From the NCBI RefSeq assembly GCF_012295575.1, contig NZ_CP051180.1, positions 2,728,001-2,792,000 on the forward strand: a stretch of 64,000 bases of DNA. The letters are read 5' to 3'. Source of the DNA: Ferrimonas lipolytica. Lineage in GTDB: Bacteria; Pseudomonadota; Gammaproteobacteria; Enterobacterales; Shewanellaceae. How positions within the stretch are numbered: the stretch's first letter is position 1; each line of letters begins with the position of its first letter. Shown here piece by piece: positions 1 to 64,000 of this stretch. Made by a program: the position numbers and the translations under genes. The notes beneath the pieces were generated by a model. It made no database searches, was not told the origin of the DNA, and saw only the letters and a program-made list of their open reading frames with translations.

Positions 1-2
1 AC

Positions 3-50
3 CCGCGTAACGACACTGTTTCTGGTTTGAGCTGGATGGCTCAAGCCTAA
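3..50 (+). CDS. C-terminal tail of an unidentified upstream gene (partial)
   Basis: The third frame is open from the left edge and ends at TAA 48-50, giving a tail that finishes in SGLSWMAQA. It would be followed 8 bases later by a hairpin, as expected for the 3' end of a gene. Frame 1 instead ends at TGA 28-30, so the frame is not certain. Too little is present to name a family. Upstream neighbours of GntP permeases are often glycerate or gluconate catabolic genes, but nothing here proves that. Confidence 0.35.
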   Translation, partial: PRNDTVSGLSWMAQA

Positions 51-58
51 CTCAATGA

Positions 59-77
59 GGCGACCGTACTGGTCGCC
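59..77 (+). terminator. Short hairpin, possible terminator or leader hairpin
   Basis: GGCGACC (59-65) and GGTCGCC (71-77) form a perfect 7-bp stem with a 5-base loop. Only a weak T-stretch follows (GTTTCC). It may end the upstream gene or lie in the leader of the permease gene, whose ATG is at 110. Confidence 0.4.
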
Positions 78-109
78 GTTTCCTATATAACAACGGAACC
101 CCAAAAATT

Positions 110-1582
110 ATGGAAACTACCATCATCGGCATTGTCGCAGGCCTTATTGCCCTGTTGGCCATGGTATTAAAGACCCGTATCCACATCTTCCCGGCCATGA
201 TCATCACAGCGTTAATCATCGGTTTGTTTGGTGGCATGGATCCTAATGCACTAACCAAGGCATTAACCTCTGGCTTCGGTGGTACCTTGTCTTCAATTGG
301 TCTGATCATCGGTTTCGGTGTGATGATGGGTTCCTGCTTTGAAGTCTCTGGTGCGGCTAAGCGAATGGCTCGTACCTTCATCAAGATCTTTGGTAAAGGT
401 CGCGAAGACATCGCGTTGGGTTTCACCGGTGTGTTGGTTTCCATTCCAGTATTTTGTGACTCGGCTTACGTGCTGTTGCAATCGTTGGTTCGCGCAATCT
501 CTGCCAACACCGGTAAGTCCGTTGTTGGTTTAGGTTCTACCTTGGCAATCGGTCTGCTGATCACCCACGCCATGGTGCCACCAACACCGGGCCCTGTTGG
601 CGTTGCTGCGTTGCTGGGTGTCGATTTGGGCGCATACATGGTTTGGGGACTTATCGTTGCTATCCCAATGATGCTAGGTACCATTTTCTACACCCGCCGC
701 ATGGGCCAAAAATACTACCGTGTTCCAGGTAAAGATGGCGAATGGATCTCTGAGCCAGCGATGTTCCGCGGCGTCAAAGAGATGTCTTCTGAAGAGGAAG
801 CGAAACTGCCAAGCAACTTGCTGTCATTCGCGCCAATCCTAATGCCTATTGCGCTAATCTTAACCCGCACCTTAATGGGCAAACTGCCTGAGGGTGAAGA
901 AGCCAGCTTCTTATACAACTTGATTCAACTGGTTGGCCACCCGGTAATCGCCGTTGGTCTCGGCCTGCTGGTAGCGCTGTATGGTTTGACTCGTCACATC
1001 CCACGTGAGCAGATCATCACCTCGATGGAGAGCGGCGTTTCCTCTACCGGTATCATCCTACTGGTAACTGGTGCCGGCGGTGCAATGGGTGCAGTACTGC
1101 GTGCTTCTGGCGCTGGCGACACCATTGCCGATGCCATCGCCTCTACCGGTTTACCACCAATCCTGATCCCGCTGGCAATCGCTTCACTGCTACGTTTAGC
1201 TCAGGGGTCTGCCACGGTTGCGATGATCACTGCAGCGACCATCACTGCACCTATGGTTCCGGGGCTGGGCTTAGAGCCAGTATTCGTTGCCTTGGCTTGT
1301 GCTGTTGGTGCTATCGGCTTTAGTCACTTTAATGATTCCTACTTCCACGTGGTAAACCGCACCTTGGGTGTAGATGAAACCAAAGCACAGATGGAGATCT
1401 GGTGTGTGACCGCTATGATCGCTTGGGCGATTGGTGCCACCATGGTGACGGCATTGAACTTGGCCTTCGGCTCAGCCGGTACCATCTTCGATCTGGTTAT
1501 CCCAATGCTGACCCTAGCAGGTCTGCTAGTGTGGATTAGCAAGCAGGATACCGAAGAGCTGCCTGCTACTGAAACGGCCTAA
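110..1582 (+). CDS. GntP-family permease (gluconate/glycerate-type transporter)
   Basis: This 490-residue protein is an inner-membrane symporter of the gluconate:H+ symporter (GntP) family, which imports sugar acids such as gluconate, fructuronate or glycerate. The sequence is hydrophobic from end to end with about 12 or more membrane segments. It carries the family's loop around residues 155-165 (HAMVPPTPGPVG), the early FGGTLSSIGLIIGFGVMMG segment and the late GFSHFNDSYFHVVNRTLGV segment. Length is slightly above the usual 440-460 residues because of a charged cytoplasmic loop near residues 205-240. The ATG at 110 has only a weak Shine-Dalgarno. A strong terminator follows. The substrate cannot be told from sequence; D-glycerate or gluconate are the likeliest. 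Confidence 0.9.
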   Translation: METTIIGIVAGLIALLAMVLKTRIHIFPAMIITALIIGLFGGMDPNALTKALTSGFGGTLSSIGLIIGFGVMMGSCFEVSGAAKRMARTFIKIFGKGREDIALGFTGVLVSIPVFCDSAYVLLQSLVRAISANTGKSVVGLGSTLAIGLLITHAMVPPTPGPVGVAALLGVDLGAYMVWGLIVAIPMMLGTIFYTRRMGQKYYRVPGKDGEWISEPAMFRGVKEMSSEEEAKLPSNLLSFAPILMPIALILTRTLMGKLPEGEEASFLYNLIQLVGHPVIAVGLGLLVALYGLTRHIPREQIITSMESGVSSTGIILLVTGAGGAMGAVLRASGAGDTIADAIASTGLPPILIPLAIASLLRLAQGSATVAMITAATITAPMVPGLGLEPVFVALACAVGAIGFSHFNDSYFHVVNRTLGVDETKAQMEIWCVTAMIAWAIGATMVTALNLAFGSAGTIFDLVIPMLTLAGLLVWISKQDTEELPATETA

Positions 1583-1603
1583 TCCGCCAATAGCGCCAGT
1601 TTT

Positions 1604-1637
1604 AAAGGCCAGTCAGAGCAATCCGACTGGCCTTTTT
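1604..1637 (+). terminator. Rho-independent terminator after the GntP permease
   Basis: AAAGGCCAGTC (1604-1614) pairs with GACTGGCCTTT (1625-1635) around a 10-base loop and runs into a T-tract. The 11-bp stem and T-run are textbook. Confidence 0.9.
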
Positions 1638-1644
1638 GTTTGGT

Positions 1645-3030
1645 CGTAGGGGCGCTCATGAGCGACCTCGACCGCAACCTCGACCGCAACAGCAGCCTCA
1701 AGCACAACCGCAATGGCACCGTTCTCAACCTCAGCGAAGGTCAATCACGATTGCCCCTACCGCACCATTGCCCCAACAACATTCACCTGCCCAGACGTAG
1801 GGGCGCTCATGAGCGACCGCAACCTCGGCTACAACCTCGACCGAAGCCTCGACCGCAACCTCGGCCGCAACAGCAGCCTTGAGCACAACCGCAATGGCAC
1901 AGTTTTCAACCTCAACGAAGGTCAATCACGATTGCCCCTACCGCAATCACCCTTGCCCCAACAACATTCACCTGCCCAGACGTAGGGGCGCTCATGAGCG
2001 ACCGCGACCAAGACCGCAACCTCGACCGCAACAGCAGCCCCGAGCGCAACCTCAATGGCACCGTTCTCAACCTCAGCGAAGGTCAATCACGATTGCCCCT
2101 ACCGCACCATTGCCCCAACAACATTCACCTGCCCAGACGTAGGGGCGCTCATGAGCGACCTCGACCGAAGCCTCGACCGCAACCTCGGCCGCAACAGCGG
2201 CCTTGACCGCAATCACCATTGCCCCAACAACATTCACCTGCCCAGACGTAGGGGCGCTCATGAGCGACCGCGACCAAGACCGCAACCTCGACCGCAACAG
2301 CAGCCCCGAGCGCAACCTCAATGGCACCGTTCTCAACCTCAGCGAAGGTCAATCACGATTGCCCCTACCGCACCATTGCCCCAACAACATTCACCTGCCC
2401 AGACGTAGGGGCGCTCATGAGCGACCGCAACCTCGGCTACAACCTAGACCGCAACAGCAGCCCCGACCACAACCTCAATGGCACAGTTTTCAACCTCAGC
2501 GAAGGTCAATCACGATTGCCCCTACCGCACCATTGCCCCAACAACATTCACCTGCCCAGACGTAGGGGCGCTCATGAGCGACCGCAACCAAGACCGCAAC
2601 CTCGACCGCAATAGCAGCCCCGAGCACAACCTCAATGGCACCGTTCTCAACCTCAGCGAAGGTCAATCTCGATTGCACCCACCGCAATCACCATTGCCCC
2701 AACAACATTCACCTGACCAGACGTAGGGGCGCTCATGAGCGACCGCAACCTCGGCTACAACCTCGGCCGAAGCCTCGACCGCAACCGCAATGGCACAGTT
2801 TTCAACCTCAGCGAAGGTCAATCACGATTGCCCCTACCGCAACCACCATTGCCCCAACAACATTCACCTGCCCAGACGTAGGGGCGCTCATGAGCGACCG
2901 CGACCAAGACCGCAACCTCGACCGCAACCTCGACCGCAACAGCAGCCTTGAGCACAACCGCAATGGCACAGCTCTCAACCTCAGCGAAGGTCAATCACGA
3001 TTGCCCCCACCGCAATCACCACAGTCCGAC
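1645..3030. repeat. Intergenic tandem array of nine ~110-185-bp units
   Basis: Nine units begin with the same sequence, CGTAGGGGCGCTCATGAGC, at 1645, 1796, 1981, 2138, 2247, 2404, 2561, 2722 and 2877. The successive spacings are 151, 185, 157, 109, 157, 157, 161 and 155 bp. Each head contains the 12-bp palindrome CGCTCATGAGCG. Most units close with GCCCCTAC, the inverse complement of GTAGGGGC at the head, so each is a ~115-bp segment bounded by an 8-bp inverted repeat, followed by a ~35-bp linker. Inside, a short motif (CTCGACCGCAAC and variants) recurs one to three times, which explains most length differences; unit 4 (2138) lacks the closing part. The array fills the space between the convergent permease and sulfotransferase genes, outside both terminators. 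Many overlapping open frames run through it, but none has a ribosome site or protein-like composition. Confidence 0.92.
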
Positions 3031-3073
3031 AACGATTCCTTTTCGACAATTGTCACGTTAATACAAACCTAAA

Positions 3074-3096
3074 AGGCCAGCACACTGTGCTGGCCT
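3074..3096 (-). terminator. Terminator of the first arylsulfate sulfotransferase gene
   Basis: AGGCCAGCACA (3074-3084) and TGTGCTGGCCT (3086-3096) are perfect inverted repeats. Read on the minus strand the stem is followed by TTTT, so it serves the gene ending at 3116. Confidence 0.8.
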
Positions 3097-3115
3097 CGTT
3101 ATTGCGCTCGAGCTA

Positions 3116-4915
3116 TTACTGATCGAATGCTGGCTTGATCACGGTCGCACGATAGCCCGGAGCACCTGGTGCCATGCCGTGAACCCAGATCTCAACCGCG
3201 GGCTTATCTTCGCCATATGGGACCTCCAAAATCTTACCAACGGTTTTCCCTTCGTACAGACCGGTAGACATCGATGCGATGAAGTTAGAATCCTTATCGC
3301 CCATGTATTGAGTGATAGAGGTAACCGGCGAGTAGAACTCGTAGCCACGATCCTTACCGTACTGCCACAGCTGCTGTACCGTCATGTTCTCTTCATCAAT
3401 CACATACTCAACACCACGGGTGTACTTCATGGTTGGCATCGCTGGCTGTTCGTTGCCACGGCCGTCACCGTTATCGAGAACGAACAGTTTGAAGTAGCGC
3501 TGATCGTTATTTTTGCCGATGTAAGCGGTGTGTTGAGTCCAAGTAAAGTCGAACTTATCTAAGTCTGGACACTGGCCCTGTTCAGTACAATCGATGTTAT
3601 TCCCATCCGCATCAATTGGCTGCAGTACCTTGGCGGCTAAGTCACCTTTCCAACCGCCACGAGCGGACATAATCCACTTCACTTGGTTATCTTTACCAAT
3701 CTTAATATTGGCGGACTGGTGACGCAGCGACACAATCAAACCGTCGTCTAACTCATCGTAAGAGACTGAGTTAACGTGAGCCCAGTTACGGCCAGCACCA
3801 ACACCTGGTACATCACCGTAAGGCATCGCGGCCAGCTCTTCTTTGGTTACTGTTTTACCAGCCTTATCAACATCAACATTCAAACACACAGCGCCCATAT
3901 CCAACCCTTTGAGGGTGATATCGCGATACGGATCGAGAATGCCGTTTAAGTCCCACTCGTGAACTAATTTGCCGTTTGGGTCGACCTCAATAATGTGGTC
4001 ACGGACGGTGTTAACAATCTCACCGATGTCATTGCGGTAGTCCTTTTTAGCCACGCGAATAATCATGTTGCCGTTCGGACGGTGGTGAATGTCGTGGGAG
4101 AAATCAGAGTAGTTACCTGGTAGATCACGCGAGTACACGTGCTCCCCCATCAAGCTCATACGGTGGTAAGCCTGACCTGCGCCCCAAACCAGATCCTTAC
4201 CAACCTGCTTAATGCCCATTACGTAACCGGTTTTACGATAGTGTTCCGCGTCGCGGAACGCTTGGTAATCCATGTACCAGCGTAAATCGCCATTGGTGTC
4301 GTACATTGAAAGGGTTGGTGAACGATCCCACAAGCCAGCCCCTGGTGCTTTGGGGTTGTTATGGCCAACGATAGAACGTGCTGAGCCATCGCCAAAGCCA
4401 TCTACAAGGTACAACCGATCTTCAAAACCCTTTGCCGCTTTAACTTTAACTTCGCCTTTAAGGTAAGAGCTGCGTGCATTTGCCGCTGGAGTAAACTTGA
4501 CCCCACCGGTGCGCATGTTAAAGGTGTGATTCTGACGTTTGCCATCTTCGGTCCAGTTAACCAAGACTCGGTTTTGGTAATCTGCATATAAGCCAAACAC
4601 TGGAATACCGGAGTGTTGCAGCAACTCATTCGCTGCGACATGGTAACTAATATCGACTCCATCAGCGCCTTTGGCTAGTACGGTCACTTTGACATCGGTC
4701 AGCTTACGGCCGCTAGGAATGTCAATCACAGCGGTCAACGGCGCGTAGCCATATTTGTTCATGAAAATGGTGCCGATCACCTCAGTGCCTTTGGAGTAGA
4801 CTGCCATTCCGCGAGTGGACTTAAGTGAGCTCTTAACCCCTGCGGCCATTGCACTTTGGCTAAAACCAATGGCACCAATCACTGCAAATACTACTGCTGC
4901 ATTGCGTATCTTCAT
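3116..4915 (-). CDS. Periplasmic arylsulfate sulfotransferase (ASST), copy 1
   Basis: The enzyme moves sulfate from one phenolic sulfate ester to another phenol without PAPS, in the periplasm. A signal peptide is visible (hydrophobic AAVVFAVIGAIGF, cleavage after SAMA). Counting from the first of two adjacent ATGs, the family's active-site region is present: a His cluster in SHDIHHRPNGN (275-279), His381 in NWAHVNS, Arg399 in SLRHQ and His463 in TQHTAY. The last three fall at the spacing of the E. coli CFT073 residues His356, Arg374 and catalytic His436. Cys444 and Cys450 match the structural disulfide that DsbL makes in that enzyme. GGAG spacing favours the second ATG (4915). The gene stands alone, 300 bp from a divergent TetR regulator, and is a diverged paralogue of the copy at 14896-16653. 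Confidence 0.95.
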   Translation of the reverse strand: MKIRNAAVVFAVIGAIGFSQSAMAAGVKSSLKSTRGMAVYSKGTEVIGTIFMNKYGYAPLTAVIDIPSGRKLTDVKVTVLAKGADGVDISYHVAANELLQHSGIPVFGLYADYQNRVLVNWTEDGKRQNHTFNMRTGGVKFTPAANARSSYLKGEVKVKAAKGFEDRLYLVDGFGDGSARSIVGHNNPKAPGAGLWDRSPTLSMYDTNGDLRWYMDYQAFRDAEHYRKTGYVMGIKQVGKDLVWGAGQAYHRMSLMGEHVYSRDLPGNYSDFSHDIHHRPNGNMIIRVAKKDYRNDIGEIVNTVRDHIIEVDPNGKLVHEWDLNGILDPYRDITLKGLDMGAVCLNVDVDKAGKTVTKEELAAMPYGDVPGVGAGRNWAHVNSVSYDELDDGLIVSLRHQSANIKIGKDNQVKWIMSARGGWKGDLAAKVLQPIDADGNNIDCTEQGQCPDLDKFDFTWTQHTAYIGKNNDQRYFKLFVLDNGDGRGNEQPAMPTMKYTRGVEYVIDEENMTVQQLWQYGKDRGYEFYSPVTSITQYMGDKDSNFIASMSTGLYEGKTVGKILEVPYGEDKPAVEIWVHGMAPGAPGYRATVIKPAFDQ

Positions 4916-5168
4916 CATTATCTCCGAGTAAACATGGTTTGATTCGAGCTATGTTGGTAACCAGATTAACCACAGCAATCACTCAGAAATGAGAGTTAAA
5001 ACTCACCCAACCGAACCACCATCGACTTAGCAGCAAGTCGAGACTTGCCTCACTAATATCAACCATCCACAATAATTTCTCTCGGTTAACAACCGCGCTA
5101 GCGTTAGCTTATTCACAACCTTAACAAGGTTCAGGTTGAACAATTTTCATTACTCGACAGTGCCAAGA

Positions 5169-5184
5169 AAAGTCGCGAGACTTT
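5169..5184. promoter_or_regulatory. Candidate TetR-type operator between assT and tetR
   Basis: AAAGTC and GACTTT form a perfect inverted repeat with a 4-base centre (GCGA), 32 bases before the TetR-family ATG and about 250 bases from the divergent sulfotransferase start. Size and position fit a TetR operator, but this is inference from one site. Confidence 0.35.
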
Positions 5185-5215
5185 CTCGAAATAGTTTTCG
5201 CTTAAGGCTGCTGCA

Positions 5216-5917
5216 ATGTATAGAAAGAACCGCCAAACCGTTCGTAATCAATTACTGCGCAGCGCGCAATATTTGATTCAACAGCAGGGGCTGGTATCGA
5301 TGCGTTTCTGCGACATTGCCAAGCATGCGGAAACATCCACGGGCACGCTTTACTCCCACTTTGCTTCAAAAGAGAACCTGCTGGTGGAGTTGTATGTTGA
5401 GCGCATCAACGACTATGTTAAAACGCGGCAGGAGTTATTAGACGCCGAGCTTAACCCTGCAGAGCGCTTGTTGGTATCAAATCTCACCCCAATCATGGTG
5501 AGCTTGCACAGCCCCAACACTGATGGGCTCAATTTTATGATTGCCAATGCCGGGTTGTGGCAACACGCTGAAAGCGCATATCGCAGTCAAATAGAAGCCA
5601 GTTTTTTAAAACTGCAGCAGATCACCGACAAATTGTGGTTAGTGCCGATCGAACAGGGAAAATTGCTGAGCGATATGGCCGCTATTAAACAATGCCGCCA
5701 ACTCTTGATTGGTTATCAACGAGGCTGTGTGCTGCAATCGCAAAATCTGTTCCTGCGCGAGCAGCAGTCGTTGCCAAGTCTCGAATGCTCATTTTCCACC
5801 ATGGAAAACCTATTGAATGGGCTAGACTGGCTCGCTCCCTATGGTCATATTGACCAAAGTCAGGTTATCTCAGCTTGTCGAACCCAACTGGATTGGCACA
5901 CCAAGGCATTGATATAA
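5216..5917 (+). CDS. TetR-family transcriptional regulator
   Basis: This 233-residue protein is a one-component DNA-binding repressor. The first ~55 residues show the TetR helix-turn-helix: LLRSAQYLIQQQG, then RFCDIAKHAETSTGTLYSHFASKENLL, where TGTLYSHF is the recognition helix region. The C-terminal part is the variable ligand-binding and dimer domain, with no recognisable ligand signature. AAGG lies about nine bases before the ATG. It is divergent from the sulfotransferase at 3116-4915 and likely controls it, itself, or the glutaredoxin-like gene 65 bp downstream. The ligand may be a phenolic compound, but that is only inferred from the neighbour. Confidence 0.9.
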   Translation: MYRKNRQTVRNQLLRSAQYLIQQQGLVSMRFCDIAKHAETSTGTLYSHFASKENLLVELYVERINDYVKTRQELLDAELNPAERLLVSNLTPIMVSLHSPNTDGLNFMIANAGLWQHAESAYRSQIEASFLKLQQITDKLWLVPIEQGKLLSDMAAIKQCRQLLIGYQRGCVLQSQNLFLREQQSLPSLECSFSTMENLLNGLDWLAPYGHIDQSQVISACRTQLDWHTKALI

Positions 5918-5982
5918 AATCAATTTATACTGGGCATTCAAATTGAGATAAGGTAACCAAAAGCACCGTAACAGAGGTTGTG

Positions 5983-6633
5983 ATGCCCTTACCTATTCTC
6001 TATTCTCTCCGCCGCTGCCCCTACTGCGTTCGAGCGCGATTGGTGCTGCTGCATGCTGAGCAACCGGTAGAGATTAGAGACATTGTATTGGCCAACAAGC
6101 CTACCGAGCTAATCACTGCTTCAGCCAAGGGCACTGTGCCGGTATTGCAGCTACCTGACGGTAGAGTGATAGAGGAAAGTCTCGATATCATGGTTTGGGC
6201 GTTAGCGCAGCAAGATCCTAGCGATCTGCTCCGCCAGCAGCAGCCTCTAGTTAAACAACAGATGCAACAATTAATTCAATACGCCGATAGGGAGTTTGTG
6301 CCCATACTTGAGAGCTATCAAGCGGCCGTGCGCTACCGAGCTCCAAACCACCAGTATTACCGCCAGCGCACCTTGTCGTTCATGCGGCAATTGGAACAAC
6401 GGCTGCGACAGCATAGCCATCTGTTTGGGGAGACTCCGTCATTAGTCGATTACGCTTTATTACCGTTCATACGTAAGTTTTCACGCATAGAGCGGCGGTG
6501 GTTTATAAGTGAGGATTTTGGCGAGATACGGCGTTGGTTAGCGCAGCACTACCAACACCGTTTATATAACCAAGCGATGCAGTCATTCCCACGCTGGCAC
6601 CAAGGTAAGGTGCCAACGGTATTGGGTAACTAG
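5983..6633 (+). CDS. Glutaredoxin-2-like / GST-fold protein
   Basis: The protein (216 residues from this ATG) has a thioredoxin-fold N-terminal domain with the redox motif CPYC (RRCPYCVRARL), a cis-proline loop (GTVPVL) and the glutathione-binding EES that follows. An all-helical C-terminal domain comes next, as in GrxB of E. coli (215 residues). It is probably cytoplasmic and uses glutathione to reduce disulfides or mixed disulfides. A GTG sits directly before the ATG, but GAGG at 5974-5977 is correctly spaced only for the ATG at 5983. It may be cotranscribed with the TetR gene. Confidence 0.88.
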   Translation: MPLPILYSLRRCPYCVRARLVLLHAEQPVEIRDIVLANKPTELITASAKGTVPVLQLPDGRVIEESLDIMVWALAQQDPSDLLRQQQPLVKQQMQQLIQYADREFVPILESYQAAVRYRAPNHQYYRQRTLSFMRQLEQRLRQHSHLFGETPSLVDYALLPFIRKFSRIERRWFISEDFGEIRRWLAQHYQHRLYNQAMQSFPRWHQGKVPTVLGN

Positions 6634-6648
6634 TGATTGAACAGACCA

Positions 6649-6963
6649 TTACAATCCACAGTCTTGCTCTGTATCTTCAATGTCGCCCTGTAAGGTTTTA
6701 ACCCAGCTGCCGGTGCCTTCATGTTGCTGGTAAAGATCGACAAGCTCGTCCTGTAACCCAACCAGCTTTTCACAAACCTGTTGATCAAGTTCACCACTAA
6801 AGGCGTCCCCCATCATCTGCAGCATCACTACCGCCATGTCAGATTCAATCCGCCGATACTCTTCCGTTTGATTGGCCGCCTCAATACCGCCCTCGAGCTT
6901 GCCACAACCAACTAACAGCAGTGCCGTTGCGATACCCATTGTTATGGACTTAACGTGCTGCAT
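6649..6963 (-). CDS. Small predicted lipoprotein, function unknown
   Basis: Starting at the ATG preceded by AAGGA, the product is 104 residues with a type II signal peptide ending in the lipobox LLVGC near residue 20. The mature part is acidic and helical, with two cysteines far apart (DQQVCEKL and EQDCGL) that could form a disulfide. I do not recognise a family. An upstream in-frame start at 7038 would place 25 charged residues before the signal peptide, so it was rejected. It converges on the glutaredoxin-like gene with only 15 bases between their stops. Confidence 0.75.
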   Translation of the reverse strand: MQHVKSITMGIATALLLVGCGKLEGGIEAANQTEEYRRIESDMAVVMLQMMGDAFSGELDQQVCEKLVGLQDELVDLYQQHEGTGSWVKTLQGDIEDTEQDCGL

Positions 6964-7408
6964 GGATACATCCTTGTATAGAGATAGCGCTAAATAACGT
7001 GTGGAGATTAAGTTACGGCAACGAAACCACACCAACAACGCGCTATTGCTGCCAAAGCCACGCGGCTATTACCTATTCTGCGGTGGTTAAAGTCTCACAG
7101 AGCCGCTCACCTTAGGTGGAGCATCAAAGCAATAATCCAAGTTCAAGCTCGATGCCCCAATTGATTCCGTCTGCCCATAAAGCCACAGCAAAATACTGAT
7201 TTTTAAGATATTTTAACCATATAAATTAATTATCGAAAAAATACAGGAGTTGGTTAAGGACAAAATCTTCCAATGTTTTTGGACATTTTGCACCTTTGGC
7301 TTGGGATAACCCGGTGATAGCATGCGTGCCATTGAGTCAACGGGGTAATCGCTACAGCGTTGATTATCCCAATTCACACTTGTTCAAGCGCTTAATGGAG
7401 CAGCAACA
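6964..7408. other. Non-coding gap between divergent lipoprotein and nitroreductase genes
   Basis: This 445-bp spacer is AT-rich in its middle (about 7180-7250) and must hold the divergent promoters of its two neighbours. I see no open frame with a ribosome site, no repeat element and no clear terminator. Confidence 0.6.
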
Positions 7409-8113
7409 ATGACAATTGCAAAAGATACCAAAGCTATCCAATCTCAGATCATCGAAGCCTTTAACTTTCGCCATGCAACTAAGGTGTTCGATCCCAAGCG
7501 CAAGATCAGTGATGACCAATTCAACACCATCCTTGAGGCGGCGCGGTTATCACCAACCTCTTTTGGTTTCGAACCATTCCAGATGTTGATTATCCAGTCG
7601 CCACAAAAGCGTGAGTTGTTCCGCGATTTTGCTTGGGGTGCAAATGGTGCCTTTAATGGCTCCGCAGGCCAGCTTGGTACCGCCAGTCACTTTGTGATCT
7701 TTTTGGCTCACACCGACGTAAACATGAAGCATAACTCTGAGTACCAACAGAAGTTTATGAAGGAAGTAAAGCAACTGCCAGACGATGTGATTGGCTTTAT
7801 CAACCAAGCCTTCCAGAAGTTTCAGGAGCAAGATTTTAATATTGATGGCGCTCGCCAAATCACTGATTGGGCTGGCAAGCAAGCTTACATTGCCTTAGGC
7901 AACACCATGTCGGTTGCAGCGCAGATAGGTATCGATTCTTGCCCTATCGAGGGCTTTGAAATGGATAAGACATCACAAGTACTGGAGGAGCACTTCGGTA
8001 TCGACCCTAAGGTGTATCAGCCGGCTGTTATGGCGGCCTTTGGTTACCGAGCCGACGAGCCACAATTTGATAAGACCCGCCGTACTATGGAGCAAATGGT
8101 TAGCTGGTTCTAA
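7409..8113 (+). CDS. Nitroreductase-family FMN oxidoreductase
   Basis: The 234-residue product is an NAD(P)H-dependent flavoprotein of the NfsB-like branch. It has the family opening FNFRHATKVFDPKRKISDDQF, where the arginine of RHAT-like motifs contacts FMN phosphate. The second block LEAARLSPTSFGFEPFQMLII and the late IGIDSCPIEGFE segment are typical. Such enzymes reduce nitro-aromatics, quinones or enones in the cytoplasm; the natural substrate is unknown. GGAG is nine bases before the ATG. The gene is single, ends in its own terminator, and a MITE copy is inserted directly behind that terminator. Confidence 0.9.
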   Translation: MTIAKDTKAIQSQIIEAFNFRHATKVFDPKRKISDDQFNTILEAARLSPTSFGFEPFQMLIIQSPQKRELFRDFAWGANGAFNGSAGQLGTASHFVIFLAHTDVNMKHNSEYQQKFMKEVKQLPDDVIGFINQAFQKFQEQDFNIDGARQITDWAGKQAYIALGNTMSVAAQIGIDSCPIEGFEMDKTSQVLEEHFGIDPKVYQPAVMAAFGYRADEPQFDKTRRTMEQMVSWF

Positions 8114-8142
8114 CATCTGCACCAACACAGTTTCATCATCTT

Positions 8143-8177
8143 TGGTGCCCGAGAGCAATCTCGTGGCGCCTTTTTTT
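8143..8177 (+). terminator. Terminator of the nitroreductase gene
   Basis: GGTGCC-CGAGA pairs with TCTCG-TGGCGCC (with one G-T pair and a small bulge) around GCAA, followed by seven T. The MITE copy starts at the first base after this T-run. Confidence 0.75.
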
Positions 8178-8467
8178 GGCTGTGTCACAGTTAAGTGTTG
8201 AGGTTTATATCAAGCCTTCGGCTGTACCGATTGCAGTACTCTTAGGGGTTGCGTCGCAGTGCCGACAGCACATTCTTGTATGCATTAGGGGGGAGCTTCG
8301 CCCGCTTTGGAATCCCCCTTGCCTTAGGTCGCCGTCCAAAACGCTTCGCTGAACTGCTCCAATGCGGCAGAAGATCAATAGCGGTAGTGCTTTACCCTTG
8401 TATCGCGACTCTCCTAGCCAGCGCTTTAACAGCCTTGGAAAGAGCAACACTTAATTGGTACACAGCC
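8178..8467 (+). mobile_element. MITE-like element, copy 1 (full length, 290 bp)
   Basis: The copy opens with GGCTGTGTCACAG and closes with GGTACACAGCC, imperfect inverted repeats of about 23 bp. It contains the family core GCACATTCTTGTATGCATTA followed by a G-run. It is flanked by CTTTTTTT and TTTTTTGT, so the 8-bp target duplication is near but not perfect, possibly blurred by slippage in the T-run. There is no transposase; its short open frames are not conserved as proteins. It is inserted in the U-tract of the nitroreductase terminator. Confidence 0.85.
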
Positions 8468-8784
8468 TTTTTTGTGTCTAAATACATTATCGCTGCCAGA
8501 TTCACCTCTCAACCAGTTTGATTCGGCAGTGCTCTCGCAGGTAGATATAAATGACGCAAATCCTCCATCTCTCTCCGCCAAAACAATTTGATCTTTTTAC
8601 TTCCAAATTCAGTTGATTCATGACAACCAGCATAGTTACAGCCGATAAAACACCACAAATTGACAGCAGCTAGCCGATTCACCCGAATTGATATTGGTGC
8701 GCCCCTTGAATATTAACCAACTGTTAACATACCCGATCATTTTAGTCAGGTATATCAACCAACAGGCATTTGGGGAAGGGAAGC
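8468..8784. other. Promoter region of the RCC1 lipoprotein gene
   Basis: About 317 bp between the MITE end and the next ATG. It is AT-rich with no credible open frame. No strong promoter consensus could be picked by eye. A good ribosome site (GGGAAGGGA) lies just before 8785. Confidence 0.5.
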
Positions 8785-11700
8785 ATGAAAAAACATCTAA
8801 TATACGGAGCATTGATCACTGCTCTTTCTGGTTGTGGTGGAGGTGAGAGCAACGATGACTCAGGAGCGGTCGCGCTCAATCCGAGTCCGACCCCAGACAA
8901 CGCGCCACCAACGTTGATCGGTTCTACTGCCGAACCACAAGGTGATAACTGTGCCAATGGTGGTGAGTGGCTACAGGTTGGGATTGATAGCAATGGTGAC
9001 GGCACCTTAACCGACGGCGAGATCACCGATACCCAACTGATTTGCCACGGTGCCAACGGTCAGGCTGGCCTTAGCGCGCGGTTCAATGTTAGCCAAGAAT
9101 CCACTGGTGAAAACTGCACTAACGGGGGCCAGCGAGTTGAAGTAGGTCTCGACTCAAATAGCGATGCGGTGTTATCAGATGACGAAGTGTTGTCAGTGCT
9201 TTATGTTTGTAACGGTGAACAAGGCTTCACAGGCCAAGACGGTTTTACCGCCTTAGTGGCAACGATTGCCGAGCCTGCAGGCGCTAATTGCGACGCCGGT
9301 GGCACCCGAATTAACTCTGGCCTCGATAGCAACCGCAACAACATCCTTGATGCTGAAGAGATAACTAACACTCAATACATTTGTCACGGTAACGACGGCG
9401 AAGGTGGAAGCGACGGTGATGATGGCCAAGACGGATACTCAGTTGTAACCAATCTAAGTACCGAAGAGCCCGGCGAGCACTGTAGTAACGGTGGCAAACG
9501 CCTCGATATCGGCTTAGACCTGAACCGCAACAACATGCTCGATCTCGAGGAGATCACCAACACCCAATATGTCTGTAATGGCATCGATGCCCCTGCACCA
9601 GTTGATATTACTGTAACAAGCACTGCCGCCAACGAAGATGATACCAGCCTAATATTTACCGTTGCTCTATCTGAAGCACAGGTTGCTCCCCTGAGCATTA
9701 ACTACGGTACCGTAGGGATCACTGCAACGGCCGGCCTAGACTTTACTAGCACTGCGGGTACCTTAGTTTACAGCCCCGGTGAAACCAGCAAAACTGTCGC
9801 AATTGAACTGGCAAGCGACACACTGTTTGAGTGCAACGAAACGGTAATGTTGGCATTGAATAGCAACGGCAGCAGCTACAGCGGCTTTGGACAAATCAAC
9901 GATAACGGCGCCGCTCAATTAGAGGCGCGTATCGATGTAATCGACAACGAAATCGTCGAGAATGACAGCGATGCAACATTTGCCTTAGTGTTTGACCACC
10001 CAGTATGTGAACCAGTAGAGGTTGCATTAGCTTACAGCGGCTCCGCTATCCACGGCGTTGATTTCAATGCAGCAGAAACCGTTGTAATCGCCGCTGCAAC
10101 AGAACGAGTTGAAGTGGCTATCAAGCCAGTTAACGATGCTATTCGTGAGGAGCGAGAAACCATTCAAGTGTCCGCCAGCATCGCTGACACGGGCGTACAC
10201 GCGTTAAACCTAATGGCAGCCGATAATAGTCACTCCAGTGCAACTAGTAGCGCCAGCATCAATTTCAGCGGCGCTGAGATCAGTATAATTCCAACCACTG
10301 CTAAGTTATTTGGTGGCTTTTATGCCAACTGTGTTGTTACCGAAGATAGCTTGGTTAAATGTTGGGGCCATAATGGCGGCTATGCCCTTGGCAACGGCCA
10401 CGATGACGATATCGGCGACGATTTCGGCGAGGCCGAGCTGACCGAATCCTGCAACCAGGATGGGCTGAATGGTTTGATTGAGATAACCCGCTATGAGGTT
10501 GATGACCTCGATAATTGCAGCGGTTATGGTGGCTACGTTATCACCCAAGGCAATGATGACAATGGCAACGGCACACTTGAGGATGATGAACTGGTATCCC
10601 GTGCTATCAATCGTTGTGGTAACAACGTTCCTCCCTACATCGCCTTGGAGCCACAACAGTTCGAAGCCTCTGCTTCTTGTCCAGAGGGCGGCATGTCAAT
10701 TTTTCATGGGAGCGATGACAATCTCGATGGGGTACTTACCACATCAGAGATGGGCAGCGAATTGCTAGCTACTGACATCGGCGACATTGCCGTTATTTCC
10801 ATAGCCGTAGGCGAGTATCAAAGCTGTGCCCTATTTGTCGACAACACCGTTAAATGTTGGGGTAGTAATAGCAACGGAATGCTTGGATTAGGGGTTCCTT
10901 TTGCAGATAACAGCTACATTGGTGACGACCCAGCTGAGCTCGGTAACAATTTGGTTGGCGTCAATTTCGGCACCGGGCGGACCGCAATATCACTTACTGG
11001 TGGCGATGATCACTTCTGTGCCATTTTGGACGATGAAAGCCTCCGCTGCTGGGGCAATGGTAGCGATGGCCGTCTTGGTTATGAAAATAAAGATAGTGTC
11101 GGCGCAACCCCAGATAGCATTGGTGATAGTTGGCCAGCAGTAAACTTCGGCAACGGCAGCGATGGCCAACCATTAACGGTAAAGCAGATCGCAAGTGGTT
11201 ATAACTACAATTGTGCCATTCTCAGTGACGACAGCCTCCGTTGTTGGGGCGACGGCGCCTTCTTCAAATTAGGCTATCAACATACCGACGACATTGGCGA
11301 TGACGTTGGTGAGATGGGCGCCAACCTGCCTGCTATCAATCTTGGCACCGATCTCACCCCACTCCAGATCTACAGCGGCTACGGTACCAACTGTGTGATA
11401 TTTGATGACGGCTCACTAAAATGTTGGGGCAACAATCGTGATGGTCAAGCAGGCCTAGGCCGAGGCGATAGTTTCGTTGGTGATGGCGGCTATGAGAGCA
11501 CTAGCGCGTTATGTCGCGGTAACGAAGCAGTATTTGAAACGCGCACCGTAATGAGTGTGAATAACAGTTGTGAAGTTGAAGGTTTTCGCATCGATTACGG
11601 CTACGATAGCAATGCCGATGGAGCCCTCAGTGCCGATGAATATCAAGGTACATACAACCGCTGCGGCGTTGATGGCGCGCCGGCATTAGGGGCGATTATT

Positions 11701-12219
11701 GAACACCGGCTCGGTTCGAGCGAGTGTAACGGCAATGGTGGTTTCGAATACAATTACGGCTACGATGTGGATGGTGACGACTTACCGACTCCAGAGATGG
11801 GTGACAACCTTCCTTTCGTCCAGTTAGCCAGTTCAGCACCAATCACTAAAATCGCCATGGGTTACTACTCGACCTGTGTGTTGTTTGACGATCACACCCT
11901 CAATTGTTGGGGCGACGGTGACGAAGGTACCACAGGCCTTGATACTGATAACGACTGGAGCGACACCCCTGATGAGCTACCGTCCAATGCCGCGTTACCT
12001 GATTTAGGTGAAGGCCGTTACGCCATCGATATTGCTGGCCGCGGTTACCAGATGTGTGCGTTGCTCGATAACCTCGAGGTAAAATGTTGGGGCTATAGCG
12101 AATACGGTGAAGTCGGGGTTCCACAGCTCTATGACCTCATCATCGGTGACGGGATTAATGAGTTTGGCGATACCGCCATTGAGATGGGCGATAACCTGCC
12201 AGCGGTTGAACTGTATTGA
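8785..12219 (+). CDS. Large lipoprotein: DUF7151-type repeats, Calx-beta domain, seven RCC1 blades
   Basis: From the ATG at 8785 the product has 1144 residues. A lipoprotein signal (LITALSGCGGG) anchors it in a membrane, probably facing the periplasm or cell surface. Four ~60-residue cysteine repeats follow (pattern EPxGxxCxxGG...GLDSNxDGxLxxxEIT...QYICxG), each with an EF-hand-like D-x-N-x-D/N loop likely to bind calcium. Next comes a Calx-beta region (about residues 270-500) and then seven RCC1 motifs of the type C(A/V)(I/L)xDxSLKCWG near residues 523, 690, 755, 819, 880, 1040 and 1100, enough for one full propeller. Extra cysteine/calcium repeats are inserted in the loops after blades 1 and 5. 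Function is unknown; adhesion or ligand binding at the surface is plausible. A terminator follows at once. Confidence 0.88.
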   Translation: MKKHLIYGALITALSGCGGGESNDDSGAVALNPSPTPDNAPPTLIGSTAEPQGDNCANGGEWLQVGIDSNGDGTLTDGEITDTQLICHGANGQAGLSARFNVSQESTGENCTNGGQRVEVGLDSNSDAVLSDDEVLSVLYVCNGEQGFTGQDGFTALVATIAEPAGANCDAGGTRINSGLDSNRNNILDAEEITNTQYICHGNDGEGGSDGDDGQDGYSVVTNLSTEEPGEHCSNGGKRLDIGLDLNRNNMLDLEEITNTQYVCNGIDAPAPVDITVTSTAANEDDTSLIFTVALSEAQVAPLSINYGTVGITATAGLDFTSTAGTLVYSPGETSKTVAIELASDTLFECNETVMLALNSNGSSYSGFGQINDNGAAQLEARIDVIDNEIVENDSDATFALVFDHPVCEPVEVALAYSGSAIHGVDFNAAETVVIAAATERVEVAIKPVNDAIREERETIQVSASIADTGVHALNLMAADNSHSSATSSASINFSGAEISIIPTTAKLFGGFYANCVVTEDSLVKCWGHNGGYALGNGHDDDIGDDFGEAELTESCNQDGLNGLIEITRYEVDDLDNCSGYGGYVITQGNDDNGNGTLEDDELVSRAINRCGNNVPPYIALEPQQFEASASCPEGGMSIFHGSDDNLDGVLTTSEMGSELLATDIGDIAVISIAVGEYQSCALFVDNTVKCWGSNSNGMLGLGVPFADNSYIGDDPAELGNNLVGVNFGTGRTAISLTGGDDHFCAILDDESLRCWGNGSDGRLGYENKDSVGATPDSIGDSWPAVNFGNGSDGQPLTVKQIASGYNYNCAILSDDSLRCWGDGAFFKLGYQHTDDIGDDVGEMGANLPAINLGTDLTPLQIYSGYGTNCVIFDDGSLKCWGNNRDGQAGLGRGDSFVGDGGYESTSALCRGNEAVFETRTVMSVNNSCEVEGFRIDYGYDSNADGALSADEYQGTYNRCGVDGAPALGAIIEHRLGSSECNGNGGFEYNYGYDVDGDDLPTPEMGDNLPFVQLASSAPITKIAMGYYSTCVLFDDHTLNCWGDGDEGTTGLDTDNDWSDTPDELPSNAALPDLGEGRYAIDIAGRGYQMCALLDNLEVKCWGYSEYGEVGVPQLYDLIIGDGINEFGDTAIEMGDNLPAVELY

Positions 12220-12252
12220 GGCGATAACCGATCGCTTGGTTAATGACATATC

Positions 12253-12281
12253 GGCAGTGCTGTGAAGGCACTGCCTTTTTT
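12253..12281 (+). terminator. Terminator of the RCC1 lipoprotein gene
   Basis: GGCAGTGC (12253-12260) pairs perfectly with GCACTGCC (12268-12275), then six T. MITE copy 2 begins two bases after the T-run. Confidence 0.9.
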
Positions 12282-12282
12282 A

Positions 12283-12575
12283 GGCTGTGTCGTAGTTAGC
12301 TGTTGAAGTTTATCTTAAGCCTTCGGCTTCACCGATTTCGGTGCTTTTAGGCGAGGATGTCGCGACGGCGACGGCACATTCTTGTATGCATTAGAGGGGG
12401 GCGCTTCGTCCCCTTTGGAATACCCCTTGCCTTACGTCGCCGTCCAAAACGCTTCGCTGGACTGTTCCAATGCAGCAGAAGATCAACGGCGGTAGTGCTT
12501 TGCCCTTGTATCAACACTCGCCTAGCCGCTGCGTTAACAACCTTGGAATGAATAACACTTAGTTGGTACACAGCC
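12283..12575 (+). mobile_element. MITE-like element, copy 2 (full length, 293 bp)
   Basis: It runs from GGCTGTGTCGTAG to GGTACACAGCC with the family core around 12374-12400. Flanks are CTTTTTTA on the left (the U-tract of the preceding terminator) and TCTTTATT on the right, similar but not identical. Overall it is closely similar to copies 1, 4 and 5. Confidence 0.87.
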
Positions 12576-13006
12576 TCTTTATTGGTTAACTTTTTGCAAA
12601 ATGTTGGCCACATCGGCACGGTCTGGCAAGGGGCAAAGCCTGCTTTAACACGCAATTACGATATCGCCGGTTAAATTATGGCGATACAACTATGCATTAA
12701 TGGCGGCATTTACCATTACGATTATGGTCATGATTGGTGGCTTAGATTGCAGCACCAATACTGCCGCCAGTGCTTGTGGTACCAAGTTAACCTCGATGGC
12801 AATGTTGTGCGGTTGCCACCTCCAGCTTCGCTGCGGTTTACTCCCGCCACTCATTGCTCAGGTCAAACTCTTACTTGGCTTAGCGCATATTGCCGCTAAC
12901 GAACGGGGTGAATCAACTAACGGTACTAACAACGAACACGTATTGCTGCTTTAGAACTCGATCGATAGCTTTAAAGCTTACTCATTCTATGGATCGGGAT
13001 GTACTA
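12576..13006. other. Gap with no convincing gene
   Basis: This 431-bp stretch has two short open frames (12678-12899 and 12700-12954), neither with a ribosome site nor a recognisable product. The second is cysteine-rich and partly hydrophobic and could be a decayed gene. The promoter of the next membrane-protein gene must lie near the right end. Confidence 0.4.
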
Positions 13007-13597
13007 ATGAGTCAGCCTCTACTTGGCCCCGTCAACAAAGCCACGCTATTGAGCAGTTCGCCATGGCTACGCGCCGTGACACTGATTAAATGGCACAACA
13101 AAGTCGGCACACTTGCCTTTACGCTGTTGCTAACAGGATTGCTGTTACCATGGGTTGACGCGGATAAGCTAGCTAACCCGATGATGACGCAAGCTCGGGG
13201 ACAGATGAGTTGGCTGACGCCTTTATGCATGATTGCTGTTATTGGATTAGTCAGCTTTGCAGTTGGTCTTAGCGGTAAGCTGAGCCGTGCAACAGCCTTG
13301 CTATGTAGCGTTATTTTAATCTGCGTGCTGGTTGATACATTACACCATCTACAAGCGCTGGCAGCGCTGTTTGGTGGCAGTGGTCATGGCTCATTGTCAG
13401 CTCGAGAGGTTAGCTATTTAGGGCAACAGATAATCGCTAATCTAAGCTTTGGCGGCTACTGTCTCTGTATCGGTTTTATCATGGTTTTGGGCTGTATCAT
13501 TGCGCCTCGTTATCGCTCCAATAAACTGCTGTTAGCTCAACTCACAGCACCGAACCAAGACCAAGACCAAGACCAAGACCAAGACCAAGATAAATAG
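13007..13597 (+). CDS. Four-helix membrane protein with (QD)n C-terminal tail
   Basis: The 196-residue product has four predicted membrane segments: VGTLAFTLLLTGLLLPWV, LTPLCMIAVIGLVSFAVGL, ATALLCSVILICVLVDTL and FGGYCLCIGFIMVLGCII. Histidine pairs lie between segments 3 and 4. I do not recognise the family. GGGAT seven bases upstream supports the ATG at 13007; further in-frame starts upstream lack a ribosome site. The last codons are a perfect hexanucleotide repeat (13555-13590) that encodes a six-fold Gln-Asp tail. It converges on the porin gene and shares a bidirectional terminator with it. Confidence 0.75.
   Translation: MSQPLLGPVNKATLLSSSPWLRAVTLIKWHNKVGTLAFTLLLTGLLLPWVDADKLANPMMTQARGQMSWLTPLCMIAVIGLVSFAVGLSGKLSRATALLCSVILICVLVDTLHHLQALAALFGGSGHGSLSAREVSYLGQQIIANLSFGGYCLCIGFIMVLGCIIAPRYRSNKLLLAQLTAPNQDQDQDQDQDQDK
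13555..13590 (+). repeat. Hexanucleotide microsatellite (CCAAGA)6 inside a gene
   Basis: Six perfect tandem copies of CCAAGA encode alternating Gln and Asp just before the stop codon. The 6-bp period means copy-number change lengthens or shortens the acidic tail without shifting the frame. Confidence 0.9.
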
Positions 13598-13659
13598 GCT
13601 ATTACAGAGACTGCCACCAACAAGTTTCTGTACTGAGTGAACGATTGGCCATTAACGAA

Positions 13660-13683
13660 AAAATCCGGCTTACGCCGGATTTT
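13660..13683. terminator. Bidirectional terminator between membrane protein and porin
   Basis: AAAATCCGGC (13660-13669) and GCCGGATTTT (13674-13683) form a 10-bp stem with a TTAC loop and T/A-rich flanks on both sides, serving two convergent genes. Confidence 0.85.
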
Positions 13684-13716
13684 ATTATGGTGGAGAGAAA
13701 GGCTGACTAACCGATG

Positions 13717-14730
13717 TTAGAAACGCACCTTCACACCGATACTTACGTTATCTTCACTGTTGGCGAATTTGCCCGCAAAGTTAGTATCAGCGAACGCCTT
13801 AGTCATATCTTCGCCGTACTCAGCAACTTCAGTGTAGAGCGTTAGGTATTTGCTGTGGTGGTACTTAACCGAGGCAATTGCTAAGCCAACTGAATCGATA
13901 TCTTCGACACCAATTTTTTCTTCAAAGGTCTTGTGCTGGTAAGACACACCAAACTCGAACTTATCCATACGGTAAGTCGCTGCGCCAATATAGGTATTTT
14001 CAGCGCCGTTAAAGGACTCATCGGTCACTTCAGCTACTGCTGCTAAGGTTAAATTATCGATGCTGTAATCGGCACCCAAGGCGTAACGCATGTAGGTGTC
14101 ATCAGCGTTACCGTACTTTTCATCGATTCTTAACGCGTTAAACGTAGCGTTAAAGCTGTCGCTGAAGAACAGGATACGACCCATCAATACGTCATCGTCA
14201 GAGCCGTTATTGTCTTTCGGGGTTACAATTGCGGTCTTAGCCTGCAGTTTACCGAAACCCACATCGTACTTTTTACTGATTAAGCAGAAAATATTTTCAG
14301 AGTATTTTGGCTGCTCATAAAGCATTGCCGAATTATAAGCTTCGTTATTATTAGACTCGTGAATATCAATACGCTGATAAATATTCGAATATGATCCGGA
14401 AACCCCGTCACCGGCAAAAATTGCACCGTATTTATTTGCCAGTAGAATGTTGGCCTTCAATATTTCAAAGTCGTCAGCATCGCCGCTGTTGTCGTTATCT
14501 GAGTATTGACCGCCAAGGTCAAACTTAGCAGTTAAACCGTCGTACTTATAAACACCTTTGACGCCTAAGTTAGCTAAGGCAACTTCAGTTTCAAAATCTT
14601 TGTCAGTCTGCCATAACGCTTGAACTTGAACATCACCATATGCTGATGTTTTGAATGGTTCAGCTTCCGCCATTACTGAAGTAGACACTAAGGCGGATAC
14701 AACTGCCAAGCCAATAAAAGAACGTCTCAT
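13717..14730 (-). CDS. Outer-membrane porin (general Gram-negative porin family)
   Basis: The product (337 residues from the chosen start) is a trimeric beta-barrel porin for small hydrophilic solutes. It has a signal peptide (RRSFIGLAVVSALVSTSVMA, cleaved before EAEPF), alternating beta-strand segments, a signature near the N-terminus (SAYGDVQVQALWQ) and a terminal aromatic (VSIGVKVRF) as required for barrel assembly. ATG 14730 has AGGGA about nine bases upstream; ATG 14736 is also possible, and a more distant start at 14790 would put 20 residues in front of the signal. It lies just beyond the terminator of the assT-dsbI-dsbL operon and may admit sulfate esters, which is inference. Confidence 0.85.
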   Translation of the reverse strand: MRRSFIGLAVVSALVSTSVMAEAEPFKTSAYGDVQVQALWQTDKDFETEVALANLGVKGVYKYDGLTAKFDLGGQYSDNDNSGDADDFEILKANILLANKYGAIFAGDGVSGSYSNIYQRIDIHESNNNEAYNSAMLYEQPKYSENIFCLISKKYDVGFGKLQAKTAIVTPKDNNGSDDDVLMGRILFFSDSFNATFNALRIDEKYGNADDTYMRYALGADYSIDNLTLAAVAEVTDESFNGAENTYIGAATYRMDKFEFGVSYQHKTFEEKIGVEDIDSVGLAIASVKYHHSKYLTLYTEVAEYGEDMTKAFADTNFAGKFANSEDNVSIGVKVRF

Positions 14731-14851
14731 AATCATTATCCCTGATAAAAACACTTTATATTTAACGGTTACAAATGTAGCGCTAAACAATGCCGATTAG
14801 ATATACAAAAAAAAACGAGTAATAAAAAACAAGAAATACAAAACAAGAAAA

Positions 14852-14886
14852 GGGGAAAGACAGTAATAATAATTCTGTCTTTCCCC
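14852..14886 (-). terminator. Terminator of the dsbL-dsbI-assT operon
   Basis: GGGGAAAGACAG (14852-14863) pairs with CTGTCTTTCCCC (14875-14886), a perfect 12-bp stem. On the minus strand it is followed by TTTTCTTGTTTT. Confidence 0.85.
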
Positions 14887-14895
14887 TAATTATGA

Positions 14896-16653
14896 TTAGT
14901 TGCCTAGTTTGTTAACATCGATAGCCATGGCGCGGTATGCGGCATTTCGAGGCATCAACCACGTGAACTCCATTTCTACTTTTACATCTTTGGTACGGTA
15001 ATCAATCTCATTCAAAATACCACCAGAACGTTTACCCTTAATACCCATATTAATATTGGCTGAGAACAGTTCCATAGTATCGCGGTCCGCCATGTAACGG
15101 GTGTTGGAGGTTACTACTGAGTACCAATCGTAGCCGCGGTCCTTACCGTATTCCCACGTCTGTTCAACCGTCATGTCCTTCTCGTTGATCTTGTATTCAA
15201 CACCGCGAGAGTACTTCATGCTTGGCATTGCTGGCTGGTCAAGGTGGCGACCATCGCCGTTATCGAACGAGACAATACCGACAACATCTTGGTCTTTGTA
15301 AGTCTTACCATTCAACCAGGTGGTGTGCTGGGTGTAAGTGAAGTCGAAGTCGCCTTCGCACTCGCCCTTCTCGGAGCACTGCAGAGCACGGCCTTTGCTA
15401 TCAACTGGCTTCAGTACTTTCTTAGCCAACTCACCTTTCCAACCAGCAGATGGCGACAGAATCCATTTCACCTCTTTGTCACGGCCAATCTTAACGTTAC
15501 CTTGGTGACGCAGCGACAGGATGATGCTGTCGTCAGCAACGTCATAATCAACAGAGTTTACGTGAGCCCAGTTACGGCCAGCACCAACGCCAGGAAGGTC
15601 ACCAAACGGGGCGTCCGGTTCGATATCTGCTTTCTTACCCATCTTGTCTTCATCGATGTTCAGACATACTGCACCAGCATTAAGTGCTTTAAGCAGGTCA
15701 TCACGCATTGGGTCGAGGATTTTGTTTAGATCCCATACCTCTACCAGCTTACCGTGCTCATCAATCTCTAAGATGTGGTCACGAACGGTGTGAACACGCT
15801 TGCCATCTTCTCGCAGGTAATCGGTTTTCGCTGCACGAACAATATAGTGACCGTTAGGCATGGCCTTCATATCGTGTGAGAAATCTTGGTAACCGCGCGG
15901 CAAATCCCATTCGAATACCTTCTTGCCGAACATATCGAAACGGTAGATCTTCTGGCCTTGACCAAAGATGATGTCGCCGTTATCCATCTGGTGGATGCCC
16001 ATAATGATGCCGCGTTTGCTGCGGTCGTTCACATCGTGGATTTTGTTGGTATCTAGCGTCCAGCGCGTCTCACCTTGGGTATCCAATACGTAGGTAAAGG
16101 TGTGGCGATCCCAGTTCATGGCACCCATGCCGCCTTTCCATTCCAAGTCATAAGAACCTGGTACTGGTAGCAGATAGTTCATCATGTACAAACGATCTTT
16201 AAACTTGCTGTCGACCTTTTTAACTTCCACTTCTGGGTAGTTATTTTTAACGCCGTTTACTACTGCACCGCCTTGCAGAGGCTGAGTCCAGATGGAGTAG
16301 TCTTCTTTAATCTTGTCGCCGTTTTTAACGTATTCCAACGTTACCGTGTTGTCGAAGTCAGCGTACAGACCAAAGATTGGCACACCGTTGTGGTTCAAGA
16401 TGGTTTCGCGGTTAACGTCGTAACTGATATCAACGCCTTTCTTGCCTTTACCTTGCACGGTAACTTTAGCAGCGGTGATTTCGTGGCCACCTAAATCAAC
16501 TACGGCAGTCTGTGGGGCATAACCGTACGGGTTAACTACCACTGAGCCTAAGGCACCCTGTGCCGGTGGTGGCTTAATTGCATTGAATTTACCGGCGCTA
16601 GCGGACAGTGCAACGGTCGCTAAGGTGGCAGCTAAAACGGTTTTCTTAAACAT
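14896..16653 (-). CDS. assT: Periplasmic arylsulfate sulfotransferase (ASST), copy 2
   Basis: This 585-residue enzyme transfers sulfate between phenolic esters in the periplasm. A signal peptide ends near LSASAG. The motifs of copy 1 recur in the same order: FSHDMKAMPNGHY, NWAHVNSVDYD, SLRHQGN, GWKGEL, YTQHTTW and FDNGDGR, giving the catalytic histidines and arginine. A cysteine pair six apart (QCSEKGEC) matches the disulfide needed for folding. In the SHD segment this copy has lysine and alanine where copy 1 has two histidines (SHDMKA against SHDIHH), so the copies may differ in substrate. It is the last gene of a dsbL-dsbI-assT operon, 33 bp behind dsbI, with AGGACC before its ATG. This is the uropathogenic E. 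coli arrangement in a different gene order. Confidence 0.95.
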   Translation of the reverse strand: MFKKTVLAATLATVALSASAGKFNAIKPPPAQGALGSVVVNPYGYAPQTAVVDLGGHEITAAKVTVQGKGKKGVDISYDVNRETILNHNGVPIFGLYADFDNTVTLEYVKNGDKIKEDYSIWTQPLQGGAVVNGVKNNYPEVEVKKVDSKFKDRLYMMNYLLPVPGSYDLEWKGGMGAMNWDRHTFTYVLDTQGETRWTLDTNKIHDVNDRSKRGIIMGIHQMDNGDIIFGQGQKIYRFDMFGKKVFEWDLPRGYQDFSHDMKAMPNGHYIVRAAKTDYLREDGKRVHTVRDHILEIDEHGKLVEVWDLNKILDPMRDDLLKALNAGAVCLNIDEDKMGKKADIEPDAPFGDLPGVGAGRNWAHVNSVDYDVADDSIILSLRHQGNVKIGRDKEVKWILSPSAGWKGELAKKVLKPVDSKGRALQCSEKGECEGDFDFTYTQHTTWLNGKTYKDQDVVGIVSFDNGDGRHLDQPAMPSMKYSRGVEYKINEKDMTVEQTWEYGKDRGYDWYSVVTSNTRYMADRDTMELFSANINMGIKGKRSGGILNEIDYRTKDVKVEMEFTWLMPRNAAYRAMAIDVNKLGN

Positions 16654-16686
16654 AATAAGGTCCTATTTTTTTAAGTTTGATAATGC

Positions 16687-17295
16687 TTATTTGCTAATTA
16701 GGTTTTTCACTGTGCCGGCAGTAACCGGAGCTAGTGCAACGATGAAAAAGGTGTATGCGATGATGCAGTACTGCGCCATGTTCAATCCCAGCAGCGTCCA
16801 ATCGTCTTCGCCACAGATGCCAGAAGGCTGGAATTCATACGGCAGCCACTCATGCAGTGGTAGACCTAATGGAAAGTGTGGTTCGGTAGAACAAGCGCCA
16901 CCGCCACCGCCTGCTGCGAACAGGTCGCCGCCGCTTGCCATTACGTCATCCAGAGCGTGTGATGAATCGTGTAATACGTTCAGTTCAATCGACCATGCCA
17001 TACCTTGCAGGACGCCGTACCAAGCCAGAGCCAAGCCGATTAACTTCAATACCGAGATACGAGGATTGATGGCAATAATCAAACCCGCAAACAAAATGCA
17101 GCACTGCGAAAAACGGATGTAAACGCAGATTTCACATGGGTCCATCTCTAAGAACCACTGGAAATACCCCATCGCCGATAGAATCAGAAATAACGATGCA
17201 GCAGACATCACCAGCCATACTGGTCGCTGTTGCTCCCAGCTTGAGAGCGTGCCCATTGGGGCTTGTTTAAACTGTTGAAATAGATTCGCAATCAT
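16687..17295 (-). CDS. dsbI: DsbI, DsbB-like quinone-linked thiol oxidase
   Basis: The 202-residue inner-membrane protein has four membrane segments and two cysteine pairs: CEIC in MDPCEICVYIRF (the DsbB CxxC loop) and two cysteines in the second periplasmic loop (GGACSTEP and SGICGED). It passes electrons from its partner DsbL to ubiquinone or menaquinone. The polyglycine stretch before the third cysteine (AAGGGGGAC) is unusual. Placed between dsbL (10 bp upstream) and assT (33 bp downstream), it is the specialised DsbI rather than the general DsbB. Confidence 0.92.
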   Translation of the reverse strand: MIANLFQQFKQAPMGTLSSWEQQRPVWLVMSAASLFLILSAMGYFQWFLEMDPCEICVYIRFSQCCILFAGLIIAINPRISVLKLIGLALAWYGVLQGMAWSIELNVLHDSSHALDDVMASGGDLFAAGGGGGACSTEPHFPLGLPLHEWLPYEFQPSGICGEDDWTLLGLNMAQYCIIAYTFFIVALAPVTAGTVKNLISK

Positions 17296-17305
17296 GAGAT
17301 AGGCC

Positions 17306-17926
17306 TTACTTTTTCAGCAGTTCAGCGGTCAATTCATCCAGCATGGTCATGGAACGAATTGACGAGGTGTTGATCAGGTATTTGCCGTTGACAACAATCG
17401 CTGGGATCCCTTTAACCTTGGCAACATCAACCCCTTGGTCCCACTCAGTCAGGGTCGCTTTCACTTCTGCAGTGCCCACTTTGGCATCGTAATCAGCGCG
17501 GGAAATACCAGCTGCCTTTAATCCAAACTCGGTGGTTTCTTCGCTGGAGGAGAACTTAATTTTGTCGTCGTGAATATGCTTGTAATAAGCCATTTTGGCT
17601 TTTTTGTATTGCTTATCACCAATTGCTTTGGCAACCGCTAATACCGATGCCTTCTCTAATCCAAATGGTGGTTTAGTGGTGATGTGATAAGAATCATATT
17701 CAACCCCAGCTGGAAGGTTCTTAATATAGTTAGGGATTACTGCTTTCTCATACTTGTAGCAGAATGGGCAGTTGGTTGAATAAACCTTGACGACTTTGTT
17801 GGGGGAGTTAAAGGCCGCATCACCTAATTTTACGTAGTGAGTTCCCTCTTCATAAGTTGCTGCACCAGCAAAAGCAGATAGTGTTAACGCGATAGTAGTA
17901 ACAGCAGTAGTGAATACTTTTTTCAT
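17306..17926 (-). CDS. dsbL: DsbL, DsbA-like dithiol oxidase for ASST
   Basis: The 206-residue product has a signal peptide (MKKVFTTAVTTIALTLSAFAGA) and a thioredoxin fold with active-site C53-P-F-C56 (TNCPFCYKYEK) and the cis-proline loop VKGIPAIVV. It oxidises cysteine pairs in the periplasm, and in characterised systems DsbL mainly serves arylsulfate sulfotransferase. The start at 17926 is chosen because upstream in-frame codons would precede the signal peptide; its Shine-Dalgarno is weak. It is the first gene of the operon and divergent from a LysR regulator. Confidence 0.92.
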   Translation of the reverse strand: MKKVFTTAVTTIALTLSAFAGAATYEEGTHYVKLGDAAFNSPNKVVKVYSTNCPFCYKYEKAVIPNYIKNLPAGVEYDSYHITTKPPFGLEKASVLAVAKAIGDKQYKKAKMAYYKHIHDDKIKFSSSEETTEFGLKAAGISRADYDAKVGTAEVKATLTEWDQGVDVAKVKGIPAIVVNGKYLINTSSIRSMTMLDELTAELLKK

Positions 17927-18017
17927 AGCGGTAGTCTCAGTAGCTATATGGATAACAATGAGCACATGCTAGATCTATCCTTGCGAGCAATTAACCGAAC
18001 AAAAGCGGTGTTTACGT

Positions 18018-18030
18018 TGCGAAAAACGCA
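18018..18030. promoter_or_regulatory. Candidate LysR-type operator in the dsbL/lysR promoter region
   Basis: TGCG-AAAAA-CGCA is a small inverted repeat within the 232-bp divergent region. It has the size of an LTTR recognition box (a T-N11-A element) and lies about 90 bases from dsbL and 130 from the regulator start. Tentative. Confidence 0.25.
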
Positions 18031-18158
18031 GCAATAAATCGGCATCAGATCACAGAAAAATTTCTAACCGGAAGAATTCACTTCAACATTGAGACGTATG
18101 TCGCAATCGTTATTCGAGATAAAAAGTATTTTTCAGAAAACTCTTGGATGAATTAAAT

Positions 18159-19073
18159 ATGTCTATTCAAAATATTAGAACGTTTACGTTAATTGCTCAG
18201 ACAAAGTGTCTAAGCCATGCGGCGGAGATAATGGACTGCAATACCAGCACCATTACTCGAAGGCTGCAGGCGCTAGAACAGGAGTGCGAAGCGTTGCTGG
18301 TATCGCGAAGAGGCAAAAAGATTGAGTTAACCGCTCAGGGGATTGCGTTTCTTCCCAAGGCTCATAACTTACTGAGTCAATATGAAGCCGCGATAGAGTC
18401 GGTTAGCAGCCAGCATAAAGAGATAGCTGGTGAAGTTGTTATTGGTGCCCACCAGCCGATGGCCACCCTACTAACCGAGCTGGTGTTAACTCAATTGATG
18501 AGCAAATATCCGAAGCTGAAGTTACGCTTGGTATCTATCCCACCACGCTATATGTCGAAGATGGAAGGTTGTGATTTTACCATCTCACCAATTATCCCTA
18601 GTGATGAGACCCTAATTGCTAAGCCGCTATATAAAAGCGATAAGTACTTCGTCGCCAGTAATGAGTACCTAGCCAAGCATGGGCATCCACAATCGCCCGC
18701 TGAACTTGCTAACCATCAGGTTATTACCTCTGGCTACCACATCGGCAATGAAGCGGTGTGGCATTGGCATACCCGCAATGGGGACGACGGTAGTGTAGTG
18801 GTTAACCCCCGTATCAACACCGATTCAATTCAAGTCAGTGCACAATGGATGCTGGCCGGTTTTGGGATTACACGCTTGCCACAAATTACCATTTCACGTT
18901 TGCCTAAAGATCAGTTTCAGATCCTATTCAACGGCGACATCTATGACACCCTTAACCTGTATGCAGTCATTAGCTCGCGCCACTATGTCCACAATCGCAC
19001 CAAACTGCTGATCAATGAAATTCAACAAGCGCTAAAAGGCGCCCGAGAAAAAGTAGCCACCCACGATGGCTAA
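18159..19073 (+). CDS. LysR-type transcriptional regulator of the dsbL operon (predicted)
   Basis: The 304-residue protein has the LysR winged helix-turn-helix at the N-terminus (SIQNIRTFTLIAQTKCLSHAAEIMDCNTSTITRRLQALE, as successive short motifs) and a two-lobed periplasmic-binding-protein-like effector domain. An in-frame TTG at 18144 would add five residues, but the ATG at 18159 has GGAT at a suitable distance. Divergent orientation with dsbL suggests control of the dsbL-dsbI-assT operon in response to a small aromatic or sulfate-related effector; the effector is unknown. Confidence 0.9.
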   Translation: MSIQNIRTFTLIAQTKCLSHAAEIMDCNTSTITRRLQALEQECEALLVSRRGKKIELTAQGIAFLPKAHNLLSQYEAAIESVSSQHKEIAGEVVIGAHQPMATLLTELVLTQLMSKYPKLKLRLVSIPPRYMSKMEGCDFTISPIIPSDETLIAKPLYKSDKYFVASNEYLAKHGHPQSPAELANHQVITSGYHIGNEAVWHWHTRNGDDGSVVVNPRINTDSIQVSAQWMLAGFGITRLPQITISRLPKDQFQILFNGDIYDTLNLYAVISSRHYVHNRTKLLINEIQQALKGAREKVATHDG

Positions 19074-19161
19074 TCCTAACCTCACGGTTTTCCTTCGTTC
19101 AGTTACAAAAGGAACATAACCGCGGCACCGGAGTCTTGGGGTAGGGCTACCGTTGCAACAA

Positions 19162-19191
19162 AAAAGCGAGCACCTTAGGGCACTCGCTTTT
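19162..19191. terminator. Bidirectional terminator between lysR and an unknown lipoprotein gene
   Basis: AAAAGCGAG and CTCGCTTTT flank a partly paired centre containing CCTTAGG. It can serve both convergent genes. Confidence 0.8.
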
Positions 19192-19283
19192 ATGATTATT
19201 TCGCTTTAAAAAATGGCAGTTTTAACAGAACGAAATAATGGTGTTTTAGTATCTGCTTACTCCAACATTCGTTACCGGATTGG

Positions 19284-20612
19284 TTAGCCTTCATTTGATG
19301 ACAATACAAATTCATGCTCAGTGATAGTTACGCTACCACCAGTGTTTTGACCTTCATCGTTATAGCGAACAAAAAAGTTACCTAGCGTTCCATCTTCGCC
19401 CCAAGTTGAAGAAACGAAATAGTCATTGTAGTCACTGATTTTATCTAATTCACCGTTTCGAGGAACCCAGCTGTTGTCCTTGCGCACATATGCTTTCACA
19501 AGCATTTCGCCCTCTTCACCCCTATAGCCATGGAACTTCAAATTGGTATTCTCGAAGAAGCCCCCCCCATTTCCCACGCCCGACTCTTGAGTTACATAAA
19601 TAGATAAGGTGGGAAATGTGCTATCTCCACTGTCTCTAGTAATCAATGCATCAAATTCAACATTATATGCACCTAGCTTTTTGTTGATAGAAACAGGAGT
19701 ATAGGAGTACGCTTCCGTTCCTTCTCTTACATACTCAATATCATAAGTTACAGCACCGCTCAGGACATCTACAGAGTAATTAGACAAGCCAGCTGATGTT
19801 AGTTTGTTGTCAGCCATTACCGGTTCGGCTGGACTCACTTCAATCGGATCATTCCTAAAACCAGGCTTAACAATTACCGAGCCATCTTCGTTGATTATGA
19901 TTGGTACATGGCTATGTGTATCAGATGCAGTAGAAATACTGCTAGCACCATAGTGGCCATGCTTTTCCGACTCAACTTCCAAGAATGATTCAGACTCTTT
20001 GGTATACATAACAAAGTCATTACGATTTACTTTATTCAAAGTCTTAGACTCTTGAGAAGTCATATTTATATTGTTCAGTCTTGCTTCCGAAACATCTTCG
20101 TTATCAACAACTGTTACCAGCGCCCAATCCTCGTTCTTGGCAATTAGCTCTACGGAAGCATCTTCTGCACCGATAAAGGCACTGCCAGACAAGGTATAAT
20201 AAGGTGCTTCGTCTACGCCCTCTAGTTCAGGGTGACTCAAAGTAAATGTCACCGGACCAGTGACGTTACCAGATTGAACGGTTTCAGTTAGAGTGATGTC
20301 TTTATGTACCAGAGATTCACCATTGTGCTCAATAGTCAAGGTATAACCATCATTACAATAACGGAGGTCGAACGGAACGGCGTCACTCGCTTCAGAAGGA
20401 GTCGTTTTCGAAATATCCAAAGTACAGTCAGAAATTGGCTCAACACCTTCTTCAGAACTTATTACCATTGGCGTAGTGGTAAGCTCTCCGTAGATCGAAC
20501 TTACATCAACCGAAACATTTCTAGTATATGTCGAGCTACCTGAGTCACTATCATCACAAGCAGAAATAACCAATGTAGTTGCGATTACTAAAGCAATTTT
20601 AGAGTACTTCAT
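19284..20612 (-). CDS. Predicted lipoprotein, 442 residues, function unknown
   Basis: A type II signal peptide with lipobox VISAC (cysteine 19) is followed by a serine- and aspartate-rich linker. The rest is rich in beta-strand-forming Thr, Ser and Val, and contains one cysteine pair early on (ISDCTLD and LRYCNDG) consistent with an immunoglobulin-like or carboxypeptidase-regulatory-like fold. A histidine-rich segment (KHGHYGASSISTASDTHSH) lies near residues 217-235. AAGGTAAAC precedes the ATG. I do not recognise a family. Codon use is a little more AT-rich than the flanking housekeeping genes, which may point to transfer. Confidence 0.8.
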   Translation of the reverse strand: MKYSKIALVIATTLVISACDDSDSGSSTYTRNVSVDVSSIYGELTTTPMVISSEEGVEPISDCTLDISKTTPSEASDAVPFDLRYCNDGYTLTIEHNGESLVHKDITLTETVQSGNVTGPVTFTLSHPELEGVDEAPYYTLSGSAFIGAEDASVELIAKNEDWALVTVVDNEDVSEARLNNINMTSQESKTLNKVNRNDFVMYTKESESFLEVESEKHGHYGASSISTASDTHSHVPIIINEDGSVIVKPGFRNDPIEVSPAEPVMADNKLTSAGLSNYSVDVLSGAVTYDIEYVREGTEAYSYTPVSINKKLGAYNVEFDALITRDSGDSTFPTLSIYVTQESGVGNGGGFFENTNLKFHGYRGEEGEMLVKAYVRKDNSWVPRNGELDKISDYNDYFVSSTWGEDGTLGNFFVRYNDEGQNTGGSVTITEHEFVLSSNEG

Positions 20613-21064
20613 AGTTTACCTTGAATAAGTAAAACGCAAGTTTCAGCTTGCGAAAATGGATTAGTTAATTTTCAGGGTTCTTCGGCGAAGAACATTAGGC
20701 TGTTGCTGCTGAAAAATTTGCCATAGAATTTCTTAATTTCAGCCCTTATTGCACTGCATCGTCGATGCCTTGTTCATCTATTAAAGAAAAACAATCCATT
20801 GTTATGCGGTATTCCGTTACGTTGGTTCGCCCCCTTGAATGCCACCAGTCGAACCAGTCAGTCTGAAGCCCTACACCACCGAATGTTCGAGGTTCGTTAT
20901 CTGTTTGCACTGAGCGCATTATCGTCATTTTGAACAACCTGTAAACAATAAAGAATTACCATTTATTATTTAATGTGACCAATGCCTCATCGAAGCAGCC
21001 AGTTGATGCCTCTGAGTACCCCATTACACGCACAAAAAAAGTTTATTTATAGGGGTTAAAACTT
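20613..21064. other. AT-rich gap upstream of the lipoprotein gene
   Basis: It holds the lipoprotein promoter and one 60-codon open frame on the minus strand (20746-20928, ATG with AGG nine bases upstream) that matches nothing I know. No repeat or RNA gene is visible before the MITE remnant. Confidence 0.4.
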
Positions 21065-21265
21065 AACTGTGTAACAGTTAGGTGTTGAGGTTCACATCAA
21101 GCCTTAGGCTCAACAAATTGCAATACTATTAATGGTTTATGTCGCGGTGGCGACGGCACATTCTTGTATGCATTAGGGGGGGGGGAGCTCCGCCTCCTTT
21201 GGAATCCCCCTTTGCCTTAGGTCGCAGTCCAAAATGCTTCGTTGAGCTGCTCCAATGCGGCAGAA
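21065..21265 (+). mobile_element. MITE-like element, copy 3 (decayed, right end missing)
   Basis: The left end is degenerate (AACTGTGTAACAG) but continues into the family sequence GTGTTGAGGTT, the core GCACATTCTTGTATGCATTA, a run of ten G (longest in the family) and the block ending CTCCAATGCGGCAGAA. The remainder, including the right inverted repeat, is lost. Confidence 0.75.
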
Positions 21266-21328
21266 ATCGATAAAGGCGTTTATCTTGATGATGCAAACCA
21301 TGGAAGTGCGCTAAGCCACACCATTGAC

Positions 21329-21356
21329 AATGCCAGTCAGAAAACTGACTGGCATT
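21329..21356. repeat. Perfect 12-bp inverted repeat hairpin
   Basis: AATGCCAGTCAG and CTGACTGGCATT flank AAAA. There is no T-run on the plus strand. It could be a relic terminator or a REP-like hairpin. Confidence 0.6.
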
Positions 21357-21398
21357 AGTAATAAGGATTGCTCCACGCTGCGCCCCGAAGCCACCAAT

Positions 21399-21427
21399 AA
21401 AAAGAGACCCTGCTAGGGTCTCTTTTT
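21399..21427 (-). terminator. Terminator of the gcv operon
   Basis: AAAAAGAGACCC (21399-21410) pairs with GGGTCTCTTTTT (21416-21427). The minus-strand reading, after gcvP, has a strong stem and U-tract. Confidence 0.9.
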
Positions 21428-21470
21428 AGCTAGCAGTAAAGCTAGCTATCAAGCGGCAACCTTCTTACCC

Positions 21471-24347
21471 TTAATCTTGATACGCTTCCATAGGCACACA
21501 GGCGCAGAACAGGTTGCGGTCGCCGAACACATCGTCGATGCGATTTACCGTTGGCCAAAACTTGTTGTCGCGAGTCGCCGCAGTCGGATATACCGCCAAC
21601 TCGCGGCTGTATGGACGCGCATCAAAGCTCGGATCTACGATATCGTCCAAGGTGTGCGGAGCGTTGTGCAGCGGATTATTGTCCGCCGGCCATTCACCAC
21701 GCCCCACCTTATCGGCTTCAGCACGGATCATCGCCATAGCCTCAATAAAGCGGTCTAACTCCAGCTTAGACTCCGACTCCGTTGGCTCAACCATCAGCGT
21801 ACCCGCTACTGGGAAACTCATGGTAGGTGCATGGAAACCGTAGTCGTTCAGACGCTTGGCTATGTCCATCTCAGTGACGCCTGTGGCTTCTTTAAGTGGA
21901 CGAAGGTCAATGATGCACTCGTGCGCTACACGGTTATTACGGCCGGTGTAGAGCACCGGGTAATGCTTCCCCAGCTCCTGCGCCAAGTAGTTGCCATTAA
22001 GCATTGCGACCTGAGTTGATTCGGTTAACCCACGATTGCCCAACATTACCGTATACATCCAGCTGATAGGCAAGATCGAAGCCGAGCCATATTGCGCAGC
22101 AGATACGGCACCGTTGTTTTCACTGGCTACACCGGTTTTAACCACCGAGTGGCCAGCCACAAATGGCGCTAAGTGTGCTTTTACACCGATTGGGCCCATG
22201 CCTGGACCGCCGCCACCATGGGGGATTGCGAAGGTTTTGTGCAGGTTTAGGTGCGATACATCAGAACCGATAAAGCCCGGTGAGGTCACCCCAACCTGAG
22301 CGTTCATGTTGGCACCATCCATGTAGACCTGACCACCGTGCTGATGAATCAAATCGCAGATCTCACGGATCTGTTCTTCATACACACCATGGGTAGATGG
22401 ATAGGTCGCCATGATGCACGACAAGTTGTCGCTGTGCTCTGCTGCCTTAGCCTGCAAGTCTGCCATATCAACGTTGCCAGATTCATCACAGGCGACCACG
22501 ACCACTTTGAGGCTGGTCAACATCGCTGATGCCGGGTTGGTACCGTGGGCCGAGCTTGGAATCAGGCAGATGTCACGATGACCTTGACCAATAGAGGCTT
22601 GGTATTTCTTAATTGCGAGCAAGCCTGCGTATTCGCCTTGAGCGCCAGAATTGGGCTGCATGCACATGGCGTCGTAACCGGTGATGCTCACCAAGTACTC
22701 TGCCAAACTGTCGACCATCTCTTTGTAGCCTTGGGCTTGAGTCTGCGGACAGAACGGGTGCATGTTGGCAAACTCAGGCCAGCTGACTGGCATCATCTCG
22801 GCGGTCGCATTGAGCTTCATGGTGCAAGAGCCCAATGAGATCATAGAGTGGTTCAAGGCCAAGTCTTTGCCTTCGAGCTTGCGGATGTAACGCAGCATCT
22901 CCGTCTCGCTGTGGTAGCGATTAAACACCGCATGTTGCAGGAACTCGGTATCACGTTCAGGGAAGGCGGGGGTACTCAGTTGAGCATCAATATCATCAAC
23001 GCTGAGACCGTGGCCATCGCCCAACAATACGTCCCATAATAGTGCCGCATCGGCAGCCTTATGGGTTTCATCCAAGCTGATGCCAACGCTACCTGCAATA
23101 TCGGTACGCAGGTTGATGCCAGCTGCGTCAGCGCGTGCTTGCACCGCTACCGCATCGCTCACCGGCACCGTTAAGGTATCAAACCAGTTGCTGTTACTTG
23201 GCGCTAACCCTTTGGCAGCAAGCCCAGTCGCTACCACGGTGGTTAACCGCTGAATGCGCTCTGCAATTGCCTTAAGCCCTGCTGGACCGTGGTAGACCGC
23301 GTAGAACGACGCCATATTGGCCAATAACACCTGAGCGGTACAGATGTTGGAGTTGGCCTTTTCACGGCGGATATGTTGCTCACGGGTTTGCATTGCCATC
23401 CGCAACGCTGGCTTGCCACGGGTGTCTTTCGAGACACCAATAATGCGCCCTGGCATCGAACGTTTGTAGGCATCACGTGTAGCAAAGAAGGCCGCATGTG
23501 GACCGCCATAGCCCATTGGCACGCCAAAACGTTGGGCCGAGCCAAACACCACGTCAGCGCCCCACTGTGATGGAGCCTGTAGACGTGTCAGTGCCATTAG
23601 ATCGGTGGCAACACAGACCAAGCCTTTTTTAGCGTGAATGGCGTCAGTAAGCTCTTGGTACGTTTCAATAGCACCAAACTGATTTGGGTATTGCAGCAGG
23701 ATCCCAAACACATCGTGTTTGGCAGCGTCTGCAGCGGCACCAACAACAATCTCTAATCCCAGCTGTTCAGCACGGGTTTGCACCACATCTAAGGTGTGCG
23801 GGAAGACGTCATCGGCGACAAAGAACAGATCCGATTTCTTGTTTTTAGAGGTTCGTTTGGCTAGCGCCATCGCTTCCGCAGCGGCAGTTGCTTCATCTAA
23901 CAGCGAAGCCGAAGCCAGCGCCATTCCGGTAAGATCCATCGACAACTGCTGGAAGTTTAGAATCGCTTCCAAACGGCCTTGGGCGATCTCTGGCTGGTAT
24001 GGGGTGTAAGCAGTATACCAACCCGGATTTTCCAATACGTTACGCTGAATAACATGCGGTACACGGGTACCGTAGTAACCCATGCCAATGAAGTTATTAC
24101 GCACTTCATTCTTGTCGGCCATCGCCCGCAAACGGGCTAAAGCATCCACTTCTGCCATCGGCTCACCCACACTCATCTCGGTGGTTAAGCGAATATCTTC
24201 AGGAACAATTTGGGCGGTAAGATCGTCGAGGCTATCAGCACCAATGGCGGCCAGCATCTGCTGTTGTTCAGTGGCATCCGGGCCAATATGACGGCCAATA
24301 AATTCAGCGCTGCGATCCAATTGCTTAAGAGTGCGGGGCGTACTCAT
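21471..24347 (-). CDS. gcvP: Glycine dehydrogenase (decarboxylating), P-protein
   Basis: The P-protein decarboxylates glycine with pyridoxal phosphate and loads the aminomethyl group onto lipoyl GcvH. The 958-residue product has the usual single-chain length. The PLP lysine lies in [20 protein letters not shown], and the family block [15 protein letters not shown] is intact. The chosen ATG has AGGA nine bases upstream; the longer in-frame start at 24389 lacks one. It is the last gene of gcvT-gcvH-gcvP, and a hairpin in the 131-bp gap before it may reduce read-through from gcvH. Confidence 0.97.
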
Positions 24348-24439
24348 TACGGGCAGGTCCTTTAAAAACAAGTAGGGTAGTAATACCAATCTGCACCAAT
24401 ATTCGATCAGTGAATAAAATACTTAGATTGATATACGAC

Positions 24440-24461
24440 AAAGCCCCTCTGTGGGGGCTTT
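24440..24461 (-). terminator. Hairpin between gcvH and gcvP (partial terminator or mRNA-processing hairpin)
   Basis: AAAGCCCC pairs with GGGGCTTT around a short loop. On the minus strand only TTTG follows, so termination is probably incomplete. It could set the ratio of H- to P-protein. Confidence 0.5.
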
Positions 24462-24478
24462 CATCTGTGGGGTGTTAA

Positions 24479-24865
24479 TCAGTCTTCGATCGACGCTAAA
24501 TAGGCTTCGCCATCCAACAAGTTATCCAACTCAGCGGCGTCGCTCACTTCCACTTTAAACAACCAACCGTCACCGTATGGGTCACTGTTGACGGTTTCTG
24601 GTGCGTCTTCTAGCTCTTCATTAACAGCAACTACGGTACCGGTAAGAGGTGCGTATACATCAGACGCGGCCTTCACCGATTCTGCTACCGCACAATCTTC
24701 ACCAGCATCAACGGTATCGCCCACTTCAGGCAACTCAACAAACACCATGTCACCCAGCAGCTCTTGGGCGTGCTCAGAGATCCCAACGGTGTAGACGCCA
24801 TCACCTTCTGGGCGAACCCATTCGTGGCTGGCGGCAAATTTCAATTCAGATGGAATGTTGCTCAT
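24479..24865 (-). CDS. gcvH: Glycine cleavage system H protein
   Basis: The 128-residue lipoyl carrier shuttles the aminomethyl group from GcvP to GcvT. The lipoylated lysine is in [18 protein letters not shown]. Opening ([33 protein letters not shown], as short blocks) and length are standard. AGGAAACG precedes the ATG. It lies 18 bp after gcvT. Confidence 0.97.
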
Positions 24866-24883
24866 GATCTTCGTTTCCTTTAA

Positions 24884-25978
24884 CTAGAATGCTTTCTTGC
24901 CGTTACGGACAAAACACGGCTTCACAACGTCAACAACGACGCGCTTTTTACGAATACCCACCTCGACTTGACCCGCTACCGCGAACGGTACTCGAGCCAT
25001 AGCCACGGCGTGGCCTAAAGTTGGCGAAAAGGTGCCAGAGGTGATGATCCCCTCCTGCTCATTGCCCTCAGCGTCTTTGACATAGACCGGCATACCGGCG
25101 CGCAATACGCCTTTTTCGGTTAGTACCAAACCGATCAACTTGGCGGTACCTGCTGCTTTTTGCTGCAGCAGCGCTTCACGACCAATGAACTCACGTTCAC
25201 TTGGCTCCCACGCAATGGTCCAACCCATGTTGGCAGCCAGTGGGCTTACGGTCTCATCCATATCTTGACCGTACAGATTCATACCGGCTTCCAAGCGCAG
25301 GGTATCGCGAGCGCCCAAGCCTGCGGGCTTCACCCCAACGGCTAATAACTGTTGCCATAGCGATGCAGCTTGTTCATTGGGAACGATGATCTCGTACCCA
25401 GCTTCGCCGGTGTAGCCGGTAGTCGCGATAAACAACTCACCAGCCTGAATCCCAAAGAATGGTTTCATGCCTGCAACCGCAGCGTTTTGTTCGGCATCGA
25501 ACACCTGCGCGGCTTTCGCTTTCGCGTTAGGGCCTTGTACGGCGATCATGGCAAGATCGGTTTGCTCAGTCAGGGTAACGTCGAACGCTTCCGCCTGTTG
25601 ATTAAGCCAATCGAGATCTTTAACACGGGTAGCGGAATTCACCACGACGCGATAGAAGGTGTCAGACAGGTAGTAAGTGATGAGGTCATCAATCACCCCA
25701 CCATCTTGATTAAGCATGCCACCGTAAAGGGCTTTACCTGGGGTGGTTAGCTTGGCGACGTCATTGGCCAATACGCGCCGAAGAAAATCGCCGGCATCAG
25801 CGCCATTGATGTCGACAACGGTCATGTGGGACACATCAAACATACCGGCGTCAGTGCGCACAACGTGATGTTCATCCAGCTGCGATCCATAATGCAGCGG
25901 CATGTCCCAGCCGTGAAAGTCGACCATCTTGGCATTAGAGGTAAGGTGTTGCTCAAACAGAACGGTTTTGCTGGCCAT
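24884..25978 (-). CDS. gcvT: Aminomethyltransferase, glycine cleavage T protein
   Basis: GcvT takes the aminomethyl group from GcvH to tetrahydrofolate, forming methylene-THF and ammonia. The 364-residue product starts [12 protein letters not shown] with AAGGAATCGAT before the ATG; upstream in-frame codons to 26047 are leader. Folate-binding and catalytic segments are present ([39 protein letters not shown]). It is the first gene of the gcv operon, which follows ubiI on the same strand, 128 bp away. Confidence 0.96.
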
Positions 25979-26058
25979 ATCGATTCCTTGGATAACTGGC
26001 ACGGCGATTTGGGTCTGACTGCAAATGCGGCCTAGATCACATCGCACTTTTGCGGCGC

Positions 26059-26064
26059 ATTATA
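26059..26064 (-). promoter_or_regulatory. Candidate -10 box of the gcvT promoter
   Basis: On the minus strand TATAAT lies 81-86 bases before the gcvT ATG. No convincing -35 box is visible, which would fit an activator-dependent promoter (GcvA and Lrp in E. coli). I looked for a glycine riboswitch in the 128-bp leader and saw none. Confidence 0.45.
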
Positions 26065-26106
26065 CCTATCGCGCCGCTGCTGTATACACTTGCTACTATG
26101 GTTAAT

Positions 26107-27309
26107 TTACAACCGATTGTTATTTGTTGCTGACAGCCCAAGTGCATGGGACAGCAACTGATTTTTTACGCTACCGGCTTTATCGACTAGGTTCATACCA
26201 AGTCCGCGTACCATCTGCTTTAGCGGGTTAGTGCCAGCAAACAACCAGCGGAATCCGTCCATCGCTACCAACATCTCTTGCGCTGCGGCTTGGCGTCGTC
26301 GTTCGTAACGCTTTAACAGTCTTTCCGCGCCAATGTCCCAATCACTGCCTTTGGCCTCGCTCAGTAACTGCACCATAGCGATGCTGTCACCGAAACCAAG
26401 ATTCACTCCCTGCCCCGCCAATGGGTGAATGGTATGGGCTGCATCGCCCATCAATGCGATGCGTGGCCGGACAAAATCTCGGGCGTAGCGCATCATTAAT
26501 GGGAATACTGGCCGAGCCGACTCAACTTGAATGTGACCTAGGCGCGATTCTGTAGCAACGCTGATGGCCAAATTAAACTCATCAGCCGTTAACTGCGCCC
26601 GTTGCTCAGCCTGCGCTGGTGATTGTGACCACACAATGGAGCAGAGGTTCGGATCATTGAGCGGCAACAATGCCAGCGGCCCATCCGGTAGGAACACCTG
26701 CCGCGCTACCCCACCGTGAGGCTGTTGAGTGCGCACCGTGCCTACCAGCGCATGGTGGCCATAATCGCGGAAACTCAGCGGGATCTGACATTGCTGGCGC
26801 AACCATGAATTGGCGCCATCAGCGGCCAATACCAACTGAGCAGTGAGCATGGTGCCGTTATCTAAGTTCAGCCACGCATCGCGTTCACTGACCGCAACGC
26901 CCTGCGGGGTCGCGACAAACAACTTAATGCCTTTGGTTTGCTCAGCCCGCTGCCACAGGGCATAAGCCAAGGTATCGTTTTCGACGATATGACCCAGATC
27001 CGGTTGCGCCAGATCCTCCGCATGAAACTCGATACCGGCGAGGTTGTCTTTATCCCACACCTGCATGCCGTTGTACGGGCTGAGCCGTTCCTTAGGCAAC
27101 AACTGCCACGCCCCCAGCTCTCGCAACCACTGCTCACTGGCGCGATTGATCGCAGACACACGTAAACGCGGTTCACCGCTAACCGGCTGCGCTGCTGCAC
27201 GGTCAACAATGCCAACCTGAAAGCCCGCATTGGCGAGGCCGATGGCCGTTGCCATACCAACCATGCCACCGCCAACAATGGCGATGTCTACGGATTCGGT
27301 GGTTACCAT
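26107..27309 (-). CDS. ubiI: FAD-dependent 2-polyprenylphenol hydroxylase UbiI (VisC)
   Basis: UbiI performs the C5 hydroxylation in ubiquinone synthesis. The 400-residue product has the FAD dinucleotide fold (DIAIVGGGMVGMATAIGLANAG), the mid-protein LVLAADGANSWLRQ block and the second FAD motif RIALMGDAAHTIHPLAGQGVNLG. AGGAGAATAAAGAT precedes the ATG. It is 31 bp behind ubiH, the conserved pepP-ubiH-ubiI order of gammaproteobacteria. Confidence 0.93.
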   Translation of the reverse strand: MVTTESVDIAIVGGGMVGMATAIGLANAGFQVGIVDRAAAQPVSGEPRLRVSAINRASEQWLRELGAWQLLPKERLSPYNGMQVWDKDNLAGIEFHAEDLAQPDLGHIVENDTLAYALWQRAEQTKGIKLFVATPQGVAVSERDAWLNLDNGTMLTAQLVLAADGANSWLRQQCQIPLSFRDYGHHALVGTVRTQQPHGGVARQVFLPDGPLALLPLNDPNLCSIVWSQSPAQAEQRAQLTADEFNLAISVATESRLGHIQVESARPVFPLMMRYARDFVRPRIALMGDAAHTIHPLAGQGVNLGFGDSIAMVQLLSEAKGSDWDIGAERLLKRYERRRQAAAQEMLVAMDGFRWLFAGTNPLKQMVRGLGMNLVDKAGSVKNQLLSHALGLSATNNNRL

Positions 27310-27339
27310 ATCTTTATTCTCCTACACCCAGCGCTATAG

Positions 27340-28542
27340 CTAAGTGCGCTTGCGGCTCCAGCCCATCGCTTGATGAGCCAGCTGCCGCTTCCATGTTGGG
27401 CTCAACGCCATCGACAACAGGCCGCAATTGCGTCCCAACGCCATCAATCGCGATGAATTCGAAAACAGTTTTACTAAGCCGTCGGTCAATCCGGTGACCC
27501 GTGAACGGTCATCCTCACGGCTATCAGCGTAGGCTTGCACTATCGCATAGTCGCCAGGATCTTGTTGACGCTGCAGGGCAACATCAAGTTGCTCCACCAG
27601 CGTGGCCACATCGCGTAAACCAAGGTTAAAGCCTTGCCCAGCAATCGGATGCACGGTTTGGGCCGCGTTACCAATCAGTACACTGCGGTGGTGATGCACC
27701 CGCTCTGCTTTGCACAAGGCCAGTGGGTAGCTAGCGCGAGCGCCAACTTTTTCTATCAATCCCAGCCGCTGCCCAAACGCCTGCTGCAGTTCCAGTTTAA
27801 AGGCTTGTTCGTCCAACGCTAAACGGCGTTGCGCCTCATCATCGCTTTGTACCCATACAAGTGAATAACGGCCGTCACTCATTGGCAGCAGAGCCAATGG
27901 GCCTTCACTGGTAAAACGCTCGTAAGCGGTTACGCCATGTTCGGCACAGCTGATGTTAGCGATAACGGCTGTTTGTTGATAAGGCTGACGCTCTAAATCG
28001 ATATTAAGACGCTGCCGCACCTGTGACATGGTGCCATCGGCACCGACAACCAACTTGGCATTAAGCTGTTGGCCGTCGTTAAGGGTAAGTTCCACCTGAT
28101 GCTGACGCTGAGTTAATGCAGTTAAAGCATTAGGACAATACAACTCAACGGTAGATTCTGTTAAGCGTTGCCACAGGGCTGGGCCAGTTCGCTCCAACTC
28201 AACCACATGGCCAAGACTGTCGACATCATATTCCGCCGCTGTCATCGCAACGCCACCGAAGTGGCCACGATCGGAAACTTCAATACGCTCGATAGTGGCG
28301 GCATTGGCGGCAATGGCAGACCATAGCTGCAACCCTTTAAGGGTATCGACCGACCCTGCTGCTAATGCAATAGCGCGGCTGTCATAGCCAGGGTGGCGAG
28401 TGCCATTAACTTCGTTGGCTTCAATTAACGCTACTTGGTAGCGTTCGCCATTGGGGCCTTTTAGCTGTGCCAATGACAGCGCTAAGCATGCCCCGGCCAT
28501 GGCGCCACCAACAATGGCAATGTCGACCTGTTTTGTGGTCAA
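27340..28542 (-). CDS. ubiH: FAD-dependent 2-octaprenyl-6-methoxyphenol hydroxylase UbiH
   Basis: UbiH performs the C1 hydroxylation of the ubiquinone ring. FAD motifs are QVDIAIVGGAMAGACLALSLA at the start, KLVVGADGTMSQVRQ in the middle and SVLIGNAAQTVHPIAGQGFNLG near residue 300; note Asn in place of the usual Asp in GNAAQ, as seen in other UbiH proteins. I place the start at a TTG (28542) because AGGGGA lies eight bases upstream and gives the usual length of 400 residues. The upstream in-frame ATG (28707) would add 55 residues unlike the family. A MITE copy separates this gene from pepP. Confidence 0.9.
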   Translation of the reverse strand: MTTKQVDIAIVGGAMAGACLALSLAQLKGPNGERYQVALIEANEVNGTRHPGYDSRAIALAAGSVDTLKGLQLWSAIAANAATIERIEVSDRGHFGGVAMTAAEYDVDSLGHVVELERTGPALWQRLTESTVELYCPNALTALTQRQHQVELTLNDGQQLNAKLVVGADGTMSQVRQRLNIDLERQPYQQTAVIANISCAEHGVTAYERFTSEGPLALLPMSDGRYSLVWVQSDDEAQRRLALDEQAFKLELQQAFGQRLGLIEKVGARASYPLALCKAERVHHHRSVLIGNAAQTVHPIAGQGFNLGLRDVATLVEQLDVALQRQQDPGDYAIVQAYADSREDDRSRVTGLTDGLVKLFSNSSRLMALGRNCGLLSMALSPTWKRQLAHQAMGWSRKRT

Positions 28543-28787
28543 AAAGGCTTCCCCTAATCCTGCGCCTATCGATACTATCGCTACCCGAGCCCCTTTCCTG
28601 ACGGTAAAGTTAAGCTCTGTCGCAGCGGCAGCAATCCATCTTGTTGAGCGATTGTGTTCACAATAGGGAAAGAACTCAAGTGAAGAGTCACAGGTGAGTG
28701 AGAACATTTGAAGCCATCACCGCTTAACTCCACCGTTGTGCATGAGTTGATAAGGGTTAACGCTGTTGAACCTAAGCGATAAAAAAA

Positions 28788-29067
28788 GCTGTGTCGTAGT
28801 TAAGTGTTGAGGTTTATATCAAGCCTTCGGCTCTGCCGATTTCGGTGTTTTTAGGGGACGATGTCGCGGTGGCGACGGCACATTCTTGTATGCATTAGGG
28901 GGGAGCTTCGCCCCTTTACCTCAGGTCGCAGCCCAAAACGTTTCGCTGGACTGCCCCAATGGGCCAGAAGAACAATATGGTAGTAGTGCGTTACCCCTTG
29001 TCTCGGGACTCGCCTAACCGGTGCATTAACAGCATTGGAAAGAACAACACTTAGTTGCTACGCAGCC
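28788..29067 (+). mobile_element. MITE-like element, copy 4, with perfect 8-bp target duplication
   Basis: The 280-bp copy runs from GCTGTGTCGTAG (first G lost or read as A) to GCTACGCAGCC. It is flanked by TAAAAAAA at 28780-28787 and again at 29068-29075, a perfect 8-bp direct repeat. The right repeat is the U-tract (minus strand TTTTTTTA) of the pepP terminator. The insertion splits the usual pepP-ubiH operon. Confidence 0.9.
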
Positions 29068-29073
29068 TAAAAA

Positions 29074-29103
29074 AAGCGAAACCGCATCGCTGCGGTTTCG
29101 CTT
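29074..29103 (-). terminator. Terminator of pepP
   Basis: AAGCGAAACCGCA and TGCGGTTTCGCTT form a perfect 13-bp stem. On the minus strand it runs into TTTTTTTA, duplicated by the MITE insertion. Confidence 0.88.
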
Positions 29104-29127
29104 CTAACAACACTAACTTGGTGACGT

Positions 29128-30429
29128 TCAACCAGCCATAAGTGCTTCAATATCGGCAATTTCTTTGACAACCGAAGCGGTCATATTGATGTGGCCGTCG
29201 GCAGTAATGGCAATGTTATCTTCGATACGCACTCCAATTCCTTGCCACTTCGGATCAACGTCTGCATCAGGAGCGATATACAGGCCCGGCTCGATGGTCA
29301 GCACCATACCTTGCTCCAGTGGCCGGGTACGATCTGCACTGTAGTAGTCACCGACATCATGCACATCCAAGCCCAACCAATGGCCTAGGCCATGCATGTA
29401 AAACTTCTTATAGGCTTCGGTTTCGATCAGCTCAGCCACCTCGCCCTGCATAATGCCAAGTTCGACCAAACCGCCAACCATGATCTCCAATACCTTAGCA
29501 TTGGCTTGTTTAATGGCAACGCCAGGTTTAAGCATCGAAATCGCGGCTTTCTCAGCGTTCAAAACCAAGGTGTACAGTGCTTTTTGCTCGTCGCTAAACT
29601 TACCGTTAACTGGGAAGGTACGGGTAATGTCACCAGCGTAACCGCGATATTCAGCACCAGCGTCAATCAATACCAAGTCGCCGCTCTTCAGCTCACACTC
29701 GTTTTCGGTGTAATGCAAAATACAGGCGTTTTCACCACCACCAACAATGGTGCCATAGGCCATCTCCAAGGCTCCATTCATGGCGCAGTGGTGTTTGATT
29801 TCCGCTTCCAGCTGGTATTCGAACATGCCTGGCTTACACACCTGCATCGCTCGGGTATGGCCTTCAGCAGACAAACGCGCCGCCGTCGCCATCAACTCAA
29901 GCTCGGCATCGGATTTGTGCAGCCGTAGTTCGTGCAAAATGGTACGGAGGTCTTGTACCTGAGTCAGCGCTTTAAGGCCCTGACGCTGCCCAACTCGGAG
30001 GGTCGCAAGCAGGCTTGCTACCGCTTCATCTTCTCGGCTGGAGAAGCCATTGCGATGCAGCAATACATCAAAGCCGCTTACCAGCAGCGGCAACTCCTTA
30101 GCGAGGTCATCAATGCTGTAAGCCGCATCTACCCCTAGGGCATCCGGTGCACGTTCAGCGCCTAAGCGACGGCCGTGCCAGATCTCCATCATCTCGTCAC
30201 GAGGACGCACAAATATCACCGATTCCGGCGTTTGCCCTTTGCGTAACAGCAACAATGCATCAGGCTCATTAAACCCGGTGAGGTAAAACAGGTCGCTGTC
30301 TTGGCGAAAACGATATTCGGTATCGTTAGAGCGGGTTACTTCAGCAGAGCCGTATACCAGAGCTACGGAATTTTCTGGCATCTGCGCCAGCAACTGCTGG
30401 CGATGAGAGGCGGCTAGGGCTTGATCCAT
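29128..30429 (-). CDS. pepP: Xaa-Pro aminopeptidase (peptidase M24B)
   Basis: PepP removes N-terminal residues preceding proline in the cytoplasm, using two manganese ions. The 433-residue product has a creatinase-like N-domain and a pita-bread catalytic domain. Metal ligands are visible: two aspartates in DAGAEYRGYAGDITRTFP, His in HGLGHWLGLDVHDVG and glutamates in TIEPGLYI and VRIEDN. A TTG immediately upstream is in frame, but AAGGA fits the ATG at 30429. It follows ygfB by 37 bp. Confidence 0.96.
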   Translation of the reverse strand: MDQALAASHRQQLLAQMPENSVALVYGSAEVTRSNDTEYRFRQDSDLFYLTGFNEPDALLLLRKGQTPESVIFVRPRDEMMEIWHGRRLGAERAPDALGVDAAYSIDDLAKELPLLVSGFDVLLHRNGFSSREDEAVASLLATLRVGQRQGLKALTQVQDLRTILHELRLHKSDAELELMATAARLSAEGHTRAMQVCKPGMFEYQLEAEIKHHCAMNGALEMAYGTIVGGGENACILHYTENECELKSGDLVLIDAGAEYRGYAGDITRTFPVNGKFSDEQKALYTLVLNAEKAAISMLKPGVAIKQANAKVLEIMVGGLVELGIMQGEVAELIETEAYKKFYMHGLGHWLGLDVHDVGDYYSADRTRPLEQGMVLTIEPGLYIAPDADVDPKWQGIGVRIEDNIAITADGHINMTASVVKEIADIEALMAG

Positions 30430-30466
30430 CAAAGGTGTCCTTCACTAATTAGTTAACGTACAGCGA

Positions 30467-31039
30467 TCAGTGCAGAGTCTTAGACTCCGTATCTTCGTCA
30501 TCGGCTAGGCCGCGAAACTCACGCAAACATTCCCAAGCGGCAATGCGGGCGTGTTCCACTAAGGCGGCAAAACCCTCTTCATTATCGTCGTTGTCTTCCA
30601 CTTCCAACTCAACCAAGGTGATGTCGGTTAGATCTTGGATAAGCTCCTGCACCTCCGCGGAGGACTTATCCAGCGCAGGTTGGACCATTACAAGGCCGGT
30701 TAGAAAGCTTTGGGTCCAGTTGATAAAGGCTTCAAGACGATCCGTTAGCGGGTCATCTTCCTCCGCCAGTAATGGCGAGAAGCTCAACTCAGGATCGACC
30801 AAGCTATTGACCACATCTTGGTACAGCTCTTTCACGATGTTCATCAGCGTATCAGACAATGGTTCACCATCGTTGATCAGTTCCAGTAGTGGCTTTACCC
30901 ACTGATTGTTTTCGATGGTGACACCGCCACACACAAGGCCGGTTAAAACACCATGGATTTCAGCAGGTAATACCGCTAATTTATCTGCATCCAGTGCGGT
31001 TTGCAGTTTACCGAGCAGCAATGGAGAGGTGGATTTCAT
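30467..31039 (-). CDS. ygfB: YgfB-family protein (UPF0149)
   Basis: The 190-residue acidic helical protein belongs to the YgfB/YecA family, with the conserved opening HGVLTGLVCGG and the late FLTGLVM and EHARIAAWECLREF blocks. The biochemical role is unsettled; in Pseudomonas YgfB has been linked to gene regulation. It begins the ygfB-pepP transcript and is divergent from zapA, the conserved gammaproteobacterial arrangement. Confidence 0.93.
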   Translation of the reverse strand: MKSTSPLLLGKLQTALDADKLAVLPAEIHGVLTGLVCGGVTIENNQWVKPLLELINDGEPLSDTLMNIVKELYQDVVNSLVDPELSFSPLLAEEDDPLTDRLEAFINWTQSFLTGLVMVQPALDKSSAEVQELIQDLTDITLVELEVEDNDDNEEGFAALVEHARIAAWECLREFRGLADDEDTESKTLH

Positions 31040-31168
31040 ATCAGAGAAGTTCCGAGGTTAAAAACTGCAGCCATGCTATCATGAGCCACCCGATCGCTCC
31101 ACCTACTGCCGGTTGCTTAATCGCCTGCTTGTGGGGGAAAATAATTCAATCATAAATTCGGTATTTCA

Positions 31169-31498
31169 ATGAGCACCAACACCACCGACATTTCCGTACT
31201 TGGACGTAATTACACCGTCACCTGTCCACCGGAGCAGCGCGAGCATTTGCAGCAGATTGCCGCCGAATTACATCTGCGTTTCGATCAGCTAAAGCAACGG
31301 ACAGGCACCACTAGCATGGAGCACCTTGCGGTGATGGTGGCATTGAATTTATTGCATGAACAAGACCAGTCCCAGCTAGAACACGCGCAACGACAAATGC
31401 AAATGCAAAAACGGTTAAAAGCGCTAGAGGCCTCAATTGAGCAACGTTTGGGCGAACGTATCACAAACCCTAAAAAACCAGTTGAACCGAGCCAATAA
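31169..31498 (+). CDS. zapA: Cell division protein ZapA
   Basis: The 109-residue protein bundles and stabilises FtsZ at the division ring. It opens with the typical DISVLGRNYTVTCPPEQREHLQQIA segment and continues into a long coiled coil (about residues 60-100). No clear Shine-Dalgarno precedes the ATG. It sits directly before the 6S RNA gene as in E. coli. Confidence 0.94.
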   Translation: MSTNTTDISVLGRNYTVTCPPEQREHLQQIAAELHLRFDQLKQRTGTTSMEHLAVMVALNLLHEQDQSQLEHAQRQMQMQKRLKALEASIEQRLGERITNPKKPVEPSQ

Positions 31499-31556
31499 GC
31501 CTCATAGACTGAAGTTGTCAGTTAGGAAAATGCCTTGCTTTTTCCTACACTGATTA

Positions 31557-31741
31557 GGCTCCCTGAAGTGTTCGCCAGCGAATAACGTCCCTGGCCGATG
31601 CTTTTACCCCCAGGGTGTTCGTAAGGTGCGGCTGCGCATGCTCGGTACGTCCGAGAAGCCGAAAGCATCAAATGGACACCCGCCTTGAATTTTCGGATTC
31701 GAGGGCAACCCTTCGCAGCGGCACCGCGGGGAGCTCTTAAC
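31557..31741 (+). ncRNA. ssrS: 6S RNA
   Basis: 6S RNA binds the sigma-70 RNA polymerase holoenzyme and mimics an open promoter. The diagnostic block GCATGCTCGGTACGTCCGAG is present at about 31636-31655, almost the E. coli sequence. GGCTCCC near the 5' end and GGGAGCTC near the 3' end give the closing stem, and arms around GTGTTCG and ACACCC-type segments lie between. Position after zapA is the conserved location. Ends are estimated to within a few bases. Confidence 0.93.
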
Positions 31742-31922
31742 ATTTCTTGGTTATCACCTAATTCCTCCCTCCTTCGCTTTTTGTAAGAGAAATCTTACTT
31801 ACTTCATAAGCACTATCTATTTCTGCTTCATCAATAAACCATATCGGAAAAACCTACACTAAGATGTAGTTATACATGGTTATTTTTTAGACTTTTGCTA
31901 TGCGTTTTAGGTATCGATACTG

Positions 31923-34406
31923 ATGCACTTGTTTAGTGAGAACAATCTCATTCGCGGGGTGAGACTACTGCCGGTATTTGTATTGGTGGTGTTTTTGACT
32001 GCATTAATATTTACAGGCTTAGGCGCAAGCAAACGCAAGCTTGACGAGCTTGAGCAAGAGTTGAGCTTTAACCTGCTGGCAGAACAGAAAAGGCTGGTTA
32101 AGCTGAAAGTTGATATGACATTTCGGCAACTTGAGTTAGCACAAAGCAAATCGCTAGTTGCTGTTCGAAGCAGTATCCGCGACCGTGTTTATAAAGCTCA
32201 TACTATCGCTACCGGCATTCACAATGCCAACCCAAACATAACAAAAGTAGAACTAACTCAAAGGATTAACTCTGCACTTCGGGGATTGCGTTTTCACCAA
32301 GGCCAGAGTTATTTCTTTATGTTTACAATGGATGGTATCAACCTGCTTGCCCCAGCACACCCCCATTTAGAGGGAACCAATATGCTGGAGTTTCGCGACA
32401 ACAAGGACATACCGTCCATTAAAAATCACATAGAGCTTATCCGGCAATCAGAGTTGGGCGAGGCCTATTACCAATGGTCGTACACCAAACCAAATGAAAC
32501 CAAAGAGTCAGAAAAGCTTGGATTTGGCAAATATTTTGCCCCTTTAGATGCTTACATTGGCACTGGTGAATACCTCAGTGATGTCCGCAATGAGGTTCAG
32601 CAAGACCTGCTCGAATTGCTCTACTTTGACAATCATGCCGACCAAGATTCAACCTTTGTGCTGAACCATTCAGGAGAGTTCCTAGCGCACTCCGACGACA
32701 GTTTAATCGGTACTGTTGCTGACACATTTAGAGAAGAAATAAGCTTTTCCAGCGACTTTAGCCGCAATTCTAAATATTTCATTGCGTATCAGCTTGCTAG
32801 TTCGAAACAACCAAATGAATTTGAGTCCCACATTGCTTACGTCCGCCATTTTTCACAATGGAACTGGGTGATCGCCGCCAGCTTTTCTGATAGCAAATTG
32901 TGGCAACAAGTTGCAGATGAACTGGCCATAGCTCAACAAAAACACTACTCCACACTCTTTCAAGTCTTTGGCATGTGCTTTTTTATCGGACTGATTGCAA
33001 TCCTGCCCTGCTTAGTGCTTGCCAGTGCCTTGCAATCTCGCTTGGGCAAATACCGAGCTCAAATCATCCAGGATCTCGAAGAGATCGATCGTCACAAGCA
33101 CCAATTAAAACATCAAGCTGAGCATGACGCTCTTACCGGTTTAGTCAATCGTTACCGAACTCGCACTGAAATTCAAACCGCCTTAGATCACGCCGCACCT
33201 AAGGCTCAATCAATAGCGCTAGTGCGAATAGAAGTTGATAATTTTAAGAAGATAAACGACAGCTATGGTGATGATATTGCCGATAAGCTGCTTCAACATA
33301 TTGCCATTACTCTGAAAAACAACTTGAAAGATGCAACCACCATCGGCCGCTTTGACAATGACGTGTTCATTGCTTGTATACCGGTCAATAGCCATAAAAG
33401 TAAAATTAGACAGCAGCTAAAACAGGTGCTTGAAATTTGTAACCGATCTACCACAATCTATGGCCACCACCTCCATTCCAAGCTATCTGTAGGTGTTGCG
33501 CTTTCCCCCAACGATGGCGATGGTGTCGACGAGTTGCTATCCAACGCTGATTTACTGTTAAGTGGCGTTAAAGAACACGGCAATAGTCAAATTTGCTTCT
33601 TCGATGACGAGTTAACTAAGCAATTCCAAGAGCAATTATTATTAAAACAAGAGATGCAAAGCGCGCTCGATAAAGGGGAATTTACGGTTCACTTTCAACC
33701 GCAGATTAGCGCCAGTAACGGTAATATCAGCGCAGTGGAGGCATTATGCCGTTGGTATAACCCTCGAGTGGGTTTTGTTCAGCCAGATATCTTTATTGAT
33801 ATCGCCGAGAAAAACGGAAAAATTCACCAGATCGGTGAACTAATATTGAGCCAAGCATGTAAGCAGATAGCTTGCATCAACCGCCACTTAGCAGAACCAT
33901 TGATGTTGTCAGTCAACATCTCGCCGGTGCAATTGTTGCAAGATAACTTCGTTAGCCGCACTGCTGAATTAGTACAGCAATCGGGGATGCCAAATCATCA
34001 AATCACCTTAGAGCTAACTGAGAATGTTTTAATTGCAGACTTAAGCACAGTGCGCACCAAGTTAGAACAGCTGAAAGCACTCAAATTCCATATCTCGCTT
34101 GACGACTTTGGCACTGGCTATTCATCTCTTCGTTACATCAATAGCCTACCATTCGATGAGATCAAGATAGACCGGTGCTTTATCACGAATATGATGGATG
34201 ATCAGCACTGCATGAACGTTACCAAGATCGTCATGGCGATGGGTAAATTCAACAACCTGCTGGTAGTTGCTGAAGGGGTTGAAACCATAGAACAGCAACA
34301 ACAGTTAACCATGATGGGTTGTGATCTGTTACAGGGGTTCCGCTTTGCTAAACCAATGACCTACAAAGAGTTAGTAACTGCTTATTTTCAACAACACGTT
34401 AGTTAA
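31923..34406 (+). CDS. Membrane Cache-GGDEF-EAL protein, probable c-di-GMP phosphodiesterase
   Basis: The 827-residue inner-membrane protein has two membrane helices (residues ~14-34 and ~344-372) flanking a periplasmic single-Cache domain (SYFFMFTMDGINLLAPAHPHLEGTN, as motif blocks). The GGDEF-like domain reads RFDND near residue 475 in place of GGDEF, so cyclase activity should be lost. The EAL domain keeps its key residues: VEALCRW (~605), NISPVQL, ELTENVL, DDFGTGYSSLRY, IKIDR and AEGVET. It should therefore degrade c-di-GMP under control of a periplasmic ligand. The ribosome site is weak. It is inserted between ssrS and ygfA, which are adjacent in many relatives. Confidence 0.93.
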   Translation: MHLFSENNLIRGVRLLPVFVLVVFLTALIFTGLGASKRKLDELEQELSFNLLAEQKRLVKLKVDMTFRQLELAQSKSLVAVRSSIRDRVYKAHTIATGIHNANPNITKVELTQRINSALRGLRFHQGQSYFFMFTMDGINLLAPAHPHLEGTNMLEFRDNKDIPSIKNHIELIRQSELGEAYYQWSYTKPNETKESEKLGFGKYFAPLDAYIGTGEYLSDVRNEVQQDLLELLYFDNHADQDSTFVLNHSGEFLAHSDDSLIGTVADTFREEISFSSDFSRNSKYFIAYQLASSKQPNEFESHIAYVRHFSQWNWVIAASFSDSKLWQQVADELAIAQQKHYSTLFQVFGMCFFIGLIAILPCLVLASALQSRLGKYRAQIIQDLEEIDRHKHQLKHQAEHDALTGLVNRYRTRTEIQTALDHAAPKAQSIALVRIEVDNFKKINDSYGDDIADKLLQHIAITLKNNLKDATTIGRFDNDVFIACIPVNSHKSKIRQQLKQVLEICNRSTTIYGHHLHSKLSVGVALSPNDGDGVDELLSNADLLLSGVKEHGNSQICFFDDELTKQFQEQLLLKQEMQSALDKGEFTVHFQPQISASNGNISAVEALCRWYNPRVGFVQPDIFIDIAEKNGKIHQIGELILSQACKQIACINRHLAEPLMLSVNISPVQLLQDNFVSRTAELVQQSGMPNHQITLELTENVLIADLSTVRTKLEQLKALKFHISLDDFGTGYSSLRYINSLPFDEIKIDRCFITNMMDDQHCMNVTKIVMAMGKFNNLLVVAEGVETIEQQQQLTMMGCDLLQGFRFAKPMTYKELVTAYFQQHVS

Positions 34407-34417
34407 TACCCGCTTCA

Positions 34418-34744
34418 TTACAACTCATTGTAGATTCGTTCGGCTTCTTCATCGTGTTCAGGCTTGATCACATCATCACTGGCCTTAAGTGCTGCCAACA
34501 TTACCGCGGCGTCGTCGGTATAGCCCAGCCCGAGCATGAAATCTGGAATGGCATCGAGGGGCATAACCAAATAGGCCAGTGCGCCACCAAGAATCGCTTT
34601 AGATGCCGTTGAAGTTTTCGAGTCGGTCATAGCCAAATAACAACTGATCCCCTGCACCGCCACTTGCCGTCCCATCGCGCGAACATTGGTCTTTATTTTG
34701 TCCCAGAAGCTATCCGCCGATGGCGCTTCAAAATTGTCTGACAT
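34418..34744 (-). CDS. YkvA-like DUF1232 membrane protein
   Basis: The 108-residue protein has the DUF1232 signature around residues 55-75 (ILGGALAYLVMPLDAIPDF, followed by GYTDDAAVM). One membrane helix or re-entrant helix is likely. The function is unknown; it is common and usually monocistronic. It converges on the EAL gene with 11 bases between stops. Confidence 0.88.
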   Translation of the reverse strand: MSDNFEAPSADSFWDKIKTNVRAMGRQVAVQGISCYLAMTDSKTSTASKAILGGALAYLVMPLDAIPDFMLGLGYTDDAAVMLAALKASDDVIKPEHDEEAERIYNEL

Positions 34745-34902
34745 AAGCCCTCACTTGTGCTCTGCGTTCAATCACAATCCATTCCTAAAAATAGTCTAGG
34801 CCAGCATCAAGACGAAACAAAATGAGCACTGTTATGCTGGAACTTTGACTCACTTAGTCGCACACTAATAACACGAAAACTCAAAATCACTGAGAGTCGT
34901 CG

Positions 34903-35496
34903 ATGCATGCCAGACAACAGTTACGCCAGCAGCTACGTCAAGCTCGACAGAGCCTAGGGCAAGAGTTACAACGAGCCGCCGCCATCAACCTAGCTGCGCA
35001 CCTGCCCGATCACAGCCTGTTACAGCACGCCAGTCATGTGGCTATCTACCTTGCTGCCGATGGCGAACTTGACCCACACCTGCTGGCGGAAATACTGCAC
35101 GCCCGGGGGAAAACCCTCGCCTTGCCGATTATCCACCCTTTCCATCGCCAGCAACTGCTTTTTCAACGCTACCAACCGGGAATGCCATTACAGCCCAATC
35201 GCTTTGGTATCGATGAACCCAAGTTGGATAAGTCGGCGCTCATTCCGTTGCAAGAACTCGACGTGATATTTATGCCATTAGTGGGTTATGACCTTGGTGG
35301 AAATCGTTTGGGCATGGGCGGTGGCTTCTACGACCGTACCTTAGGCGGCTTTACCGAAACACAAAGGCCAACCCTAATTGGGTTGGCCCACGAAGTGCAG
35401 CGTGTCCCAGCGCTGCCGGTGCAGCCTTGGGATGTCCCTATTGATGCCGTTGCAACAGCAACCCAGTTAATTCACTGCCGCCAGAGTCACCATTAA
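34903..35496 (+). CDS. ygfA: 5-formyltetrahydrofolate cyclo-ligase
   Basis: The 197-residue enzyme converts 5-formyl-THF to 5,10-methenyl-THF with ATP. The family signature is GNRLGMGGGFYDRTLGG near residues 130-147, and an N-terminal basic segment RQQLRQARQSL is typical. Its usual location after zapA-6S RNA is retained, with two genes interposed. It fits the folate one-carbon theme of the nearby gcv operon. Confidence 0.94.
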   Translation: MHARQQLRQQLRQARQSLGQELQRAAAINLAAHLPDHSLLQHASHVAIYLAADGELDPHLLAEILHARGKTLALPIIHPFHRQQLLFQRYQPGMPLQPNRFGIDEPKLDKSALIPLQELDVIFMPLVGYDLGGNRLGMGGGFYDRTLGGFTETQRPTLIGLAHEVQRVPALPVQPWDVPIDAVATATQLIHCRQSHH

Positions 35497-35509
35497 CGGC
35501 TCGAAGCAC

Positions 35510-36352
35510 CTATTGCGGTTTGAAAGCAACGTCATAACCGGTAAATTTACGCAGGTTGATAACGCCAGTATCGAGGATCAGGTACTGGCCTTTTATCCCT
35601 TGCAGTACTCCGGTTACCTCTGGGTTCTTATCAAAATTATGCGAGGCGATCTTCACCGGCCATTGCGTCACCGGAAACTGGATCTGAACCTGCATATCGC
35701 CTAACCGTTCGATACAGCCTGCACCAAACTGCTGTTCCAACTCCTCCAACCGTGGCTGCACCTCGGCTAGCAAGCGCTGCCCTTCGGCCACCAAATCGAT
35801 ATGTTCGCCATTGCCTTTTAGCATCGCCCGCCAGTTGGTTTTGTCGGCCACATGCTCTGCAATCGCCACCTCGACCAAACCTGATAGCTGGCGACTCGAT
35901 ACCTTTAGCAACGGCAACGCTTCCGTTGCGCCTTGATCTAGCCAGCGGGTTGGGATCTGGGTGTGACGAGTAATACCGACTTTAAGCCCAGATGTATTTG
36001 CTAGATAGACGTAGTGCGGCACCATACAGTTGGCTTCGCCCCACTGTGGGTCTCGACAGGTACCTTGAGCGTAGTGGCAGGTTTCCGGCTTCATTATGCA
36101 CATGTCACACGACGGCAGTTTTTTCATGCAGGGGAAACAGTGCCCTTGCGAGTAGCTTTTGTTGGTTTTACGGCCACAGGCGGTGCAGTTAATGGTACCG
36201 CTGTAGATCAATGAGATCGGCTTGCCAATGTGTTCATTCAATGGCACCAACTGATCGCCCAAACGCAGTTGATACTGAGCCGCTTCGGTGGCTTCCACCA
36301 ATTGCTCTAAAGGGGCCACACTGATGGCCATTTTGGTTAGATTTCCTTGCAT
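35510..36352 (-). CDS. DUF2797 protein with zinc-finger and GIY-YIG-like fold
   Basis: From ATG 36352 the product has 280 residues. A cysteine cluster (CTACGRKTNKSYSQGHCFPC, then CDMC, ETC, GTC and NC) makes one or two zinc sites. It is followed by VYLANTSGLKVGIT, resembling the GIY-YIG nuclease core. The role is unknown; DNA or RNA processing has been suggested for such folds. An open frame extends upstream to 36658, but those codons lie mostly in a MITE and must not be counted. The MITE is only 90 bp upstream, so it may contribute promoter sequence. Confidence 0.85.
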   Translation of the reverse strand: MQGNLTKMAISVAPLEQLVEATEAAQYQLRLGDQLVPLNEHIGKPISLIYSGTINCTACGRKTNKSYSQGHCFPCMKKLPSCDMCIMKPETCHYAQGTCRDPQWGEANCMVPHYVYLANTSGLKVGITRHTQIPTRWLDQGATEALPLLKVSSRQLSGLVEVAIAEHVADKTNWRAMLKGNGEHIDLVAEGQRLLAEVQPRLEELEQQFGAGCIERLGDMQVQIQFPVTQWPVKIASHNFDKNPEVTGVLQGIKGQYLILDTGVINLRKFTGYDVAFKPQ

Positions 36353-36442
36353 AACGCGCTCATTCTCACTGTCTGTTTGGCGAAGTGTAACGTGCTGAAG
36401 GTTGCCAACCAACACGCTGACGCTCTGAATCGATACAAAAAA

Positions 36443-36731
36443 GACCGTGTACCAACTAAGTGTTGCTCTTACCAATACAGTTAAAGCACCGGAAAGGCGA
36501 GTGTTGATACAAGGGGAAAGCACTACCACCGTTGATCTTCTGCCGCATTGGAGCAATCCAGCGAAGCGTTTTGGACGGCGACCTAAGGCAAGGGGATTCC
36601 AAAGGGGGCGGAGCTCCCTCCTAATGCATACAAGAATGTGCCGTCGCCACCGCGACACCCTTCCCTAAAGCACCGACATCGGTGAAGCCGAAGGCTTAAG
36701 ATAAACTTCAACAGCTAACTACGACACAGCC
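36443..36731 (-). mobile_element. MITE-like element, copy 5 (full length, 289 bp, reverse)
   Basis: Read on the minus strand it starts GGCTGTGTCGTAG and ends with the degenerate right repeat GGTACACGGTC. The family core lies at about 36624-36643. Flanks are ACAAAAAA and CCCCAAAA, not a clean duplication. It sits directly behind the terminator of yihD (minus strand) and upstream of the DUF2797 gene. Confidence 0.85.
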
Positions 36732-36737
36732 CCCCAA

Positions 36738-36762
36738 AAGCGCACCTTAAGAGTGCGCATTT
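36738..36762 (-). terminator. Terminator of yihD
   Basis: GCGCAC (36740-36745) and GTGCGC (36753-36758) with an inner CTTAAG make a hairpin. The minus-strand reading ends in TTTT before running into the MITE. Confidence 0.6.
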
Positions 36763-36778
36763 AGAACCATCTTGGTGT

Positions 36779-37057
36779 TTATTCGTTTGGATCAATGCCG
36801 CGCGCTTTAAGGATGGCTGCTTTCCAGTCGTAATCCTCAACGTAATCCTTAGCGATGCCTGGAATCATCTTACCTGCACCGGTTTCTTTCATCTTCAGGT
36901 GATAGATAAGTACATCATCGGTCAGCTCCGATAACGGCCCTTCAAACCCCGCCTCTTGTGCTAGCTGTGCCAGCATCTGCACCAGATTGAGCTGTTGATT
37001 CTTCTGCCAGACCGGATCCAATAGCTCGATAAGTTCATCAATACGGTGACAAGACAT
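36779..37057 (-). CDS. yihD: YihD family protein (DUF1040)
   Basis: The 92-residue acidic protein matches YihD along its length (CHRIDELIELLDPVWQK, LTDDVLIYHLKMKE, YVEDYDWKAAILKARGIDP). Its role is unknown. It follows mrcB on the same strand but is separated by a strong hairpin. Confidence 0.88.
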   Translation of the reverse strand: MSCHRIDELIELLDPVWQKNQQLNLVQMLAQLAQEAGFEGPLSELTDDVLIYHLKMKETGAGKMIPGIAKDYVEDYDWKAAILKARGIDPNE

Positions 37058-37100
37058 TGGGAATTTCCTCGCGCTAAAAACGTAATAGCCGCATTATGCC

Positions 37101-37131
37101 GCTATCCCCCTAGTTGTTATAGGGGGATAGC
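37101..37131. repeat. Perfect 12-bp stem between mrcB and yihD
   Basis: GCTATCCCCCTA (37101-37112) and TAGGGGGATAGC (37120-37131) enclose a 7-base loop. There is no T-run on either strand, so it may be an mRNA-stabilising or processing hairpin rather than an intrinsic terminator. The yihD promoter or start region is 43 bases away. Confidence 0.7.
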
Positions 37132-37174
37132 AGCGAACAGATCGATTGGCTTAATCGCCATCAATTTAGCGAGC

Positions 37175-39583
37175 TTATAAGCCCAGCAGTTTCTCAAACC
37201 AATTTTTCTTATCCGGTTGCTCATCGTTAGTCGCTAATGCGCTACCTGAGCAGCCAGATGGCTCATTCCAACTGGCTTGATCGACCGGCACCTTAATTGC
37301 CCCACGACAACGTTTCGCTACCGCTTGGCCACCGCTGGCAAAATAACCGTCACTGACCTCGTACGGACGTACCATTACCAATGACAATGGCTCACGCTGC
37401 TCAAGGTAGCGCTGATAAAGCGGCAGGGCTGCTGAGCTGCCATAGAGCCCGGCAGCACTATTGTCGTCTCGGCCAACCCAAGTGACCACTACATCGCGGT
37501 CATCGAAGCCGGCAAACCACGCATCGCGGCCATCACTGGTGGTACCGGTTTTACCCGCTAACAGGATATTAGGGTACTGCTGGCCAAGGCGCTTTGCGGT
37601 ACCTCGCTGAACCACCTCGGTCAGCATGTAGTTAGTCAGCCACGCTGCATTCTCCGACAACACCTGCTGCGACGATGGTTGCTGTTCAACCAAACGATTG
37701 CCGTTACTGTCAGTAACATGACCAATGCTGTACAAACGACGATAACGGCCGCCATCGGCAAGGGTTTGGTACAGCTGTGCCATCTGATACGGGCTAGCAT
37801 CCATCGCCCCTAAAAAGGCCGATGGGTTGTTGTTAAAGCGTTGAGTCCAGCCAGCACGGGTTAGGGTGTCGTTAAGTGCGTCGATTCCCACTGCCATACC
37901 AAGGTTAACGGTCGGCACGTTAAGTGAGTTGATCATCGACTCTTTTAATGGCACCGTGCCACGATACTTCTTATCAACGTTTTGCGGCTGCCAACGTTGG
38001 CCATCGTTGCTCTTTAAACTGATAGGCGCATCCTTTAGGGGCGTCATCAGGTTAAATTGCTGCGGCTCACTCAATGCGGTCAGGTACAGCAGCGGCTTGA
38101 TCAGCGAGCCTATCGGTCGGTGCGCATCGGTGGCACGGTTAAAGCCTTTATAATTAGGCTCCTTATCGCCAACAACGGCCAACACCCCGCCTTGATAGCG
38201 ATCGACCACCACCATCGCCGCTTGCAGCTTATTGTCATCACGCTTGGCTGCCAGGGTCTTCATCCCCTCACGCACCGCGCGTTCCGCCGCTTGCTGAGCC
38301 AGCGGGTCCAAGGTGGTATATACCTTCAAGCCCGACTCATTCAAGGTTTCTGGACCAAATCGTTCGGTTAGCTCGCGCTGCATAACTGTGCGGAAGCCCG
38401 GCAATTTATGCCGTTGGCGCCAGTTAGGATCACGCAGATTAAGTGAGCTACTGGCAAGCTGATTGTATTGCGATGAAGAGAGGCTGCCCTGCTCCATCAT
38501 CAACTTGAGGATCAGGTCGCGCCGTTGTTGCGCCCGCTCAGGAAAACGCCAAGGATTGTAATAGCTTGGGCCTTTAACCAAGGCGACCAACATCGCCTGC
38601 TGGGCCATATCCAGTTCCGCGAGTGGCGTGCCAAAGTAATGCCAAGCCGCCAAGCCGACACCGTGCACTGCAATGGCACCATCTTGGCCCATATACACTT
38701 CGTTTAGATAGGCTTCGAGGATCTCATCTTTGCCGTATCGGGCATCAATAATCAGTGCCATCAAGGCTTCATTGGCTTTACGGACAATGGTTCGATCACG
38801 GGTTAAAAAGAAGTTCTTCGCCAACTGCTGGGTTAGGGTCGAGCCCCCCTGTACCGTCTTTCCCGCTTTGATGTTAGCAAAGGCTGCACGGGCGATGCCG
38901 CTGATAGAGATGCCATGATGACGGTAGAAATCTTGGTCCTCCGTTCGCAATAACGCGGTGACGAGCGGCTCTGGAATCTCGATCCGTGGCACAAATAGAC
39001 GATCTTCCCGTTCACCGGTGAGGATCCGATCCAGCAATAATGGCTCCAGCTGCAAAAAACCCAAATCTCGACCATCTTTGCTGCGCTGTACTTGCGCGAT
39101 TCGGTTGTCTTCGAAGTGCACCATTACCCGCATTGGCCCCTCATGGCCATTAGGACCATCAAAGGGGCGGCGATAGATCTGAATTCGAGTTTTAGCTACC
39201 GCGTATTCGCCCTCTTTGGCGGCTTTACCGGTATTACGATAGCCCAGCAGTGCCAGCTCTTTTTTTAACTGGCTATGGGTGATTGGTGCTCCAGGAAAAA
39301 GCGACATTGGTCGAGCGTAAATCTGTGCCGGTAGATACCAACGCTGCCCCTCAAACTTTTGCGCAATCAAGCCATCAAGGTAGATCCCGTAGATCACCAG
39401 CGCACTGAAGACCACCAGCCCCACCTTCCAACACAGGCTCCACATCCGCTTTAGCCAACTTGGTTTGCCGGCTTTCGCTTTGGTGGGTCGCTTTTTTGCT
39501 GGTGTCCTTTTCGCCGGTGCGCGTTTGCGTGGCGCAGCCTTTTTCGGCGGGGTTGGATTGCTGTTGGTTGGACGCTTTGCCAT
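37175..39583 (-). CDS. mrcB: Penicillin-binding protein 1B
   Basis: The 802-residue bifunctional enzyme polymerises and cross-links peptidoglycan. A lysine/proline/alanine-rich cytoplasmic tail (about residues 1-45) precedes one membrane helix (VGLVVFSALVIYGIYL). A UB2H-like region, the GT51 glycosyltransferase (EDQDFYRHHGISISGIARA, GGSTLTQQLAKNFFL) and the transpeptidase follow. Transpeptidase motifs are SLIK (catalytic Ser), SLN and KTGTT. The start overlaps the hrpB stop by one base, so the two genes are probably cotranscribed. Confidence 0.96.
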   Translation of the reverse strand: MAKRPTNSNPTPPKKAAPRKRAPAKRTPAKKRPTKAKAGKPSWLKRMWSLCWKVGLVVFSALVIYGIYLDGLIAQKFEGQRWYLPAQIYARPMSLFPGAPITHSQLKKELALLGYRNTGKAAKEGEYAVAKTRIQIYRRPFDGPNGHEGPMRVMVHFEDNRIAQVQRSKDGRDLGFLQLEPLLLDRILTGEREDRLFVPRIEIPEPLVTALLRTEDQDFYRHHGISISGIARAAFANIKAGKTVQGGSTLTQQLAKNFFLTRDRTIVRKANEALMALIIDARYGKDEILEAYLNEVYMGQDGAIAVHGVGLAAWHYFGTPLAELDMAQQAMLVALVKGPSYYNPWRFPERAQQRRDLILKLMMEQGSLSSSQYNQLASSSLNLRDPNWRQRHKLPGFRTVMQRELTERFGPETLNESGLKVYTTLDPLAQQAAERAVREGMKTLAAKRDDNKLQAAMVVVDRYQGGVLAVVGDKEPNYKGFNRATDAHRPIGSLIKPLLYLTALSEPQQFNLMTPLKDAPISLKSNDGQRWQPQNVDKKYRGTVPLKESMINSLNVPTVNLGMAVGIDALNDTLTRAGWTQRFNNNPSAFLGAMDASPYQMAQLYQTLADGGRYRRLYSIGHVTDSNGNRLVEQQPSSQQVLSENAAWLTNYMLTEVVQRGTAKRLGQQYPNILLAGKTGTTSDGRDAWFAGFDDRDVVVTWVGRDDNSAAGLYGSSAALPLYQRYLEQREPLSLVMVRPYEVSDGYFASGGQAVAKRCRGAIKVPVDQASWNEPSGCSGSALATNDEQPDKKNWFEKLLGL

Positions 39584-42051
39584 TAACTGTACTTCTTCAC
39601 TTTTCTGGTCGGTAAGGTGTTAGCCGGATCATCAGGCCATAGGTGCTTGGGATAGCGCCCTTTCATCTCTTTTTTAACTTCCTGCCACGCTCCTTGCCAA
39701 AAACCCGCCAGATCTTCGGTGATCTGCAGTGGCCGACGGGCAGGAGAAAGCAGCTCTAAGGTTACCGGTAACTGGCCGCGGGCCAGCCTTGGCGTATCGC
39801 TTTGGCCATAAATTTCTTGCACCCGTACTGCCAATTTAACACCGTCGGCATGGTAGTTAAGGGTAAGCGTTGAGCCGGTTGGCACCGTCAACTGCTCTGG
39901 TAACTCATTGGTCAACAACTGCTGTTGCGAGTACTCTACTTGATTGAGCAACAAGGTATACAGATCCAGCTTGGCTAATTCGGCAAACTTACTCATCCCA
40001 GCCAAGTAGGGCGACAGCCAATCATCCAGATTATCGAGTAAGCCGCCATCGCTGAGATCCGGCCACGCTTCATTGCTCATCAACTTGGCCGCCAGCGCCA
40101 CCCGCAAACGTAAATTTTGGCTGCGCTGGTTGAACCCCAAGCAGGACAACCCACGGCGTCTCACCTCATGCAACAACGCTTGCTGCTTATCGGCAGCACT
40201 GATGTCGGTTAAACGCTTACGAGCCAACACCAATGCACCGAGTTGAGTTTGCAACTCGGCTTTTAAGGCGCCGCTGTGACGGTCAAATTCAACCTGACGG
40301 CGCTGAACAAATAGATGTGGTGCTATCGCCTCTAAGCTATCACTATGCAGCTCAGCCGCTAAGTGAATGATGCCATCGCTACGACCTTCACGCTCATTCA
40401 TAGTGGCGATAACCAACAAGCGATGGCCGCTTAAGGCATCGCCTTCATTCAAGCTGGCACCACTGCCATTGGCCAGCTGATAGCGCAAGCCGTTATCCCG
40501 ACACAGCGCAATGCGATCCGGGAAGGCTAATGCCAACAGCGTACCGGCTTCACTGTGGTGTGCTGCTTGTTGTGCAAACTTACCCTGAAGTTGGCCACGC
40601 CACTTTTGCGCTAATTGACCATGACGACCACTCTTAGCTGCATCAATGCGGCGGCCAATATCAGCACCGATGTGACGGCCACGCAGTGGGTCGCCCTCCT
40701 CCACAATCGCCGCCAGCAGCGCCGCTAACGCCACCAAGCCGCGACCATGCCCGGCCTGTTCCAGCTCAGCAGCTTTACACAGCATCAACCCCATCCGAGG
40801 ATCGGCACCTAACTCATGCACTTGTCGCCCTAAGCCAGTCAATTGGCCACGGTCATCAAGCAGAGCCAACTGCTGCAGAAGCTGCGCACTTTGTTGCAAT
40901 GCTGGTTGTGGCGGAGAGGTTAACCATTGCAGCTCATCAGCGCCACTGCCCCACGCTGCTAGCTCTAGCTGCAAGCTGGTCAGATCGGCGCGATTGATCT
41001 CTGCACTATCCGCCTCAGCTAGGCCGTGCTGCATCGATTCGCTCCACAGCCGCACACAATGGCCGGGCATCAAACGTCCGGCACGCCCAGCACGTTGGGC
41101 GGCATTGGCTTTACTGATCCGTGCGGTTTGCAGTCGCGACAAGCCGTTACGCAAGTTAATGCTGGCGCGGCGCTGCCAGCCGGAATCCACCACCACCGAG
41201 ATCCCATCGATAGTCAGACTCGACTCTGCAATATTGGTCGCCAGCACCACTTTGCGTTTACCTTTTGGCGGAGGCTGTACCGCCGCATCTTGCTCTGCAC
41301 CGCTTAGCTGACCATACAGTGGGCACAGCAACACATCGTCACTGACCGTGGATTGCAGCTGTTCATGGGCGCGGCGGATCTCAGCCATACCTGGTAAAAA
41401 CACCAAAATATTACCATGGCGCTGCCGCAACTGCCGTTGCACCTGAGTAACCAATTCTCCCAACCATGGCACCCCGTTGCTGGGACTAACATGCTCGATA
41501 GTGACCGGGTAGCTCCGTCCCTGACTTTCCAGCAAGGCCGCATTTGGCAACAATTGCGCCAGTGGTTGGCCTTCTAAGGTGGCCGACATCAGCATAATTT
41601 GCAGATCGTCCCGCAGGCTCGACTGCACCTCTAACGTCAGCGCTAAGGCCAGATCAGTTGCTAGGTGACGCTCGTGCACCTCATCAAACAGCACCATGGC
41701 GATACCATCGAGTTCTGGGTCTTGTTGAATCAAACGGGTCAGTACGCCTTCGGTGATGACCTCGAGCTTGGTATGCGCCGAAACCTTAGACTCGCCCCGC
41801 ACTCGTAAACCAATGGTTTGGCCAACGGTTTCACCCAAACTGCTGGCCAGCCGCCGCGCGATCATCCTTGCCGCTAAGCGCCGAGGCTCCAACAACAGGA
41901 TTTTTCCATCGATTTCATTCCACTGACTTAACGCCAGCGGCAGCGCCGTGGATTTACCTGCACCGGTCGGAGCTTGTAGAATGATCTGATTGTGGCTTGA
42001 TAGCGTGGTGCGGATCGGTTCAAACAGATCCTCAATGGGCAGTCTCGACAA
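39583..42051 (-). CDS. hrpB: ATP-dependent helicase HrpB
   Basis: The 822-residue DExH-box helicase has Walker A APTGAGKST (27-35), DEVHERHLATDLAL, motif III SATLEG, and C-terminal helicase motifs (TNIAESSLTIDGI, QRAGRAGR). The HrpB-specific C-terminal domain is complete. The exact role, probably in RNA metabolism, is unclear. It is divergent from thpR (90 bp apart) and just upstream of mrcB, the order found in Enterobacteria and Shewanella. Confidence 0.95.
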   Translation of the reverse strand: MSRLPIEDLFEPIRTTLSSHNQIILQAPTGAGKSTALPLALSQWNEIDGKILLLEPRRLAARMIARRLASSLGETVGQTIGLRVRGESKVSAHTKLEVITEGVLTRLIQQDPELDGIAMVLFDEVHERHLATDLALALTLEVQSSLRDDLQIMLMSATLEGQPLAQLLPNAALLESQGRSYPVTIEHVSPSNGVPWLGELVTQVQRQLRQRHGNILVFLPGMAEIRRAHEQLQSTVSDDVLLCPLYGQLSGAEQDAAVQPPPKGKRKVVLATNIAESSLTIDGISVVVDSGWQRRASINLRNGLSRLQTARISKANAAQRAGRAGRLMPGHCVRLWSESMQHGLAEADSAEINRADLTSLQLELAAWGSGADELQWLTSPPQPALQQSAQLLQQLALLDDRGQLTGLGRQVHELGADPRMGLMLCKAAELEQAGHGRGLVALAALLAAIVEEGDPLRGRHIGADIGRRIDAAKSGRHGQLAQKWRGQLQGKFAQQAAHHSEAGTLLALAFPDRIALCRDNGLRYQLANGSGASLNEGDALSGHRLLVIATMNEREGRSDGIIHLAAELHSDSLEAIAPHLFVQRRQVEFDRHSGALKAELQTQLGALVLARKRLTDISAADKQQALLHEVRRRGLSCLGFNQRSQNLRLRVALAAKLMSNEAWPDLSDGGLLDNLDDWLSPYLAGMSKFAELAKLDLYTLLLNQVEYSQQQLLTNELPEQLTVPTGSTLTLNYHADGVKLAVRVQEIYGQSDTPRLARGQLPVTLELLSPARRPLQITEDLAGFWQGAWQEVKKEMKGRYPKHLWPDDPANTLPTRKVKKYS

Positions 42052-42140
42052 CGGCTATGGCTCGCAGCAGTGATAATAGAATCCGACAGTTTACCGCACT
42101 GACAGGTAATATCAGCATACCAACATGAGTTAGGAGCCTA

Positions 42141-42662
42141 ATGGCTAACCGTTTGTTCTTCGCTGTGCCGGTTCCGCGCAGCCAACAGTTACCGCTATTG
42201 CGGTTACAAACCCAGCTGGAGGGCGCTGGCCGGCCGGTTTTAGCCAGTAACTTCCATATTACTTTGGCGTTTCTTGGTAATGTCTGCGCCGCAGCGCAAC
42301 AACAGCTCCTACAACGGTGGCAAGGGTTATCCCTACCACCGTGCCAACTGTCGTTGAATCAACTGCAGCTATGGCCCAAGGCCCAAGTGCTTGCGCTAAC
42401 CAGCAATGAGTGTCCAACGCCGTTATATCAACTTGCTGGGGCATTACAACGAGACGCAGCCAAACACGGTTTACACCAAAGTCAGCACGGCTTTCGGCCA
42501 CATCTGACCCTGTTTCGAGGGGCGCAACAATCGCCACTGGCAACGCAACATCTCCAACAACCCATCCTTATCAACTGCAACGAAGTGCAGTTGATGATCT
42601 CCGAACAAACTCCAGCAGGAGTGAGTTACCAACCAATAAAACGGTGGCAGTGTTATGAGTGA
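42141..42662 (+). CDS. thpR: RNA 2',3'-cyclic phosphodiesterase (2H family)
   Basis: The 173-residue enzyme opens 2',3'-cyclic phosphates. The two HxT motifs that define the fold are H39-I-T41 (NFHITLAFLG) and H121-L-T123 (FRPHLTLFRG). It overlaps the next small gene by 8 bp, suggesting coupled translation. Confidence 0.93.
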   Translation: MANRLFFAVPVPRSQQLPLLRLQTQLEGAGRPVLASNFHITLAFLGNVCAAAQQQLLQRWQGLSLPPCQLSLNQLQLWPKAQVLALTSNECPTPLYQLAGALQRDAAKHGLHQSQHGFRPHLTLFRGAQQSPLATQHLQQPILINCNEVQLMISEQTPAGVSYQPIKRWQCYE

Positions 42663-42918
42663 GTCCGGCGAATTACGCCTACTGGGAAGCCGTTTGTGGC
42701 TAGGCGCTAAATTTGGGCTGGCGTTTGCGCTGCTGATGCTAGCGTTATTGACCATCTACGAACTGATAACCACGCCTGACGGCATCTACTTTAGCAATCA
42801 GGGAGTGCAGTGGTTACAAATTGGCGAGTATCTACTGAGTTGGGGCCCACCGTTGATCGCGCTTAATGTCATTGTTGGTGCACTGCACTATTGCCGCGCC
42901 CCACATGAAGGTAATTAG
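42655..42918 (+). CDS. Small two-helix membrane protein
   Basis: The 87-residue product has two membrane segments (LGAKFGLAFALLMLALLTIYEL and LSWGPPLIALNVIVGALHY) joined by a soluble loop. The ATG lies inside the end of thpR, with AGTGTT upstream rather than a strong ribosome site, so translation is probably coupled. I do not recognise a family. A MITE fragment begins four bases after the stop. Confidence 0.7.
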   Translation: MSESGELRLLGSRLWLGAKFGLAFALLMLALLTIYELITTPDGIYFSNQGVQWLQIGEYLLSWGPPLIALNVIVGALHYCRAPHEGN

Positions 42919-42922
42919 TTAA

Positions 42923-42996
42923 GGCTGTGGACCAATTAAGTGTTGTTCTTTCCAATGCTGCTAAAGCATTGGCTAGGCGAGTCGCGATACAAAGGG
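42923..42996 (-). mobile_element. MITE-like element, copy 6 (74-bp fragment of the right end)
   Basis: It starts with GGCTGTGGACCAATTAAG, the right inverted repeat read in reverse, and matches the family as far as ACAAAGGGG before diverging. The other end and the core are missing. Confidence 0.72.
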
Positions 42997-43057
42997 GCGA
43001 AGAGAAGCAGTTGCAAGAGCGCATTCGCCACAATCTCTTCAAGCATTGAATCAAAAC

Positions 43058-43087
43058 AACAACGCCACCCCAATGGGTGGCGTTGTT
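43058..43087. terminator. Terminator of pepB (bidirectional)
   Basis: AACAACGCCACCC and GGGTGGCGTTGTT form a 13-bp stem around CAAT, 28 bases past the pepB stop on the minus strand. A- and T-rich bases lie on both sides. Confidence 0.85.
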
Positions 43088-43114
43088 TATTCCCGCGACT
43101 GCAGGGGCAGCGTT

Positions 43115-44389
43115 TTAATCTTGTAGCAAAAGGTTGGTCACCGTCATCAACCCAAGCGCGGTAGCGCCATCGTGATGCATGCTATTGCCACCCTCAGAGT
43201 AAACCCCAGCCAGATCCAAATGGATCCAACCTTTTGCTGGTGCACCAGCAAATCGACTTAAGAAACCCGCCGCATTGGAAGCACCACCGGCACCGCCACC
43301 TTTTTGGGTGGTGCTGTTGGCAGTATCGGCAAATGAAGATGGGCACTTATTGGCATGAAATGGCGCCAATGGCAAACGCCACAAGCCTTCATCACCGGCA
43401 GCTGCCGCAGCCAAGGCGTCGCTTGCCGCTTGGTCGTCAACGGTAAACAGGGCGTTATAATCGCCACCAACGGCGGTCATCGCGGCGCCGGTTAAAGTCG
43501 CTGCATCGATAATGCGCTCGGCACCGGCTTCATTGGCGGCAATGAGGCCATCAGCTAACACCAAGCGCCCCTCGGCATCAGTATTAACGATCTCAACGCT
43601 GGTACCATTTTTGTAGTGAAGGATGTCGCCGAGCTTGTAGGCGTGACCGGAAACCAAGTTCTCTGCACAACATAGAAACAGTTTAACGCGCTTGTTTAAG
43701 CCGCTACGGATCGCCAGTTTCAAAGCCGCAGCAACGGTAGCTGCCCCACCCATGTCGCACTTCATGCTCACCATGCTAGCAGAAGGCTTCAACGAGTAAC
43801 CGCCGGAATCAAAGGTGATTCCCTTACCAACCAACGCAATCGCTACCGGCGCATCGTGGTCGCCAGTTGGGTTGTAGTCCAACTCCAACATGACTGGTGG
43901 ACGAACGCTGCCACGACCAACGCCATGAATACCAACCCAACCTGCGGTCAGCAGTGCATCGCCAACGATACGTTTGGTGGTAATGTGCGCCGGAGCCACC
44001 GCGCATAAACGCTCGGCCACCTCATCCGCTAGCACTTCTGGGCTGAGTGCCTCAGGGCTGGCATGGATAAGCGACTTCAACCACAGCGCGGCATCACGAC
44101 GAGCATCTAAGGCTTCGTTGTCGTTGGCCCACTCAATGTTACCGCCATCCATAGTGCCACCAAAGCCAGCAGCGAAGCGCCACTGCTGAGCTTGAGTCCA
44201 CTCCCCGGTTAAGCTAACGGAGTTGATCCCCTGCTGAGTTAACTTACGCGCCGCCGCTTGGATTTGGCGAGCTTGATCGCCATCGCTTAAATGGATCTGA
44301 GCGCCGTCTGCCGCAAAACTTACAGTGGCGCTCCCCCACTGTGCTGCTGCGGGTTGCTGGCTCAAACTCACTTTCATTGCCTGGGTCAT
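43115..44389 (-). CDS. pepB: Aminopeptidase B (leucyl aminopeptidase family M17)
   Basis: The 424-residue cytoplasmic metallopeptidase releases N-terminal amino acids. The M17 signature NTDAEGRLVLADGL is intact, as are the metal and substrate blocks GKGITFDSGGYSLKPSASM and KCDMGGAATVAAAL. AAGGAG seven bases before the ATG at 44389 decides the start; the in-frame start at 44449 lacks one. Length matches E. coli PepB (427) rather than PepA (503). Confidence 0.92.
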   Translation of the reverse strand: MTQAMKVSLSQQPAAAQWGSATVSFAADGAQIHLSDGDQARQIQAAARKLTQQGINSVSLTGEWTQAQQWRFAAGFGGTMDGGNIEWANDNEALDARRDAALWLKSLIHASPEALSPEVLADEVAERLCAVAPAHITTKRIVGDALLTAGWVGIHGVGRGSVRPPVMLELDYNPTGDHDAPVAIALVGKGITFDSGGYSLKPSASMVSMKCDMGGAATVAAALKLAIRSGLNKRVKLFLCCAENLVSGHAYKLGDILHYKNGTSVEIVNTDAEGRLVLADGLIAANEAGAERIIDAATLTGAAMTAVGGDYNALFTVDDQAASDALAAAAAGDEGLWRLPLAPFHANKCPSSFADTANSTTQKGGGAGGASNAAGFLSRFAGAPAKGWIHLDLAGVYSEGGNSMHHDGATALGLMTVTNLLLQD

Positions 44390-44521
44390 CTCTATTCTCC
44401 TTGATTTATCACTGAGTAATGCGGTGATATGTGGCGCCGAGTGTATCACTTACTGCCCGTTTTTTGATGCCGCGCTCATATGTGACTAAATCACCAAAGA
44501 CCAAGTCGAGACAAAAAGCCG

Positions 44522-45229
44522 ATGAAGTTCGAACCGAAATTAGAGTCCGCCCGTTTAATTAAACGTTACAAACGATTTTTGGCTGACATTGAGTTAGCGA
44601 ATGGCACTCAGATAACCATCCACTGCCCCAATACCGGCGCCATGACCGGCTGTGCAGAACCCGGCTGGCGGGTGCATTATTCCGACTCCAACAACCCGAA
44701 GCGGAAGTATCGCCACACTTGGGAGTGGGTTGAAAACGGCCAAGGCGATGCGATTGTGGTTAATACCGGCCGCGCCAACTATCTGGCTGAGGAAGCGTTA
44801 ACAAACAAGCTCATTCCTCAACTGGCTGGCTACAACTCTATCAAACGTGAGGTTAAATATGGTCAAGAAAACAGCCGTATTGATCTTCTTTTGCAAAACA
44901 GTGATCTGTGCGATTGCTATGTAGAGGTTAAAAACGTCACATTACTGGCCGAAGATGGCCAAGGTTATTTTCCAGATGCGGTGACCACCCGTGGTCAGAA
45001 GCATTTGCGCGAATTAATGTCGATGGTGGCGCAAGGCAGTCGCGCCTGCATCCTATTTGTGGTGGCTCATAGTGGCATAACCAAAGTAACGCCCGCTGAG
45101 CACATCGATCCAAAATACGCACAACTTTGCCGCGACGCTGTCGCTGGAGGGGTCGAATTTTATGCAGTTAGCGCCCATGCACACAGTGAGGGCATTAGCC
45201 TAATTGAGCCAATTGATGTAATGATATAA
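44522..45229 (+). CDS. sfsA: DNA/RNA nuclease SfsA
   Basis: The 235-residue protein has the SfsA signature blocks CPNTGAMTGCAEPG, TGRANYLAEEAL, SRIDLLL and YVEVKNVTL, the last two forming a PD-(D/E)xK-like nuclease core. It was first described as a sugar-fermentation stimulation protein. It lies 171 bp before dksA as in Enterobacteria and Shewanella. Confidence 0.95.
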   Translation: MKFEPKLESARLIKRYKRFLADIELANGTQITIHCPNTGAMTGCAEPGWRVHYSDSNNPKRKYRHTWEWVENGQGDAIVVNTGRANYLAEEALTNKLIPQLAGYNSIKREVKYGQENSRIDLLLQNSDLCDCYVEVKNVTLLAEDGQGYFPDAVTTRGQKHLRELMSMVAQGSRACILFVVAHSGITKVTPAEHIDPKYAQLCRDAVAGGVEFYAVSAHAHSEGISLIEPIDVMI

Positions 45230-45400
45230 ACCGTTTATTCAGTTATTTGCGCTCAGTTGAAGTCGGCAGGATTAGGGGATTTGTTCAGTTTTCACCGAAC
45301 AATGCTATTTTTGTCGATTGCGCATTTGCAAACCTTCTGGTATAGATAGCGCCCGAATTTAGAGAACTGCCTCTCGTATATAGTAAACAGGAGACGCCTG

Positions 45401-45847
45401 ATGCCGCAGGGCAAGACCAAAAAAATCGGCGTATTGGCATACGCCAACGTGGAGCCTTACCAGGAAAAAGCTGGTGAGGAGTACATGAACGAGACGCAAT
45501 TAGCTCACTTCAAAACCATCTTGGAAGCTTGGCGCTCCCAGTTGCGTGAGGAAGTAGACCGCACCTTGCACCATATGCAAGATGAAGCAGCTAATTTCCC
45601 AGATCCGGTTGACCGCGCAGCTCAAGAAGAGGAATTCAGCCTCGAATTGCGTACCCGCGACCGCGAACGTAAGTTAATCAAGAAGATCGAAAAGACCTTG
45701 GTTAAAGTGCAAGAAGATGACTTCGGTTTCTGTGATTCTTGCGGTATTGAGATTGGCATCCGCCGCTTAGAAGCGCGTCCTACTGCTGATCAATGTATCG
45801 ACTGTAAGACTCTGGCAGAGATCAAAGAGAAGCAGCTGGTCGGTTAA
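45401..45847 (+). CDS. dksA: RNA polymerase-binding transcription factor DksA
   Basis: The 148-residue protein acts with ppGpp in the secondary channel of RNA polymerase. The coiled coil carries the acidic tip DPVDRA, and the C4 zinc finger is CDSCG with CIDC. The length matches E. coli DksA (151). CAGGAG precedes the ATG. A strong hairpin follows the stop. Confidence 0.97.
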
Positions 45848-45858
45848 GCCGCCGCTGT

Positions 45859-45881
45859 GCGGGAGAGTCTAACTCTCCCGC
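45859..45881 (+). terminator. Hairpin between dksA and gluQ
   Basis: GCGGGAGAGT and ACTCTCCCGC form a perfect 10-bp stem with a 3-base loop, but only CCTCATCCTT follows. It probably trims or partly terminates the dksA transcript and lies in the gluQ leader. Confidence 0.6.
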
Positions 45882-45907
45882 CCTCATCCTTAACTTTGCC
45901 TTCCTTG

Positions 45908-46786
45908 ATGCCTGCTTACGTAGGACGTTTCGCTCCCTCCCCGTCTGGACCACTTCATTTTGGCTCACTGCTTGCCGCAGTTGGCAGCTATTTGCGTGCC
46001 CGTAATTTGGGTGGCCAATGGCTGGTGCGAATGGAGGACATCGATCCACCAAGGGAGGTGCCCGGTGCCGCAACCACCATATTGCACCAACTGGAGCAGT
46101 ATGGTTTGCACTGGGATGGCTCGGTTCGATACCAAAGCCAGCAAAACGAACGCTATGAAGCGATACTAGCCCAGTTGTATGAGCAACGGCTGAGCTACCA
46201 TTGCGACTGCCCCCGAAAACGGATCAAAGCCGTGGGTGGCATTTACGACCGTCATTGTCGTAACTTAGCTAAACCAGCTGAGGATTGTGCGGTTCGGTTG
46301 GTTAATCAACATGGCTGCCATCAATTTAATGATCTGTTGCTAGGTCAGATTGAAACCGACAGTGCCTTCGCCAGCGAAGACTTTATATTAAAGCGCCGTG
46401 ATGGGCTGTATGCATATCAACTTGCTGTGGTTGTTGATGACCACGACCAAGGCATCACTGAGATAGTGCGTGGTAATGACTTGCTCGAACCGACGGTTCG
46501 ACAGATCTCGCTCTATCACACGCTTAACTGGCAAACACCGTCGTTTCTGCATTTGCCATTGGCCATCAATGTCGATGGCAACAAGCTATCCAAGCAGAAT
46601 CATGCGCCAGCGCTGGATAGCACCAATGTCAGCCATACCATGGCGACTGCACTAGATTTATTAGGGCAACCATTGCCTGCCGAGCTAAATAAGGCTCCAG
46701 TAGCGGAGCAACTGAACTATGCCGTCGCTGCTTTTGAGTTAACTAGAGTACCGACAACACGCCAATTGGCCGCGCCGTGCCGATGA
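45908..46786 (+). CDS. gluQ: Glutamyl-Q tRNA(Asp) synthetase
   Basis: GluQRS attaches glutamate to the queuosine base of tRNA(Asp). The 292-residue product has the opening [21 protein letters not shown] (HIGH-like HFGS), a zinc-binding set beginning CDCPRKR and ending DRHC, and KLSKQNH as the KMSKS equivalent. It lacks an anticodon-binding domain, as expected. ATG 45908 aligns with the family; an in-frame GTG at 45857 would start inside the dksA hairpin. The ribosome site is weak, consistent with low expression behind dksA. Confidence 0.94.
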
Positions 46787-46886
46787 TAACGGTTTATCAT
46801 TTAACCAACCTTGGTATATCATTGCGCGCCAGAACAGTAGGGTTGAGTAAGCTCAGCCAAATCACCCAAATTCAACGAGGTGTACC

Positions 46887-48260
46887 ATCCTTAAGCGTCT
46901 AAAAAACATCGCAATGCGCCTGATTGGCAGCGACAAGCCGGTGCCAGCCGAACCGCAGTTGGAGGTGGTTCCCCGCTCTGCGCATGGGATCTCACGCAAC
47001 GACATCAGCGAAAACGCTCTCAAGGTGCTGTACCGTCTGCATAAAGCAGGCTATGAAGCCTATCTTGTTGGCGGCGGCGTACGCGATCTACTACTACGCC
47101 AGCAACCGAAAGATTTCGATATTGCCACCAACGCGACCCCAGAGCAGATCCGCAAGCTGTTCCGTAACTGTCGTTTAGTCGGTCGTAGATTCCGTCTGGC
47201 TCACATCCTATTTGGTCGTGACATCATCGAGGTAGCAACACTGCGTGGCCACCACGATGCAGGCAATGCCAAAATCGCCAAGCAAGATGATGCTGGTCGC
47301 CTGCTGCGTGACAACGTATACGGCAGCATCGACGAAGATGCCGAGCGCCGTGACTTTACCGTCAATGGTCTCTATTACGACATCAGCGATTACAGCGTCC
47401 GTGACTACTTTGGTGGCATGGATGACATCAAAGCCAAACGCCTGCGCCTAATCGGTGATCCGCAAACTCGCTACCGCGAAGATCCAGTGCGGATGATCCG
47501 CGCTGTCCGTTTTGCCACGAAATTGGGCTTTAGCATCGATAAAGCTACGGCGGCGCCGATCCATAAGATGGCACCAATGATGGCGGACATCCCTGCGGCT
47601 CGGCTGTTTGAGGAATCACTCAAGCTGCTAATGTCTGGCAAGGGCCAGGAAAACTTCCACATGCTGCGTGAGTTTGGCCTGTGGGAACCGATGTTCCCAC
47701 TGCAAGAAAGCCTGCTTAAGCGCGATGAAGACGGCAAGGTTATGCGCTTAATGGAAGCGATGCTGGCTAACACCGACGACCGCGTTAACGCCGACAAGCC
47801 GGTAACACCAGCGTTTCTTTACGCTGCGTTACTTTGGTATGTGGTGGAAGACCTCGCCAACGCTAAGCTAAAGAAAGGCATGGCGCCTTACGACGCCATT
47901 ACCGCTGCAGCGGGTGAAGCGATCAGCAAACAGTGTAAAACCATCTCATTGCCGCGTCGCTTTACCACGCCGGCACAAGAGATCTGGCAGCTGCAAGGTC
48001 GTCTCGATAAGCGTAGTGGCGCCCGCGCATTCAAGATGTTCGAGCACCCACGTTTCCGTGCCGCCTACGACTTCCTGTTGCTGCGTGCTGAAGCAGAGCA
48101 AGATGAAGAGCTGCTGGAACTCGCCCGCTGGTGGACCACCTTTAATGATGCCGACGATCACAGCCGTCGCATGATGGTACGCAGTTTAGGCAATGACGGT
48201 AACCGTCGTCGCCGTCGCCGCCCACGTCGCAAGCCAAACGCTAAGCCAGCACAACAATGA
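46887..48260 (+). CDS. pcnB: Poly(A) polymerase I, probable AUC start codon
   Basis: PAP I adds 3' poly(A) tails that promote RNA decay. The nucleotidyltransferase head is clear: LVGGGVRDLLL, KDFDIATNATPEQIRKLFRN and the RLAHILFGRDIIEVAT block, followed by the RNA-binding domain and an arginine-rich C-terminus (RRRRRRPRRK). The first ATG (46914) has no Shine-Dalgarno. In frame 27 bases upstream, ATC at 46887 has GAGG at 46877-46880 with ideal spacing and adds a short basic leader (LKRLKNIA), comparable with the N-terminus of E. coli PAP I, whose gene starts at AUU. If the ATG is used, the protein has 448 residues instead of 457. It overlaps folK by 4 bp. Confidence 0.93.
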   Translation: MLKRLKNIAMRLIGSDKPVPAEPQLEVVPRSAHGISRNDISENALKVLYRLHKAGYEAYLVGGGVRDLLLRQQPKDFDIATNATPEQIRKLFRNCRLVGRRFRLAHILFGRDIIEVATLRGHHDAGNAKIAKQDDAGRLLRDNVYGSIDEDAERRDFTVNGLYYDISDYSVRDYFGGMDDIKAKRLRLIGDPQTRYREDPVRMIRAVRFATKLGFSIDKATAAPIHKMAPMMADIPAARLFEESLKLLMSGKGQENFHMLREFGLWEPMFPLQESLLKRDEDGKVMRLMEAMLANTDDRVNADKPVTPAFLYAALLWYVVEDLANAKLKKGMAPYDAITAAAGEAISKQCKTISLPRRFTTPAQEIWQLQGRLDKRSGARAFKMFEHPRFRAAYDFLLLRAEAEQDEELLELARWWTTFNDADDHSRRMMVRSLGNDGNRRRRRRPRRKPNAKPAQQ

Positions 48261-48733
48261 TCCGTTGCTACATCGCGTTGGGCGCTAATCTCGCCCAACC
48301 GGATCAACAACTGCGCCAAGCCCTTCAGGCTTTGGCGCAGTTGCCACAAACCTCATTAGTTAGCCACTCACAGCTGTACCGTAGTCCACCGATGGCGGGT
48401 ATGGTGCAGCCGGATTACTGCAATGCAGTGGCAGCTATTGATACTGCCCTTAGCCCGATAGCGCTGCTTGATCATTTGCAACAGCTTGAGCACAACCAAG
48501 GCCGCGAACGGCATAGCCGTTGGGGGGCTCGCACCTTAGATCTGGATATACTGCTGTATGGCGACCAACAGATTGAAAGTGAACGTCTAACCGTACCTCA
48601 CTACGGTATCGCTGAGCGCATCTTTGTTTTACTGCCCTTATTCGAGCTTGCCCCAGCACTGTTGTTGCCCGACGGCAAACCATTGGTTTCCTTGGTAAGT
48701 AATTGCCCGCCACAGCCCTTATCCCTCTACTAA
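48257..48733 (+). CDS. folK: 6-hydroxymethyl-7,8-dihydropterin pyrophosphokinase
   Basis: HPPK transfers pyrophosphate to the pterin in folate synthesis. The 158-residue protein has YIALGANLAQPDQQL at the start and the signature RHSRWGARTLDLDILLYG with the magnesium-binding DxD. The start overlaps the pcnB stop (ATGA), so the two are translationally coupled. Confidence 0.95.
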   Translation: MIRCYIALGANLAQPDQQLRQALQALAQLPQTSLVSHSQLYRSPPMAGMVQPDYCNAVAAIDTALSPIALLDHLQQLEHNQGRERHSRWGARTLDLDILLYGDQQIESERLTVPHYGIAERIFVLLPLFELAPALLLPDGKPLVSLVSNCPPQPLSLY

Positions 48734-48753
48734 TTCGTCATATTTAGTAACAA

Positions 48754-48781
48754 GGCACTAACTCAATATTGAAATAGTGCC
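48754..48781 (+). terminator. Hairpin between folK and panB
   Basis: GGCACTA and TAGTGCC form the stem, and TCAATATTGA inside the loop is itself palindromic. A weak T-containing tail follows. It may end the pcnB-folK transcript or be an operator of the panB promoter. Confidence 0.45.
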
Positions 48782-48830
48782 CGTTTCTGTCATATAACAG
48801 TGCCCCAAATGGAAGTAAGGCAATCGTTAT

Positions 48831-49622
48831 ATGGACAACATCACAATCTCTACTCTCAGCCGCTATAAGGCTGAAAAACGTAAGTTCGCTGCGCTAACGG
48901 CCTACGATGCCAGTTTTGCCGCGCTGTTTGAGCAGAACAATGTGCCCGTATTATTGATTGGCGATAGCCTTGGCATGGTTTTGCAAGGCGGCAATGACAC
49001 CCTCAAGGTCACCGTTGAACAGATCGCTTATCACACCCGTAGCGTGGTCCAAGGCGCCCCTAACGCGCTGGTGATTGCCGATATGCCCTTTATGAGCTAC
49101 CACACCGTAGAAAGCGCCTGCAACAATGCCGCGGAGCTGATGCGTGCTGGGGCTAATATGGTCAAGCTTGAAGGTGGCGAATGGCTGCTCGATACCGTAC
49201 GTGCTCTCACCCAACGCAGCGTGCCGGTATGTGCTCATTTAGGCCTTACGCCGCAATCGGTCCACGTGTTTGGTGGTTATAAAGTTCAAGGGCGTGGTGA
49301 CGCTGGCCAAGCGATTATCGATGAAGCACTGCAACTGCAACAGGCTGGAGCAGCGATGCTGGTGCTGGAATGTGTACCGCATCAATTAGCCCGCACTATC
49401 ACCGAACAGCTTGATATCCCTGTGATCGGCATCGGTGCAGGAAAAGATACCGACGGTCAGATCTTGGTGATGCACGACATTCTAGGGATATCCTCTGGCT
49501 ATATACCTAAGTTTTCCAAAAACTATTTGCTGCAAACTGGCAATATCGCCACCGCCGTTCAAGCCTTTGTTGATGAAGTCGCCCATGGTGATTTCCCTGC
49601 GGCCGAACACACCTTTGGGTAA
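48831..49622 (+). CDS. panB: 3-methyl-2-oxobutanoate hydroxymethyltransferase
   Basis: PanB makes ketopantoate from ketoisovalerate and methylene-THF, linking to the folate genes nearby. The 263-residue protein shows the family blocks [40 protein letters not shown] and [21 protein letters not shown]. It is 6 bp from panC. Confidence 0.96.
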
Positions 49623-49628
49623 CGATCT

Positions 49629-50486
49629 ATGCAAACCGTAACCGATCCCGCTCGTCTTCATCAGTTGGTATTGCAGTGGCGAGAACAGGGCTTTCGTGTC
49701 GCCTTTGTGCCGACCATGGGCAATCTGCATCAAGGCCACATCGAGTTAGTTAATCAGGCACGCCAGCGAGCTGATAAGGTGGTCAGCAGCATCTTTGTCA
49801 ATCCCATGCAATTTGGCCAAGGGGAAGACCTTGATGCCTACCCACGCACACTGGATGACGATAAGAACAAACTCTATGACGCCAGCTGTGATCTGTTGTT
49901 CACCCCTGAGGTGGAACTGCTTTACCCTGCTGGTATAGGCAGCCAAACCTACATTGAAGTACCGGCAATATCCGACCTACACTGCGGGAACAGCCGTCCC
50001 GGTCACTTTCGAGGGGTAGCGACTGTCGTGGCCAAGTTGTTTAACTTGGTCCAACCGGATATCGCTCTATTCGGTAATAAAGACTACCAGCAATTGGCGG
50101 TGATCCGCGCCATGGTGCGAGATCTCAATATGCCGGTGCAGATTGTTGGGGTTGATACGGTGCGCGACGACGATGGCTTAGCCAAAAGTTCACGCAACGG
50201 TTACCTGACCGATGAACAGCGCACTATTGCGCCTAAATTAAAACAGGTGATCGATGCCACTGCGACCGCCATTCACAGCGACGGTTTAGCCCAGCGAGAG
50301 CAGTTACAACAGCAAGCGCTGCATTCACTGAATGCCTATGCCTTTGTGCCCGATTATTTCGAGATCTGTCATGCAGATACCTTACAACCTGCGCAAGTTG
50401 GTGATAATCAAATCGTTATTCTTGCAGCGGCACAACTTGGGAAGGCCCGCCTAATCGATAATTTGCGGCTGGATCTGAGCAAATGA
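49629..50486 (+). CDS. panC: Pantothenate synthetase
   Basis: PanC joins pantoate and beta-alanine with ATP. The 285-residue protein has [12 protein letters not shown] (HIGH-like), the [21 protein letters not shown] block, FGNKDYQQL and the KMSKS-like LAKSSRN. It forms an operon with panB and, 65 bp further, panD. Confidence 0.96.
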
Positions 50487-50550
50487 TCTGCTAATATGTC
50501 GCGTCAACAAGATTGTTACATGTGTTCAACGTTTGTTCGTGGAGTATCGA

Positions 50551-50931
50551 ATGCAACGAATAATGCTAAAAGGGAAATTGCATCAAGCTCGCGTAACTCA
50601 TGCCGAGCTTGAATACGAGGGTTCTTGTGCTATCGATCAAGATTTGCTGGATGCAGCAGGGATCTTGGCGTTTGAAAAGATCGAGATCTATAACATCGAC
50701 AATGGTGAACGTTTCAGCACCTATGCTATTAGCGGGGAGCGCGGCTCCAAGATGATCTCCGTCAACGGCGCGGCGGCCCATAAAGCAAGCCCAGGCCATC
50801 GTGTCATTATCTGTGCCTATATGACCATGAATGAAGCCGACGCCAAGGTACACCAGCCTAGCTTGGTATACTGCGACGCGAATAACAGCATTAAGGGTAC
50901 CGGCAACGGTATCCCCACCCAAGCCGCTTAA
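50551..50931 (+). CDS. panD: Aspartate 1-decarboxylase
   Basis: PanD supplies beta-alanine for PanC. The 126-residue proenzyme self-cleaves between Gly24 and Ser25 in YEGSC to form the pyruvoyl group. GGAG seven bases upstream fixes the ATG at 50551 rather than 50533. The catalytic block [10 protein letters not shown] is present. Confidence 0.96.
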
Positions 50932-50952
50932 CTGCCCTTGGGGATGCAACTA

Positions 50953-50976
50953 ACGGACGCTGCGGCGTCCGTTTTT
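50953..50976 (+). terminator. Terminator of panBCD
   Basis: ACGGACGC and GCGTCCGT enclose TGCG and are followed by TTTTT. Confidence 0.9.
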
Positions 50977-51206
50977 GATCCTTGCTGATTAATTATACTC
51001 TAGCGGCGTTAACTCGATTAGCAAGGTAACAAACACCCAGCGGTAACTTCAGCTAATGGGATAACGCCTTGCCTATTCAGCTGAAGCGATAGCAGCCAAG
51101 GTCAAGATTGCAGTGATAGCTGCTCTCCTACCAGCTCCGAGCAATGCACTATAAGGCGGGTCGATTCACACTCGTGCGGCTAGGATGTAACTGAATGATG
51201 GCTCAA

Positions 51207-53957
51207 CTAATGTGGGCTAAGCATTGCTGCAAGCAACTGTTGGGCCTGCTCAAAATCGTAATTTTTTAGCAGATCATAGGCTTTTCGTAAGGCTTGCCGT
51301 TGCTCGTGCGCTAATTGAAACTGCTCTAATTGCTCTAGCAGGTCCGGCGCAGCGGAATCAAACTGTTCACAACATTCAATAATCTCAATCAGTCTGTGTT
51401 CTAACTCTGCGTGAGCGAGAGGTTGCTTAGCGGACTTGTCCTCAGGCGCGGTTGCTACATTAACCTGATGCAGCTGCTGCAGTAGCCGTTCGATGCTTGG
51501 CTTGAATTGTGCCAGCTGCACTTCAACATCGGACTGTTGCTGTTCACAAGCAAGCTCCAGAGCCTGTGCTGGCGCTACAAGTCCGTTCGCACCGATAGTA
51601 GCTAACAACCCCTTTATAGTGTGTGCTAATCGCATACAGGTGACAAAATCTTGCTGTGCAAAAGCATCATCAAACTGGCTAACAAACTGCGATTGAGATT
51701 CACAAAACTGCAGTAATAATTTGCGATAGAGTTTTGGGTTTTGTTCGGTATTGATTAGTCCGATATCACTATCAATCAAACTCACGTTAGCCAGTTGCGA
51801 AACCAAGTTATCAGCCAAGTTGTCGCTTTCAGTCAACTGCTGCTTTGGCAGCCCAGTTGGGGCTGCTGGTACGATCCACTTAGCCATAGTGGCAAACATA
51901 TCTTCAACCCGAATCGGCTTGCCAATATGATCGTTCATCCCAGCTTCGAGCACCCGCTTTCGGTCTGAAGTCATTACATTGGCAGTCATAGCAATAATTG
52001 GCATGGAAGCGAATGATTCATTCAACGCACGGATTCGTTTGGTTGCCTCGAAACCGTCCATCAGCGGCATCTGGCAGTCCATAAGGACCCCATCGAACGA
52101 TTCAGACTCAATGCACTTAATCGCCTCGACACCGTTTTCAGCAACGACGACTGTTATCCCGTTTGCAGTAAGAAACTCTATTGCTAATTCCTGATTAAAG
52201 GCATTGTCCTCAACCAGTAGCAAATGGGCTCCAGCCAGTTTCTGCACGTTAGCGCTGAAGCTTTCGCATTTGATCGTCTTACGATCTTGGCGACGATGCT
52301 GTTGTTCTAGCCCAAACACTTCCATCACGGTGTCGTATAGCGATGATGCCGAGACCGGCTTGCTAAGCACGCCGTTAAGTAGTTGCGGACTGCCCGCGTG
52401 CTCCTTAACGTCGCTGAGGCTAGCGGCGGTGAGCATGACTATCGGTAACGGTCCTAACACCTTAAGCGCCTTGGCGGTTGCAACGCCATCAAGACCCGGC
52501 ATTCTCCAGTCAACAAAGGCTAAATCAAACGGCTGCTGCGCCTGTTTCATCGCCTCTATAGCCCGCTGACCTGAGGTAACCGATGTCACCTCAAAACCAA
52601 AGGACTCAAGCATCATCGATAGGATCTGGTTGGCGATAAAGTTGTCGTCGACGATCAACACTCGCAAGTCATCCAGCTCGGCAGGCTTAATCAGTATTGG
52701 TTGGCGCTGCTGCTGTTCATGATCGATCGCCAGCTCAGCATTAAATTTGAAGGTACTGCCTTGTCCTTGCTGGCTGCTGACAGAGATCTCACCGCCCATC
52801 ATATCGACCAATCTCTTCGATATTGATAACCCCAGACCGGTACCACCGTATTTGCGCGTGGTTGACGTATCGGCCTGCGAGAACGACTGAAACAGCTTCG
52901 CTTGCTGCTCGGCGCTCATGCCAATACCCGAATCTTCAACCGAAAAGCTAAGCTGAGCGGTATCACTGCCGCTGTTGGGGCATCTAACCCGCACCACCAC
53001 ATGCCCCTGCTCGGTGAACTTAACCGCATTATTAGCGAGATTGATCAGAACCTGCCCCAGCCGCAACGGATCACCGATCAGGCTTTGTGGCACCTCTGGA
53101 GCAATATCAAACAGGAACTCTAGATCCTTCTCTTCCGCTTTTAGGCTAATCAAATTACCTAAGTTAGCCATCACACTATCAAGCTGAAACGGAATCTTTT
53201 CCAAGGTTAGCTTACCGGCTTCAATCTTTGAAAAATCAAGGATATCGTTGATGATCCCCAGCAATGATTCAGCAGATAAGTTGACCTTCTCAATGTAATT
53301 GCGTTGTTTGCCTTCCAACTCAGTTTGCAGCACCAAATGCGACATACCAATGATGGCATTCATTGGTGTACGAATCTCATGGCTCATGTTAGCCAAAAAA
53401 TCACTTTTCGCTTTATTGGCCGCATCTGCTTCGATCATCGCCTGTTGGAGTTCGCCCGTTCGCTGCTCCACCTCAACCGCCAATTGTTGCGATTGGGTTT
53501 GCAACGACTCATTCTTGAGTTCGAGCTCAGAAAGCAGCTCTTGGCGGCTCTTATGATTGAATAAATCGTGGATTTTGTCTCGATTCAGTTCGAACGCCTG
53601 CGACTGAGTGGCGGTCAACCCAATGGCCAACTGGAGCTGTTGCAGATCACCTACAGGATGCTGAATAACCTGAGCAAACAAGGAGTTGGCATTACTTGGC
53701 AAACGAAGTGGATTACTGGAACCAATTGATAGCCACAACTTGGCGGCCACCGGAGTTTGTTGATGAGTGATAGACAGCGTAACCGGCTCATTTAAACGGT
53801 CGTAGTTGGCTGATTTCAGCAGTGATGACAACTGGCTGACCACCCGAGTTAGGTAGATACTTTGCAATCCGCACAACAACCCAACACGGTGGAACTTGCT
53901 GCGAACACTGTAGATTGCATCAAAGTTATAGATTGTGAGTTTAGCAACGGTATTCAT
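51207..53957 (-). CDS. Soluble hybrid sensor histidine kinase of the stressosome operon
   Basis: The 916-residue protein has no membrane segment. Domains in order: an N-terminal domain (~7-115) that resembles an RsbT-type ATPase fold without its N-box; a coiled coil (~140-180); HisKA with His193 ([10 protein letters not shown]); HATPase ([25 protein letters not shown]); receiver 1 (Asp483 in VDWRMPG); receiver 2 (Asp627 in [10 protein letters not shown]); Hpt (His779 in AHTIKG); and a helical C-terminal tail. It begins one base after the rsbX stop, so it belongs to the operon. In Vibrio vulnificus the stressosome operon is also followed by a histidine kinase, together with a diguanylate-cyclase response regulator. 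No separate response regulator is encoded here. Confidence 0.93.
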
Positions 53958-53958
53958 A

Positions 53959-54549
53959 TCAGTATCGATAGACTAAGCAGGAGGCATCGTCATGCTCCTT
54001 AGCAAAGTGCGCAAAGATATAGTCCACAAAGTCCTCCGGATTTAAGCGCTTACAACTCTCATCAAACTGGGTAAAGAAACGGGATTGAATGCCATCGCTG
54101 TGCATCACAATACAGTCTCCTGCTAGCAAGGCTTGCTGTTCGCTGGTAATCCGCCGCAAATTGTAACCAACGCTGCCATCAGAGCTATGAAAGCTATGAT
54201 CTTTGTGCCCTAAAAGATAGGCAGAAACATTGCCCACGCCAGCAAAGGTAAGGCTGTTATTAATAGTATCGATCACAACGATAGAAACTGCTGCACCAAT
54301 ACTTGGCATGGTTAATTGATGCAGCTCTTGGATCATTTGTTGCGGCGCCTCGATGCCGCTCCGTCGTTCAAGATAGTCAGCCATCTCCACAGACAACCGG
54401 TGAGCATCCCAGCCATGACCAGCGCCATCAATGATAGCCAATAGTTGCCAATGCTCATGCTCAAAACAAACAATGGCATCGCCACTGACAGCTTCATCAA
54501 GGAAAGGTCGATTGCGTATACTGCATCGCATTATATTCTCTAACACCAA
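53959..54549 (-). CDS. rsbX: RsbX-like PP2C-type serine phosphatase
   Basis: The 196-residue protein is a small SpoIIE/PP2C-type phosphatase that resets the stressosome by dephosphorylating RsbR and RsbS. Metal-binding aspartates are in [22 protein letters not shown] and HDDASCLV. The ATG lies within the end of rsbT (10-bp overlap). An alternative start at the internal MRCSIRNR (six residues in) is possible. Confidence 0.88.
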
Positions 54550-54953
54550 GACCTCACTGTTACTCGCGTACCTTGGGATGAGGATTTAATATTAAACTCA
54601 TCTACCAATCGTCGGGTGCCCGGTAAACCTTGTCCAAGGGTGCCACCGGAGCTGAAATGCTCCTGCATCGCTTGTTCTATGTTGGCAATGCCGTTGCCAA
54701 AATCGATGGCTTCGACCTGAATCCCCGTTCGATTCAAATAATTCAGTGGGGTTAATTCGAGCCAACCGTTACCGGCATATTTAATAATATTGCGAGCGAG
54801 CTCTGAGACCGCGGTAAGGAATTTAGCGCTCTGCACTGAATCAAAGCCTTGCTGTTGAAGCATACGCTTTACCTCCAGTAAGGCTCCCTGAAAGCTGGCT
54901 TCATCGGAGACCGGGTGACTTTCACTTATAGTATGTAACCCGCTCTCAGCCAT
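54540..54953 (-). CDS. rsbT: RsbT-like serine kinase / switch protein
   Basis: The 137-residue GHKL ATPase has the N-box SELARNIIKYAGNG, G1 DFGNGI and G2 TLGQGLPGTRRLVDEF. In known stressosomes RsbT phosphorylates RsbR and RsbS and then leaves to activate a downstream partner. It overlaps rsbS by 8 bp and rsbX by 10 bp. The N-terminus carries about 15 extra residues compared with Bacillus RsbT. Confidence 0.9.
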   Translation of the reverse strand: MAESGLHTISESHPVSDEASFQGALLEVKRMLQQQGFDSVQSAKFLTAVSELARNIIKYAGNGWLELTPLNYLNRTGIQVEAIDFGNGIANIEQAMQEHFSSGGTLGQGLPGTRRLVDEFNIKSSSQGTRVTVRSWC

Positions 54954-55305
54954 GACAGGACAACTCTAAGCCGTGTTCAATATTACGCGCGAACATAAAT
55001 GCTGAAGTGTCCAAGTCGAAATCCACGATGGTTGCAGCCAACCCAGGGTTAAGTCCAACCAAGATGGTGTTTACGCCCATCAGTGAAGCCATCTTGAAGA
55101 TATTACTTAACGCCTCAAACTCCTCAATATCAATGATATCTATGCCCGAAAGATCACATAGTAGGTAGTCCAGTTGCAGTTCAGTTAGGCGCAGTAATAG
55201 CTGCTGCTGAAAGCGGGCTAAAACCTCATCAGTAAGAGTGGATTGCACCGTAGCAATTAGCCGCCTCTCAATCTTATTTAAGACAATAGAACTTTCATTC
55301 GACAT
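54946..55305 (-). CDS. rsbS: RsbS-like STAS scaffold protein
   Basis: The 119-residue single STAS domain has the phosphorylation loop CDLSGIDIID, with Ser53 at the position of Bacillus RsbS Ser59. It should form the stressosome core with RsbR and hold RsbT. It starts 5 bases after the rsbR stop. Confidence 0.9.
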   Translation of the reverse strand: MSNESSIVLNKIERRLIATVQSTLTDEVLARFQQQLLLRLTELQLDYLLCDLSGIDIIDIEEFEALSNIFKMASLMGVNTILVGLNPGLAATIVDFDLDTSAFMFARNIEHGLELSCHG

Positions 55306-55310
55306 TGAGC

Positions 55311-56183
55311 TTACTCGCCAACGATCTTCAAGCCGATCTGGGTCAATGATGTGGCTAAGGCATCGCTTAAGGTTGCTGTGGTGGTTAAGCTGCCTACCTC
55401 AATCCCCAACTCGACAATCGTTTGTGCTATTGCAGGCGAGAGCCCAGAAACGATGCAGCTGCAACCCATAAGTTTAGATGCCTTGGTGATCTTGATGATG
55501 TGATTGGCGACCGCGGTATCGACCACAGCAACACCACTAATGTCGAGAATGATCACCTTCGAACGCGTATTACCAATCTTAGCTAATACGGTATGCATTA
55601 GATCTTGAGCACGTTTGGAATCGAGAATACCAACGATTGGTAACATTAATACGCCGTCCCAGATTGAGGTAACCGGTGTCGACATCTCGATCAAAGAACG
55701 GCTTTGCTGTTCAATCTTTTGCTGGGTAACCGTTGAGTAGGCCTCAACAACCACAGCGGTTTCAAGGTGCACTAACTTGGTGAGGGCAATTTGTTGAAGA
55801 TGAAAACGCTCGGCCGCCTGGTCATTATCCAGTGCCCCCTGAAAGAAACTCAGACTTTTACTCACCCCAGCAAAATAGGTCGAAAGACTAAGTCCAATTT
55901 TGGCGTGGGAACTGCCAAGGGTTTCGCGGCTGTTGATATATTCATCGTTTACTTCAGCCAAAAATACCTGATGCCAATGCTTGCGCTGGGCAGCTTTAAC
56001 TCGCTCTAAGCGACGTGGGTCTGCAAAATATTGACGAAATTCTGGCAGGGGAGACAGCCAACGATAAAACTCATCAACATAGTCATCTAACAAGGGAATA
56101 GCACGTTGGCCAAGTTCGCGAATAAGGCCTATATCCGCAGAGGTAATCTCATAGGTATCGAGAAGATTGTCGACCTTCGACAT
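55311..56183 (-). CDS. rsbR: RsbR-like globin-coupled STAS sensor
   Basis: The 290-residue protein has an N-terminal globin-coupled-sensor domain (~10-155) and a C-terminal STAS domain (~175-285). In the globin part, LGSSHAKIGLSLSTYFAG places His93 where haem-binding globin sensors carry the proximal ligand, so it probably binds haem and senses oxygen or NO. The STAS loop LDISGVAVVDTAVA has Ser216 at the main phosphorylation site. It is the first gene of rsbR-rsbS-rsbT-rsbX-kinase, with AAGGAG before the ATG. A MITE copy lies 184 bp upstream of the start. Confidence 0.92.
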   Translation of the reverse strand: MSKVDNLLDTYEITSADIGLIRELGQRAIPLLDDYVDEFYRWLSPLPEFRQYFADPRRLERVKAAQRKHWHQVFLAEVNDEYINSRETLGSSHAKIGLSLSTYFAGVSKSLSFFQGALDNDQAAERFHLQQIALTKLVHLETAVVVEAYSTVTQQKIEQQSRSLIEMSTPVTSIWDGVLMLPIVGILDSKRAQDLMHTVLAKIGNTRSKVIILDISGVAVVDTAVANHIIKITKASKLMGCSCIVSGLSPAIAQTIVELGIEVGSLTTTATLSDALATSLTQIGLKIVGE

Positions 56184-56366
56184 TAGTCACTCCTTAACAT
56201 ACAACTGGGCAGCCACGACCATTAACATCACAACCGACATTCAATAACATACATCATACGCCTTAAGTATAATGAGTACATAGCTAGGCCGTATTGTCGC
56301 TGCCATTTAAGCGATATTATCAATTCCATAAATCAACAGAGTTATTGTCGTTACAACTTAAATTAT

Positions 56367-56576
56367 GTCTGTGTATCAATTAAGTATTGTTGTTCTTTCC
56401 AATACAGTTAAAGCACTGGCTAGGCGAGCGCCGACACAAGGGGTTAAGCAATGCCGCCGTTGACCTAATGCATACAAGAATGTGCCGTGCCACCGCAACC
56501 ATCCTCCCTCAAAAGCGCCGAAATCAGAGAAGCCAAAGGCTTAAGATAAACTTCAACAACTGACTACGACACAGCC
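56367..56576 (-). mobile_element. MITE-like element, copy 7 (internally deleted, perfect 8-bp target duplication)
   Basis: In reverse orientation it runs from GTCTGTGTATCAATTAAG to CTACGACACAGCC with about 80 bp of the interior missing. TAAATTAT occurs immediately on both sides (56359-56366 and 56577-56584), a perfect 8-bp direct repeat. It lies between the zincin-like gene and rsbR. Confidence 0.88.
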
Positions 56577-56635
56577 TAAATTATGGCACGTGACTATTGA
56601 ATCTTACCGACAGGATTTAGCCCCAACCACCTAGC

Positions 56636-57439
56636 TTATCGTGATAGCGCTTGCCCCAACGGAGTGAAATAACCGTGCAGTGCGGTGTGGATGCGAGTTA
56701 GGTGCGCGACGTCAGGAAAGCCTCCCTGCTGCGCCAATTCTGTTGCTTTGGTACCACTAACCAAATATTGATTCTTGATGCGACTATCTTGTTGCAGCGT
56801 CGCTTCGAACGCCCGTGCCATCATCTCGGTAGGGAGGCTGAAATAACGACGACCAATGCGCTTATCCAGCGCAACCGAACGACTGACGAAGTCGTGCTTA
56901 GTCTGCCCATCTTCACTCAGCAAGGTGGTCGCAAACAATTGCTGCAAGCGACCGTTAAGAGGATGTGCTGTGGGCGTACGTTCAGTTAACCAAAGGTCAC
57001 TGGCGAAGCTACGCATGATGGAATCGTCGCTGTGACGGGGGTAAAGTCGAAAGGCAATATAGTGGTCAAACGCATGCCACCACTCGTGGGCGAGCGCACC
57101 GGCACCGGCATTTTTAGCTAACGCTAAGGTGTTGCTGGCTGGGGCGTAGTGCGCCTGTGCAAGTGGCGAACCGCCCTGGCCAAAAGCCAAGCTAAGGCTC
57201 TGCCGGAGTCCCATCACCTGCGGCGGTACATTCAATAAAAACGCTAAGTCTGCCAAGGCATCAAACACCAAGTTGGCTGCCAAGCGTTTTTCTTGGTTAT
57301 CAACCCAGCGACCAACGGTAATGCCCGCTAAACCAAACTGGCTTTTGATATCAGCAAAATCAACCTGCTCATCAAATCGATAGTCCGGCCCTTGCCGGTA
57401 GAACTGGCGTTGAATGCCGCTGTTACTGCTCAAGCCCAT
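56636..57439 (-). CDS. Solitary LPD1/CLCA_X-like zincin protein
   Basis: The 267-residue protein has HEWWHAFDHY near residue 117, an HExxH zinc-peptidase motif, embedded in ALADLAFLLNVP...SLAFGQGGSPLAQAHY...NAGAGALAHEW. This is the pattern of the LPD1 domain usually found in large polyvalent phage and plasmid proteins. A later MARAFEA helix could supply the third ligand. No signal peptide is seen. The function is unknown. The ATG lies inside the end of the GNAT gene (17-bp overlap), suggesting cotranscription. Confidence 0.8.
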   Translation of the reverse strand: MGLSSNSGIQRQFYRQGPDYRFDEQVDFADIKSQFGLAGITVGRWVDNQEKRLAANLVFDALADLAFLLNVPPQVMGLRQSLSLAFGQGGSPLAQAHYAPASNTLALAKNAGAGALAHEWWHAFDHYIAFRLYPRHSDDSIMRSFASDLWLTERTPTAHPLNGRLQQLFATTLLSEDGQTKHDFVSRSVALDKRIGRRYFSLPTEMMARAFEATLQQDSRIKNQYLVSGTKATELAQQGGFPDVAHLTRIHTALHGYFTPLGQALSR

Positions 57440-57920
57440 GCCACTCTAATTTTTGATCTTTTAAGCCGCGATCTGGGCACACCATTCTCTTGGTAATCAC
57501 AAAGCCAAGCTTCAGCAACACCTTGGTGGAAGCGATATTATCTTCGTACACTAGCGCAGTTAACGGCTCATTAGGAAACCATTGTTGCGCCCGCTCAAAG
57601 GTCGCTTGAGCCAAATGATGACCAAACCCTTTGCCCCAAAAGCGGCGTAGCATCATATAACCGATCTCCGCTTCGCCGGACTCACCACGGTACATTACCG
57701 CGATGCCAATACTGCCATGTTCCGGATGCACCGCCATCAGTTTTTGAAACTTAGGCAGCGGCTCAAAATCGGCAAGCAATTTGTGCAGGTTTTGTTCAAT
57801 CGCCTGGGTCGATTTCGGCTCCGGAGAACCAGTATAGAACATCGCCTCAGCGTCAGTTTCCAATTCAATCAGAGTGGTTAAGTCAGTCTCGCGCAAGGGG
57901 CGTAGCGTCAGTATGGTCAT
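57423..57920 (-). CDS. GNAT-family N-acetyltransferase
   Basis: The 165-residue protein has the RimJ/RimL-like order TLRPLRETDLTTL, IGYMMLRRFWGKGFGHHLAQA (acetyl-CoA loop, with GKGFGH replacing the classical Q/RxxGxG/A) and YEDNIASTKVLLKLGF. The substrate is unknown. It is translated just ahead of the zincin-like protein. Confidence 0.9.
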   Translation of the reverse strand: MTILTLRPLRETDLTTLIELETDAEAMFYTGSPEPKSTQAIEQNLHKLLADFEPLPKFQKLMAVHPEHGSIGIAVMYRGESGEAEIGYMMLRRFWGKGFGHHLAQATFERAQQWFPNEPLTALVYEDNIASTKVLLKLGFVITKRMVCPDRGLKDQKLEWHGLEQ

Positions 57921-58107
57921 GATCTATTTTGATGGTTAGCATGCAGTCTATCGACCTTACCGAGCAACCCTATAAAAAGCCACTGCAGCCACGTTTGCTG
58001 GTGACGAACTGGCCCCACAAAAGTTGGGGCGTGGTTAGCTATTGCCGATTTAAGCCAACGTGGTGGCAACGGTCGCCACAGGGGTAAGCTTCGCCCCCCT
58101 TTACTGT

Positions 58108-58376
58108 GGCTGTGTCGCAGTTAACTGTTGAGGTTTATATCTAGCCTTCGGCTCTACCGATGTCGCAGTGGCGACGGCACATTCTTGTACGCATTAGGGG
58201 GGGCTCCGCCCCTTTGGAATCCCCCTTGTCTTAGGTCGCAGTCCAAAACGCTGGGCTGGGCTGGATAGCTCCAATGCGGCGCAAGATCATAGGCCGTCAT
58301 GCTTGTTATTTGTGTCTATATCTACCTAACCGCTGCATTAACGATATTAGAAATAACAATTATCTGGTGCACTGCC
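58108..58376 (+). mobile_element. MITE-like element, copy 8 (269 bp)
   Basis: Runs from GGCTGTGTCGCAG to the degenerate right end GGTGCACTGCC. The core GCACATTCTTGTACGCATTA carries one change from the family. Flanks TTTACTGT and TAAAAAGG do not match. The end of the left flank (58085-58100) resembles internal MITE sequence (AAGCTTCGCCCCCC), a hint of nested or recombined copies. Confidence 0.8.
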
Positions 58377-58424
58377 TAAAAAGGATCGACTGGGATATTA
58401 ATCTGCCTCAAAGCGCAGATACAA

Positions 58425-58452
58425 AAACGCCACCGTAACAACGGTGGCGTTT
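58425..58452 (-). terminator. Terminator of the DUF3144 gene
   Basis: AAACGCCACCG and CGGTGGCGTTT pair around TAACAA; the minus-strand reading continues into TT TGT. Confidence 0.85.
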
Positions 58453-58469
58453 GCCATAACGAAACACGC

Positions 58470-58769
58470 TTACTTTTGCGTCTTACGGTATAAATCGAAG
58501 TTGTTAATGTAATCTTCCATATTCGCGTCTAGCATCTTGCGATACTCGGCTAGGTAGTATTCCATCATCTCTTCTTTTTTCTCTTTCATTTGGTCAACAT
58601 TGGCGAAGCCAGTTGAACCAAACCAAGCGTTGTAACGAGACAAGGCGTACATAAATGACGCGCTGATTTCACCAGTTTTGATCTCAGGATCTTGGTTGTG
58701 CTTGTTAGCTACGTGAATAAATTCGTTCGCGCGCTCGTAAAATGCGTTGTTGCTGTCTTGCTCTGACAT
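58470..58769 (-). CDS. DUF3144 family protein
   Basis: The 99-residue soluble helical protein matches DUF3144 along its length (FYERANEFIHVANKH, ASFMYALSRYNAWFG, YYLAEYRKMLDANMEDYI). The function is unknown. AGGACC precedes the ATG, and the gene is monocistronic with its own terminator. Confidence 0.88.
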   Translation of the reverse strand: MSEQDSNNAFYERANEFIHVANKHNQDPEIKTGEISASFMYALSRYNAWFGSTGFANVDQMKEKKEEMMEYYLAEYRKMLDANMEDYINNFDLYRKTQK

Positions 58770-59016
58770 CCTAAGGTCCTTTTGCGTTGGTGCCGTTTGG
58801 GATCGGCACGGCTTATAAATAGTGGTATCAAGCTACGTCTTTTATCCAGATTTAACCGTAATCTTGTTCACACTCTGCTGTGCTAATCGTCCATAACTGT
58901 GAGCCGTGTCGATTACAACACTAACACTGGAGCAGATGCTGCGTTATCCTGCATTAAAACTTAGCCATTAGCGAATTCAACTAAGTACTGTTCCCAGCTT
59001 GCGATTTGAGAGTCTC

Positions 59017-59523
59017 ATGAACCCAATCCCAGTAATTATTTTTGTGTGTGCCATTGCCCTGTTCGCCGTCTATAAAGCGCGTCAACATCGTCAACGTGAG
59101 ATTGCAGCCAATGAGATGGCCTGGGCGACTATTAAGAACATAGCGAAAGAGTTAACCCAACAACAGCTAACTGATAAGCAGCTTGTCAATGCCGAAATAT
59201 CGGCGATTAAAAAGGCTTTTGTTGAGGGCTATCACGCCAACCAAGGTGGTAAAAAAGTTGATGCCGCCACGGCCGACTTAACCAAACAAAACCAAGCCTT
59301 AGCTGATGATCTGCAACCGCTCTATCGTCAATTACTGCTAGTGGAAAAAGAGGCCTCTGCCAATGATGTGCTACTGGTTATTTTACACTTCGCCTTTAGC
59401 ACCGGTGGTTTGCGAATGATGGAAGCGCAAGGGCGGAAAAAGGTGGCACAACGACAGCAGCAAATGTTGACGCAGCGTCGCCAGCAGTTGCAGCACAAAG
59501 CCGACAGTAATACCCCCGAATAA
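59017..59523 (+). CDS. Membrane-anchored hypothetical protein
   Basis: From ATG 59017 (GAGAG upstream) the 168-residue product has one N-terminal membrane helix (PVIIFVCAIALFAVYKA) and a long charged helical domain ending in a glutamine-rich coiled coil (RQQQMLTQRRQQLQ). The orientation suggests a cytoplasmic C-terminus. I do not recognise a family. Confidence 0.75.
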   Translation: MNPIPVIIFVCAIALFAVYKARQHRQREIAANEMAWATIKNIAKELTQQQLTDKQLVNAEISAIKKAFVEGYHANQGGKKVDAATADLTKQNQALADDLQPLYRQLLLVEKEASANDVLLVILHFAFSTGGLRMMEAQGRKKVAQRQQQMLTQRRQQLQHKADSNTPE

Positions 59524-59710
59524 CAGGCGCTGAGTTAATAACGCCAACAACGGTAGTGACAATACGCATCTATTGATGAAGCAGAACTATCAACGTAACT
59601 AGATGGAGTCCGCCAGCATTAACGTGGTTAGCGCTATTGAGCGGTTACTGCAGCACCATCAGTTACAAGCCAACTAACACAATCCATCTACCACAATCCA
59701 TCTACCAACA

Positions 59711-59743
59711 AAAACGGCCCGCTCTAAATGAGCGGGCCGTTTT
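59711..59743. terminator. Bidirectional terminator between the anchored protein and ybiT
   Basis: AAAACGGCCCGCTC and GAGCGGGCCGTTTT form a perfect 14-bp stem with a TAAAT loop. Just before it, a 14-bp sequence (ACAATCCATCTACC) is repeated in tandem at about 59680-59707. Confidence 0.9.
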
Positions 59744-59761
59744 CTATGGGCGCAATCTACC

Positions 59762-61357
59762 TTAGCCTTCTAGGCCTTGGCTGCGCAGGTACTCTTCGTA
59801 GGTACCGTGGAAATCGGTGATGCCATCTGGCTTCAGCTCGATAATGCGAGTTGCGACTGAGGACACGAATACACGGTCGTGCGATACGAACAGCAAGGTA
59901 CCAGCGTAGCTTTCCAAGGCGTTGTTCAACGCTTCAATGGATTCCATGTCCATGTGGTTGGTTGGCTCATCCATCAGTAGAATGTTTGGCTTTTGCATCA
60001 TCAGCTTGCCAAACAACATCCGGCCCTGTTCACCACCAGAGATAACCTTGGTCGACTTCTTGATGTCGTTCTGACTAAACAGCATACGACCCAAGAAGGA
60101 GCGAATGGTTTGCTCATCGGCGCCTTCGGTAGACCACTGGCCCATCCAATCAAACAGGTTCTTATCTTCTTCAAAATCAGCGGCGTGATCCTGAGCGTAG
60201 TAACCAATGTTGTTGTTCTCAGACCATTTGATGTCGCCATCTTGGGGAGTCAACTTACCCACTAAGGTGTTAAGCAGGGTTGATTTGCCCACACCGTTGG
60301 CACCAATGATAGCAATACGCTCACCGACATCGACTTTCAGGTCGAGGCCTTTAAACAACAGTTCGCCGTCGTAACCTTGGCTCAACCCTTCTACTTCCAG
60401 CGCCTGACGGAACAGCTTCTTCTCTTGCTCGAAACGAATGAATGGCGACTGACGGCTAGACGCTTTAACGTCATCCAGCTGGATCTTATCAATCTGCTTA
60501 GCGCGGGAGGTGGCCTGACGAGCTTTCGAGGCGTTAGCTGAGAAACGAGCAACGAAGCCCTGCAGCTCAGCGATCTGTGCTTTCTTCTTGGCATTATCGG
60601 CCAACAGACGCTCGCGCGCTTGCGTTGCCGCGGTCATGTACTCGTCGTAGTTACCTGGGTAAACACGCAACTCACCGTAATCGATGTCAGCCATGTGAGT
60701 ACACACGGAGTTGAGGAAGTGACGATCGTGCGAGATGATGATCATGGTGCACTGACGGGCATTCAAGATGTCTTCCAACCAGTGGATGGTGTGAATGTCC
60801 AAGTTGTTGGTAGGTTCGTCAAGCAGCATGATGTCTGGATCAGCAAACAGGATCTGGGCCAGCAAAACTCGCACCTTCAAACCCGGCGCAACGGCACTCA
60901 TCAGACCGAAGTGAGCAGACTCTTCAATGCCAAGCCCCATTAATAATTCACCAGCACGGGCTTCAGCAGAATAACCGTCCATCTCGGCAAACTGCACTTC
61001 CAGATCAGCAACCTTCATGCCCTCTTCTTCGGACATCTCCGGCAGTGAGTAGATACGGTCACGCTCAGCTTTTATCTCCCACAACTCTTTGTGGCCCATG
61101 ATAACGGTATCGATCACGGTGAACTCTTCAAATGCCCACTGATCCTGACCCAACTTAGCCACACGGGTGTTGGCTTCAACAGAAACGTTACCGGCGCTTT
61201 GCTCCAGCTCACCCGAAAGGATCTTCATAAAGGTGGATTTGCCGCAGCCGTTGGCTCCGATCAAGCCGTAGCGGTTACCGCCGCCAAATTTGACGGAGAT
61301 GTTTTCAAACAGCGGCTTGGCGCCGAACTGCATGGTAATGTTGGCGGTAGAGATCAC
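59762..61357 (-). CDS. ybiT: ABC-F family ATPase YbiT
   Basis: The 531-residue cytoplasmic protein has two ABC domains and no membrane part, and is probably a ribosome-associated translation factor. It matches E. coli YbiT closely from [21 protein letters not shown] through both Walker A motifs ([18 protein letters not shown]), the linker [21 protein letters not shown] and the Walker [11 protein letters not shown] and [10 protein letters not shown]. The first ABC signature is degenerate ([13 protein letters not shown]), as in E. coli, while the second is [10 protein letters not shown]. Confidence 0.95.
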
Positions 61358-61561
61358 AGCAAATACCCTTGGTAGAAAAAATAAACGCTGCAGGGTACCG
61401 ATAAGTGCTCACTAGGGGAAGGAAAACTTACCATTTGCCGCGATTCGCTTCGGCGGCGGCCGATAATCACAGCGCCCATTTTGTTGCTACTCCACCATAA
61501 ACAATTATTGATCTCCCCCTACGAACCATCGACAATAGCCGCCCCTTTTAAGCCACCCAGA

Positions 61562-61903
61562 ATGACCACCCCAATGCTGCCCTCTCGCCCTCTGCCGTTA
61601 CTGTTAATTGTATGGACCCTATTAGTGGGCCAAAGCAATGCGGTATTGCAGCTAAGTGAACAGTTGCACCAGCTTGGTCACAGTACGTCATTCAATGCGG
61701 TTTCAGCTAAAAAGCACCAACAAGGACACTGTTTAGCAGATCTATTGCTAAACCACTGTGGCTTGGCTGCTGTGGCCATTGTGGTCGCTCAAGTTATCGT
61801 TAAGCTGCACTCTTTTCGCCTCGCTACAGCGTTACATTGCTTGTTGCAGCGCACCGTTGTTGCCACATCCATTCGCGCTCCGCCACGTTGTCGTTTGCTG
61901 TAA
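61562..61903 (+). CDS. Small secreted or membrane protein, DUF2946-like (tentative)
   Basis: From ATG 61562 the product has 113 residues with an N-terminal signal-like segment (PLPLLLIVWTLLVGQSNAV), a cysteine pair in HCLADLLLNHCGL, a second hydrophobic segment and the closing motif RAPPRC. This layout recalls DUF2946-type proteins seen near copper genes, but the match is by impression only. There is no clear ribosome site. It lies 88 bp before the DUF1624 gene. Confidence 0.5.
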   Translation: MTTPMLPSRPLPLLLIVWTLLVGQSNAVLQLSEQLHQLGHSTSFNAVSAKKHQQGHCLADLLLNHCGLAAVAIVVAQVIVKLHSFRLATALHCLLQRTVVATSIRAPPRCRLL

Positions 61904-61990
61904 TTACACTTTAAGAGTCCACCTCTAACATTTTTATCTATGGATTAACCTTCATAGAGACGACTTTGCGACAACTGAAAGGGATCCTGC

Positions 61991-63163
61991 GTGAATCCAA
62001 ACTCTACTGTGCCAGCAACCAGCCCTGCCTCCATTGGCAAACGGTTGCACTCCATCGATGCCCTGCGCGGCCTAGTGATGCTGATTATGCTACTCGACCA
62101 CGTGCGCGAGCGCTTTTTCTATCATCACGTTATCACCGATCCAATGACCATAGATCAGACCGATCCAGATCTGTTCTTCACCCGTTTGATTGCCCACCTT
62201 TGTGCACCAGTATTTGTGCTACTGACCGGCATTTCAGCTTGGCTGTACGCCAATCCTGCCAACGGTCAACCCCGTGATGTACGGGCATTTTTGCTTAAGC
62301 GCGGTGTGGTGCTCGTGCTTATTGAAGCGACCCTAATCAACTTCTCTTGGTTTGGTGCTTATGAAACCCTTTATCTACAGGTAATTTGGGCGATTGGCCT
62401 GAGCATGATCGCACTGGCACTGCTCTCTTCACTGCCACTTAAAGTCATTGCTGCTCTAGGCTTGGCGATTGTTGCAGGCCATAACGCGCTTGAGCCAATT
62501 CAGTTTGCGCCTGAGCAATGGGGTTACACAATTTGGACCATCCTCCACGATCGGGGCTTCATCCTTGATCAAGAGTGGCTGCGCATTAAAGCGTCTTACC
62601 CAGTATTGCCTTGGATTGGGGTGATCTTAGTCGGCTTTGCGATGGGGCCGCTGTTTAGCCGTATGGTCGAAGCATCAAAGCGTCAACGCACATTATTGCA
62701 ACTGAGCGCCGCTAGCTTAGCGTTACTAGCACTATTGCGTGGCAGCAACCTCTACGGCGAAACCGCGCCATGGCAGGTGCATAGCACCACCATTGAAACG
62801 GTGATGTCATTCCTAAACTTTACCAAGTACCCGCCATCGCTCGACTTCATCTTATTGACGGTTGGCATCGCTTGTACTCTTTTGTGCCTGCTAGAGCGTT
62901 ACCATCATCGCGCTACTGACTACCTCAGCACCTTCGGCTCAGCGCCGATGTTCTTCTACATCGTGCACCTGTATGTGCTGCTGATCGGCTATCGCATCAT
63001 GACGGCAATATTCGGCGCTAACCAAGGTGATATGTACGGTTTTGATTCATTATGGATGATTTGGGCGACTACGGCTTTGCTAGCCTTGGTGATGTACTGG
63101 CCAACCAAAGCGTTTGCTCGCTACAAACACAGCAGTAATAAGGCCTGGGTTAAGTACCTGTAA
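61991..63163 (+). CDS. DUF1624 / heparan-glucosaminide acetyltransferase-like membrane protein
   Basis: The 390-residue protein has about ten membrane helices and the family opening SIDALRGLVMLIMLLDHVRE, then APVFVLLTGISAWLY, and a late MFFYIVHLYVLLIGY helix. The family includes acyltransferases that carry acetyl groups across membranes, but the bacterial role is unknown. The start is a GTG at 61991 with AAGGGAT nine bases upstream, which fits better than later ATGs. Confidence 0.87.
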   Translation: MNPNSTVPATSPASIGKRLHSIDALRGLVMLIMLLDHVRERFFYHHVITDPMTIDQTDPDLFFTRLIAHLCAPVFVLLTGISAWLYANPANGQPRDVRAFLLKRGVVLVLIEATLINFSWFGAYETLYLQVIWAIGLSMIALALLSSLPLKVIAALGLAIVAGHNALEPIQFAPEQWGYTIWTILHDRGFILDQEWLRIKASYPVLPWIGVILVGFAMGPLFSRMVEASKRQRTLLQLSAASLALLALLRGSNLYGETAPWQVHSTTIETVMSFLNFTKYPPSLDFILLTVGIACTLLCLLERYHHRATDYLSTFGSAPMFFYIVHLYVLLIGYRIMTAIFGANQGDMYGFDSLWMIWATTALLALVMYWPTKAFARYKHSSNKAWVKYL

Positions 63164-63188
63164 CCACAAAACCACCAGAGATAGGGTT

Positions 63189-63217
63189 GGCTTAGGCGAG
63201 TAACAACTCCCTAAGCC
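63189..63217. terminator. Hairpin between the DUF1624 gene and a small hypothetical gene
   Basis: GGCTTAGG and CCTAAGCC pair around a 13-base loop. No T-run follows; weak candidate terminator for two convergent genes. Confidence 0.35.
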
Positions 63218-63251
63218 AGCCTAGGTGGGAACGAATAAGGCTCAGTAACTA

Positions 63252-63530
63252 TTAGTGGCTCACCCAACCCTGCTTTTTTCCGGCAAGCAGTTGATTGATG
63301 CAATCTAAAAAGCGTTCGGTCGCGGCGTCATTAGGGGACTTCAAGGTATAAGCGTTATGAAAACCAATGCTTAACTCAACCGCACCGTGACTTAACGAAA
63401 CGTTGTAACCATCGTTATCGCTATCTGCGACAAAGCCTTCAAACTTATAGCCCTGCGGGCAAACCTCACCATTTTCGATTACCAATTGCACCGCATGCAA
63501 TGCGGGTGCGACATCAATTCGTTCACTCAT
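63252..63530 (-). CDS. Small hypothetical protein, 92 residues
   Basis: ATG 63530 has AGGAG eight bases upstream, a better start than the in-frame GTG at 63536. The product is a soluble, mixed alpha/beta protein (VQLVIENGEVCPQGYKFEGFV, TERFLDCINQLLAGK). I do not recognise a family. The composition is ordinary, and it is probably real given the ribosome site. Confidence 0.72.
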   Translation of the reverse strand: MSERIDVAPALHAVQLVIENGEVCPQGYKFEGFVADSDNDGYNVSLSHGAVELSIGFHNAYTLKSPNDAATERFLDCINQLLAGKKQGWVSH

Positions 63531-63660
63531 GGTCACGCTCCTGCTGGATTAACTGTTATTAATCTAAACACAGCATAGCAATGAATAAGTTGATCTAGGT
63601 GAAAGAGCAACGCTCTACCGACCGGCAGAGCATTCAAATAAATTGAATCAGCAATGACAC

Positions 63661-64000
63661 TTAGGCAGCTTGAGTACCAAAGCGCTGATCGAGATAGGTA
63701 ATAATGTCGTTAGATTCATACATCCAACGCACCTCACCCTGCTCCTCAATGCGCAAGCAAGGCACTGTTAACTTGCCACCTTGCTGAGCTAATTCATCGC
63801 GATAAGGGCTACCCACTTGGGTGCTACGCAAGGTAACTGGCAGATTTAATCGATGCATCGCCCGACGAGTTTTGACGCAAAATGGACAAGCAGGCAGCTG
63901 ATATAAACTTAACCCTTCGATCTGTTGCTCAACCAGAGACTGTTTATCAGCAGTACGTTGCATCGGCTTGGGCCGAGACAGCTTATCGCCAATAACAATC
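63661..64000 (-). CDS. Glutaredoxin-like protein, 5' end beyond the window
   Basis: The visible part has a glutaredoxin fold with CPFC (LPACPFCVKTRRAMH), a cis-proline loop (LTVPCLRI) and YESNDIITYL. The first visible ATG (63963) is not a convincing start: the frame stays open to the window edge and encodes VIGDKLSRPKPMQRTA. This matches a class of Shewanella-type glutaredoxins with an N-terminal membrane helix, so the gene very likely continues past 64000. A small hairpin at about 63610-63631 could end it. Confidence 0.85.
   Translation of the reverse strand, partial: IVIGDKLSRPKPMQRTADKQSLVEQQIEGLSLYQLPACPFCVKTRRAMHRLNLPVTLRSTQVGSPYRDELAQQGGKLTVPCLRIEEQGEVRWMYESNDIITYLDQRFGTQAA

What the first reader, a model, noticed from the sequence alone, without database searches (positions are those of the whole stretch)
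8178..58376. Undescribed ~290-bp MITE-like family: eight copies in 64 kb
The copies lie at 8178, 12283, 21065, 28788, 36443 (reverse), 42923 (reverse fragment), 56367 (reverse, deleted) and 58108. Full copies share ends GGCTGTGT...ACACAGCC extending to imperfect ~23-bp inverted repeats (about 18 of 23 matching), and a core GCACATTCTTGTATGCATTA followed by six or more G. Two copies have perfect 8-bp AT-rich flanking duplications. None encodes a transposase. At this density the genome would carry several hundred copies if the window is typical. I cannot name the parent IS; 8-bp duplications occur in families such as IS1595, ISL3 and IS6.
Basis: partly seen in the sequence, partly recalled or inferred. 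Interest (0 to 1): 0.85.

Follow-up and report, generated by a model that had tools for sequence, protein, structure and literature searches.

The report
Jumping DNA repeat that targets terminators
A short piece of DNA without genes has copied itself roughly 300 times around a marine bacterium's chromosome, probably using the enzyme of a now-decayed relative (an IS1595-type transposon), and it sits unusually often exactly at the "stop" signals that end genes, where it probably does little harm.

Summary
The host is a single-contig 4.13-Mb Ferrimonas chromosome. A 0.86-Mb sample (21%) holds 62 insertions, so about 300 per genome, 1.9% of the DNA. It is a MITE: of 118 complete copies, 43 have a perfect 8-bp target duplication and 92 at least 6 of 8, against 0.4% and 11% in shuffles. 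New here: 40 of 92 insertions sit in the T-tract of an intrinsic terminator, against 12 expected for equally T-rich intergenic sites, maximum 23 in 5000 simulations. IS1595 relatives in F. futtsuensis, Telluria/Massilia and two other genomes do the same; more distant ones do not. Copies also inserted into each other at an internal TTTGGAAT site. New member of a known kind, with a possibly undescribed target preference.

The parts
8178..8467 (+). MITE copy 1, complete, 290 bp
8144..8177 (+). intrinsic terminator (stem 8144-8170 with one bulged base, T-tract 8171-8177) abutted by copy 1
   Evidence: read by eye; not scored by the strict rule because of the bulge
12283..12575 (+). MITE copy 2, complete, 293 bp
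12253..12282 (+). intrinsic terminator (GGCAGTGC..GGCACTGCC + TTTTTTA) abutted by copy 2
   Evidence: read by eye; the two flanks match at 4 of 8, so this copy is not among the 92 scored
21065..21290 (+). MITE copy 3, right end lost
28787..29067 (+). MITE copy 4, complete with small internal deletion
29068..29101 (-). terminator on the minus strand (stem 29076-29101, T-tract 29068-29075) abutting copy 4
   Evidence: row 'window'
36443..36731 (-). MITE copy 5, complete
36732..36758 (-). terminator-like stem (36740-36758) with a mutated T-tract (36732-36739) abutting copy 5
   Evidence: read by eye; flanks match at 5 of 8, so not among the 92 scored
42923..42996 (-). MITE copy 6, right-end fragment
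56367..56576 (-). MITE copy 7, internally deleted, perfect duplication TAAATTAT at 56359-56366 and 56577-56584
58108..58376 (+). MITE copy 8, diverged

Best explanation
The repeat is a non-autonomous transposon (MITE) that was moved in trans by an IS1595-family DDE transposase acting on its imperfect ~24-bp terminal inverted repeats. Each insertion duplicated an 8-bp AT-rich target bounded by G/C. The transposase lineage favours the T-tract that directly follows the stem of an intrinsic terminator. Because 8 bp are duplicated, the terminator keeps a T-tract next to its stem, so such insertions should be nearly harmless and the element could build up to about 300 copies. No intact IS1595 transposase was found in this genome and no two of 118 compared copies are closer than 97.3%, so the family now looks immobile. 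Shown: inverted repeats, 8-bp duplications, copy number, decayed IS with like ends, terminator enrichment, nested insertions. Inferred: mobilisation in trans by this IS, targeting rather than survival as the cause of the enrichment, preserved termination, present inactivity.
For: TSD: 43 of 118 complete copies perfect, 92 of 118 at least 6/8; shuffled 0.43% and 10.6%. Lengths of 6, 7, 9 or 10 bp give at most 6 of 63 perfect, against 26 of 63 at 8 bp. Parent: decayed 1029-bp IS1595 copy in the same genome, ends 20-21 of 24 identical to the MITE left end, flanks TATTAAAA/TATTAAAG; intact 1023-bp IS in F. futtsuensis, ends 19 and 22 of 24, flanks CAAAAAAG/CAAAAAAG. Its transposase matches NCBIfam transpos_IS1595 at 185 bits (cut-off 75). 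Terminators: 40 of 92 v 12.0 expected, maximum 23 of 5000 simulations; under a second stem rule the stem end lies within 1 nt of the duplication start in 40 of 46 stem calls, searched from -6 to +5. Nested insertions at TTTGGAAT or a one- or two-base variant in L075, L076, L097 and L113. Gene context: divergent gaps 5 of 59 against 103 of 401 gaps of 30 bp or more; convergent 19 of 59 against 81 of 401.
Against: The MITE shares only its ends with the IS, so descent by internal deletion is not shown. The MITE right end matches the IS ends less well, 16-17 of 24, and the 19-22 of 24 for the left end uses the better-matching of two left-end subfamilies. Copies with a perfect duplication are no closer to the consensus than those with 6-7 of 8 (both 0.907). 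26 of 118 copies have 5 or fewer matching flank bases. The decayed IS in this genome is not itself at a terminator. No live transposase is left here to act, and no sister-strain empty site was tested.
Confidence: 0.92

Rival explanations
1. The repeat is chiefly a host regulatory or RNA element (like a REP element or an untranslated-region structure), kept for its hairpins, and the duplications are incidental.
For: Copy 1 folds better as RNA than shuffles (z -2.8 and -2.0 on the two strands). The centre (consensus 81-200) is better conserved (0.93-0.96) than the sub-terminal parts (0.84-0.90). Copies are almost all intergenic, 1 of 62 regions lying wholly inside an ORF of 110 aa or more.
Against: 0 of 65 predicted pairs show a change on both sides among 32 copies. 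Orientation is free relative to tandem genes (19 same, 16 opposite) and to terminators (24 v 22). 12 of 13 other genomes of the genus have no match to the consensus. No Rfam family reaches its gathering score on the window copies.
Confidence: 0.06
2. The terminator excess is survivorship, not targeting: the transposase only needs AT-rich 8-mers, and insertions behind a terminator are the ones that selection tolerates.
For: Divergent (promoter) gaps are depleted, so selection does act. AT-rich 8-mers are a requirement in any case. In GC-rich hosts T-runs are often terminators anyway (G169 control 0.26-0.44 for 6-7 T).
Against: Controls were intergenic and matched for T-richness: 40 observed, 12 expected. 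The duplication starts within 1 nt of the stem in 40 of 46 stem calls. The IS relatives in F. futtsuensis (2 of 2, by eye), Telluria/Massilia (7 of 7), G169 (5 of 5) and G155 (1 of 1) do it too, whereas 14 of 14 other IS1595-family copies with clear ends do not.
Confidence: 0.2
3. The MITE was moved by a transposase of another family with 8-bp duplications (ISL3, IS6, IS256).
For: The MITE right end matches the IS1595 ends only at 16-17 of 24.
Against: The left end matches an IS1595 end at up to 22 of 24, with the same duplication length and the same target type. Other families were not searched for in this genome.
Confidence: 0.04

Closest known systems
IS1595-family MITE of H. walsbyi (partner ISHwa6; 165 bp, 7 copies, 25-bp IR, 8-bp DR; PMC3852290, table row seen among passages)
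   Same: Non-autonomous, IS1595-family partner, 25-bp inverted repeats, 8-bp duplications.
   Different: 7 copies against about 300 here; terminator targeting is not mentioned in the passages seen.
ERIC elements and Correia elements (review PMC10969869, passages seen)
   Same: High-copy MITEs; 711 ERIC copies reported in Photorhabdus luminescens and more than 120 Correia copies in Neisseria gonorrhoeae. So about 300 is high but not a record.
   Different: Other ends and other target sites (recalled); the match to IS1595 ends was found for this family only.
ISApl4, an IS1595-family IS (PMC12561309, passages and the first rows of its Table 1 seen)
   Same: A/T-rich 8-bp duplications, several of the sites seen being in non-coding regions.
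   Different: Autonomous, 712 bp, 14-bp IR; terminators are not discussed in the passages seen.
IS1595 family in a survey of IS neighbourhoods (PMC9208149, passages seen)
   Same: Reports IS1595 over-represented between genes of the same direction and suggests a silent role there.
   Different: The passages seen do not say that IS1595 inserts at terminators; here convergent gaps are also favoured.
Group IIC introns and Tn7 (recalled; no call)
   Same: Use intrinsic terminators, or sites just behind a gene, as safe landing places.
   Different: Different enzymes and mechanisms.

Membership tests
MITE (miniature inverted-repeat transposable element) | Short, no transposase gene, terminal inverted repeats | tested here: met
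   About 291 bp; GGCTGTGT..ACACAGCC extending to imperfect ~23-bp repeats; alignments; no ORF of 100 aa within a window copy
MITE (miniature inverted-repeat transposable element) | Target-site duplication of fixed length | tested here: met
   8 bp; 43 of 118 perfect v 0.4% in shuffles; other lengths far lower
MITE (miniature inverted-repeat transposable element) | Ends match an autonomous IS | tested here: met
   19-22 of 24 for the left end (better subfamily), 16-17 of 24 for the right
MITE (miniature inverted-repeat transposable element) | Mobilisation observed, or empty orthologous sites | tested here: inconclusive
   Uninterrupted copies are the empty state of the nested insertions; no sister strain compared
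IS1595 family (parent) | Transposase of the IS1595 family with N-terminal zinc-binding domain | tested here: met
   F. futtsuensis protein: NF033547 185.4 bits, NF050000 zinc-binding 45.5 bits; decayed relatives in this genome
IS1595 family (parent) | Usually 8-bp duplications (stated for the family in PMC8101967; that paper states GG ends for the related Merlin elements) | tested here: met
   GGCTGTGT ends; CAAAAAAG/CAAAAAAG and TATTAAAA/TATTAAAG
IS1595 family (parent) | Named ISfinder subgroup (ISPna2, ISSod11, ...) | not testable with these tools
   ISfinder sequences not held

The most novel reading that the evidence does not exclude
A clade of IS1595-family transposases, in Ferrimonas, other Alteromonadales and Oxalobacteraceae, recognises intrinsic terminators themselves (stem/T-tract junction) and duplicates the T-tract, so that each insertion leaves a working terminator behind. 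This gene-sparing target choice allowed a MITE to reach about 300 copies. A sister lineage (G036) instead uses a CTGT-N8-ACAG-like palindromic target.
Probability: 0.5. Interest if true: 0.65.

Novelty: new member of a known kind. Interest (0 to 1): 0.5.

Why it matters
It names the parent family of a very abundant MITE and offers a testable reason for its success: insertion at terminators with duplication of the T-tract should spare both the upstream gene and its termination. If the transposase really reads the stem/T-tract junction, it would be a small transposase with a built-in safe-site preference, of interest for IS target choice and for harmless integration tools. With about 300 diverged copies and only decayed relatives of the parent left, the genome is also a good case for studying how MITE families die.

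Tried and rejected
RNA function: Rfam gave only 6S RNA at 31557-31736 and nothing on the repeats at gathering scores; consensus folding gave no covariation. Plasmid and phage collections: no match. The exact 20-base core has no match in genome contigs or viral contigs. These tools warn that the window's own genome may be left out. No similarity between MITE and IS beyond the ends.

My note 1 called G010 'probably F. senticii'.

How the terminator test was made: the rule (stem of 6 or more pairs with 4 or more G-C, at most one mismatch, ending within 2 nt of the duplication, 5 or more T) misses bulged stems such as window copy 1, and also L193; these were not added to the counts. The 118 copies come from the 864-kb sample, the best blast matches and the places listed for the core pattern, so they lean towards well-conserved copies; none was chosen by its flanks. 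Dropped: copies without both ends, copies closer than 50 bp to a stretch end, duplicates, and for the terminator test the 26 of 118 with fewer than 6 matching flank bases. Control sites had to have 7 or more A/T and a G/C within 2 nt on both sides; observed sites were not so filtered.

IS test: 34 loci gave 25 with at least 7 of 8 flank matches and IR at least 14 of 22 (12 terminators). Nine loci, three of them the same places as loci, gave 2 (L194 yes, L210 no). The others had fewer matches or unresolved ends and were dropped. G+C-rich hosts make this test weaker: expected 1.84 of 5 in G169, and the Telluria control is only the flanks of the same loci. The F. futtsuensis result is by eye, on contig ends that I paired through their shared 10-base overlaps.

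Papers: ten searches listed no description of this Ferrimonas family or of terminator targeting by IS1595. This is an open-licence library, seen as listings plus passages of seven papers; no paper was read whole.

On checking, I corrected against the calls: the number of relatives (59, not 60), the flank match of the outer copies in L075 and L076, the loci that show the core-less subfamily, and the list of fetching calls.
Full report
Observation. blastn with copy 1 finds all eight copies in the window. The alignment shows common ends and the stated core. A 291-position profile finds them again, and the reversed sequence gives no hit. In the whole single-contig genome (4,133,133 bp) the core with up to two mismatches occurs 229 times, 0 in the control. 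In 40 spaced 20-kb stretches plus the window (864 kb, 21% of the genome) there are 62 insert regions, pieces within 130 bp merged, covering 1.9% of the DNA; this scales to about 297 per genome.

Host. The species is not shown; F. lipolytica fits from memory only. One search covered 60 genomes, the host and 59 relatives from genus to order. One of the 59 has matches: an unnamed Ferrimonas, G010 (12 of the 13 other genomes of the genus have none). In G010 the centre is conserved, and one complete 291-bp element (L033:1409-1699) has ends of the same type and flanks TAATTACT/TAATTATT. The family therefore exists in more than one Ferrimonas species.

Transposition. In 118 complete copies the 8 bp on either side match perfectly in 43 and at 6 or more positions in 92; shuffled pairs give 0.43% and 10.6%. 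The signal is at 8 bp and much weaker at 6, 7, 9 or 10. The target is an AT-rich 8-mer, with G or C favoured two bases outside it on both sides. Copies inserted into other copies at the internal site CCCC-TTTGGAAT-CCCC: L076 keeps the left half of the outer copy up to TTTGGAAT, then a whole inner copy; L097 has a whole copy followed directly by TTTGGAATCCCCC and the right half of another; L075 has the same with TTTTTAAT, and L113 has the right half three times in tandem, each behind TTTGCAAT. The outer flanks agree only loosely: ATTTCTAT/ATTTTATA in L075 is 4 of 8 ungapped and TTTTTTAT/TTTTTATG in L076 is 5 of 8, both better with one gap; L097 is unresolved. The uninterrupted copies are the empty state of these sites. 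The missing halves are best explained by later recombination between the nested copies (inference).

Parent. PF12762, NF033547 and the F. futtsuensis protein find IS1595 transposases at two places in the genome, both decayed: about 3,637,573-3,638,520 (nine stops when read through in one frame) and pieces near 3,351,122-3,351,479. The first still has both ends: 1029 bp, GGCTGTGTCTTAATTAGCTGTTGC...ACACAGCC, flanks TATTAAAA/TATTAAAG, not at a terminator. F. futtsuensis holds an intact IS, 1023 bp, with a 315-aa transposase that matches the NCBIfam IS1595 model. The left end of the better-matching MITE subfamily agrees with IS ends at 19-22 of 24 positions, the right end at 16-17; beyond the ends there is no similarity. 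Mean identity between the 118 copies is 85%, the closest pair is 97.3%, so no recent burst is visible.

Terminators. Among 92 copies with at least 6 of 8 duplicated bases, 40 duplications are the T-tract of an intrinsic-terminator-like hairpin. Intergenic sites of equal T-richness predict 12.0, and 5000 simulations reach at most 23. Among copies with a perfect duplication it is 13 of 43. Under a second stem rule, the stem ends within one base of the duplication in 40 of 46 stem calls, with both MITE orientations (24 and 22). In the window, copies 1, 2, 4 and 5 all abut such a hairpin (copy 4 by rule; copies 1, 2 and 5 by eye); copy 7 does not. The duplication leaves 8 bp of T-tract next to the stem, so termination should survive (inference).

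Relatives of the IS. Both F. futtsuensis insertions lie at a terminator T-tract with duplication CTTTTTTG/CAAAAAAG (by eye, contig ends paired by their overlaps). Of 27 further IS1595-family copies with clear ends, 13 are at terminators: Telluria/Massilia 7 of 7, G169 5 of 5, G155 1 of 1. The other 14 are not: nine G036 copies plus L051, L062, L210, L230 and L232. On the tree the F. futtsuensis, G155 and G169 proteins fall together (92/96), but one group that also takes in Telluria/Massilia has weak support (56/69), and the tree program warns of long branches. G+C-rich hosts make chance hits likelier: 1.84 of 5 expected in G169, product probability 0.006.

Context. Insertions avoid divergent gaps (5 of 59, against 103 of 401 background gaps of 30 bp or more) and favour convergent ones (19 of 59 against 81 of 401; 3 of 62 regions lay at stretch ends and were left out), as expected if insertions near promoters are lost.

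Verdict. An ordinary mechanism at high copy number: a new MITE family of the IS1595 type. The terminator preference is well supported in this genome and likely in its IS relatives. Whether it is targeting by the transposase or survivorship needs an unselected insertion assay.

Noticed in passing
L233-L241 (G036): Nine copies of a more distant IS1595 element have perfect 8-bp duplications; 5 of 9 lie exactly inside CTGT-N8-ACAG and the others are close to it: a different target rule in the same family.
   Followed up: partly
window 31557-31736: 6S RNA (SsrS), 100 bits.
   Followed up: no
L113:451-1450 (G000:C1:1028150-1029149): The right half of the MITE (about 164 bp) is repeated three times in tandem, apparently grown from a nested insertion.
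   Followed up: partly
window 58051-58107: The left flank of copy 8 resembles the MITE's own internal hairpin (AAGCTTCGCCCCCC-TTTACTGT), so copy 8 may be nested in a decayed copy.
   Followed up: no
L093:16976-17226 and L076:297-522: Copies that lack the CATTCTTGTATGCATTA core and have CCCAAAG instead, as in G010; this may be the older form.
   Followed up: partly
L034 and L035 (G010): G010 carries further interspersed and tandem repeats around its MITE relatives.
   Followed up: no

Follow-up and report, generated by a model that had tools for sequence, protein, structure and literature searches.

The window, that is, the whole 64,000-nt stretch of DNA analyzed here, comprises positions 2728001-2792000 of the single-contig 4.13-Mb genome of Ferrimonas lipolytica and contains eight copies of a MITE (Table 1). 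Copy 4 is located between pepP, whose closest named homologues are from Ferrimonas (83, 80 and 67% identity), and a ubiH-like oxygenase gene. It is flanked by an exact 8-bp repeat, TAAAAAAA/TTTTTTTA, that is identical at 28780-28787 (T at 28780 followed by A at 28781-28787) and at 29068-29075. The stem of the pepP terminator, GCGAAACCGCA-tcgc-TGCGGTTTCGC, directly adjoins the second of these repeats and extends to 29074-29103 when the outer A:T pairs are counted. The earlier note had proposed that the insertion duplicated the U-tract of this terminator, and the same 8-mer is indeed found, without a mismatch, on both sides of the element.

In three Ferrimonas relatives, there is no terminator at this site, and pepP is directly followed by the ubiH-like gene. 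Therefore, judging from this sequence comparison, the terminator must have arisen in the F. lipolytica lineage, before the arrival of the element. The gap between the two genes is about 590 bp here (window 28536-29128) and includes both the terminator and the MITE. The start at 28707 of the open reading frame of the ubiH-like gene is probably too far upstream because homology begins only near 28536. An Rfam search near copy 4 yielded only a sub-threshold chance match, and the pepP stem had no other match of note in a 59% sample of the genome.

Four of the eight copies in the window (1, 2, 4 and 5) are located at terminators, as the earlier note had stated. Copies 1 and 2 start at the T-runs of terminators with hairpin dG values of −18.3 and −15.9, respectively, and copy 5 adjoins the yihD hairpin, with a decayed duplication CTTTTGGG on the stem side versus CTTTTTTG on the far side. 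Of the remaining four, two are partial (21067 and 42924) and two are located away from terminators (56367 and 58108). The nitroreductase gene next to copy 1 has an element-free terminator or a terminator-like hairpin in three Ferrimonas relatives.

Table 1. Copies of the MITE, features of the pepP locus and remnants of the transposase gene. Positions refer to the window, except for those with the prefix G000:C1, which refer to the genome of F. lipolytica.
Feature	Position	Strand	Remarks
MITE copy 1	8178..8467	+	inserted into the nitroreductase terminator (U-tract), with the stem to its left
MITE copy 2	12283..12575	+	inserted into the RCC1-lipoprotein terminator (U-tract)
MITE copy 3	21067..21270	+	3'-truncated; target duplication not recoverable
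Far copy of the 8-bp target duplication	28780..28787	.	TAAAAAAA (TTTTTTTA on the minus strand)
MITE copy 4	28788..29067	+	280 bp; TIR GCTGTGTCGTAGTTA..CTACGCAGCC
Stem-side copy of the 8-bp duplication	29068..29075	.	U-tract of the pepP terminator
Hairpin of the pepP intrinsic terminator	29076..29101	-	dG about −22.8 kcal/mol with the flanking A:T pairs
pepP, Xaa-Pro aminopeptidase-like gene	29128..30432	-	name from the earlier note; homologues found
MITE copy 5	36443..36731	-	at the yihD terminator; duplication decayed on the stem side
MITE copy 6	42924..42996	-	one-end fragment
MITE copy 7	56367..56576	-	internally deleted; target ATAATTTA; no terminator
MITE copy 8	58108..58376	+	without a clean duplication; no terminator call
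Decayed IS1595 transposase copy	G000:C1:3637573-3638508		stop codons; both TIRs kept
Decayed IS1595 transposase copy	G000:C1:3351131-3351479		internally deleted

The MITE family and its target motif

The MITE is present in more than 200 copies in the genome. A search with its core motif found 235 matching places, and a search with a family profile built from 18 copies yielded 202 chained matches, 145 of them full length, in the 59% sample (2.42 Mb of 4.13 Mb, made up of the window and 118 stretches of 20 kb taken at even intervals). The consensus is about 290 bp long, is bounded by the TIRs GGCTGTGTCGTAGTTAGCTGTTGA and GGCTGTGTACCAACTAAGTGTTGT, and, being shorter than 500 bp and devoid of a transposase gene, is that of a MITE. 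Among the 144 full-length copies with flanks, the exact duplication at fixed boundaries was 8 bp long in 51 cases and 7 bp in 15, while lengths of 5, 6 or 9 bp were represented by 4-7 copies each. Given this peak at 8 bp, the duplication at copy 4 is not due to chance. An 8-bp target duplication (TSD) could be placed with at least six of eight matching positions in 128 of the 144 copies, and the 128 reconstructed targets have a symmetric motif in common, with about four G/C-rich bases on each side of an A/T-rich 8-mer (about GSSC-W8-GSSC), so that there is a sharp GC-to-A/T junction at all target sites. The possibility that the two GC collars pair with each other, as a palindromic hairpin around the TSD, was also considered, and no excess of such pairing was observed. 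No elements longer than the MITE that share its TIRs were found in the 59% sample of its own genome, and an exact scan of GTDB genomes for the core motif gave no match outside the F. lipolytica genome.

Several tandem arrangements were encountered. About seven tandem units of the MITE core, of 175-200 bp and lacking TIRs, are located between two genes at L060:5757-7153 (G000:C1 about 1003357-1004753), and TIR-less tandem pairs of the core are also present in a Ferrimonas relative (G010, L154/L156); it may be that the core is a repeat in its own right, apart from the transposon. At L057:14991-15899, MITE copies themselves are tandemly arranged, and AAATAAAA duplications connect at least two of them. 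A further array between two genes, at window positions 1598-3038, consists of about eight units of about 155-180 bp that are unrelated to the MITE.

Insertion sites are enriched in terminators

A terminator was called when the reconstructed empty site had a hairpin with a dG of −8 kcal/mol or lower, the 3' arm of which runs into a T-tract overlapping the 8-mer; terminators are therefore predictions from hairpin energy and T count, and genes were called with a simple hexamer model. The duplicated 8-mer was the U-tract beside a hairpin at 67 of the 128 sites (52%), as compared to 2.5% of 4,000 random intergenic positions. Controls with identical 8-mers led to an expectation of 30 sites (about 23.5%), and PWM-matched controls to 21. 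Joint matching for the GC content of the core, the length of the homopolymer and the GC collars on both sides led to 27 expected versus 57 observed sites. The earlier note had postulated target choice for sites with a hairpin plus a T-run, and had made this dependent on an enrichment that persists once AT-rich 8-mers are controlled for. The excess does persist beyond the sequence controls, with about 48% of the copies at non-terminator sites.

The occupancy of T-runs leads to the same picture. Intergenic T-runs of at least 5 nt were occupied in 57 of 511 cases with a hairpin versus 5 of 1166 without; for T-runs with a stem-side collar of at least 3/4 GC, the values were 53/417 (12.7%) and 2/270 (0.7%). 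For T-runs that follow a co-directional gene at a distance of up to 150 bp (collar at least 2/4), they were 51/290 and 1/140, an approximately 25-fold difference. Overall, a hairpin beside equivalent T-runs raised the odds of occupancy by a factor of 20-30, or about 20 at the same stem-side GC. Occupancy also increased with stem stability, from 0.4-0.5% at dG > −8 up to 17% at dG < −20, and with the length of the T-run, from 6% at 5 nt up to 29% at 8 nt. Furthermore, the insertions are registered on the stem: at 63 terminators, the TSD starts between −4 and +3 from the stem end (7.9 per bp), whereas the density in the adjoining bins is about 0.4 per bp, roughly 20 times lower. A second peak of TSD starts at −40 to −25 presumably reflects the opposite side of bidirectional hairpins.

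Either end of the MITE can face the stem (30 versus 27 cases), so that the orientation check proposed in the earlier note revealed no preference. Insertion into another repeat family with a repeated stem was rejected as an explanation, since the 67 terminator stems differ and include many unrelated sequences. No age difference was observed between terminator and non-terminator copies.

Copies outside of terminators and the gene context

The 61 copies without a terminator (about 48% of 128) have inserted into the same type of GC-collared A/T 8-mer. Thus, the choice of terminators is a strong preference that is added to a sequence preference. At these sites, no excess of hairpins over matched controls was found, and hairpins without a T-run were not preferred.

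Sites with a hairpin and a T-run that can end the transcription of a flanking gene (convergent gaps and the sense strand of tandem gaps) were occupied in 63 of 391 cases, whereas the same structures in other orientations were occupied in only 3 of 103 (odds ratio 6.4, p = 1.4e-4). In tandem gaps, the insertion was 3' of the stem, in the sense direction, in 27 of 29 cases. Non-terminator copies also favor convergent over divergent gaps, about 3-fold, and selection therefore accounts for part of the bias toward convergent and tandem-sense sites. Part of the terminator enrichment, too, can be due to purifying selection; the difference between 63/391 and 3/103, however, favors a link to transcription.

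Related IS1595 elements in other genomes

A search of relatives for the TIR pattern led to a 1,023-bp IS that is present in the Ferrimonas genomes G011 and G008 and encodes a 315-aa transposase with a zinc-ribbon/HTH N-terminus. The transposase scored 174 and 185 bits against NF033547 (IS1595; cut-off 75), PF12762 and NF050000 also matched above their cut-offs, and the zinc-ribbon profile PF12760 matched below its own. By these profile matches, it is a DDE transposase of the IS1595 family. Nearly all IS1595 copies whose two ends could be paired have an exact 8-bp TSD. The TIRs of the MITE match those of the G008 IS at 22 of 24 positions and those of a remnant in its own genome at 16/18 and 14/18. 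The shared TIRs and the common length of the TSD suggest that an IS1595 transposase moved the MITE copies. No intact IS1595 transposase gene was found in the F. lipolytica genome, only two decayed copies, and the partner is read as now extinct in this genome. The remnant at 3637573-3638508 is located at a non-terminator site and has a near-perfect 8-bp duplication (TATTAAAA/TATTAAAG). The ISL3 family was also considered, but has no member in the genome; two weak matches to PF01609 are present.

All scorable copies of the 1,023-bp IS (seven of seven) are located at terminators: in G011, the exact 8-bp duplication is the terminator U-tract in five of five copies, and in G008 both copies with usable flanks are in terminator U-tracts. 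A 1,032-bp sister IS from Aeromonas-like hosts, found in genomes of one genus and on named Aeromonas plasmids, is at terminator U-tracts in 12 of 17 copies, with one loose call (L307) entered as negative; in one complete genome, five of five copies are at terminators. In contrast, none of nine more distant or different IS1595 elements is at a terminator (19/24 versus 0/9, p = 5e-5). The 19 of 24 also exceed the 8-mer-matched expectation of 23.5% (p = 1e-8), which was derived from F. lipolytica and is only a yardstick for other genomes. Terminator targeting appears to be a trait of a single clade of IS1595 transposases. In the tree, the terminator-type elements form two well-supported groups, and an Azotobacter copy that is not at a terminator is placed near them, so that the tree does not establish a single origin of terminator targeting. 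Shorter derivatives in a third Ferrimonas genome, G010, are at terminators in 12 of 15 cases; these elements (L278-L294), mostly of 490-620 bp and with the same type of TIR, represent a separate family.

Proposed mechanism and alternatives

With a probability of nearly 90%, we consider the MITE to be a non-autonomous element that was mobilized by an IS1595 transposase, now pseudogenized in this genome, and that combines an A/T 8-mer target with a strong preference for terminator U-tracts. An IS1595-family DDE transposase would mobilize the approximately 290-bp element with the TIR GGCTGTGTCGTAGTTAGCTGTTGA and join it to a target cut with an 8-bp stagger, A/T-rich and bordered by G/C on both sides. 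A U-tract 3' of the hairpin of an intrinsic terminator would be strongly preferred in addition. In such a case, the 8 bp that are cut would be the U-tract itself, and repair would duplicate it; therefore, hairpin and U-tract would remain together on one side, and transcription could still end before the element. Terminators that carry an element are thus likely to stay functional, and the safe-harbour strategy of the earlier note concerns a benefit that we infer.

How the transposase would recognize a terminator can be envisaged in two ways, the odds of which are about equal. It might respond to DNA structure, without any role of transcription, that is, to a hairpin-prone inverted repeat beside an A-tract, either as a cruciform or as a sharp GC/A-tract junction. 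The graded increase of occupancy with the stability of the stem and the length of the T-run, as well as the GC-to-A/T junction at all sites, would be expected in this case; however, the same structures are rarely used in the non-terminating orientation (3/103), and non-T-run sites have no excess of hairpins, so that we regard recognition of DNA structure as quite conceivable, though at somewhat less than even odds. Alternatively, the transposase might be attracted by the RNA polymerase complex in the act of termination or by the exposed U-tract duplex, a possibility that we advance with some reserve. It agrees with the orientation of the occupied sites (63/391 versus 3/103), with the sense-strand position of 27 of the 29 tandem-gap insertions and with the indifference to hairpins that lack a T-run, but selection against insertion upstream of genes could give part of the bias, and non-terminator sites are used as well. 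That the IS1595 clade finds its targets via terminating transcription complexes, or via a structure that they expose, and thereby leaves both transcription units intact, is accordingly no more than a tentative proposal.

A mere sequence preference, in which a GC-collared A/T 8-mer is required and the hairpin is irrelevant, is very improbable. It would account for the symmetric motif over all sites and for the non-terminator sites, which have the motif without a hairpin excess, but it is largely refuted by the approximately 2-fold excess that is left after matching of 8-mer, homopolymer length and GC collars, by the odds ratio of about 20 for T-runs with equal stem-side GC, and by the scaling of occupancy with hairpin dG. 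Least probable is survivorship after broad insertion, with copies persisting mainly 3' of genes because they are harmless there: the approximately 3-fold over-use of convergent versus divergent gaps even by non-terminator copies is in its favor, but insertions are registered on the U-tract to a few bases, hairpin T-runs 3' of co-directional genes are still about 25 times more occupied (51/290 versus 1/140), and the targeting is likewise seen in other genomes for IS copies with exact TSDs.

Relation to known systems and implications

Class C (IIC) group II introns insert beside the hairpins of intrinsic terminators; they move by RNA-based retrohoming, in a defined orientation and without a TSD, whereas the Ferrimonas MITE is a DNA transposon with an 8-bp TSD. 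To our knowledge, few DDE transposons select sites of transcription control. The nearest parallel would be the promoter targeting by TnGBS and ISLre2: the Mutator-like DDE transposases of the TnGBS, ISLre2 and ISKra4 groups target sites 15-17 bp upstream of sigma-A promoters (PMC3942029). These elements likewise choose a transcription-control site, but TnGBS and ISLre2 insert at promoters in an oriented manner, whereas the MITE inserts at terminators without orientation and probably depends on a different transposase family. With other IS1595 elements, the elements described here share the NF033547/PF12762 transposase with its zinc-ribbon/HTH N-terminus, the IS length of about 1 kb and the A/T-rich 8-bp TSD; ISApl4 of the IS1016 subgroup, for example, has A/T-rich 8-bp repeats and is mostly intergenic (PMC12561309). 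Terminator targeting, in contrast, is seen here in only one part of the family (19/24), and none of the more distant members shows it (0/9). MITEAba12 of Acinetobacter and other bacterial MITEs are also short, with IS-shared TIRs, a TSD and A/T-rich targets (PMC6382973); for MITEAba12, a 9-bp TSD and no trend in target sequence were reported (PMC6382973), whereas the Ferrimonas MITE inserts at a defined target and in register with a regulatory site. The pneumococcal SPRITE is also a terminator-linked short repeat, but is itself terminator-like (PMC10969869), whereas in Ferrimonas the terminator belongs to the host and serves as the target. In open-access full text, we found no report of terminators as targets of IS1595 elements or of a MITE, although earlier knowledge may exist.

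Terminator targeting by a simple IS offers a direct route to asking how a transposase recognizes a regulatory site. If the terminating complex is what is recognized, a DNA transposon would read the termination map of the cell, insert just past it and duplicate the U-tract. The targeting helps to explain how the genome tolerates so many copies, and it could be exploited as a tool for insertion between genes that leaves the genes themselves undisturbed. A further consequence is that, in genomes of this kind, a MITE is frequently located at an annotated terminator: in the 59% sample, about 18% of the T-run terminators that have a GC collar and follow a gene at a distance of up to 150 bp are occupied by one.
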